Positions 1 to 46,195 of a stretch of 46,195 nt of DNA are shown here, in pieces (positions within the stretch are counted from its first letter, which is position 1; every line of letters begins with the position of its first letter). A program made the translations under genes and the position numbers. Where the stretch lies: positions 1 through 46,195 of the forward strand of contig JAPLNM010000082.1 of the NCBI GenBank assembly GCA_026692845.1, in the 5' to 3' direction. Origin of the DNA: Planctomycetota bacterium. Lineage in GTDB: Bacteria > Planctomycetota > Planctomycetia > Pirellulales > Pirellulaceae. The notes beneath the pieces were generated by a model. The model was not told the origin of the DNA, did not search any database, and worked only from the letters and a program-made list of their open reading frames with translations.

Positions 1-1
1 A

Positions 2-703
2 CGTAACGGCATCTGCGCAGGCCGAATGCTACCATTCAATCTCCCTGAACTCGAAGTCTCCGGGCTAGCTTTAGTCACTGCCATCGACGACTGCCCACCA
101 ATCGCCGACGGGGAAGGCTCAGTCGTCACCGCACGGTTTGTTACGCGCGAAGTCCACGTCGTAGCCAGCGTGGATGTGCTAGGTGCTGATGGCTCTGTCG
201 AGACCATCACCGGAACGACCATCCACCCTGTGTGGTCAGTCGATCGCCAGGAATGGGTGCCGCTCGCTGAACTCTCCGACGGTGAGACCTTGCAAGGGCT
301 CGATGGTCTTGCGGTCGTTTTGAGCGTCGCCCTTTCGCGAGTCTCCCAGCCGGTCTACAATATCGAAGTCCACGGCGAGCACGTCTACCAAGTCGGCGAG
401 CTGGGATTGGTGGTGCATAATGTTTGCGACCCTGAACTTCTTGCGCGATGGGGAGCTGGAAGTTTCGATGATGTTATAAAAAATGTGATGTGCCATTTTA
501 GAGAACACGCCGCAGATGTGAAAGCAACCGATTTAAACGACTATATGCGTAAGGCTATCCAAGCGATGGAGTCACGGCGAGGACGAGGTGAACTTGTAGA
601 GGGATTCACCGAGGGTTTTCGTAGATTTCGTGTGCATGGAGTTAACCGATATGTAGATGTTGAAACGATTTTAGAAAAAGTAATCTCATTTGGGGCTCGT
701 TAA
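2..703 (+). CDS. Polymorphic toxin C-terminus: Hint domain plus probable RNase tip (partial, 5' end outside window)
   Basis: The frame is open from the left edge, so the ATG at 26 is probably internal and the protein begins upstream. The first ~130 residues carry the later half of a Hint (hedgehog/intein) autoprocessing domain: a TTIHPVW block (T-x-x-H), then YNIEVHGEHVYQVGELGLVV ending in the His-Asn pair expected at the processing site. Such pretoxin-Hint domains release the C-terminal toxin from RHS or filamentous effectors. The ~90-residue tip that follows contains an HFREHAADVKATDLNDYMRK stretch, resembling the 'HF..H...FG...EY...A' pattern of BECR-fold RNase toxins, and a late RYVDVETILE strand. 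The nuclease type is inferred, not proven. The DNA becomes visibly more AT-rich from about 415, where the tip begins. The stop overlaps the next gene as TAATG, the usual effector/immunity arrangement. The remainder of the effector and its delivery module cannot be seen. Confidence 0.75.
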   Translation, partial: RNGICAGRMLPFNLPELEVSGLALVTAIDDCPPIADGEGSVVTARFVTREVHVVASVDVLGADGSVETITGTTIHPVWSVDRQEWVPLAELSDGETLQGLDGLAVVLSVALSRVSQPVYNIEVHGEHVYQVGELGLVVHNVCDPELLARWGAGSFDDVIKNVMCHFREHAADVKATDLNDYMRKAIQAMESRRGRGELVEGFTEGFRRFRVHGVNRYVDVETILEKVISFGAR

Positions 704-1062
704 TGCTTGAATCGGGATGGATTAAGACGCGTCGTCGGCAAGTAAAGGTTGAAAAAGTTGTCGGCTGGTATGATGTTTGGACCGGAGATTTGCCGTTCGC
801 GAAATTTACACTTCGAGTTGTAGAAAACGAAAGCGGAAGCTTCCAAGCGACCCCAAACGTATTTGTAAAGAGTAGCGACGGAATCGAATATACATGCGGT
901 GTTGGTTCAACGGTTTCCGAAGCCGTGGCGGATGGGATTGACCGGTTCTACGATGAAATCGAGAAGGTCACAACGATCGATCAAGTAACCGAAGACTGTT
1001 TCGCATGGCTCTGTTGGACTCCGTTTGGGGCGACTCCGTTCGAACCGGAATCAGATGCCTAA
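703..1062 (+). CDS. Presumed immunity protein for the upstream toxin
   Basis: 119 residues, no signal peptide or membrane segment. I do not recognise the family. It starts inside the stop codon of the toxin gene (TAATG), so translation is probably coupled, and it shares the AT-leaning composition of the toxin tip. The protein alternates short beta-strand-like segments (VVGWYDVWTG, FAKFTLRVVEN) with a helix near residues 75-100 (VSEAVADGIDRFYDEIEK) and ends in an acidic, aromatic-rich tail (WLCWTPFGATPFEPESDA). Its role as immunity protein is inferred from position, small size and overlap only. It would be expected to act in the cytoplasm by binding the toxin tip. The stop codon overlaps the stop of the convergent PIN gene by 4 bp. 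Confidence 0.6.
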   Translation: MLESGWIKTRRRQVKVEKVVGWYDVWTGDLPFAKFTLRVVENESGSFQATPNVFVKSSDGIEYTCGVGSTVSEAVADGIDRFYDEIEKVTTIDQVTEDCFAWLCWTPFGATPFEPESDA

Positions 1063-1628
1063 ATCAAGTTTCTATATTTCCGTAACTCATCCGAAGTAAC
1101 AAGCAGTCCCTGCTGCGACAAGCAATTCAGATACTCGTCAACATTCTTGGGTGGATTGCGAAGATTGATTCTTTGACGCTTAGCAGCTGAGCAAACGACA
1201 CTTCGAGCACGACACACTTGGGACAACACGAACTCGTCAGGATGGAATGCCTCAATACCAAAGGGTTCGAGACTTTTCTTCGGAAAGTCTTTTGTGTTGA
1301 AAGTGACTATGGAATTTGCACCGCATCGAATCGCAGCGGCCAGAACATGCCGATCGTTCGGGTCTGGTAAACTTAAGCTGAGGATTAGCGATTCATACCC
1401 AGTTACCAAACAGTCAAGGACGTTTTCATCCATGAGTTGTCTGGTTCGTGCAAGTTGGCGTGCCGTGAGGTCAGGGCGATCTCTCAAGACATTACGAATC
1501 CACTCCTCGTGAATCCTATCGGTCCATCGAGCTCGAAACAGATTCGTGATCGCCAGATGCATGAGAAAATCGCGAAGTGCCGCCGGATACATCACACAGG
1601 CATCGTAGACCACCGTGAACTGAGTCAC
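1059..1628 (-). CDS. PIN-domain toxin of a type II toxin-antitoxin pair (VapC-like)
   Basis: 189 residues. A PIN-domain nuclease core is visible: VVYDACVMYP near residue 8 supplies the first metal-binding Asp, LPDPNDRHVLAAAI near residues 86-99 the central acidic cluster, and IVTFNTKDFP near 106-115 the final strand and Asp. PIN toxins are Mg-dependent RNases that usually cleave tRNA or rRNA. The protein is longer than classical VapC (about 130 aa) and carries an extra C-terminal extension rich in Arg/Lys. The start is GTG, three bases after the stop of the upstream HTH gene, so the two are co-transcribed and probably translationally coupled. The pairing with an excisionase-type HTH protein rather than an AbrB- or RHH-type antitoxin is a recognised variant. 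The exact subfamily is uncertain. Confidence 0.82.
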   Translation of the reverse strand: MTQFTVVYDACVMYPAALRDFLMHLAITNLFRARWTDRIHEEWIRNVLRDRPDLTARQLARTRQLMDENVLDCLVTGYESLILSLSLPDPNDRHVLAAAIRCGANSIVTFNTKDFPKKSLEPFGIEAFHPDEFVLSQVCRARSVVCSAAKRQRINLRNPPKNVDEYLNCLSQQGLLVTSDELRKYRNLI

Positions 1629-1631
1629 TTC

Positions 1632-2105
1632 TTAGTACCCTAGACCCAACTTTTGCGCCTCGGCAGCTAGTTCATCGAGAGTCTCCAATCGCTTTCGATC
1701 CATCGATCGTTTGTATTCCATCAAATCGTGGAGCAATACTCGGCGATGCGTCCCAACTTTTCGATAGGGGATATTTCCCTTTTCGAGCTGCTCAACAATA
1801 AATGGCCTTGATACTCCTAATAATTCCGCAGCTTGCTGAGTCGTTAATGCCGTATGGACTGGAAGGAGTGTAATGGCGTTGCCTTTGGCCATCTCGTTGA
1901 GTATGTGTCCGAGCATCCTAAACGCAGTTGCAGGCACGGATACGACCGTCTCGTCACCGCTCTGGGTACTAACTCGCAAAGTAAGTGGCGAGTCTGACTC
2001 GTTTGATACGATCTTGGCAATGCTGCGACTCGAAGCTATCGCAAGCTCTTCGTCGTCGCGACTCGGGGACACTGTGTCTGGGAAATCGGTCAGGTTAGTG
2101 CTCAT
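1632..2105 (-). CDS. HTH (excisionase/MerR-type) antitoxin partner of the PIN toxin
   Basis: 157 residues. The C-terminal half has the excisionase-family helix-turn-helix: LTTQQAAELLGVSRPFIVEQ followed by KGNIPYRKVGTHRRVLLHDL, matching the 'T..EAA..LGVSR..V..L...G.IP...VG.HRR....DL' pattern. The N-terminal ~60 residues are less conserved, with a beta-like segment (LTLRVSTQSGDETVVSVPATA) that could dimerise or hold the toxin. It probably neutralises the PIN protein encoded immediately downstream and represses their shared promoter. The ATG is preceded by GGAGGCAAGGAACCA, a good ribosome binding site, so this start is well supported. The promoter should lie in the gap 2106-2497, but no convincing -35/-10 pair was found. 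Confidence 0.82.
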   Translation of the reverse strand: MSTNLTDFPDTVSPSRDDEELAIASSRSIAKIVSNESDSPLTLRVSTQSGDETVVSVPATAFRMLGHILNEMAKGNAITLLPVHTALTTQQAAELLGVSRPFIVEQLEKGNIPYRKVGTHRRVLLHDLMEYKRSMDRKRLETLDELAAEAQKLGLGY

Positions 2106-2376
2106 TGGTTCCTTGCCTCCATCACAAGATTATCATCCATTCGCAGCAAAGGCAACAAACGAAACAATCGAAAAGCGAGCTTTCGTTTGCTCATTTTCGT
2201 TCCAACCTGTTAACTCACGAGTTCGAACCTGCATTTCCAAAACGGGACCGAACGGGTCTAGAGCTCCATAAGTCCTTGCTGATAAACGCTTTACGTTTTC
2301 CAGGCAAAGAGAGTATTGTTACGAAGAGGGTTGCGCTCGGGGAGATCACGCCACGATTTCCATTCTCTCTAACAGT

Positions 2377-2396
2377 GGGCACGTCGATACGTGCCC
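2377..2396. other. Perfect inverted repeat (8-bp stem, 4-nt loop)
   Basis: GGGCACGT-CGAT-ACGTGCCC: an 8-bp perfect stem with a tetraloop, about 100 bp past the stop of the alpha-E gene. Neither side has a clear T-tract, so an intrinsic terminator is only one possibility; a protein-binding palindrome or a remnant of a dispersed palindrome is also possible. Confidence 0.5.
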
Positions 2397-2455
2397 CCGA
2401 TCCAACCAAACGAAAAACACGGGAGATCCACTACCGAAACAGCTGGGATCTTCCG

Positions 2456-2487
2456 TTGCGTCTTTGCGTCTTTGCACCTTTGCGTTT
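2456..2487. repeat. Four tandem octamers, consensus TTGCGTCT
   Basis: Units are TTGCGTCT, TTGCGTCT, TTGCACCT and TTGCGTTT, with strict 8-bp periodicity, ending 10 bp from the stop codon of the alpha-E gene. From memory, strings of the type 'ctttgcgtctttgcgcctttgcg' recur between genes in many bacterial genomes and give spurious 'AKTQRR..' or 'LRVFAPLRL' ORFs. This copy fits that class. Confidence 0.75.
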
Positions 2488-2497
2488 ATTTCTCCTC

Positions 2498-3445
2498 TTA
2501 GCTTTGAACCTGGAAGAAGGTATCGAAGATCGCTTCGCCGATGTCGTTGAGTTTCGATTGAAAGTGGTCGATGAATTCATGCAGTCCGTCGTCCATGACT
2601 TCTTCGATGTCCAAGAATTCCAGTTCTGAACGAAGGCGTCCGAGCAACTGTTCGGCTCGGTTGCTGTAGTTGCCTTGTGTCCCACCGGTGATCTGCAGCA
2701 GGGATTTTTCCGCAAGCGAAATGCAGAAGCGTACAGCGCGCGGGAAGTCGCGGTCGAGCAAGAGGAAGGCAGCTACGAGGTTGGGCGATAGCCGGCCGAA
2801 TTTGCGCCGGTACATCTCCAGCGCACTGGCACTTTTGAGCAACATGCCCCATTGGCTGATATCGACCGACATGCCGATATCATCGACGCTCGGAAGGACC
2901 AGAAAGTACTTCACATCCAGGATGCGCGATGTTTTGTCGGCCCGTTCGAGCATGGCTCCGAGCCGTCCAAAGTTCCATGCCTCGCCGTGGGACATCGTCC
3001 CGCTGACGACCCCTTCGATCAAATGGCCAAACTGACGGACTTTGGCAAAGAACTCGAACGGAGACTCGACGGCTTGCGTGTCGTTCCTGCTCTCCCTCAC
3101 GAAAAGATAAAACTTATTGAGCTCTTCCCACATCGGGCTACTGAGCATCTCGCGGCTCTGTCGCGCGTTTTCGCGAGCGTACTGAAGACAAGAGAGGATC
3201 GAATTGGGGTTGCTCTCGTCAAAGGTCAAAAATCGAATGACATCCTCTTGAGAAACCTTGGGGTAACTCTCAAAGAAACCCTCCTGGTCGCCGGTTGTGT
3301 AGATCAAGGCCTCCCATTGATGTTCGGCTTTTCCACCGAGGCCGAGCGTCAGGTTCAAGGTAACGTCGATGAATCGGGCGATGTTTTCGGCCCGTTCTGT
3401 ATAACGTCGCATCCAAAAAATGGAATCGGCTACTCGGGATAACAT
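2498..3445 (-). CDS. Alpha-E domain protein (DUF403)
   Basis: 315 residues, the normal length for the alpha-E family. The N-terminus MLSRVADSIFWMRRYTERAE is the family signature, followed by an all-helical protein with repeated Glu-rich helices (for example ESRNDTQAVE and LGAMLERADKTSRILDVKY, the latter at about residues 182-200). The biochemical activity is not established. Comparative genomics links the family to circularly permuted ATP-grasp ligases, transglutaminase-like peptidases and proteasome-related Anbu hydrolases, in presumed peptide-synthesis or protein-tagging operons. Here the ATP-grasp partner is the next gene upstream, 85 bp away on the same strand, supporting co-transcription; no transglutaminase gene follows in the window. 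The ATG at 3445 is preceded by GGAGGATCCAGGTACG, supporting this start. Confidence 0.92.
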   Translation of the reverse strand: MLSRVADSIFWMRRYTERAENIARFIDVTLNLTLGLGGKAEHQWEALIYTTGDQEGFFESYPKVSQEDVIRFLTFDESNPNSILSCLQYARENARQSREMLSSPMWEELNKFYLFVRESRNDTQAVESPFEFFAKVRQFGHLIEGVVSGTMSHGEAWNFGRLGAMLERADKTSRILDVKYFLVLPSVDDIGMSVDISQWGMLLKSASALEMYRRKFGRLSPNLVAAFLLLDRDFPRAVRFCISLAEKSLLQITGGTQGNYSNRAEQLLGRLRSELEFLDIEEVMDDGLHEFIDHFQSKLNDIGEAIFDTFFQVQS

Positions 3446-3530
3446 CGTACCTGGATCCTCCGCCGAATCGCGTTGATTGGATGAATCGTGTTTGCTTCGT
3501 TGGCCAAGGGGTACTGGCGTAAATCGGCGA

Positions 3531-4973
3531 TCAGCATGGCCGCATGACCCAAGTGTCTTTGCTTCCGCCCCCTTGGGAGGAGTTGACCACCAAGGAGCCT
3601 TTGACCAAAGCGACCCGGGTCAATCCACCTGGAACAATGTAGATGTCTTCGCCGTAGAGGATATAGGGACGCAAGTCCACGTGCCGGCCCTCAAGGGTAT
3701 CGCCGCAAAGGGTCGGCACGGTGGAAAGATCGAGCATCGGCTGGGCTACATAGTTTCGAGGATTGCTCAGGATCTGCTCGCGGCAAGTCGAGAGCTGCTC
3801 TCGCGTGGACTTAGGACCCAAAACGATGCCGTAACCGCCCGATTCGTTGGCCGGCTTGACGACCAATTCGTCGATATGGTCCAGAACGTATTGACGCTCG
3901 TGGGGATCGGCGCACATGTAGGTCGGGACGTTGGGCAAAATGATGGCTTCCCCGAGATAAAACTCGATCATCTTCGGGACGTAGGCATAGACGGCCTTGT
4001 CATCGGCAACTCCCGTGCCAGGTGCATTGACCAGTGCCACCCTGCCGTTGCGATAGACATCCATCAAGCCACGAATGCCAATGGTCGAGTCGGGACGCAG
4101 GGTGCTTGGATCCAGAAAGTCATCGTCGATTCGGCGGTAGATGACATCCACGCGTTTGAGTCCCCGGGTCGTTCGCATCCAAACGTACCCATCGTTGACG
4201 ACCAAGTCGGGGCCTTGGACCAACTCAACTCCCATTTGTTGGGCTAGGAAGCAGTGCTCGAAATAAGCGGAGTTGTAGACCCCGGGAGTCAATACAACCA
4301 CGTTCGGATCGCGTGCCGAGGCCGGCGCGACGTACTGAAGCATCTTCAGGAGTTGCTCTGGATAAGTTTCGACGGGCAAGATATTTTGCCCGTCGAAAAG
4401 CTGAGGAAAGGTCCGTTTCATCACCTCGCGATTCTCGATGACATACGAGACCCCCGAAGGGCATCGCAAGTTGTCTTCGAGGACATAGATCTGTCCATCT
4501 CCACCTCGGACCAAGTCGGTACCGGTGATGTGGCACCAGATGCCTCGCGACGGATTCATCCCATGCAACTGCTTGAGATACCCCTTGCTCGAGGCGATCA
4601 TGTACTCGGGCATGATCCCCTGGCGAACGATCTTCTGCTCGTGATACATGTCGTCGATGAACATGTTCAGGGCTCGAATCCGCTGCTTGAGCCCCGTCTC
4701 GATCATCCGCCACTCGGCTTCGTGAATGACCCGTGGGATCAAATCAAAAGGCCAAATTTTTTCCGTTCCAGCAGCATGCCCGTAAACGTTAAAAGTAATC
4801 CCCATATTCAGAAGCTCATGGTCGGCCGCACGCTGGCGTTTTTGAAGTTCCCCAAGGGGTAACGACGCAAGTCGATCGGCTAGGAACTCGACCCCTTGGC
4901 GGGGGACTCCCTCCGGAGCAAACATCTCGTCGTAAAATCCACGGCAATCGTAACCGGTGCTCAGTGGTTGCAA
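3531..4973 (-). CDS. Circularly permuted ATP-grasp protein (type 2)
   Basis: About 480 residues. The sequence matches the circularly permuted ATP-grasp family throughout: [12 protein letters not shown] near the N-terminus, PFDLIPRVI and [16 protein letters not shown] in the first third, [20 protein letters not shown] mid-protein, [15 protein letters not shown] and [20 protein letters not shown] further on, and [17 protein letters not shown] as the nucleotide-binding loop near the C-terminus. These enzymes are predicted ATP-dependent carboxylate-amine/peptide ligases; the substrate is unknown. Start choice: there is no ATG. A TTG at 4979 lies only 1 nt from the AAGGGAG ribosome binding site (4981-4987), whereas the TTG at 4973 has 7 nt spacing, so 4973 is preferred. 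An in-frame stop lies at 5004-5006. The alpha-E gene follows in the same direction. Confidence 0.92.
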
Positions 4974-5234
4974 GTTCAAGCTCCCTTGTGCCCAAATGGA
5001 CTGCTAAATGTCGGCCCCTACTGCCCATTTGTTTGGCAATTCAACGGCAATCTCCGGGCAATCGCTTGGTGCAAAACCAGACCGTAGCGGTGTTTCACTG
5101 AGTGATCGGATCTTGACGGCAAACAACCAGGTTAAAAGACGCGGAGAATGGACTGGTGAGCAAATGACGCGCCAAACTCTCGGAGCATCAAGCCATTTGG
5201 AGTCAATTGCCCCTGGCAGCCTGCGCTTGGTCGC

Positions 5235-6095
5235 TCAACTTGTCCGCGTGCCGATCGATTGCTTGATCGCGTTGAGCAATTCCACAGCGTGCTGGATTTC
5301 GGCTTTCTGACGCTCGGGTTCCTGAGGGATTTCCCGTTCGATGGTCAACGGTCCGGTGTATCCGATCTCCTTGAGCGTCTGAAGGTACAGCCCAATGTCG
5401 ACTTGCCCTTTGCCCAAGGGGACTTCGGCTCCCCAAGTCTTACCCGGTTGATCGCTCCAGGTTGCATCTTTGCAGTGCACGCTGCGAACGTACTTGCCGA
5501 CTTTGCGTAGGGCCTCGATCGGTTGACCGGTTCCGTAGAGGATCATGTTCGCGGGATCGAAGTTGATAAAGAGATTCGGGCGCTGAGTATCGCCGATGAA
5601 CTCAAGCAACGCGTCGGCCGTTTCTTGGCCGGTCTCCAAGTGGATCGCCTGCTCGTTCTTGGCTGCATGATCGCACAGAGTTCGGGTGACTTCGACAACA
5701 TCGGCATAATCCTTGCTCTTGGTGTCGTGGGGCACGACGCCGATATGCAAACCGACGACGTCACAGCCAAGAAGCCTTGCGAAATCGGCGATCTCCTTCA
5801 TCTCCTTGAGACGCGCTGCGCGTGTCTCGGTCGGTACTAGGCCAATCGTGCGTTCGACGGTGGGGATATCGGCATAGCTCTCCCCATCGAATCCACCGAA
5901 AACGCAAGTCAGTTCGATCCCGTAATGATCAAGCTTCTTGAGGAAGGCTTCGGCCGCCGAAGGGGTTCGACCCGAGGCATGGGGTGTGTGAAGTTGGATC
6001 GAAGGGATACCTAGCTCTCGGGCGACCTCCAAATGGACTCCAAACCCTGCATCGATGCTGGTGAAAACCCCGATGGACCAAGGTGCTAAAGGCAT
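5235..6095 (-). CDS. Sugar phosphate isomerase/epimerase-like TIM-barrel protein
   Basis: About 286 residues, typical for the xylose-isomerase-like/AP-endonuclease-2 TIM-barrel superfamily. Candidate metal ligands sit at the expected strand ends: Glu in IHLETGQE (about residue 154), Asp in INFDPANMILYG (about 180), His in VRSVHCKDA (about 207) and Glu in LTIEREI (about 253). GLHIGVVPHD supplies another active-site strand. Members isomerise or epimerise sugars and inositol derivatives with divalent metal; the substrate cannot be read from the sequence. No signal peptide is visible, so it is probably cytoplasmic, although planctomycetes have many such genes with secreted versions. Start: GAAAGG at 6104-6109 is 2 nt from the ATG at 6101 but 8 nt from the ATG at 6095, so the shorter form (MPLAPWS...) is preferred. 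The TPR gene lies upstream in the same direction, 77 bp away. Confidence 0.88.
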   Translation of the reverse strand: MPLAPWSIGVFTSIDAGFGVHLEVARELGIPSIQLHTPHASGRTPSAAEAFLKKLDHYGIELTCVFGGFDGESYADIPTVERTIGLVPTETRAARLKEMKEIADFARLLGCDVVGLHIGVVPHDTKSKDYADVVEVTRTLCDHAAKNEQAIHLETGQETADALLEFIGDTQRPNLFINFDPANMILYGTGQPIEALRKVGKYVRSVHCKDATWSDQPGKTWGAEVPLGKGQVDIGLYLQTLKEIGYTGPLTIEREIPQEPERQKAEIQHAVELLNAIKQSIGTRTS

Positions 6096-6172
6096 GAACA
6101 TAACCTTTCAAGAACAGACTAAAGGAAGCTTGATAAATGCAAAGACCTTACGGAGCACTTGCTCGGTAAGCG

Positions 6173-6499
6173 TTAGAGCATGCGAGATCGGGCCATTGCG
6201 TCTTCGGCCATTCGAATGAAACTTGTCTCGCCGGTGCCCGCATAGGCTCTCTGATATGTAACGCTCAGGAGGGTAAAATTGAAAGCTTCGGTAGGCTCGA
6301 TCTGGCAAGCCTTTTCCGCATGAGCGACGGCCAAGGTATGCTCACCCAGACTCGTAAAGACCCGGGCCAAGGTCAAGTGACTCAAAACATGCTCAGGGGA
6401 TTCTTCCAAAATTCCTAGCAGCAAATCGCGCGCTTCTTCAGACTGTCCCGCATCCTTGAGCTTCTCGGCTTGGCTGTAACGTTCATTGACGGTGCTCAT
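6173..6499 (-). CDS. Small TPR-repeat protein
   Basis: 108 residues and no signal peptide. Two to three tetratricopeptide repeats are visible: YSQAEKLKDAGQSEEARDLL, then ESPEHVLSHLTLARVFTSLG with EHTLAVAHAEKACQIEP, then a degenerate third repeat with AFNFTLLSVTYQRAYAGTGE. TPRs are helical protein-interaction scaffolds; nothing shows the partner. Start: an upstream ATG at 6541 would add 14 residues, but the ATG at 6499 is preceded by AAAGGGCCGC, a good ribosome binding site at the right spacing, so 6499 is chosen. The gene lies upstream of the sugar isomerase-like gene on the same strand and may share its transcript. It is divergent from hisA, with a 279-bp gap holding both promoters; no clear promoter motif was identified there. 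Confidence 0.82.
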   Translation of the reverse strand: MSTVNERYSQAEKLKDAGQSEEARDLLLGILEESPEHVLSHLTLARVFTSLGEHTLAVAHAEKACQIEPTEAFNFTLLSVTYQRAYAGTGETSFIRMAEDAMARSRML

Positions 6500-6778
6500 G
6501 CGGCCCTTTAAATTCGTTGGATCCATAGGTTGCAGCAGCAATCGAACAGGGGCCTTCCCTGACGATATCCTCTGCGGTTAATCAATTTCAGCGACCAATT
6601 GTAACGTGTTTGGAACCAATTGGGGAACAGGATTCAAGCCTTATCAGGGGGTTTCGCTATGGCGATGCCTACCCAAGTCGGTAATATTTTCCGGTTGCAG
6701 GGGCTAGCTTCCGCCCTGCGATCCATCCTCGATCCATTTTTACTCATTTTTACGACCAAAACTCGGGATCCCCCCTCC

Positions 6779-7513
6779 ATGGAAATCTGGCCCGCAATCG
6801 ATCTGCTCGGCGGCAACTGTGTTCGTCTAAGACAAGGGGATTATTCCCGCAACACCGTTTTCAGCCAAGAGCCTGGCCAAGTCGCCCAGGAGTGGTTCGA
6901 CGCCGGGGCGTCGTTTCTCCACTGTGTCGATTTGGACGGCGCGAAATCCGGCAGCATCGTCAACCAGCGGGCGATCGAAGAAATTCTCCAAGCTGCCCAC
7001 GGACGGATCGTCCAACTCGGCGGCGGGGTTCGCACCGAAGCGACGATTCGACGCCTCCTAGACTTGGGACTCTCACGACTCGTTGTCGGCACGGCCGCCC
7101 TGCGCGACCCGAAATGGTTCGCTTCGATGTGCAAGGAATTCCCAAACCAATTGGTCCTAGGCCTCGACGCCAAGGAGGGGTTGGTTGCAACCGAAGGTTG
7201 GTTGGATGTTTCGAAAACCCCAGCATCGGTCTTGATCGAGCAAATCGCCGAGTTGACCGACCAATGCGCAGCGATCGTCTATACCGACATCGACAAAGAT
7301 GGCATGATGGAAGGCCCGAATTTCCAGAGCCTTGCACAAATCCAAAAAATCTCTGCGTTCCCTGTCATCGCCTCAGGTGGCGTTACGACCCTCGAGGATG
7401 TGCAAAAACTCGCGACGCAAAAGACCCATGGGGCCATCATCGGTCGCGCTTTGTACGAAGGAACCCTCAGCCTCAAAGAGGCCCTTAGGATTAGCCAATC
7501 CGATTCTCCATAA
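6779..7513 (+). CDS. hisA: Phosphoribosylformimino-5-aminoimidazole carboxamide ribotide isomerase
   Basis: 244 residues, the normal HisA length. HisA catalyses the Amadori-type ring-opening isomerisation of ProFAR to PRFAR, the fourth step of histidine biosynthesis, in the cytoplasm. The (beta/alpha)8 barrel has both catalytic aspartates: Asp8 in PAIDLLGG and Asp130 in LGLDAKEG. Phosphate-binding loops are visible as QLGGGVRTEATI and VIASGGVTTLEDV, with IIGRALYEG at the end and YTDIDKDGMMEGPN between them. The absence of a HisF-type Cys at residue 9 and the DLLGG start favour HisA over HisF. The open frame extends upstream to 6620, but family alignment places the start at MEIWPAIDLL, so 6779 is used. 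No other his genes are in the window, so the pathway is scattered, as is common in planctomycetes. Confidence 0.95.
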   Translation: MEIWPAIDLLGGNCVRLRQGDYSRNTVFSQEPGQVAQEWFDAGASFLHCVDLDGAKSGSIVNQRAIEEILQAAHGRIVQLGGGVRTEATIRRLLDLGLSRLVVGTAALRDPKWFASMCKEFPNQLVLGLDAKEGLVATEGWLDVSKTPASVLIEQIAELTDQCAAIVYTDIDKDGMMEGPNFQSLAQIQKISAFPVIASGGVTTLEDVQKLATQKTHGAIIGRALYEGTLSLKEALRISQSDSP

Positions 7514-7575
7514 AACAATTTTCAGCATCCATCGCCATAGGCTTGTTTCTGCGATTCGTTGCACGCTACACTTAG

Positions 7576-8037
<462 letters not shown>

Positions 8038-8074
8038 CCATCGCTTGGTCCTTTAAAGATTCGTCGAATTAGAC

Positions 8075-10687
8075 TTGTCCTCTCTTCATCCCCAAGTCAT
8101 TGAGTCTCGGCAACAACTTGCCGAGGCACGGCTCAAGTCGGCGAACCTTCATTCGTCCGGAAATACCGGTCTGCAAGTCTGTCTTGCTTGGGCGGACTCT
8201 GTCGATGCGATCGTGCATGGACTGATCAGTGCGGCTTGCCAAGACGAAAATGCAGATCCATCGAAGTTTGCGTTTTTGGCGTTAGGCGGATACGGGCGAC
8301 GGGACCTCGCTCCGTACTCCGATTTGGATTTGATGCTTCTGCATAACAATTTGCCAGAGAAATCCCTCCAGGCGATCGCCCGAGGCGCTTCTCAGATGAT
8401 CGGCGACTCGGGCTTCCAACTCGGATTCTCCGTAAGAACCCCTTTCCAATGCCGACAATTGGCTTGGACCGACGCCCAAGTCCTAACGTCTTTAGTAGAG
8501 ATGCGTCTCGTATACGGTTCGCAACCTCTGTTCGAGTCTTTCGAGAACTCCTTTAAAAATGGAGCGAAACTCCGTTGGCGTTCTTTGGCTTCCATGATCG
8601 AAAAAGAACGCTTCGACGAACGTCGCAAATACGGTGAAACCGAGTTCTTGCTCCATCCAAACGTCAAGCGATCCCGGGGGTGTTTGAGGGACGTTCAAAT
8701 TGTTCGCTGGATCGGTTTTGTTTGCTTCGGCGAAAAAAACCCGGAGCACTTGCGCGATGTCGGCCTACTGGCTGAAGAAGACTACGCGCCGATCCACGAA
8801 GGATACGATTATCTGCTGAGACTCAGAAACCAACTCCATTTCATGGCCGGCCGAGCCCTGGATTCCCTCGACCGATCCAAACAGATGGAGCTTTCCAAGT
8901 GGATGGGCTTCGAAGGCCGAGAGGGCGTCTTGCCCGTCGAGGAATTCATGTCGCAATTTTTCGAACTCACCAGTGAGCTGCGATACAGCTCCGCAAATTT
9001 CGTCGGCATGGCTCGCTCGCGTCTGACTCCCTTCGGTTTTATGTACCGATTTTTGAGCCTTACGGCAGGCAAGAATCTGCGCTTGGGACTCAAAGAAGTC
9101 TGGGCCAACCGCAAAGGCCTCGAACGCATCAAAGATGATCCCGGTATGGTTCTCGAACTGATGCAAATCGCCAATCGACACCAGCGACGCATCGAACACA
9201 AAACCTGGCGGACCATCCGCAAAGGGATGCTCAAAAGGGTCGATAAGCCGGTCGGCCAAGAGGCCATCGCTCGGTTCCTAGGGCTCATGAGCACTCCGGG
9301 TAGACTCGGAGAAATCCTCCGCCGATTGCACGAACTGCGCGTGCTCGAACAAATCATTCCCGCCGTTCGGCACACGCGCTCCTTGCTCCAATTCAACGAA
9401 TACCATAAGTACACCGTCGATGCCCACTGCATCCGAAGTGTCGAGTGTGTCGAGGAATTTGCCAAGCGAAATGATTTCCTAGGAGATCTGTACAGGAAAT
9501 CCAAACAAAAGCTCATCCTGCACCTGGCGCTGCTTTTGCACGATCTGGGCAAAGGGTACGTCGAAGATCACTCCGAAGTGGGTTTGCGCATCGCCGATGA
9601 AACCTCCCACATCCTCGGACTGTGCGAGGCGGATCGGGAACTGATCTGCTTTTTGGTCCACCAACACCTGATCATGACCCTGACGGCCTTCCGCTTCGAT
9701 CTGACCCAACTGTCTACGACCGTCAAGTTCGCACAGCAAGTCGGATCGCTCGAGCGATTGCAACTGCTGACCCTCCTTTCCTGCGCCGACCTAGCCGCAG
9801 TCGGACCCGGAGCGTTGAACGACTGGAAACTCAATTTGATCCATCAACTCTACGATGCGACCGCCTCGCAGTTGCAGTCCGGCGAACCCCTCGAACACCA
9901 AGTCTCTGCCAAAGAATCGATAAGAAAATCGGTCCTCGATCTGCTCTCGGCTCAAGAGCAGTCAAACCAGGTGTGGAACGATAGCATCGCCGCAATCCCA
10001 ACGACCTACTTGTTCCAGAACAAACCCCACGAGTTGGTCCAGGAACTGCGACTGATCCACCAACTCTCCCCCGAGAAACCGGTCCAAGTCTGGGCCGAGT
10101 ACCTAGCAGACCGCGATGCGACCGAATACTCCGTCGCTGTCGATCCGTCGCGCACCGCCGGCCTATTCCAACGCATCACTGGAGCCATGGCCAGCCAAAG
10201 ACTCAGCATTCTGTCGGCGGAAATTCATTCCCTGCCCGATAGCGCCGCCTGGGACCGCTTTTTGGTCGATGACCCGGATTTCCAAGGCGCACCAGTACCG
10301 AGCCGTTTAGAACAAGTCTGCCAAGAAATCGTCAAAGCGGTCGAATCGGCCGATCCGATTCCGCCGAATTTCCGCAGAACCTGGAAAGGCTCAGCCTCCG
10401 AGGAATCCGCCGCTTCTCGCTTGCAACCGACTCAAGTCCGCTTCGATAACTCTAACTCCGAACTCTTTACCATCATCACCGTCTTTGCCTACGATCGAAT
10501 CGGTCTGCTCTACGATATCTCTAAAATCCTCTCGGACTTCAACCTCGATCTCCAGGTCGCCAAAGTCAGTACCCACCTCGACCAAGTCGTCGACGTTTTC
10601 TACGTCACCGACTCCGAAGGCAACAAAATCACCGAATCGACCTACCTCTATACCCTCCGACAAGCGCTCCTGCGAGCCATCAAATAA
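8075..10687 (+). CDS. glnD: Bifunctional [protein-PII] uridylyltransferase/uridylyl-removing enzyme
   Basis: About 870 residues, the usual GlnD length. GlnD uridylylates PII under nitrogen limitation and removes UMP when glutamine is high. Domains in order: nucleotidyltransferase with LALGGYGRRDLAPYSDLDLM (residues 69-87; the Asp pair in SDLDL binds metal), the GlnD linker (LLHPNVKRSRGCLRDVQIVR), an HD domain with LLLHDLGKGYVEDHSEVG (His489/Asp490 pair) for UMP removal, and two C-terminal ACT domains (about 685-735, SVAVDPSRTAGLFQRITGAM, and about 795-865, FAYDRIGLLYDISKILSDFN) that sense glutamine. All catalytic motifs look intact. The start is a TTG, with no in-frame ATG near the N-terminus and only a weak ribosome binding site; coupling to glnB is possible. 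It follows glnB, which encodes its substrate. Confidence 0.94.
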   Translation: MSSLHPQVIESRQQLAEARLKSANLHSSGNTGLQVCLAWADSVDAIVHGLISAACQDENADPSKFAFLALGGYGRRDLAPYSDLDLMLLHNNLPEKSLQAIARGASQMIGDSGFQLGFSVRTPFQCRQLAWTDAQVLTSLVEMRLVYGSQPLFESFENSFKNGAKLRWRSLASMIEKERFDERRKYGETEFLLHPNVKRSRGCLRDVQIVRWIGFVCFGEKNPEHLRDVGLLAEEDYAPIHEGYDYLLRLRNQLHFMAGRALDSLDRSKQMELSKWMGFEGREGVLPVEEFMSQFFELTSELRYSSANFVGMARSRLTPFGFMYRFLSLTAGKNLRLGLKEVWANRKGLERIKDDPGMVLELMQIANRHQRRIEHKTWRTIRKGMLKRVDKPVGQEAIARFLGLMSTPGRLGEILRRLHELRVLEQIIPAVRHTRSLLQFNEYHKYTVDAHCIRSVECVEEFAKRNDFLGDLYRKSKQKLILHLALLLHDLGKGYVEDHSEVGLRIADETSHILGLCEADRELICFLVHQHLIMTLTAFRFDLTQLSTTVKFAQQVGSLERLQLLTLLSCADLAAVGPGALNDWKLNLIHQLYDATASQLQSGEPLEHQVSAKESIRKSVLDLLSAQEQSNQVWNDSIAAIPTTYLFQNKPHELVQELRLIHQLSPEKPVQVWAEYLADRDATEYSVAVDPSRTAGLFQRITGAMASQRLSILSAEIHSLPDSAAWDRFLVDDPDFQGAPVPSRLEQVCQEIVKAVESADPIPPNFRRTWKGSASEESAASRLQPTQVRFDNSNSELFTIITVFAYDRIGLLYDISKILSDFNLDLQVAKVSTHLDQVVDVFYVTDSEGNKITESTYLYTLRQALLRAIK

Positions 10688-11074
10688 GCAGGCGGGGTGA
10701 GCGTAAGGGTAGAGGAGTGGGTAAAGGCATTGAATTCGTGTTAGCGGAAGTGCCCAAGCACTCCGGTGAGTAGCTCGCGCCGTTCCGCTAACTCAACGCC
10801 ATTCGCGGGTGTTGCCGTTGGACAGAGATGGAAATACAGAGTCGTTCCACAAACAAAATCAGGGTTGTAAGGATTCATCGGATTGCAACCGCGAGCTGTG
10901 CGGAATCCATCCAGATTTCGCAGAGACCTTTTTAGATTGCAGACAGACAGATCCGAAATTTCAAAAAGAACGTGTGATCGTTTAGGGTGCGGCCCCTTCC
11001 AAAACCCCAGAATCCCCCTCGTGGTTGAGCCAAGGAGTTCTGATTTCGAAGCCCTTTTTTTTGAGAGAAAACCT
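10688..11074. other. Intergenic region between glnD and the small secreted-protein gene
   Basis: 387 bases with no gene I can support. A minus-strand frame (10741-11166) is open but overlaps the signal-peptide region of the downstream gene; only its last ~45 residues (from MNPYNPDFVCGTTLYFHL) look protein-like, and no family is recognised. No terminator hairpin for glnD was found. The segment 11041-11074 forms the leader of the 11075 gene, with a GAGAG ribosome binding site. Confidence 0.5.
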
Positions 11075-11500
11075 ATGAGATCCTTTTTCTTTGCAATTGC
11101 TGCGACCACCCTTGTCTCAAGCGTTGTTTTAGCCGATGAGCCAGCAACCAAGAAGCTCACCCCCAAAGGGCAACAGATGTTGGGCCAGTTGGGCCTCGGT
11201 GGGCTTCAGCCGATCGAAAAGAAGGATGTTTCGAAAGTGCGAGGAACCGGGGGAGCCGCAGCGACCCGAGGACATAGTTTCATTTCCGGCATGCTCCTTG
11301 ACGGCAATTCGAAGAGTTATGTCTTCGGTGTGGACACCAACATGGGTTTTGCCAACTTAGAGCAATGCGGTATCGCGGGTCCCATCGATCCATTCCACGT
11401 CCAAAAATCATCCTTGGCTTTGCAACTCGAAGTCGAGAACTCCTTCCTCGGTACGATCATCGGTGCGGCCGGAGGAACAGCGACCTCCTATTTCCGCTAG
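11075..11500 (+). CDS. Small secreted protein with LGLxxL...VRG motif (141 aa)
   Basis: 141 residues. An N-terminal signal peptide is clear: MRSFFFAIAATTLVSSVVLA then DEPATKK, with likely cleavage after VLA. Next comes LGLGGLQPIEKKDVSKVRGT, which matches an N-terminal segment in the two small proteins at 44555-44977 and 45223-45645 (LGL..[IL]...........[IV]RG). The rest is Gly/Ala-rich with beta-like stretches (SGMLLDGNSKSYVFGVDTN, SLALQLEVENSFLG) and ends in a Gly/Ala-rich segment, TIIGAAGGTATSYFR. One Cys is present. I do not recognise the family and give no function. The open frame runs upstream to 10883, but the ATG at 11075 gives the signal peptide and has GAGAG upstream. A strong terminator follows at 11533. 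It lies just before the giant gene but has its own terminator. Confidence 0.8.
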   Translation: MRSFFFAIAATTLVSSVVLADEPATKKLTPKGQQMLGQLGLGGLQPIEKKDVSKVRGTGGAAATRGHSFISGMLLDGNSKSYVFGVDTNMGFANLEQCGIAGPIDPFHVQKSSLALQLEVENSFLGTIIGAAGGTATSYFR

Positions 11501-11532
11501 TCCCAACCTCGATTCGACAAGCGATTTTGTTC

Positions 11533-11566
11533 AAAAGACCACCGTTTACGGTGGTCTTTTTTTTTT
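11533..11566 (+). terminator. Intrinsic terminator of the small secreted-protein gene
   Basis: AAAAGACCACCG-TTTA-CGGTGGTCTTTT: a 12-bp perfect stem with a TTTA loop, running into an uninterrupted T-tract (11557-11566), 33 bp after the stop codon. It should separate the transcript of the 11075 gene from the giant gene downstream. Confidence 0.92.
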
Positions 11567-11873
11567 GCAAAAATCCAAGGGTTTCTCAGAGCGAGTGTCA
11601 AACAATTCTGGTCAACCCTATGGCCGAGATGTGCCGAATGTGGCCGCTAGGCTGTTGATGTACTACGTGTCTAATGACACGGTTGTTTTTTCAACCCTTA
11701 AATGGCTAGAAATAAATGGCTAGAAACTCTTGCCAAGGAGCCAAGTTACAGAGCTTGTTGATGTAATCCAAGGCTTTTTACCTCAGGCTACGCCCTCTAT
11801 ACTAGCCCCACTGAGGTTACCCAGCAGTAACCTGATCGTAAATTTGCAACGATTTTGGAATGCTAGGCTAAGT
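11567..11873 (+). other. Leader region of the giant gene
   Basis: About 307 bases before the preferred ATG of the giant gene. It holds a short inverted repeat GTGTC-TAAT-GACAC (11667-11680), a 14-bp tandem duplication (11699-11726) and a TATACT box (11798-11803) with a poor TTTTTA at 17 bp spacing upstream (11775-11780), which is only a weak promoter candidate. The giant frame is open back to a TTG at 11730, but this 5' part codes for nothing recognisable. Confidence 0.4.
11699..11726 (+). repeat. 14-bp perfect tandem duplication
   Basis: TAAATGGCTAGAAA occurs twice head-to-tail without a mismatch, upstream of the giant gene. It could be a binding-site duplication or a slippage product. Confidence 0.7.
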
Positions 11874-14800
11874 ATGAATGTGGATCCCACGAAACGCGGT
11901 CCGGTGCGGAACCGCAAGGGCTCATCGCTGCGCAAGAAACTCTTCCGCAAAAATCTCTTCGAAGGCCTAGAAAACAGGTTCTTGCTTGCCCTGGACCCCT
12001 TGGGTTTTGCCCCAGACGGGACAGAGACCCCCACGGGCACCTCTGTTTTTGGCAAGCAAACACAGCTGAAAGATCCGTTTCTTGCCATATCTAGCGGGGA
12101 CTTCGCGGCCGCGAGTTTGCAAGGTTCGTCGCAAAATAACGCAGTGATTCCTTGGGGCCGATACAAATCACTCTCGGAGTTGGAAACAAATCTCAAGCTT
12201 GCGCTGACTCCTCTAGATACGGCTGCATTCGCTTCGGTCCCCCTGAAAGAGGGTCCGGCCGAGGATCTGCAATCTGGCTCTCCAGTGCATTTGGTTTTGA
12301 TTGATTACCGCCTGAATCCCCATCAGACGGATCGGCTCGCGAATTCGACCTCGGTCGCTCGGTCCAGCCCGTTGGAACAAGCTTGGCAAACTCCTCAGGC
12401 CGACGGGCTGGCGGATGTCTTCATGGTGGGTCCGGATACCCCTTGGGAACAGATCAACACGCTTCTGCTTTCCCATCACAATTTGCAATCGCTCCAAATC
12501 CTATCGCACGCTTCGCCAGGCCACCTCTTTTTGGGAGGTACCACCCTCGGAGATCAAAACCTCGAGGCGCTGGCTACGGACTTCGAGGGCTGGAAGAAGT
12601 CCTTTGTTCCAGACGCAGATATTTTGATCTATGGCTGCGACTTTGCAGGTTCCGCAAGCGGCCAGGGTTTCATCCAGAAAATCGCGTCATGGACCGGTAC
12701 AGATGTCGCTGCTTCGATGAATCCAACAGGCCCAGAGTCGCTTGGGGGGGACTGGAATCTTGAGTTCCAAACCGGGCCCATCGGAGTCCCTGGTCTGAAA
12801 CTTGACAACAGCCAGTTTTCTGGCCTGCTGAGCCCTTGGTCGTTCGAGGACAACTGGTCTTCTGATCAAATCCAATCGAGCGAACCGGTCATCCTGGATT
12901 TTTCCAAAGTTACTGGGAACCTTGACTTTGCGATCACTGCGACGGGACTGACCGTTGGCTACCAGGATCAAAATCGCGTTTCTACCCTTCAGTTGACCAC
13001 AAACTCCAAAGTCACCATTTACGGTGGGTTGGGGTCGGATACTTACAATGTTTCGTCAAATGCCCTGATCGATCGGATTTCCGACCCCGCAGGAAGCGAC
13101 ATCGTCCGCTTCGGTGTATCGACGGACCTTTCGAAGTCCACTGGCTCGACATCGGCTTCAAACCCAGGCGATCCTTCGGTTTACTCCATCGATGGAATTG
13201 AGGATTTCGAAGGCCAAATCGTGATCGGAAATGCGATCAAGGAACAGATTCAAAACACGCTAGATGGCTGGTCGAGCATCGTTTCAGAATTTGTTGTCTC
13301 CAGTGAGCTCTCCTCGAAAATTCCGCCGCTGGATTTGAGTCCTTCGGAAATCGTCGCCAGGGGTTTTGGGACCTCCTTTGCGAATCCCCAAGATGTTCAA
13401 GACACTGTCGCAGAAATCTTCTCATTCAACTCCATCGCCAGCCTTCCTGCCGTCCAGCTTGGGACGATCGCCTCGACACTCGAGTCGGAGTTGCAGCAAT
13501 CTTTGGGAACTAGTGCCACCGTAACGGCCAGAATCCGCGATTGGAAGGAACTCACATTCGATATCCGCTTTACCGGTCAAGAAACAACCCAAAGCCCCCT
13601 TGCTCTCGATGACCGGCTCCGAGCCGATTTAGCAAGCGCAGGCATTACTTTAAGCTCTTCTTCAAACCTAAACGTCCTTGCAACGGTCGGTGGAGGACTC
13701 GAGCTTGGACTGGATCTATCTAACGCCATCAGTTTGACCTCCACCGCAAGCCTCGAAGGGCTTGGCTTCATAAGGGTTTCTCCGATAACCCTCGGGGTTG
13801 CGATCGACGCGCAAAACATCCAATCGATCGTTGGACTCGACGCTACGGTATTTGGAACCGCTGCCAATATTCAAGTCAACGATGGTCAAGTTCGGATCAA
13901 TGCACAAGCCAGTTTTGCCCTCTCCGCTTCCGAACTAGATGGAACCGGTAGGTTCAAGTTACCCCTGACACCCAGAGTTCCGGATCTTGAATTCCAAGCC
14001 GACGGAAAGCTTGATGCAAGTTTTCCTCTAGCGATGACACTTGGTAGTTTCGATCTATCAAACTACGGAACTCCAACACTGCTTCTGAATACCGATGCGC
14101 TGTTGGATATCAAAGATGGAAGGGCACTGGTAACCAGTCCGTCGGTCTCGTTGGATGTACAGCTCAGCAAAACGCTGATCGACTCGCTCCTGAACGGACT
14201 TGGACAACTGCGTGAGGTCGGGGAAAAGATCCCATTTGGGTTGTTCGATCGACCGCTGCCAGGTTTAGGGCAGAGTCTCAATCAATTGCTGACCAACAGC
14301 GAATCGACCCTCGGCCAAGGCGGCCTAGGGGGAGTCTTTAGGCTCAAGGAAGCAGCAGGTTATTACCTTTACGCGGATTATGATTCTCAAAGCGGCACGG
14401 GAGCATCCATCAACCCGTCTGCAACGGTCCGGGGACTGCTCGATTCCCTGAACAAAGCCTTTGCTTCCCTTACACAAATCCGCTTCGACCTCGATCGGAT
14501 GGACTGGAGTGGCGTTAATCTCTCTGGATTTGATTTTAGTGGATACCGAAACAGCGGAGGTCGATCGCTCGCCGCAAATTACCTCAGAGGATTAAACTTT
14601 AGTGGCAGCGATCTTCGCGGCGCAAACTTCACAGGACTTGACCTCACGGGGGTCGACTTCTCTGGCGCTCGTTTCGACTCGAGCACCACTTTCACTGGAG
14701 CGATTCTTCGACGAGTTCGTTTCTGCGACGCCGACCTTCGTGGCGTCAATCTATCTGGATTGGATTTAAGGTGGGCGGATTTTAGTCGTTCGCGAGTCGA

Positions 14801-17800
14801 CAATCTGGATTTGCGAAATTCCGCCGCATTCGATGTGTCGTTCGCAAACATCAAGTTTTCAACCAACGGCATTCCGAGTCTTGAAAACCTCGTTACCAAT
14901 CTCAATCTCTCGGACTGGTTTGGGCCATCATCTAGCAGCGGATGGAGAAAACTTTATTACGGTCTAGATCTGTCGGGCAGTTCAAGCAAAAACTGGGCTC
15001 GATTCGACCTCTCAGGATTGGATTTCTCAGGAGTTAACCTCAGTGGGTTTGACCTTCAGGGAGTCAACCTTAGAAACACTATCCTGTCGAATGCAAACCT
15101 ATCAAATACGAATCTCTCCAATGCATTCGCGTGGTTTACGTCTTGGAAAAACGCACAACTAACAGGATCCAACTATGTTGGGCTTGTCTCGAATGTCGAG
15201 CTTTCTGGATTCGGATCCGGGATTAAATGGTTGAGTTCTCAATCGAGCGGTAAAGACACGGATTTTATCAATTTCGATTTCTCGGGTTGGGATCTTTCGA
15301 GTATCGACTTCACTGGAGTATCTATCTCCGGAGCGAATTTCTCAGGTGCGAAACTTCGCGGCGCGTACCTGGGGAGCTTTTTTACAAATCTTGATTTCTC
15401 GTTTGCCGATTTAAGCGGAATCGACCTCTCAGGCATTTCTACTATTTCCGGTAATTTTCGCGGTTCGATCCTATCCGGATTGGATTTTACCGGAGTTTCC
15501 TGGAATGTTCCCTCTTTGGATTTCACTGGAGTGGACTTCTCAGGCTCCTCCAAATTCGAGGGGCTATTCTCAAACCTTAGTGGAAATGTCCAGGCAAAGT
15601 TTGACCACGCGATGTTCCAAGGTGTTGATTTCAGCAACCTATCGGCCAGTGCGAAGGAGCTCTTTAGATTTGGAGCGTTCCGTGGGGCGAACTTCCGATC
15701 GGCAAACCTATCTGGAATCAATTTTTCCGGGGTCGATCTCTCGAATTCGGTGTTTGAATTAGCCAACTTCCAAGGAGTCAAACTCGCTAACGCAGACCTC
15801 ACTGGAGCCAATCTCAATGGAATCCTCGGTGCGATTACCGATGTTGCTGGCGCGTTCTTCGACTCACTTTCTAGTCTTCCTGCCCAGTGGATCGGAGATA
15901 CTGCACTTCTAAGCTCCCTCAATCGAGTTGTTATCGACGATATTTTTGATCAGGGAGCCCCCGGCCCACCGTTCTCCTTCTCTGGCGGTCTGACTTTCAA
16001 GAACAATAAAGTGGATTTGTCTCTTAACCTTCAGGCAAATCTCGATAGGAGCTTCGAAAAAGATTTCGCGCTCAGCGGCGATGATCTCTCTCAAGACCTA
16101 AGAAATGTTTTACCCTCCATGTCTGTCGCCGGAAAAGCGTCCGGTCGCGGTGTGTTTGCCTTGGATGTTGATTTGGGGGTTTTCCTCGGTCTTCGCAACC
16201 AATCCCTGGCAGGATTGTTCAACGTTCCGCTTCCTGATCTATCATCACTGGATCCGTACATCCGTTTGAACCGCTTTGATGTTGGAGCTTCCCTGGGAAC
16301 TTCCGGGATCAAGGCAAACCTCAGCATCGCTAATCTAGGATCCGTGTCGGTCGACAACCTCTTCGTCAAGATGGCCGGAGGTGCTAGGGCATCGATTAAC
16401 ACCGCGGATGCGAATAACATCCTTCGTCTTTCCGAAATTGCGTCCAAGAAGACGGCGGACCCCGATGGCTGGTTCAAGAATCTCCTTGAGGTAACTCCAA
16501 CCGGCTCCTTTGATGCCGGTTTTGAAGCCACTGTCGACTCAGCAATTCAAATCGGTGGACAGAGTTTCTCTGCCTACTTTGGCAACCTAATCATCAATAT
16601 GACCAGCGACCAATTGGTCTACAACGACGAAAATGGTGTTGCCAGACTAGCAACACCAAAGCTTACCCTGGACGTCGAGCTCAACGCGCTGCAGCGAGAC
16701 ACGCTTCTACAGGCACTTACGTCGCTCAAGGATTCGAGCGACAGTGCGCTAAACAGCGGGTTTTTGAACTCGAAAATTCCAGGTCTTGATAAATCGCTCA
16801 AAGAACTCTTTGTCGTCAGTGGCGATACGGACTTTATCTCGAATCTGGTGAACCTAGTCAACGATGCTAGGGCCTACTTTAACCAGACCAATCTTTACCT
16901 CCAGAGCACAGCGCCGGAGAACCACCAGACGGCGACAATCCGAGGGCTTGCCGCAGCATTGAACGAAGCCCTGGCCCGCTCGACGGCGCTTCCGTTTGAT
17001 ACGGCCAAGTCGCTTTGGAACGGCGCAAAGCTGGCCTACACGAACTTCACGGACCTGGATCTGACGGGCTTTAGCTTCGTGGGCGCAGACCTGCGCAGTG
17101 CGGACTTTAGCGGAGCGATTCTCAAGAACGTGAACTTCTCGGGCGCGAACCTCGCTGGAGCGACCTTCGCTGGCGCGAGCCTCGTGGGTGCGAACCTAAG
17201 GGGCTCGAAGCTCAGCGGCGTATCCTTCGACGAGGTGGACCTGCGGGATGCGAACCTTTCGGATACGAACCTGCAAGGGGTTTCGCTTAAGAAGGCCTCG
17301 CTCATCGGCACGAGCTTTGCCAAGAGCATCGTCGATTCGACGACCGATATTGCCGGAGCATTTTATACCGGAGTCTTGGCCGATGAGCTGAGCCTAGCGG
17401 CCAACAAGGCTGCGGCGCTGAAGCTCGATGTTCTCACAACGGTAACGAGCCTCCAAGGCTATGTCCTCAACGGTTTTGATCTGTCGAATTTGGATCTTTC
17501 CAAGGTCGACCTTAGCGAGGCGACGCTCATCGCAGCGAACCTTCGCAACACGATCCTCGATAGCCAGATGCTGGTCCTTGCAGATCTACAGCAGGCCTTG
17601 ATCTACCAGGCGACGTTCCTGAACGCCACGCCCAGCGTGCAGGATCTGCTAGCCAATGGGATCGTGGTGGCCAAGGCCGCCGCCGGTCAGATCCAGTCGA
17701 TCGATTTTGGGGACGCCGCTAGTATCCCGGATAAGCTCAAGAGCATCGGGGCGGGGGCTTTAAGCCAATCGGCGGATCTTTCAGGGATGGATCTGTCGGG

Positions 17801-20800
17801 CTTTGACCTATCGGGGATCGATTTTTCTGGATTGAAGCTTTTGGGTGCGAACCTTTCGAGCGCTAAGCTTGACGGGGCGAATCTGGCCAGTGCTCTGATC
17901 GACCAGGGGACGGCGTTTGTCAATTCGAACCTCGAAGGTTTGTTGGGTCTTCCGGGTACACTCCTGGGAGACTTTACCCGGGCGAACCTCTCTGGCTTGG
18001 ATCTAACGGGCAAGGTCATGGAGGGCTTGAAGCTTTCTGGCGCGAGCCTCAAGGGTGCGATACTGACCAACGCGAAGTTGGGTTTGTCGGACCTTCGCGA
18101 TGCGATCTTGACCGATGTGATGGCAGTCGGTGCCGATGCAGCCGCGCAGATCGCTGCACTGCAGGCAGCCTTGTCGGGGGCCCTGTACGATCAGTTCACG
18201 GAGTTTACCCAGAGCTCACGGGAGTTGCTCGAGGCGGCCATGGCGCCGATGATGCTCGATGAGGTCTTTGAACAAGGGGCCAAGGGCCCCCTATTCTCGT
18301 TCTTGGGTGGCTTGGATATCGGCAGCGATGGGATCGGCTTGTCGCTGAACCTGCAAGTCAACATCGACAAGGAGCTATCGAGGGCGTTTTCGTTAGGCAC
18401 ATCGGATTTACCTGGTATCGCTCAGCAGTTGGTACCTGATTTTAACCTTTCGGGGACCGCCACAGCGCGTCTGGTCACGGCCATCGACGTGGATCTTGGT
18501 ATGGACATCGCCAAGGGTAGCGGCACGAGCTTTACTCTGAGCAGCGAGTCATGGTTCCGCTTGAACCGATTCGATGCCGGGGTGCGTTTGGCAGTCAGTG
18601 GCCTAGAGGCGGACGTGTCGATCGCGGGTCTAGCGAATGTTTCGGTCAGCGAGGGCCTGATCGATCTTCGAGCCGCAGCTCAGATCGGCCTTGAGGATCC
18701 CGACAACAGCGATGGACTCAATCGGATCACGTATGCCGATCGCCAAGCGCGGAGCTTGTCGCAGATGGTGGATTTGACCACGACGTCGAACCTCCGAGGG
18801 AGCCTGCTACTGAATGCCCAAGGGGCGGGCTTTAACCTCAATGACTTTGGTCTTCCGACGTTGATCTTCCGAGCCCCGGATCTTATCACCAAGGATGCGA
18901 CTACGGGCCAGTACCAGGTGTCCAAACCCGAGGTGTTCTTGGACGTCCGGATCACCGAGGCGCTGAAGCTCAAGATTTTGGATTTGCTCGGAACGATCGA
19001 CGATTCTGGGAATGCGGCCCTATCGAATGGCTTGCTCAACAACCCGATCCCGGGACTCGGCAAGAGTGTCAACGATATTTTGCAAGTGCCGAAGGATTCG
19101 CTAGGGAACATCACAGCCTTTGGATTCAAAGCCGCAGCCCAAGTGTACCTTGACAGTTTCAGTTACACGACCAACAGTTTTCCGAGCCTATCGGGTTTGA
19201 GCCAAGTGCTCCAGAAGATCCTCTCGAAGGATCTTTCGGTACCGTTTAATACCACCCAGCGGGACTGGTCGGGGTTCGACTTCTCGGGCTATGAGTTTAG
19301 CAAGTTTTCGATCGATGCGCTACGGAACTTCAACTTCAAGGGGGCGAATCTCTCGGGTGCGAACTTCAGTGGGCTGGATCTCTCGGGAGTGGACTTCTCT
19401 GGAGCGAACCTGCAAGGATCGATCTTCGATGCTCTGACGAACCTGCGTGGAGTGAAGTTCAGCGGAGCGGATCTTCGGGGTATCAACTGGACAGGCATCG
19501 ATCTTCGTGGTTTGGACCTCCAGGGTGTGAATCTCTCGGGTGTGAACTTCAGTGGTTTTGATCTTTCGCGGATCAACTTCCGGGGCGCGAATCTAACTGG
19601 GGTGAATTTCTCTGGCGCGAACCTGCGATGGTCGAATCTCACGGGTACGAACCTTGTCGGTGCCGATCTGACCAAGGTTTTTGCGTTGGATGTAACCTGG
19701 AGCAGTATCTTCAGTAGCGATTTGAAATTTAATTCGACGACCAAGCTCGACAATATGCTTGTGGATCTGAATCTATCGAGCTTGTTTGGTTCGCTTTCTA
19801 GCAAGATGAAGAAGTTGCAGGTCGGTCTGGACCTTTCGGGCATGGACTACAACTGGAGCAAGTTGGATCTTTCGGGGATCGACTTCTCGGGGGTGAACCT
19901 GACTGGCATCGACTTTAGTTCCAGCAACCTTTCGAGGGTGAAGTTCCATGGTTCGAGCCTCTCGAACATGAACTTAAGCAATGCGTTTGGTTGGAACATC
20001 GATTGGGGAAGCGGCCAAGGGACGACGGGATTCAGTGGGGTTACCGGGATCAACCTGAGTGGGTTCCTGAGCAACGTCGCGTTACCGAGTTTTGGGGGAT
20101 CGAGCGGTACGTACAGGAACTGGACCAGTGGCTTGAACCTTTCCGGGCAGAACTTCGACTGGAGTGGCTGGGATCTAAGCGGCGTGGACTTTGGGGGCAT
20201 TCGACTTGGGGACATGGACTTTAGCTGGAGCAATCTGTGCGATGCGAGTTTCACCGGCACGGTGTTTGGCCTTGTGAATTGGACCGGATCGACATGGAAG
20301 GGGATCGATCTTTCGGGGTTAACGCTCAAGGGTATCTTCCGGAACGTGGATTTCAGTGGAGTGACGTTCCCTGCGGGAGTCAATATTGACTTTACGGGTT
20401 TGGATTTTAGCGGGGCGAAGTTCCGTGGTTCGATAGGATTCGAGAATTTATTGGGTCAGCTTTATGATGGCTGGAACAGCCTACCAGGCACACTCGATAG
20501 CCGCATCAAGATCCAGTTCGACTGGGTGGATCTCAGTGGGCTTGATTTGACGAGTTGGAGTCTCCCGCGAGCTGACGTCTTGCAGTTTGGAGATTTCCAA
20601 GGTGCGAACTTTAGCAAGATAAAATTCCCGAGTTTGGGCACGGGCCAATCGTGGGACCTCTCGGGCTTGAACTTGAGCATGAGCAGTTGGACGGGGGTAA
20701 GTGTAGGCGGGACGACGCAGTTTAGCTTTGGTCGCTCGAACTTGACCGGAGCGGACCTGAGCGGGATTGCAGACAAGATCGGCTCGGCGGCCAAGGCCTT

Positions 20801-23800
20801 CTACGATGGCCTAACATCGTTTGGCAGCGCGACGTTAGCCTTCATCACCGGTTTGAACATGGATGAGCAGGTCATCGACGATATTTTCGATAAGCCCATC
20901 ACGGGGCCATTCTTTGAGGTGGAGCCATTCTTCGATCCATCGGGTAGTGAGGTTGTTGTAGGGGTAAATATTCTCAGCAATGTTGACGTCAAGAACCTCT
21001 TTGAGTTCTCCTATGGTTCTGGAAGTGTTTTCAATGTGCAAGGCGTTTTGGGTAGCCGATTCTTGCTCGGCCTGGATATGCAAGTCGGAGTTTCGATTGG
21101 GTTGCGAACCGGGAACACTCCCGTAGGAAACATCCCCCTGCCCTCTTTGGACGATACCGACTTGTTCTTCAATCTGAACCGGTTCGATATTGGGCTTGGA
21201 TTAACCTTGAACGGTCTAAAGGCCAACATCGGATCTGCGGACTTTATCAACGCTGAAATTGAAGATGGAAGTTTTGACATCAAGGCAGCTGCATCGATCA
21301 GGGCGATCGACCCAGACAATAGCGATGGAAAGGGGCGTATCACCCGGTCTGAGGTGAATGGGCTTACTAGTTTGTCTGATCTGTTCACTTTCACGCCCGC
21401 TTTTGCATTTGACGGGCAATTAGTGCTTGGTGGAGACCTCGGAGGATTCAACACGGATGACTTTGGGAATCCAATATTAACGGTTACGTCATCGATCGTA
21501 GAAGGTAAATTGGTACCGGACTATTTCTTTGATGTTAGTATTGAAGCTGACAAGGTGAAGACCAATCTGCGCAGCGTATTCAACAAGGTTGCAGAGTTCG
21601 GTTCGTCGATTGACGAATCGTCGTTCTTGTCAACGACTTTACCATTTGTCAGAGAAAGTCTTGGTGGGATACTCACCAGCAAAGATGGACGCCATTTGGG
21701 GGATGTCTTTTCGTTCCAGAGAATAACAGGTCTGGGTAATGACAACCAGGAGATCAAGACGAATGTCTTAGAGGACTACTATACCAAATCGCTCGAAGAC
21801 AATAAGACCCCGACTTATGGTGGTCTAATCAAGTATCTCCAAGATTACCTTGCCGCGAGCGGAGCCTACAGCGACTTGGAGCCTTTGTTTCCAAGCAACT
21901 ATGAAGACAACGACGATGCCCCCTTTTCGGTTGGGGGGGGATTGGTTTTGCAAAACCGAAATGAGGTTCAAGAGCTTTCGGTCGATGCGACCGCGGGGAC
22001 ATATAGCTTGATCCTGACGATGGGAGGTGGCGAATACAGGACCGCTCCAATCGCATGGAATGCCGATGCAACCGCTATTAGGACGGCAGTCCAAGCGGCA
22101 ATAGGAATGATGGCAGATTGGTCCGGCGTTAAATCCAACAAATTACAGATCACCGGACAAGGTACAACGGCTAATCCTTGGTTGCTCAAAGAGACGACAT
22201 CGGGCTCCCTGACCAAGTACCGTTTGAGAATCACAACAAGCAATTCCCAGGCACCGTCGACTACAGACATCATTGAATCTACTGACCTCTCAGCTATACA
22301 GGCAGCGATTCAGAACAAGTTGTCTAGTCCGGCAGTTTCCGCTGTTTCAGCGGATCCATCCGGGGGTTGGAGGGTCAGTATTTCGGGATCTGGAGTCGTC
22401 GATAGTCAATTAAGGATCGAGTTACTTGAAGAAGCCGATGTGGCTGTACGCAGCAGTGGGAGCAAGTACGAGATAGAGTTTCAAGGTTCCATGTCGGCGA
22501 CAAATGTGAGCCGGTTGAGGGTTGACACGTCTTCCTTGATTGGTAGTGCTTCGTTGAGCACGACCCAACAGGGTGCGACACGTGGTTTGGTACTGGATTT
22601 ACTCGCCAATCTAGAGAAGAACGTCGCGTTGCCTTTCGATCTAGGAACTGGGTTGGATGACCTGGGCTTTGCGCTCAAGGGTGACGGTACGATCAATCTG
22701 TCTGCATTGGTTGGAATGGATTTGAGTTTCGGCTTGGAATTTACATCTCTTTCGAGTTTGGGATCCGGCGATAGTTACTTTTTCCAAGCGAGAGATATTC
22801 GCGCCAAGGCTATTGCGTCTTTGAGCAATTTCAACGCGGGGGTCTCTCTTGGGGTTCTGGATGCGAAAATCGACAATGGTCAGTTTCGTTTCGAGGCCGA
22901 TGCGGGGATACAGGTAAAGAAAACTGCCGATTCGCAGTATGGCGGACAGAAAGTTACGGTCACAGATTTTTCGAGTTCGGCTTCGGCCGACTTGATCGAG
23001 GCCGATGCTAGCTTATGGGCTCTTGCGAATTTCCCGATCCAGGCGAATCTTTTCGGCGGAGATCTGACCAAGCTAACTGGCGGACAGAATCCTAGTGTTG
23101 AAATCAAATGGGGTAGCCAAGCGTATCCGATTGATATCGCGCTGGTATCACAGACTAAGCCGATCATCATACGCAAGAATTTTACGAATCTTGCTGGTTT
23201 GACGAACATGACACCGGCGATGATGGTTCAGATGCTTGTAAACATCGGTGATTTTCTCAATCAATTTCGGGATTTGGAGGCCTTTTCGGTTCCGATCCCT
23301 TTCACCGGTAGCAATCTTGGGGATGCATTTGATTTCGCCTACGGGTGGACCAAGATCCTTAACGAACGCTTGCAAGGGATTCTTAGCTTTAATTTAACCG
23401 GTTCCGAGATAGTTTCGCCGGTTCTTGAAAAGGATGTCGCGTTCGATTTGATGTTAGAGCGACCCGGCGATCTTGTCGTCAGTCGTTACACGGTTTTGCT
23501 CAACCGATCAGATACACTCGGTTTCAAGCGTATCGAAGAACTTGCATCCTATATTGGATCGAAGGTTGCCGGTTCGACAAATGGTGCATTGAAATTAAAC
23601 GACCAACTTCCAAAGTGGGTGCAATCGAACGTTACGACAGGTTCGATTGATACCACGGGCAACCAGTCTTCCGCATTAGCTAGCACCGGGATTGCAGCGA
23701 CGGTGACCCGCGAAGTGATCGGAGGTAAGGCGATCCCTGCCCAGTTGTTGCTAGATATCTCCACTGCGTCGGGAGTGTTGGATATCCGTTACAAAGGGCA

Positions 23801-26800
23801 GGCCAAGTCCGTTGTGGAAATCCTCTCTTCGGATAGCGATGCGCTGATCGCTTCAAAGTTTGCCACGGCGTTTGCTCAACAGGTGCAAAGTGCTATCGAC
23901 AACATTGCTGTGACTGGCAACCGTGGGGATGGTTTCAAGGTGGCGTTTTCAGGTGCTTTGGCGGGTAAATCATACACTGCCGAGCACTTCACCATTACCA
24001 TGCCTGTTGCATCTACGGCGACGTCGAGCGTATCGACCATTGAAGATGCAGCGTCAGGTACGAGCGGAAAACAGGTTCTGAGTATCTCGGGATACGCTAG
24101 CGGGAAATTTGGTCTGAGGTTACTCGGGAAATCGACAGCGGCGATTCGTTACATTGCCGACCCACTCGTTCAGGCAAAGATGATCCGTTCAGCTCTCGAG
24201 CCAATTGTCGGTGTTGGGAATGTTCTGGTAAGCTTCCCGCAAAAGGATCCATTGGATCCCACGGGTCAAAAGGCAAACTACGGAACGGCGCCAAACTTTC
24301 TGATTCGATTCGCTGGAGCCTTTGCCGGAAAAAATGTCCCAGAAATCGAGGTGATCAACAATCAACTCAAAAGCGGACGCGGTAGTTCGGGTTCTCCTGG
24401 CATTCGAATCGTCGATCTTGTACCGGGTGTCAGTGGGAAAGGCGAAGTCCAGCTCGTGAGCATCAATGCGAGCCCAACAACACCTGCAACCTTCAAGCTT
24501 CAATGGACTCATAACGCGAAAACTTATGAAACAATTTTACTGAGAACTAACAATACGAGTTCCGAGGTTCGGGATGCCTTGCTCAACGCCACGACATCCG
24601 GTGGTACGGTCAGATCCGATTTACCCGACGTCGATATTCGAGTTACCTCGGTGGAATCTGGTTCCTGGAAGATCAGTTTTGGGGGAAATTTAATCGGTGT
24701 TGATGTGGCGAGTTTGGCGGTCAGTTCATTAACCAACGCAACGCCTCCTTCGATTGCCTTGCGTACGTCTCAGGATGCTTCGTTAGTTTCCGACGTTCAG
24801 TCGGTGATATTTAACGCTCCATCTGGGATCTTCAGGATGCAGTTGGGCTCGTCTGACAATCGTACAGCGAATCTGACAGCCACAGCTAGCGCCGCTGATA
24901 TTCAGAAAGCTTTAGAGTCCCTCTCTGAAATCGGGGCTGGGAATGTGAAGGTGACAGGGGAAACTCAGAGATATCGTATTGAGTTCCAAGGGAAACTTTC
25001 AGGGAAAACCCTCCCCTTGCTCGTCGTATCTCCCGTTCAAAAAATCCAGTTTGCTGTTCGGATGCCGGGACCGGGGGAAGCACTCAAGCAACAAATTGAA
25101 TTGCGCTTTCGGGGACAGGAATCCTACACGGACCCGATCGATATTTCTGGCTTCACCGCCATTCAATTGAAGGATGCGTTGAGGAATTCGATAGAAAAAC
25201 TTCAGGGCGTTGGGGCGGGTACGGTTTCGGTCGAACTTGATCCAAATGACTCTGCCGGAAAAACATGGCATGTTTTTATAGGTGGTGCCTATTTAGGTAA
25301 AACGACCGAGGCGATCGAGATTCTAAACAAGGTTGAGATTACGGTAAACAACGTAAAAACCGAAACGCTCACCCAGGTGGTCGGCCAACCTGTCGTGTCG
25401 AGCTTGATTAATGTGATTTCTACCGAAACACGGCCTATGACGGACGGACTGACCTGGGGAAAAATCAAATTCGAACCTGTCAACACGGATGACTTTACCT
25501 ATATCGCTATCGTACCGACTGCTAGAATCCTGATTTCAACGGTTACCGACGGTAGCAAAGAACTCTCCATCAGCGAAGTTCAAAAACTGAAACTTGTCGG
25601 GGTCTCGACTCAGAGCGGTTCGACCTACAAGCTCATTCTAAATCTTTCCGATAGCGAACAGAGTGGCGTCGAGAATACGGTAACTACTGCCAGCATCTCT
25701 TCAGGAGCTAGCGCTGAGGTTATACAGACAGCAATTAATGACGCCCTGATTGCCGCGAGTATCGATGGATCCGTAGTCGTTGAAGCGATCGAGGGAAGTC
25801 TGTTAGATTTTAAGGTAACCTTTAGCGAAGGTCTGGGTGCTCAGGATGTACCTAGTATTGAGTCCATCTCTGAAGATCTATTGGCCGTACCAGGTCCTGA
25901 AGCGGTCTCGTATACCTTACAACAAGGTCGTGTTCCGACCAGGGACGTTGCTGCAAGGCAGGAGGTGCAGCGGATCAGTTTCAACAATATCGGTGGCGGC
26001 CAGTTCAGCCTAGCGCTGCAAATCAACGGTGTCAATTACGGGACAAAGAACGCCATACCCGTCAAGCCTACAGAAGCTGATTTCGCGACGGCTTTTGAGC
26101 AGTTGCAGGCCTCAGAGGTTGCAACGATGAGCGATTTGCAAAAGCTTGCGAAACTCATCGAAATCGAGCTTAAAAAGGCTTTGGATACGGATGACGATCT
26201 GCTGCTTGGAGCAGACTTACAGGTGATTGCCGTTCCTGGTGGTTCTGAAAGTGCGTTTGCATTCGACATCATCTACAAGGGGATTTTGGCGAATCGGAAC
26301 CTTCCGACCATCGTGGTTTTTGAAGACGAATTGACCGCTGCGTCGGCTCAAGGTAACGTCACCAGCTATGGCAACGGAAGCAGTGTGTTACAGTTTGATT
26401 CCAAAGGATCCGAAGCACTGACAAAAATCGGGCCAAAGTACAATACTCTCAATGATTTTGCCATCGTATTGCAGGATGCAATCAACGACCTTTTGCCCGA
26501 TGGGGAGACGTTTTCGATCGATGCTAGATTCGATTCTGAAAATCAGGATTTTCTCTTCGATATCAAACTGAATCCAGCGTTGCCATCCTATGAGGTGCCA
26601 CTTTCTTTCCAAGTCAATGATCTTGCTCCTCTGGCTAGTTTGGCTGGTCGAGGAACACTCGGTTTAAATGCGGGGATTGACTTCACCGCAACCATCGGAA
26701 TCGATTTCAATAAACCCAAGAATTTTGATATCGATGGAGGCAGCCTCGTCTATGGGGAGTTTGTGGGTATTAGTTCGACATCATTTTCACCGGCTCAGCT

Positions 26801-29800
26801 TCTGAAAGATCCCTCGGCACCATTTGATTCCAATTCCAATCCCGTTGTCCTCGGTAAAATCGTGATTTCCTTTGATGGCGATCGCTACGAACTCGATTTT
26901 CCCTTTGAGTCCACCGATGATTCGCTTACGGAAGTGATCAATCGGATGCAAACGGCTATCGATTCCACGGCCATCAACGATGCAGGTTTGCTTAAGCGGT
27001 TGGGTTATACGAACTTAGGTCAAGCCGTTCGTTTGTCGTCGGTGCTGGTTTCGGGCGTTTCGCAAATCAAGTGGACCGTTTACGGGTCAACGATCCATAA
27101 TGTCGTGTTTGAAACGGTTCCAGTGGCGAGCATTGCGGGTGTAAGGATCAATGTGCTCGATCGACTCGGTGTCGCCACGGATTCCGTCGACCTTTCGGCC
27201 AAGGGGATCGATTTGCCCACGAGTATATCGATCCTGCAAGGGACAGCCTTTGACATCGTGATCAACGGTGCCGATGATGTGGCCGACAACGGAGCAACGA
27301 CGGAGTCGTCAGACAATCGTATTACTGTTGGAATTCCGAGCGGAACTTATACACATGCTGAGTTTGTATTGCGACTCAATGAAGCCTTTGATGGAATCAC
27401 TGGAAGCAGCCTAGGGCCGTTGGAAGATAAGGTGGCGAATCTGTCTTTGGCTTTGGAGGCACGGGTCGCTAAGAACAATAGCGGCAAGGATGTTTTGCGA
27501 CTGACGACTAAGGGTGAGTTGATCGCGACGCTGGAGCTTCGGGCAATCGATGATGATCCTATCGTTAGGGTATTGGGAATCGTCCCCAATGCGATCAACA
27601 AGGCTAGAGGTGTTAATCTCTTTCTCCAGGATACGCTTCTCGGCGGCAGAATCACTGTTGGCACTCGCGACTTTGCGGCGGAAGCATCGCTGGGGTTTGT
27701 CAAGATGTCGTTGGGCAAGCTCGAAGCGGTGATCGACGCAGGGGTCAACGTTCGACTGCTCGATGCCCCCAATGGGACACCCGGTGGACGTGTTTACATT
27801 ACCGATTTGGTCGATGCTGCGACACGCAATGATAACCTAATCGGACTTCGTGGTGATCTAAGACTGGGCAAGGGAGCAAATGAGACACTTACAGCTGGCC
27901 CGCGCAGTAGCCAAGGCGTCTTGACAGAGGATGTGGGACTGAAAATTACGCTGCAGGATCCGTCATGGAATTCGGGTAAACCGATAAGTCTTGAGGTCGC
28001 ATTGCTAGCCAGCGATACCGCCGATAATGGCAGCGTCGCGAATTTAGCTAGTGACCTTAATAACGCGATTCAGAATGCCATCACTTCTTGGCTCGATAAG
28101 AACGCGACAAACCAAGCTTTCGCTGCCGTGACTGCATTGAAGAGCCATTCGTTTGTACTGGTTGGAGATCTACAATTTTACGATATAGATACCAATGCAA
28201 CGACGACCACTTCCGATGGTGCCATTCGATTTGTCGCACCTGAAAGTGTAGGTCTGATCATTCAAGGGCGTCGATTGATCTCGGACTATATCACACCGAT
28301 CACGTTCTCCGACAGCAACTATACGATCAACAGTGAGCCCACCGCTTCGCTTTTGATGAGCGATATGTCAATCGATGCCGGTGGCTTTAGTTTGATCCCT
28401 CCCGGGATTGAACCGAGCGTCGAAATCGGAGTTCCGTTGAAAGATGTTTGGGATGGTACCAAATCTCTTTCCGAGGCGATCTATGTCCGGGTGATCGGTG
28501 CAGACAATCTTCTAGGGTTTGGTAAGCTTTCATGGACCCAGATTGTTGTTGGACTCAAGATGATCTCAGACCTTTTAGGTCAATTCGAGTCGTTTAGTTT
28601 CCTAAATCAACCCCTTCCGATTGTCAACAAGAGCGTAAACGACATTCTCGATATCGCCGAAGCACTTGCCAAGGCGGTCGATCAACTCGGTACGAATCCG
28701 GCGAAAGGTATCAGTGAACTGGAGAAGGTACTGTCGGAGAACTTTGGTGTTCCCATCTACGACCCAGCCAATCCCGATAGGCTGGGTGTGTCTCTGCAAT
28801 ACGATGCCGCAACGAACGCAGTCCAAATCCTTATTCCTTACGAAATCCAACTGCTCAATAGCACTTATCCGGTTTCGATCGATCTTCAAAGTCTCGGAGC
28901 GCTTATCGGCGGTAGCACATTGGCTGACGCGATGGGGGACATTTCAAGCATCGTCGATCTTGCAGCGAGCGCAAATGTCACGATCAATCCCAAAGCAGTT
29001 GTGCGTTTGGCGCTAGGACTGGATCTTAGTTCTGGTGCGATGTTTATCTATGACTTCGATGACGCGGGCACACCAGGCGTTCCGGGCGATGACAAGGGTA
29101 CATTTGCCCGTATCGAACTGAATGTTGCCGGAAGAGACCTGGCTTTCAATGCCAATGTCGGTCCATTCGGTTTAGGGATTGCGGGGGGAACGGCGGATAT
29201 ATTTGCGCAAGGTGGGTTGTTCCTCAAGGATGAACCTACCGGCACGGTGGGTGCAGGAGACGGGCGCCACTACGTGACGACTGCTGTCTCGGTAGAGACC
29301 CTTCAAGTCGGCTCACCGGTTCGACTCAACTGGAGTTCGGCTCCGACGAGCAAGCTTGCTGAAACCGGAAGTGGAACGGTGGCAGACCCCTGGGTTTTGA
29401 AGCAATCGATCTCGTCGCTCGAAGATACCACTAGCTACCGTTTAGGGATCAGTGTTCAGGGTCGAAGTACACCGTTTTATACGACTTCGTTCATGGTTGG
29501 GACCGATCCGCAGGCGCTCCAAGATGCGATTTCTGAGGCGATGTTCTTCGGTCCGTTGGCCATCCGTGGGAAAGTCGTGGTCTCGCTTGCAGACCCGAAT
29601 GACGCCAGCCAAGGTTGGAAGATCTCGCTTTCGGGAGCGGATATTACCGGCAAGACTCTTTCGATCCATGCTTATGAACTGGATATGGCGGATTTCCTGC
29701 AATCCGAGTCGACCAACGTATCCGATGGGCAAAATACCATCCAGAGAATTCGGATTCCCTCGGGCTCCGGCGGGACATTCAAGCTGGGTATTCGGATCGA

Positions 29801-32800
29801 TGGCAAGAGCTTTACTTCGGGTGATATCTCTCGAGACGCAACCGATGCGGACTTGGAGGGAATCCTCTCGGCTCTACTACAAGAGTTCGGAACGACCCAA
29901 GATCCAAACATCACAGGTTCGCTTACCGAACAGGCAGTGCAAGTTTCCTATGCAGACCCGAGTTTGTCGCCACTGGTTGGTGGTTGGAAAGTCGAATTCC
30001 GCGGCAAGCTTAGAAATCGCGAAATCGACTTGATGACCGCAGAGACCCAGAAGCTGACGCATGTTGGAAAAGTCGCGGTGATTCCTCTGGTAGTAAGCAA
30101 ATCGCGAGGGGTTGAAAACGCAACAAGAATTTCTGTGGTTGCAGGTACTAGCGGTACGTTTAGCCTTTCGTTTACTTATACCGGCCAATCAACTCCGAAA
30201 ACCACCGGGGCGATCAATTACAATGCCACATCTTCCGACATTGAAGCTGCATTGAATCAAGCAATGGGTGGTGGATACACCGCTATCAAAGTCACAGCCG
30301 ACTCGGTCAGCGGTGGTTTTAAGATCACTTTTGGTGGCCGGGATCTGCTTGGAAGGGGAGTCGTCGTTTCTGCGAATGTGACGAACCTCAAAGCAGGAGC
30401 CTTCGGGGCGATGTTCCGCGATTTGAGCGTCGATGTGGACGGAACAACCACCGTTGTATTGCCCAGCACGGTCAATCTGCCCAGTGAGCTTATCGAACTA
30501 GCCAAACTCGCAAACCTGCTTCCGTCGACAGCCACCAACGTCATTCCGGTTGGGGATCTGGCAGTTCATGTGAATAGTTTGTCTGATTTACTCAACTCTC
30601 TTGTCGCTGGCACAACGGTTACATCGTCCAGTGTTTCCTCAACAGACATCAAAAACCAGCAGTTCGATCTTGCTAGCACCGTCAACTATGCATTCCCGAA
30701 CGTCAAGACCATTTTCGACATGGCCGCTCTTGGCAACCCGCTGATCCGCCTGATTCGAGACCCATCGATCATCGTCGATGGTATCGATTATGCCTTGAAG
30801 GGTGTTCAATCGTCGATCGACGTACTAGCCGCAGTACCATTGCCTCTGATCGGAGAGCAGCTTTCCAAGGGGGCTCAGTTCATCAAGGACTTCAGAGCGG
30901 ATGTGATCAGCAAGATCCAGGATTTTATTGACACGACCGTCGACACGTATGGTGGGATGGAAAATGCACTCCGAATGACGTTGTTCGATGTCTTCACAGA
31001 CGATACCAACGATGACGGCATCATCAACCCGCTGACTCTCGATCGGTTCTTGATGGGTGCAACCGATGGAGACAATCCATTCTTGAATTATCTTCTGGAC
31101 TACAACGGAGACGGTGTTGTTACGGCGGATGATATCGTCGTCGAATTCCTTGCGATGGGATTAACCGGAATTACCAACGGAACGCTTTTGGGATATACTC
31201 TTGCTGGCACAAAGGACGATGTTAAAGGAGATATGACGGGTGGACAGATCGTTCAAACCGGTAACAGAGATCCACTGACAAGCGCGAAGGCTTTGCAGTT
31301 CCGGATGCATCTTGGGCAAAACCTCCTGTCTCGCGATGTCGATCTATCCTTCGATATCGGTCTTCCTGGACTGAGTCTTAACGTCGAGGGCGGTATCGGT
31401 TTGGATCTCGGATGGGACTTTTTCTTCGGGTTTGGCGTCAACACGACCGACGGCCTTTACGTCGTCTCGAAAATGCCAGGAAATGCCGGGCTCGACGACC
31501 AGGACTACACCGGATTCCCGCAATCAAACAATCCAGTGATCGTCAACCCTTGGGACCTCTCCGAAGAGAATGCGGGAGCGCAAGAGGTCAAAGAACTGAC
31601 ACTCACCTTCGAAGCCTATCTGGCCGCCAGTGACTACCCAGGACCCATGGATGCTTCGACTGGGGCCATCGATCCTTCGAAGGCCGACGAACCCTTTGCT
31701 GCCGTTTTGAGCGTCGGTGACAAGAAATACACAAGCGGCTTGATCGACCCGGATATATCGCAAGCGGACTTCACGACATTGATGACAACGCTGGCGATCA
31801 ATGCGGCGCTGACGGCAACAGTGACCACCAATTCCAACGGAGGATACAATGTTGTTTTCAGCAACACTCAAGCCACCTTGAAACTCGTTAAGCCTGCAAA
31901 CGCCACTGCCAAAATATTGTTCCTGCAAGGGACGATCAAAGATGCTTATGGAAATTCGCTGGTCGGACCAGACGGAGAATTGAAGACGGACTACAACCCC
32001 TTTGGGAAAGAGTACGGAACTCGGACGTTTGTCCGAGGCCAGTTCCAATTGGATCTGACAGATCCGAATCAGGATGGACGATTTACCTTTGGGGAAATGT
32101 CCAAAGGGACATTCAAGGACAATTTTAAGTCATCCTTTACCGGAGCTGCCCAAGCGAACTTCAACCTGGAACTTGCAATTCCTGCGTTGAAGATCCTTCC
32201 AACGTTGTACGCGGATTTCCATTTGGCCTGGGCTTTAACGGTCGAATCGATTCCAAGTGGTTATTCCGGCACGTTCTCAACGAGCCCTCAGGTTTGGTTC
32301 ACAGATCTTGCGATGGACCTGGGGACTTTCTTTTCGGACTTCCTTAAACCGTTGGTTGTGGAGATCAAAAAGATCACCGATCCGCTTGACCCTGTCGTCA
32401 AGGGTCTGACCATGCCGATTCCAGGTATATCTGCAATTGCTGGCAAGGATTTCTCTATTTTGGATTTGGTTGAGACCTTTGGCTCTGGGAAGATCAATAC
32501 CAAGTTCATTAAGAATCTTGTGTTCATGATCAATTTGTTCAACTCGATTCCGACCGATGCAGATGGATTGGTAATCCCAATTGGAAGGGTTTTTGTCATG
32601 GGTGGGGATTTGAAAGACCCCTCAAGCAAAAAGAACGCCACGCTGTCTGGAAGCACCAATTCGACGGACAACGCCTTGGACGCACCCGCAAGCAAGCCAC
32701 CTGCCGGTAAAACTGTCAAGCCAACCTCGGGCACGACTCCATCGGCCCCTGCGAACAAAGGCAGCGCGGCTGGAACAAAGAGCTTCATGAGCAAGCTCAA

Positions 32801-35800
32801 GGATCCAAACAATGCGTTCCAAATCCCTCTGCTTACGGATTTTTCCCTGGTTTTGGGTTTGCTGACGGGAAAACCGGTTGACCTAGTCACATTCACTCCC
32901 AAAAACCTCGAGATTGCAAGATCGCTGGAAATCAGCGCTGTGGTCTACTCTGCTCCCACCGTTCGTGCTGGAATCCGTGGCGCTGTCAGCGTCGAACTTG
33001 CGCTGACATTAGGTTTCGACACCTACGGCATCATGAAGTACTTTGATTCCAACAACCCCTTGGACATTCTCGATGGGTTCTACGTTAGCGATAATTTCAA
33101 GAACGGAAAGGACTTACCCGAATTGGTGCTCAAGGCCACTCTAGCTGTATTCGCTGAACTGGATGCGGTGATTGTTCGCGCGGGGATTGAAGGGGGGATC
33201 CAGCTCACCGGGACGCTCGATTTGTACGATGAGTTCGGGCCTGGTAAACGGGATGGCAAGTTTCGAGGTTCTGAAATTATATCCAGTTTGTCTTGCACAC
33301 CTTTTAATCCGCTGAACCTATTCGAAGCTTCCTTAAGGACCGATTTGTACGCAAAGATTTATGTGAAGCTGAATACCATCCTAGCCGGTTGGAAAACGGT
33401 CTATAACAAGCAGTTGTTCAAGATCAAGTTATTCGAGTTGACTTATAAGCCTAAGGGGTGCGCGCCTACCTTGGCGTCTGATGAAAATGGTGATGGTACC
33501 TTTGTTTTGCACATGGGCACTTTGGCCGATCTACCCACCAATCAGGCTGCAGGTTACGATGTTCGATCGCTGATCAACAAACAGGCCTCGGATCGCGATT
33601 TTCAGAATACTGAAGATGGCAATGAGAAGTTTGTAATCAAGGAGACTGGTAGCGGAAGCGTCGAGATCACCGCAACACTCGGTGGAACCGATTACAAGGT
33701 TTCCTATAGTGGCGTAAAACGGCTGGTCGGATTTGCTGGCAAAGGAAACGATATCATCGACGCATCGGGATTAAAATCGATCCCTATCCTTTTGGTAGCC
33801 GGTAGTGGTCAAGACAAGCTAATCGGAGGTGCTAAGGACGACATTTTAATCACCGGTACTGGTACTACAGAAATCCAAGGTGGGGGAGGAAATGATCTGA
33901 TTTTTATCGCCGCAGGTACGACAAGTGCCAAGGGGGGAGCGGGCATCGATACTTATCGTTTTGTCGGGACATGGGGTCAAACGACCATCGACGACGGTAA
34001 CTCTGAGTCGACTGGGAATGTTTTGGATTTCTCATCGCAGTCTGCCGGACTTTCATTCGACACGTACAATCGATCGATGACGCTAGGTTCTAGCAAAGCG
34101 ACTTGGAATTCCAGCACTCTCATTACCTGGGTTGCGGGTGGGACGGGCGATGATGTTTTGGATATGTCCTATGAGACCAATAAGCTGCATGTGTTAGCAT
34201 CCAACCTCGTGCAGGCCAAGAGTTCGTTCGATAGCTCGCTTCATTCGAACGCCAAGGACCTCTTGATCGATGCCGACGGTACGGGAATGAACGACGGTAT
34301 TGTTTCTAACGCCACGACGGGTGGGATAGCCGCTGACACCTCGTTTGGCGCTTTGGCATTCCGGTTCACAGGATTCGAGAGGGTTTTTGGTGGCGTCGAT
34401 AGCGATGTATTTGTCTTTGAGAATAACGCCGCCATTTCGGGAAGTATTCTAGGTGGCCCCAATTCCGGCAAAACTCTAAACACCGCGAGCGAAAAAGTGG
34501 ATGCTCGGAATTCGATTGACTTTTCGATGTATAACAGCGGAGTTCTGATCAATCTCTCCGGTGCATCCTACAACGCACCGGCCGAAGCCACGGCCGAGGG
34601 GAGCATCGTATCGATCCCCGCGTCATCCAGAATCAATGCATCGGCATCATCGGTGAGCATCGCTGGATTCCACAACATTTTCGGTAGTAAGGGTTCGGAT
34701 ACTCTTGTGGGTGATTCAAGCCGCAATATGATCCTAGGCCTAGGTGGAACGGACACCATTGTCGGCATGGGCTCTAGAGATCTTCTCGCTGTCGACTCAA
34801 TCAGTGTCGAAGGTGTCGGTCCAATCATGGTTTCCGGGGATCGGGCCGCTTGGCGGGGGCTAAAAACCCGTGAGTGGAACTGGCTCTCCGATCGATTTTC
34901 TTCGCTAGCCGTGGGTTCTGTGTCGGATCAGTTCGTTATCGGAGGCGGAAATGAAGACATGCTTTTCGGAAGTTTGGGCAATGACAAGATTTTCATCCAA
35001 GGGAACAAAGTTTTTGCATCCGGAGATTTGGCGACAGTACAAACAAACGGCGAGGGGTTTGGTTACGAGTTTACCAATGATTCGCTAGATCCAGTCGGAG
35101 GCAACGATAGGATCATCGAGGTGAACGCTTCGGCGAGTACGAATGGTCATCATGTCCTAGCGGGTAATGGAAACGACTTCATTCGACTCGGAAATGGCAA
35201 TCACATGATCATTTCCGACTGGGGGCAAATGGAACGCGACGAATTGACTTTGGTCTGGAAGACCATCGAGTCGATTTCTGGTCAATCGGGTGGTTCGGAC
35301 ACGGTGGAGACGGGTTCTGGGCAAAACGTGGTGATCGCAGGCTATGGAAACGATACCATTACAATACAATCACAGAGCGCTTCGAGAAACTATGTGTTTG
35401 GCGATGAGGGATTCGCTGATTTCTACAACAGCACCTCTGTTTCCAGTCTCCGAACCATCAGCAGTGTTTCCGGTAACGATAGTATTACGATCCAACCCAG
35501 CGCCTTATCAGTGATCCTTGGCGGTGGTGGTAATGATACGGTCAGTTCTAGCGCTCAGGTCCATTTGATTCTTGGGGACACTGGACTTTTTGAGTTCCAT
35601 ACCAGCGATGTGCTCAAGAAGGCTTCGACAATCAACACCACGGATGATGGAGGTGCATCGGGCGACGACACAATCGAGTTGAGGGGCCCAGGAACGTCGG
35701 GCTCAGGGACCATCTCCCTGAATCTAGTGCTGGCCGGTGCGGGTAACGACACGATCACCTCTAATGTCGCAAATGCAGTACGGAATATCGTCTTTGGCGA

Positions 35801-38800
35801 CGAGGGGCATGCGGAATTGGATAACTCTACGTTCGCATCCATCCTCGGGACGCTACGGACTGCCTACACGACAAGCAATATCAAGGGTAGTGATCAGATC
35901 ACCTTAGCAAGTGGCCCTATGTTGCTTAATCGGGCCTCGATTTTGGCGGGCAGAACTATCAATACAAGAGATTTCGGTTCGCAATCGGCAGTTTTCGCAG
36001 ACAAGAATTTTATTTTCGCAGGGGGTGGCAACGATCAAATCTTAGCGGATGCCCCGATGAACCTACTGGTCGCCGATGCCGGTCGCATGGACTTCCTGGC
36101 AGACGGTAAACTGAGGGAAATCAAGAGCTTAAGTGAGGACTACGCTGACGGGGCAGGTTTAGGGACTTCGGGCGATGATTTAGCGATACTCTACAACACG
36201 AGGCGTTTTGTCGCTTACGAGACGCAGGTCATCGACGATGACAGTCAACCGCAGAATGATACGCGCAATGTGGTGATCGCAGGCGATGGTGTCGACTATA
36301 TTCAACTCAGTGCCGGGATCAATTCCGTGCTGGGTGACGAGGGGCGGCTTTGGATCGATCGGAATGTCGTTACACAAGCTACGGAGTTCTGGACCCAACT
36401 CGAGACGCTCAATGGCAATGTTGGCGACAAGGATTTGATCGAGGTCGATGCTCTAAGCGGATACAATGTGGTTTTCGGTGGTTTCCAAGATGACACCATC
36501 CGTGCGATCCGGTCCAATGGAGGCTTCTCGGATACATTCGGACTGACCTATCAACCCACCGATTTGTCGCAGTTCATCGCCTTTGGAGACAACGGATTTG
36601 TTGCTTTAGATCGCATGGATCGGCCTTTTGAGCTTAGGTCCACGCAAATGGACTTCGGAGGAAATGACACGATTCTTACTCCATTCGCGCACGATGTACT
36701 CGTCGGCGGGTTCGGAAGCGATATTCTTCGCACTTCAGGCGGAGACAACGTGTTGTTCGGTGACACCGGTGCGATGAATTGGGAATTCCATTATCCCCAA
36801 GTCGGTTGGCGCTATCCGATAGGTCCGAGTGCTCCAGTTTGGACATTGACCAAGATAACTGCGACTTCGGAGGCCACATCCCAAGCCGGAGATGATTTCC
36901 TGTACACTTCGGCCGGCCAGGATCTTTTGATGACCGGTCCTGGTAGCGACCAGGCTTTTAGTGGATTGGGCAATGACGTATTGCTTTCGTATCAAGCAAC
37001 CCTTTATCTGCCGGTGATACCACCTTTGCCCTTTGGACTATGGGGAGATCAAAGAGTGCGAAGTCTACTGGGTGATTGGTTGACCGACGGTCGTCCAAAC
37101 GGGGATAGAGCAACTCTATGGGCTTACGGGAACTTCATGCCTCTGAACGAGGGTGGAGACAATGTTTCGCTCACAGCCAACAGCAATTATCTTGTCGGTG
37201 ACAGTGGCGACGATATCTATTTCATCACTCCTGGAGGAGCTGACACTGTCCAGGATGTGACAGGCTACGATACCGTCAGCTTCCAACTGAGTCCCAAGCC
37301 CGTGACACTTGATATCGACTTGTTTGCCAAGTCGCAATACATGACGACTCCAGGTACCAGTAATGGACCGTCAATCACGTATCTTAAATCGACGGACCAA
37401 CCCGATATCAGTCCCTTTGAGAATTTCATCGGCTCTCCCTACTCTGACGTGGTGATCGTCAATCCTCTGAAGGTTACTCGAACCCTCCGAGCAGGCACAC
37501 AAGAGACGTTGGCTGATAGGCCCTATGGAGATGAACTGAGAGTTCGTACCGGCGGAAACACCGTCCAGGACAATGGACTCATTTTGGCCGTCAGCGGTCT
37601 AGGTGATGTAATGCACTACGACTTTGAAACGATCGAATGGATCGATGGCGTTCCATTCATCATCGACGAGGGGGATCGCGAGTGGCATCAAAGCGGAGGA
37701 TTTACGAAGATCACAGGTAGCACGATGCTCCAGCAAGATGCTTATTACTCGACGGCAGCCACGAGCAACACCAGCAATCTTGCCGGTTGGGACGTCTCGA
37801 GACTGAGCCCAGGCCCGTACCAGCTTGCTTTGACATGGCCAGAGCCTAATGTCTCATTTCAATTCACACCAAACGTCGAAGTCAAAAATTCCACCGGCCA
37901 AGTCCAGGCGCAAACGCGATTTGATCAACGTACGGCCGTGCCGCAGGTGAAAGCCTTTGGTAATCGTTGGTTCGATTTTGGGCCAACCATCGATGTCGGA
38001 TTGGATCGGTTTATCACCGTCGATTACACCACCAAGTCGTTGGAGTACTTTCTAGCAGACGGATTGAAGGTGGATCGGGTCCGGTACAATTCTCCAGAAA
38101 TCCGAGTCGTCGATCTTACAGACAATTCAGAGGTCATCTCCGGCAACGCGACGAGCGGCTTTGGAGATGTTTACTTTGGTTCTTCGAGCCAAAAGACCTA
38201 CCGCATCTTCAATATGGGCAATGCTCCGCTGAAGCTCAATATCGTCAATCGAAATGAGTCTGGCGAGTTACCTCAGTTTCGAGTGATTGACGGAGTCGTC
38301 CTAGATGTGGCACAGAGCAATTCGCTTCCCAACGGTTTCAATCAAGCGACGATTGTCTACTCTCAACCCGGTCAGGATTCCATTCTACCAGGCCAAAGCG
38401 CAGTCTTAACCATCGGAATGGATACTCAAGTCCCAGGCTCGCACTTCGGTAACTTTCTTTTGGAAACTAACGACGTCAACGAGTCGATCTTTAAGATTAG
38501 GCTTGATGGTCGCGTTGGATCGCAAGCCCAGACGCCAAGGTTCGTCGATAACAAGTCGAGTACCTTCAAAGTGAATTCAGGTACGGTCACGGAAGTCACA
38601 AGTTCCTCCCCGCGTGGTGGTAGTCAGCACCAAGGTTTGGCTTCGAAGGCAAACAAGGTTTCGTGGACTCAGACCGGCTTGCCGACAGCAAGATATCGGA
38701 TATCTGCCACCTGGGCTGCGTTATCGACTGCGGACGTCAAATCGGTATACAAGGTGACTTGGGGTAGTCAGTCGCGTGTAATTCAACTGAATCAGAAGGT

Positions 38801-41800
38801 GAATCCTTCAAGTCTTGCAGGCGGATACGTCAAAGATAGTTCTCCGTGGGTGGACCTTGTTTCAGATGTATTCATTTCCAGCGGAGAGGTTCTTAATGTC
38901 GAACTATCTGGAGGTGCGATCCTTGGCGATGCGATACGAATTCAGCAGATAGGACACGTCAACGATCCAGCGACACCAGTGGTGGAGTTGATCGATCAAA
39001 TTACAGGAAAACCGCTCAGCACCCGAAACGGTTTGTGGGATTTTGGTAGCTTGCAACTAAACCAGAGCACCGAGCGCACGTTGTTGTTACGCAACACGGG
39101 TAATCAGGATTTGGTGATTCCCGCTGACCCTGTTTTGGGTCCTGGATTTGTATTCGTAGATTCAGTGTTTGTAGACCGAGTGATTCAACCTGGGAAAACC
39201 ACCACGTTGAAGATCCGCTTTGATGCGACGATTTTTGGTGATATCCAAACCCAACTCCGGTTCGTATCGAACGATGCGGAGAATCGCGATGTGGTTTTGA
39301 ATCTCAAGGCAAAAGTTCTTGAGGAATTTATCTTGACGGCAGATAGCCCTGCCTCCTTCAAGCCAGTTGGTATTTTTGTCCCCACTGGAACGGTGGCACC
39401 TAGTGGCAAATCTTTCAGTAAAAATATCTATGTTGGATATCGAGACGGTGACAGTGCTACATGGTCCTTCACGGATCTTGCGCCCGGAATTTATTCTGTT
39501 TACGCAACCTGGGATTCGTCGTTGATCACTTCGGGCAATCCGGTCAAACCCCCACTTTCCGAAACGGTGCCTTACGTCATCAAAGGAAAGAATGGTGAAG
39601 AGGCGAAAACGATCATTGTCAACCAAAGGCAGCCTGCAGATCAGGAGTACAGCCAAAACAAAGGTTGGGATTATTTAACTAGCTATGTCACAACAGGTAG
39701 TGACTTGGATGTTACCATTCAAAGCATTACTGCTAGCACCACCATTCATGCGGATTCGATTCGTCTTGTCCGGAATTTTTATTCCGATCCTGTCGCCGAA
39801 GTCCAAGGTAAAATTGTCACCCCTAGTTCGTTCATCGACTTTGGGGTTATCGATCAAGGCGAAAAGCAGACGATTGGGGTCAGGATCACCAATCCGACAC
39901 TCACGCCGTTGATGATGCGTAAGCTTGTAGAGCTTCCGACCGGCTTTATCACTAGCTATGTTCCAGGTTATCTTGAGCCAGGCGGTTCTTATAATTTTAG
40001 CATTACCTTCACTGGTCAGACTTTCGGCTGGTATCGCGGAAGGTTTGCGATTGAAACCAGTGATGTGCTTAACTCGATTCTATCGTTTGGAATTGGAGGC
40101 CAAGTTCGTAGCCAAGCCTTTTTCGTCGACAATACCGACCCGAGATTCACCTTGAGCGGTTCGTCTCCCTTCATTCGAAACGGTGCCGAGTTTTTCCTGG
40201 GTGCTGCTCGGTCAACGGCAAGAACCAACGATGTTGGTACTTGGACGCTGACGGGACTCAAGCCAGGTAATTATCGTGTCAGCACAACTTGGGGGGCTCA
40301 ACCAGCCCATTTGACCAACGTCCCTTTTGTTGTCTCAACATCCCAAGTGCCTTCTGTTGCGACGCTTTGGGATCAATCAAAACCAGTGGGGGGTAACGCG
40401 AGTTCCTTCTGGGACAACAATTACTGGTGGGTCGATCTAGCTTCGTCTATCGAAGTCGGCAGCAACGGTCAGCTAACGGTGAAAGCTACCCACCCCGGTC
40501 CTAATTTTCGCGAGATATTGCTCGATGCAATCCGCGTTGAGCCAGTAATTGCAAAGGTTTACGGAACGCCCAAACTCGAAGTGGTCAACTTACTGGTCGA
40601 GCGTGATCTTGCCTACAATCGCTATGTCCGTGGCGATTTGAACGACCAGTTCCACTTTGATTTCGGTTCTTCCACGAGTCCGATCGGTTCAGGATTCTCC
40701 GGAGGAGCCACACCTGCTCTTTACACGCCAGTCGATGCAACGAAGGAATACAACTATCAACAGATGTACGGTTGGTTAGGTACAGCTCCGCGTACGATCG
40801 ATCGAAGCGATCAGCGAGGCACGGAATCGGGATTGATTACCGATGCTGTATGGGATACCAAAACGAGAGAATTTCGCTTGGATCTTCCGCAAGGCAACTA
40901 TCAGTTTGCTATCACCTTTGGGGATCAATGGCAATACGATTCAAATTCTGACCAACTGCTCCCCCAAACAACGAACAATCCGCTTAAGACGATGTACTTG
41001 GAGCACCTGAATCGTAACGCGGGCCCTGTGGTCCTTAGGTTCCAGCCTGATTCTCTTGACGGCTACTGGGCGATTGCATCCATGGATGTACGACGAATGG
41101 AGACCGTGGTCAAGAATGGACTGACATTGACCCCAAGCAGCAACAACACACAGGTGGCGATCTCGGCGAGCAATTTGCCAGCGGGCGTTTACACAATCTC
41201 CGCTATTCGTGGAGAGATAAACACTCCGGATGTTGACCCCACGTTGTTAGGTGTCCAAGTTCTCGTTGGATCCAACGGGGTATTGCAAGCCAACGCGACG
41301 CGCAGTTCGAGTTTGGGCACAATCTCGGTCCGAGCGGATCATATTCACGCGGCGGCAAGACTCGAGGGGATTCAAGCGCAAAGCTCTACCAGCGTATCGC
41401 ATCGATGGGACTTCAATGCATCGAACAATTTAACGCAATCCGAGTACGCCGGTGTAACGAGTCAACAGGCTTACACCCCCGATATCGGCTTTGGGTGGCA
41501 AATACCCAACGATTTGTATGCCAAGAACCCGGGCTCTGTGGCACCTAAGGAAAGCGAATGGGCTGACCGTACACTTCCGTCAGGGTTTGACGCGACGACG
41601 GTCCAGGGTGGCTTGGTGCAGTCGCTCGTTAGAGACGGCCACAAGCACAAGCTGGCACGAGATTTCCGAGTCGACCTGCCCAACGGAGATTATTCCGTGA
41701 CAGTGACCGTGGGAGGCCCTGCCATTGTTCCGGACGTGGATATCGCCGTGGTCAATCAACCGAGCCAGTTTGTGGCGAATATTTTCACGGGGGTTCGGGA

Positions 41801-44321: not shown

Positions 44322-44491
44322 GAGTTCGGCTCATAGGCTTGCCTGTGATCGTTCCGGGATCCCAGAAGGATTACAGCCATTGGGCCCGAGCCTACTGGTC
44401 TTCGCTCACGCGGGAGCTAAGTGCAGCGCTAACTCCGGCTACGCGTTCAACCTCGCGTTCTGCGGTCCACCTTCGGGTGACAAAGCTAAAG

Positions 44492-44532
44492 AAAAAAGGC
44501 TGACCAATCACAGGTCAGCCTTTGGGTTTTTT
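44492..44532. terminator. Bidirectional intrinsic terminator between the giant gene and the minus-strand gene
   Basis: AAAGGCTGACC-AATCACA-GGTCAGCCTTT is an 11-bp perfect stem, with TTTTTT (44527-44532) after it on the plus strand and AAAAAA (44492-44497) before it, giving a T-tract on the minus strand. It lies 32 bp past the stop of the 44555-44977 gene and about 170 bp past the giant gene's stop. The intervening 44322-44490 contains no gene; its GC-rich text resembles dispersed intergenic filler, but I cannot confirm a repeat. Confidence 0.92.
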
Positions 44533-44554
44533 CTAACTGCGAACGAGCTTGGAA

Positions 44555-44977
44555 CTACGGGAGGGTGAAGCCTGCAGCAAAACCCGAAGATCCAGCGGCT
44601 TGTCCGGTTCCGAATAGCAATCCCGGTGAGAAACTAGCGCTGAAGTTTCCGATATCAATTTTGAAAGCGGATATCCCAACGGCGGTCTCTACGGCTGCCG
44701 TCGATGAAGTTCCGGCTCCCGCATTCTCGTCGGTGGAGCGAGCAAAATTATTTGAACTAAAGTTGAACTGTGAACCCGTGGCAGGGTCATATATCACGGC
44801 CATGAAGGAGCTCAGACCTGTCGCGTAAGCGGCGCTGCTTTGTCCTCGGATTTGATCGCCAGCCCGTTGGTTGATCGGCTTGATGCTGCTAAGCCCCAAA
44901 GCCTTCAGATCGACTGGATCGGCCGCCATCGCTTGACCGGTAAACAACAAGCAAAAACTCAGAAGAATCTTTCGCAT
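44555..44977 (-). CDS. Small secreted protein with LGLxxI...IRG motif, paralogue A (140 aa)
   Basis: 140 residues. Signal peptide MRKILLSFCLLFTGQAMA then ADPVDLK. It carries LGLSSIKPINQRAGDQIRGQ, the motif shared with the 11075 and 45223 proteins. The remainder is Ser/Gly/Ala/Phe-rich with strands SFMAVIYDPATGSQFNFSS, GISAFKIDIGNFSASF and a C-terminal LLFGTGQAAG...FTLP. Compared without gaps to the 45223 paralogue, 70 of the last 121 residues are identical by eye. The mature region has no Cys. No known family is recognised; it is presumably exported to the periplasm or cell surface. Start: the ATG at 44977 has GGAGAG about 6 nt upstream; the longer frame to 45007 adds 10 residues before the signal peptide. 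It has its own terminator, and the paralogue lies upstream on the same strand. Confidence 0.85.
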   Translation of the reverse strand: MRKILLSFCLLFTGQAMAADPVDLKALGLSSIKPINQRAGDQIRGQSSAAYATGLSSFMAVIYDPATGSQFNFSSNNFARSTDENAGAGTSSTAAVETAVGISAFKIDIGNFSASFSPGLLFGTGQAAGSSGFAAGFTLP

Positions 44978-45058
44978 TCGAACTCTCCAAAAAAATGAAA
45001 ACAACAACCCCCAGCGTTTTGGAGTTGTTACGGAAACACCAGTCGCCAGGGATGTGCA

Positions 45059-45086
45059 AATCTATTTAGTTACGATGCGCAATCAA
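45059..45086 (-). promoter_or_regulatory. Candidate promoter of paralogue A
   Basis: On the minus strand, TTGATT (45081-45086), a 16-bp spacer and TAGATT (45059-45064). Each hexamer matches the sigma-70 consensus in 4 of 6 positions. It lies about 80 bp before the ATG. Confidence 0.3.
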
Positions 45087-45143
45087 GTGCACGCGGACGC
45101 TAAAAACAAAAAATTCCTGCTTTAAACGGACAATTTTAAAACG

Positions 45144-45175
45144 AAAAAAGGCTGGCGTCAGAAACGCCAACCTTT
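45144..45175 (-). terminator. Intrinsic terminator of paralogue B
   Basis: On the minus strand, AAAGGTTGGCGT-TTCTG-ACGCCAGCCTTT is a 12-bp stem with one G-U pair, followed by a T-tract (complement of 45144-45149) and more Ts. It lies about 48 bp after the stop of the 45223 gene. The left arm begins AAAAAAGGCTG on the plus strand, like the terminator at 44492. Confidence 0.88.
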
Positions 45176-45222
45176 CTCAGGAAGTAGTTAAATAAAAACA
45201 ATCCGCTTACGCGGACAAGAGA

Positions 45223-45645
45223 CTACGGCAACGTGAAGGTGATAACAAAGTCCGATGCGCCTGCAGCTTGGCCGGTTCCGAACAGAAGACCTGCGGTGAA
45301 CTGAGCATCGAAGTTGCCGATGTTGATCGTAAAGGCCGAGATACCAGCACCGGTTTCTGCGCCCGTGGTGGAAACAGACGCTGCACCTGCGTTCTCGTCA
45401 CTGGAAGACGAGAAGTTGTTGGTTGCGAAGTTGAATTGGGACGAAGTGGTAGGATCGTAAACGATCGCTGTCAGGGCGCTCAAGCCGGTGGAGTTCGCCG
45501 AAGCGCTCAAACCACGGACTTCATTGCCGACGTCTTCGCTAACTGTTTGCAAAGAACCCAAACCCAAATCGGACAGATCCGATGGATCGCTAGCTAGGGC
45601 AACATTCCCGACGAGCAAAGCGAGAATCAAGATAAACTTCTTCAT
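45223..45645 (-). CDS. Small secreted protein with LGLxxL...VRG motif, paralogue B (140 aa)
   Basis: 140 residues. Signal peptide MKKFILILALLVGNVALA then SDPSDL. It contains LGLGSLQTVSEDVGNEVRGL, then AIVYDPTTSSQFNFATNNF, a Ser-rich stretch ending in SDENAGAA, GISAFTINIGNFDAQFTAG and the closing LLFGTGQAAG...FTLP. It is the same length as paralogue A and alignable over the mature region with no gap. The family is not recognised. The even hydrophobic/Ser alternation suggests a beta-rich secreted protein. Start: the ATG at 45645 is preceded by TGGAG; the open frame runs to 45756 but would bury the signal peptide. A good promoter lies at 45735-45763 and a terminator at 45144-45175, so it is a single-gene transcript. 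Confidence 0.85.
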   Translation of the reverse strand: MKKFILILALLVGNVALASDPSDLSDLGLGSLQTVSEDVGNEVRGLSASANSTGLSALTAIVYDPTTSSQFNFATNNFSSSSDENAGAASVSTTGAETGAGISAFTINIGNFDAQFTAGLLFGTGQAAGASDFVITFTLP

Positions 45646-45734
45646 GAAGCCAACTCCAGCAACCTCTATAAAAAAGAATTCAGCCACCGACGGTCGCAGG
45701 GCGTTGACTGAACGTACACAAAACGTGCAGGGGG

Positions 45735-45763
45735 ATTTTATCCACCAGTTGGTCAACCGACAA
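45735..45763 (-). promoter_or_regulatory. Candidate promoter of paralogue B
   Basis: On the minus strand, TTGTCG (45758-45763), a 17-bp spacer and TAAAAT (45735-45740; 5 of 6 to TATAAT). It is placed to give an 80-90-nt leader to the ATG at 45645. Confidence 0.45.
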
Positions 45764-45875
45764 GCAAATGTACCCTATTAATTAGAAAAATCGGAAAAGC
45801 CCTCTAGATAAGAATATCTGATGCGCGGTGTCTGCGATGCACTTTTTAGGTCTGGACCCCAAGTTGGGCTCAAAG

Positions 45876-45900
45876 GCTACTAGGTACAAAGGCTAGTAGC
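45876..45900 (-). terminator. Hairpin at the stop codon of the right-edge gene
   Basis: GCTACTAG-(9 nt)-CTAGTAGC is a perfect 8-bp stem overlapping the stop codon. On the minus strand only CTTTG follows, so it is at best a weak terminator. Confidence 0.4.
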
Positions 45901-46195
45901 TGAGACTCGCACTTACAAAAAAGCCGAGCAGAACCAAATCCTCGGGATTTGCATCTGCGCGCGTGGCGATGGCTCCTCCAAACTCGTTCGTGTTGATTTG
46001 ACCGACCATGCTAGCTACCGACTGGCTGCGAGTCGCGATACTGCCGGTCTGCCAATACTGCCCTTCAAAACCGCTTCTCAGGTGGAGCGATGCGGGATTG
46101 CAATCGATCCATGAAACTGGGCATCGATAATCGAGGCCTAACTGAAGCATGCCCAGACCGATCATGCCGTCCCAATTTGCGATCGCTTCGTCTCG
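45893..46195 (-). CDS. Probable outer-membrane beta-barrel protein, C-terminal part (partial)
   Basis: The last ~100 residues of a gene that runs off the right edge: the frame stays open through the final base, so the ATG at 46165 is internal (reading NWDGMIGLGMLQLGLDYRCP). It shows amphipathic strands separated by loops: LGLDYRCPVSW, LRSGFEGQYWQTG, then VLLGFFVSASLSY ending in a C-terminal aromatic residue, the beta-signal recognised by the Bam complex. The SFRxGFEGQYW-type strand and the Cys pair (YRCP, IDCN) recall the Lpg1974/BBP7-like porin-type families common in planctomycetes, but I cannot tell which. It is probably an integral outer-membrane protein. The 45646-45892 gap separates it from paralogue B. 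Confidence 0.55.
   Translation of the reverse strand, partial: RDEAIANWDGMIGLGMLQLGLDYRCPVSWIDCNPASLHLRSGFEGQYWQTGSIATRSQSVASMVGQINTNEFGGAIATRADANPEDLVLLGFFVSASLSY

What the first reader, a model, noticed from the sequence alone, without database searches (positions are those of the whole stretch)
11075..45645. Three small secreted proteins sharing an unrecognised LGLxxL...[IV]RG segment flank the giant gene
The 141-aa protein at 11075-11500 and the two 140-aa proteins at 44555-44977 and 45223-45645 all have a signal peptide followed by a segment reading LGLGGLQPIEKKDVSKVRG, LGLSSIKPINQRAGDQIRG or LGLGSLQTVSEDVGNEVRG. The spacing from LGL to RG is the same (17 residues from L to RG start) in all three, while the rest diverges, strongly so in the first. 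A conserved N-terminal segment with a variable C-terminal part suggests a shared leader, sorting or processing signal. Their placement on both sides of the giant surface-protein gene may mean a functional link, or may be chance.
Basis: partly seen in the sequence, partly recalled or inferred. Interest (0 to 1): 0.72.

Follow-up and report, generated by a model that had tools for sequence, protein, structure and literature searches.

The report
Secretion leader of planctomycete surface proteins
The shared segment in these three small secreted proteins is most likely a cut-off tag that a neighbouring protease reads outside the inner membrane before the proteins leave the cell through an amyloid-type export pore, which gives a testable answer to what that class of protease cuts.

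Summary
The LGL…VRG segment occurs in 91 copies collected from 51 loci of the order, behind a signal-peptide-like start, often beside three conserved genes: a C39 peptidase closest to FapD, a FapF-like outer-membrane barrel and a second barrel-like protein. In 396 genomes of the order 33 have both motif and peptidase, 2 the motif only (weak hits; one looks false, one not inspected), 3 the peptidase only. The own genome gave one C39 match, in this locus; its contig shares 141 identical bases with the window's right end. The segment is in register with the double-glycine leaders that C39 peptidases cut (hydrophobic −12 and −4, Gly −2, predicted helix −10 to −3) but lacks Leu −7 and Gly −1. Leaders of the same register lie beside FapD-like peptidases of other phyla, including the gene behind fapD (FapE by place) in pseudomonads. 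Best reading: a FapD/FapF-type export system with a Sec-then-C39 leader. The giant gene is probably an incidental neighbour: in one relative P2 and P1 stop codons lie 39 bases apart. Cleavage, export and fibres are inferred, not shown.

The parts
11075..11500 (+). P1: 141-aa secreted protein, signal peptide + leader + mature part ending GGTATSYFR
   Evidence: counterpart L039 6130-6552 in G013, same-type copies in L044, L110, L117, L133, L134
11180..11245 (+). leader segment of P1, LGQLGLGGLQPIEKKDVSKVRG (positions -23 to -2)
   Evidence: E 1.7e-9 for the 25-column profile, of which it is a row; position counts
11533..11560 (+). intrinsic-terminator-like hairpin behind P1, 12 pairs then T run
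   Evidence: 3 sites found, shuffles mean 1.5
44555..44977 (-). P2: 140-aa secreted protein, paralogue of P3
44843..44908 (-). leader segment of P2, LKALGLSSIKPINQRAGDQIRG
   Evidence: E 5.4e-9; itself a row of the profile
44495..44523 (-). terminator-like hairpin behind P2, 11 pairs, scored on both strands
   Evidence: 7 sites found, shuffles mean 2.7
45223..45645 (-). P3: 140-aa secreted protein; AF2 model (pLDDT 74, pTM 0.42) with helix 37-44 (leader -10 to -3) and long beta strands after it
45511..45576 (-). leader segment of P3, LSDLGLGSLQTVSEDVGNEVRG
   Evidence: E 3.0e-9; itself a row of the profile
45893..46195 (-). C-terminal 100 aa of N1, a second barrel-like protein; the gene continues on contig C80
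   Evidence: the last 141 bases of the window equal the first 141 of C80. Off the window on C80 (L052): rest of N1 1-1344(-), N3 C39 peptidase 1357-2130(-), N2 FapF-like 2118-3803(-), P4 4193-4597(+), second N1 4697-6547(+)

Best explanation
The segment is a C39-type (double-glycine-like) leader used in the periplasm. The small proteins cross the inner membrane by Sec and lose the signal peptide. A short helix (SDxEAxxVRG) preceded by LGLxxM is then recognised by the periplasmic FapD-like C39 peptidase N3 encoded in the same locus, which cuts just behind the VRG (after G or after the next residue). The mature, Gly/Ser/Ala-rich beta-strand protein leaves through the FapF-like outer-membrane barrel N2 and stays at or near the cell surface, probably as fibre or matrix subunits; the barrel-like N1 is an accessory outer-membrane part. 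Shown by computation: family, gene linkage, homology of N3 and N2, register of the leader. Inferred: recognition, cleavage, export route, assembly.
For: (1) Co-occurrence in 396 genomes of the order: 33 with both, 2 motif only, 3 N3 only, 358 neither (Fisher p 2.7e-42 with both motif-only genomes kept; genomes are related, so p overstates). (2) Linkage: of 51 fetched loci with a family copy, 29 also hold N3, 31 N2, 31 N1, 38 at least one; many contigs end nearby. (3) N3: Peptidase_C39 PF03412 E 2e-22, over the curated cut-off; best NCBIfam model C39_FapD for the two N3 proteins, and that model matches 26 of 26 aligned N3 proteins; Q, C, H, D of the active site invariant in 26 of 26. (4) N2: profile hits FapF crystal sequences E 1.7e-28; the 18 best Foldseek matches of its model are all FapF. 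(5) One C39 match in the own genome, N3 itself (genome 96% complete). (6) Leader register, 91 copies: G-2 91, R-3 88, V/I-4 91, S-11 70, D-10 60, M/V/I/L-12 89. C39 work reports L-12, E-8, L-7, hydrophobic -4, G-2 G-1 and a helix -10 to -4 (PMC6363468, PMC6959990, passages); the P3 model has a helix at -10 to -3. (7) Secreted ORFs beside FapD-like peptidases of other phyla carry the literature pattern: 15 of 130 within 3.5 kb, 0 of 47 beyond 5 kb, 0.65 expected from shuffles (pattern fixed after a first look).
Against: Position -7 is A/G in 84 of 91 (canonical L) and -1 is mostly K, Q, L, T or M (canonical G/A/S), so the scissile bond cannot be placed; in PCAT1 an L-7A change strongly lowers binding (PMC6959990 passages). 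No proteolysis data. Only 11 of 38 (strict pattern) or 15 of 38 (strict or RG/TG) non-planctomycete loci show such a leader; in the Burkholderia-group loci the gene behind fapD reads V[DG]DDVLxxQ[TS]GK, without hydrophobic -4 or acidic -8. 7 of the 42 closest N3 loci show no leader protein in the stretch held, and 13 of 51 copy-bearing loci show no N1-N3 gene; in G620 copy and N3 lie on different contigs. Profiles were built from members of the same loci, so those members' scores are circular, and searches scored only the best candidates per genome. NCBIfam equivalog cut-offs for FapD and FapF are not reached.
Confidence: 0.77

Rival explanations
1. Targeting without cutting: the segment is a docking or export signal (as the N-terminal targeting stretch of curli CsgA, recalled) that brings the subunit to N3/N2; N3 acts as a chaperone-like C39 domain or cuts another protein such as N2.
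For: The canonical -1 Gly and -7 Leu are missing; C39-like domains without catalysis are known in type I secretion, and FapF's linker is a suggested FapD target (PMC5557850 passages).
Against: Catalytic residues are invariant in 26 of 26 N3 proteins; FapD C38A abolishes FapC secretion in the E. coli assay (PMC5557850).
Confidence: 0.16
2. The segment is simply a conserved structural element of a small domain family (for example a single LRR-like unit), and linkage to FapD/FapF-like genes reflects common regulation only.
For: A weak profile hit in G031 (L141) is an LRR-like array reading LxLSGLTSITDEQAESL.
Against: Mature parts differ strongly while the segment is kept: mean pairwise identity 0.43 in the 22-aa segment and 0.14 (ungapped) in the next 22 residues; near one-to-one co-occurrence with N3.
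Confidence: 0.04
3. The giant surface-protein gene and the three small proteins form one functional unit, the small ones being its accessory or export partners.
For: Adjacency in this window; LEPR-like frames in loci L045 and L186.
Against: In G013 the same three genes are adjacent without it; the conserved partners are N1-N3.
Confidence: 0.03

Closest known systems
Fap functional amyloid system of Pseudomonas (FapD C39 peptidase, FapF pore, FapB/C/E)
   Same: C39 peptidase with signal-peptide-like start and FapF-type barrel encoded together with small Sec-secreted proteins; the gene behind fapD (FapE by place; no FapE model was run) carries a leader of the same register ending in RG in pseudomonads (L221, L229, L242, L251) and Guyparkeria (L223, L235)
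   Different: The published minimal Fap repeat pattern occurs in 0 of 91 family members but three times each in FapB/C-like frames of L221, L229 and L251; many, often tandem, small proteins carry the leader, with an LGLxxM extension and A/G at -7; an extra barrel-like N1; both NCBIfam equivalog cut-offs missed
Neisseria nap island (NapA-C, C39 NapP, FapF-like NapF), PMC11798529
   Same: Published 2025 model (passages): pre-peptides cut in the periplasm by a C39 peptidase and exported by a FapF relative
   Different: NapA-C are below 10 kDa, cationic, GG-type, bacteriocin-like; the planctomycete proteins are 105-202 aa with signal peptide when complete, RG-type
PCAT/AMS double-glycine leaders (LahT, PCAT1, ComA)
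   Same: Helix at about -10 to -4, hydrophobic -12 and -4, Gly -2; N3 profile hits LahT E 1.3e-13
   Different: There the peptidase is part of an ABC transporter at the cytosolic side and no Sec signal is used (second part recalled); -7 Leu and -1 Gly/Ala/Ser are typical
Curli
   Same: One family member (L109 8730-9335) has CsgA-like repeats (29.2 bits, cut-off 160)
   Different: No CsgG-type pore noted among the conserved neighbours (CsgG itself was not searched for); the window proteins have no curlin hit

Membership tests
Double-glycine (C39) leader | Gly at -2 | tested here: met
   91 of 91
Double-glycine (C39) leader | Gly/Ala/Ser at -1 | tested here: not met
   commonest K17 Q16 L15 T11 M10 H5 A5 S4 R4 among 91
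Double-glycine (C39) leader | Leu at -7 | tested here: not met
   A44 G40 S4 V3 of 91; L or M in the gene behind fapD of four pseudomonad loci
Double-glycine (C39) leader | hydrophobic -12 and -4 | tested here: met
   -12 M/V/I/L 89 of 91; -4 V/I 91 of 91
Double-glycine (C39) leader | Glu at -8 | tested here: inconclusive
   E34 Q15 D8 of 91, rest other; reported as dispensable for LahT (PMC6363468 passages)
Double-glycine (C39) leader | cleaved by a C39 peptidase | not testable with these tools
   only a C39 gene in the locus is shown
Fap system | FapD-type periplasmic C39 peptidase | tested here: inconclusive
   homologue with intact active site; best NCBIfam hit FapD 94.9 bits but equivalog cut-off 330 not reached
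Fap system | FapF-type outer-membrane pore | tested here: inconclusive
   clear homologue, equivalog cut-off 700 not reached (29.8 bits)
Fap system | FapB/FapC amyloid repeats | tested here: not met
   published minimal repeat pattern (PMC3792158 passage) in 0 of 91 mature parts; positive control three per frame in six frames of L221, L229, L251
Fap system | FapA and FapE genes | tested here: inconclusive
   no such conserved neighbour cluster beyond N1-N3 and no Fap hit for 47 of the 91 copies in NCBIfam or Pfam, but whether those libraries hold FapA/FapE models was not checked
Fap system | amyloid fibres | not testable with these tools
   needs experiment
Nap-type island | GG peptides below 10 kDa | tested here: not met
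   complete copies 105-202 aa, RG not GG
Curli | curlin repeats in the subunits | tested here: not met
   1 of the 47 copies scanned hits CsgA; none of the window proteins

The most novel reading that the evidence does not exclude
A portable two-step leader code, Sec signal then a periplasmic C39 leader [LMV][ST]DxE[AGLM]xx[VIL]RG, defines one FapD/FapF-type secretion pathway from planctomycetes to Nitrospirae and pseudomonads. It names FapE (not FapB/C) as the FapD substrate in Fap and lets planctomycetes export many unrelated beta-rich surface proteins through one pore.
Probability: 0.5. Interest if true: 0.85.

Novelty: new variant of a known kind. Interest (0 to 1): 0.74.

Why it matters
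The substrate of FapD, the periplasmic C39 peptidase needed for FapC secretion in an E. coli assay, was called unclear or undetermined (PMC5557850, PMC6173800; passages and one section), and a 2025 review says it is thought to process FapE and FapF (PMC12822426, passage). The planctomycete system, with several substrates per peptidase, exposes the recognition motif by comparison, and the same register then appears in the gene behind fapD. It predicts a cut site that one peptidase assay can test, and describes a FapD/FapF-type export route in Pirellulales.

Tried and rejected
Rejected: linkage to the giant gene. Rejected: a known domain for the small proteins (three window proteins; 47 of the 91 copies: no relevant hit but one CsgA-like). 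Rejected: Fap-type repeats (0 of 91). Considered and left: LRR origin of the segment (L141). Outside the order: the phylum sample of 294 genomes gave only weak hits (best E 0.003); of these only the two same-genus ones, G248 and G322 (L139, L140), were inspected, and no leader protein was recognised. Plasmid collection: no match for P3. Fold search of the P3 model: no match with E below 0.001, model pTM 0.42. N1 has only weak Legionella_OMP hits in 4 of 24 and no convincing profile similarity to N2. Hydrophobic residues at -15 (91 of 91 L/M/I/V/A) fit what I recall of ComC leaders, but no passage that I read says so, and I do not count it.

Rows dropped before counts: L141 (LRR-like array) and hits with E above 0.2 left out of the 91; four accepted copies have E 0.007 to 0.16 (L133 4683, L117 10929, L048 2916, L134 2065); three copies are cut by contig ends (L130, L041 4506, L125 9210), and one (L049 7045) holds an ambiguous base and an odd C-terminus. 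L053 (G044) was fetched and gave no motif. Start codons and signal peptides were chosen by a home-made hydrophobicity rule. G677 (E 0.0098, in a 786-aa frame) was not inspected. That searches used the same 396 genomes is inferred from equal size and shared handles.
Full report
What was checked. All have a signal-peptide-like start and the LGL…RG segment with equal spacing. P2 and P3 are 55% identical over their whole length, so 'the rest diverges' holds only for P1. A regular expression of the segment, written after seeing the family, occurs in 83 of 91 family members and in 1 of 4123 other ORFs of at least 80 aa in the same loci. Pfam and NCBIfam gave no relevant hit for the three nor for 47 of the 91 copies, apart from one CsgA-like copy.

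A family, not three genes. A fourth copy lies on contig C80 of the same genome. A 47-position profile of the four found strong relatives in same-genus and same-family genomes. A 25-column motif profile with 15 rows, from seven genomes, was then run on 294 genomes of the phylum: outside the own order all hits were weak, best E 0.003. On 396 genomes of the order it hit 35 at E 0.01 or better. Reading the fetched loci gave 91 copies in 51 loci, 23 of which hold two or more. The usual form is a signal peptide, then L..MGLxxMqvmSDxE[AG]xx[VI]RG, then a mature part rich in G, S and A (16, 13 and 12%), without cysteine in 85 of 91. Mean pairwise identity is 0.43 in the 22-residue segment and 0.14, ungapped, in the next 22 residues.

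The neighbours explain it. Clustering the genes of the loci showed three conserved neighbours. N3 is a C39 peptidase with a signal-peptide-like start: PF03412 at E 2e-22, over the curated cut-off; FapD is the best NCBIfam model for the two N3 proteins and is matched by 26 of 26 aligned N3 proteins; the active-site Q, C, H and D are invariant in 26 of 26. N2 is a FapF homologue: its profile hits the FapF crystal sequences at E 1.7e-28, and the best 18 structural matches of its AlphaFold2 model (barrel part confident, the long N-terminal part not) are all FapF. N1 is another barrel-like protein with no firm family. Of 51 loci with a family copy, 29 hold N3, 31 N2, 31 N1, 38 at least one and 13 none; many contigs end nearby. 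In G620 the copy and N3 lie on different contigs.

Own genome. N1, N3 and N2 lie on contig C80, whose first 141 bases equal the last 141 of the window. Read across that overlap the order is N2-N3-N1-P3-P2 on one strand, P4 diverging at the far side, P1 converging from beyond the giant gene. PF03412 has one match in the genome, N3. In relative G013 the order N2-N3-N1-P3-P2-P1 is kept with 39 bases between the stop codons of P2 and P1, so the 32.6-kb giant frame was inserted there in our genome, lost in G013, or moved by a rearrangement; the genes beyond P1 also differ. Terminator-like hairpins follow P1 and P2; a similar one behind P3 is visible in the sequence but was not listed by the scan.

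Co-occurrence. An N3 profile run on 396 genomes of the order hit 36 at E 1e-20. 33 of these are among the 35 motif genomes; motif-only are G031 (an LRR-like array) and G677 (weak, not inspected), N3-only are G557, G551 and G647. Keeping both weak hits, Fisher p is 2.7e-42, overstated because genomes are related; both searches scored only the best candidates of each genome. G557 and a second N3 locus of G466 have deviant leaders reading LSATEANEIRG and LTADEAQQVRG, and locus L213 has four tandem variants; none was recognised in L253 (G551) or L254 (G647). The scan of named genomes kept the best 80 of 565 relatives; the 42 closest (40 titled planctomycetes, two titled only 'bacterium') hold a motif at E 1e-3 or better in 34 cases, at 0.03 in one (L213), and none in 7 within the stretch held; some of these contigs are the ones the profile came from.

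How it probably works. C39 peptidases read leaders of the form L-12…E-8 L-7…G-2 G-1, with a helix from about -10 to -4 and a hydrophobic residue at -4, while -3 is tolerant and E-8 dispensable in LahT (PMC6363468, PMC6959990; passages). If the Gly of VRG is -2, the planctomycete segment matches at -12 (89 of 91), -4 (91 of 91) and -2 (91 of 91), with S-11 and D-10 as a likely helix cap (70 and 60 of 91); the model of P3 has its only helix behind the signal peptide at residues 37-44, i.e. -10 to -3, at modest confidence. It departs at -7 (A/G in 84; in PCAT1 an L-7A change strongly lowers binding) and -1 (mostly K, Q, L, T, M). I therefore read it as a variant C39 leader read in the periplasm, with the cut behind VRG not placed to the residue.

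A wider pattern. The same scan returned 38 loci outside planctomycetes. L221, L229 and L251 are fap operons by their FapB/C-like frames with three published repeats each. Signal-peptide ORFs (mechanical frames) near the FapD-like gene carry the literature leader pattern in 15 of 130 cases, against 0 of 47 beyond 5 kb and 0.65 expected from shuffles; 11 of 38 loci have one, 15 of 38 with a looser RG/TG pattern. The patterns were settled after a first look. The gene behind fapD reads LSDKELSQLRG-RFVMPG (L229), LSDAEMANLRG-RYVLP (L242) and VSDAELSELRG-RYVMP (L251) in pseudomonads; Halothiobacillus and Guyparkeria have LTDPELAQMRG-KF and LSDPQLAQMRG-RF; a Nitrospirae bin LTDPEMAEIRG-GF; Methylocaldum has true GG leaders upstream, MTETQLAAVEGG. 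Against this, the Burkholderia-group loci have only V[DG]DDVLxxQ[TS]GK there, and several loci show nothing. That these genes are FapE is read from their place and length; no FapE model was run. PMC5557850 (passages) reports that FapE alone shows complete N-terminal processing, that FapF's linker may also be cut, and that Fap proteins have no canonical C39 site; the register above suggests a near-canonical one in FapE.

What is known. The 2013 survey found Fap only in Proteobacteria (PMC3792158, passages); colocalised fapD and fapF in five further phyla are mentioned in 2018 (PMC6173800, section 6; the figure naming them was not seen, so planctomycetes may be among them). The Neisseria nap island has a C39 peptidase, a FapF relative and GG peptides thought to be cut in the periplasm (PMC11798529, passages), so the two-step idea is in print for small peptides. 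Searches pairing Planctomycet with FapF, and with FapC and functional amyloid, listed one paper on Arctic streams and none. The planctomycete proteins have no Fap-type repeat (0 of 91). I call it a new variant of a known kind.

Limits. No cleavage, export or fibre data. Signal peptides were judged by a simple rule. Function of the mature proteins as fibre or matrix is inferred from predicted beta strands in one model, Gly/Ser/Ala richness, the FapF-type pore and one member with CsgA-like repeats (L109).

Noticed in passing
11730-44321 (+): Giant 10,863-aa frame; its first 1,090 codons hold DUF4347 (E 6.5e-36) and pentapeptide repeats. It sits between two genes whose stop codons are 39 bases apart in relative G013: insertion here, loss there, or rearrangement.
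   Followed up: partly
26-703 (+): PT-HINT (pretoxin HINT) domain protein at the contig's left end.
   Followed up: no
1059-2105 (-): PIN_3 protein next to an HTH_17 protein, looks like a toxin-antitoxin pair.
   Followed up: no
L109 8730-9335 (same protein in L204, Pirellulaceae MAG): Leader-bearing copy whose mature part has CsgA-like curlin repeats: a curli-type subunit behind a FapD/FapF-type leader.
   Followed up: partly
L225 4278-6655, L246 10704-11099: Similar 93-96 aa secreted proteins with true GG leaders beside a FapD-like peptidase, three in Methylocaldum and one in Methyloversatilis.
   Followed up: no
L141 1-781 (G031): LRR-like array LxLSGLTSITDEQAESL resembles the leader segment; the resemblance is unexplained.
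   Followed up: no
L052 4697-6547: A second copy of the N1 barrel-like gene beside P4 in the own genome.
   Followed up: no
L213 3195-5522: Four tandem secreted proteins beside N3 keep VRG/IRG leaders but lack the LGL part: a divergent branch of the leader.
   Followed up: no
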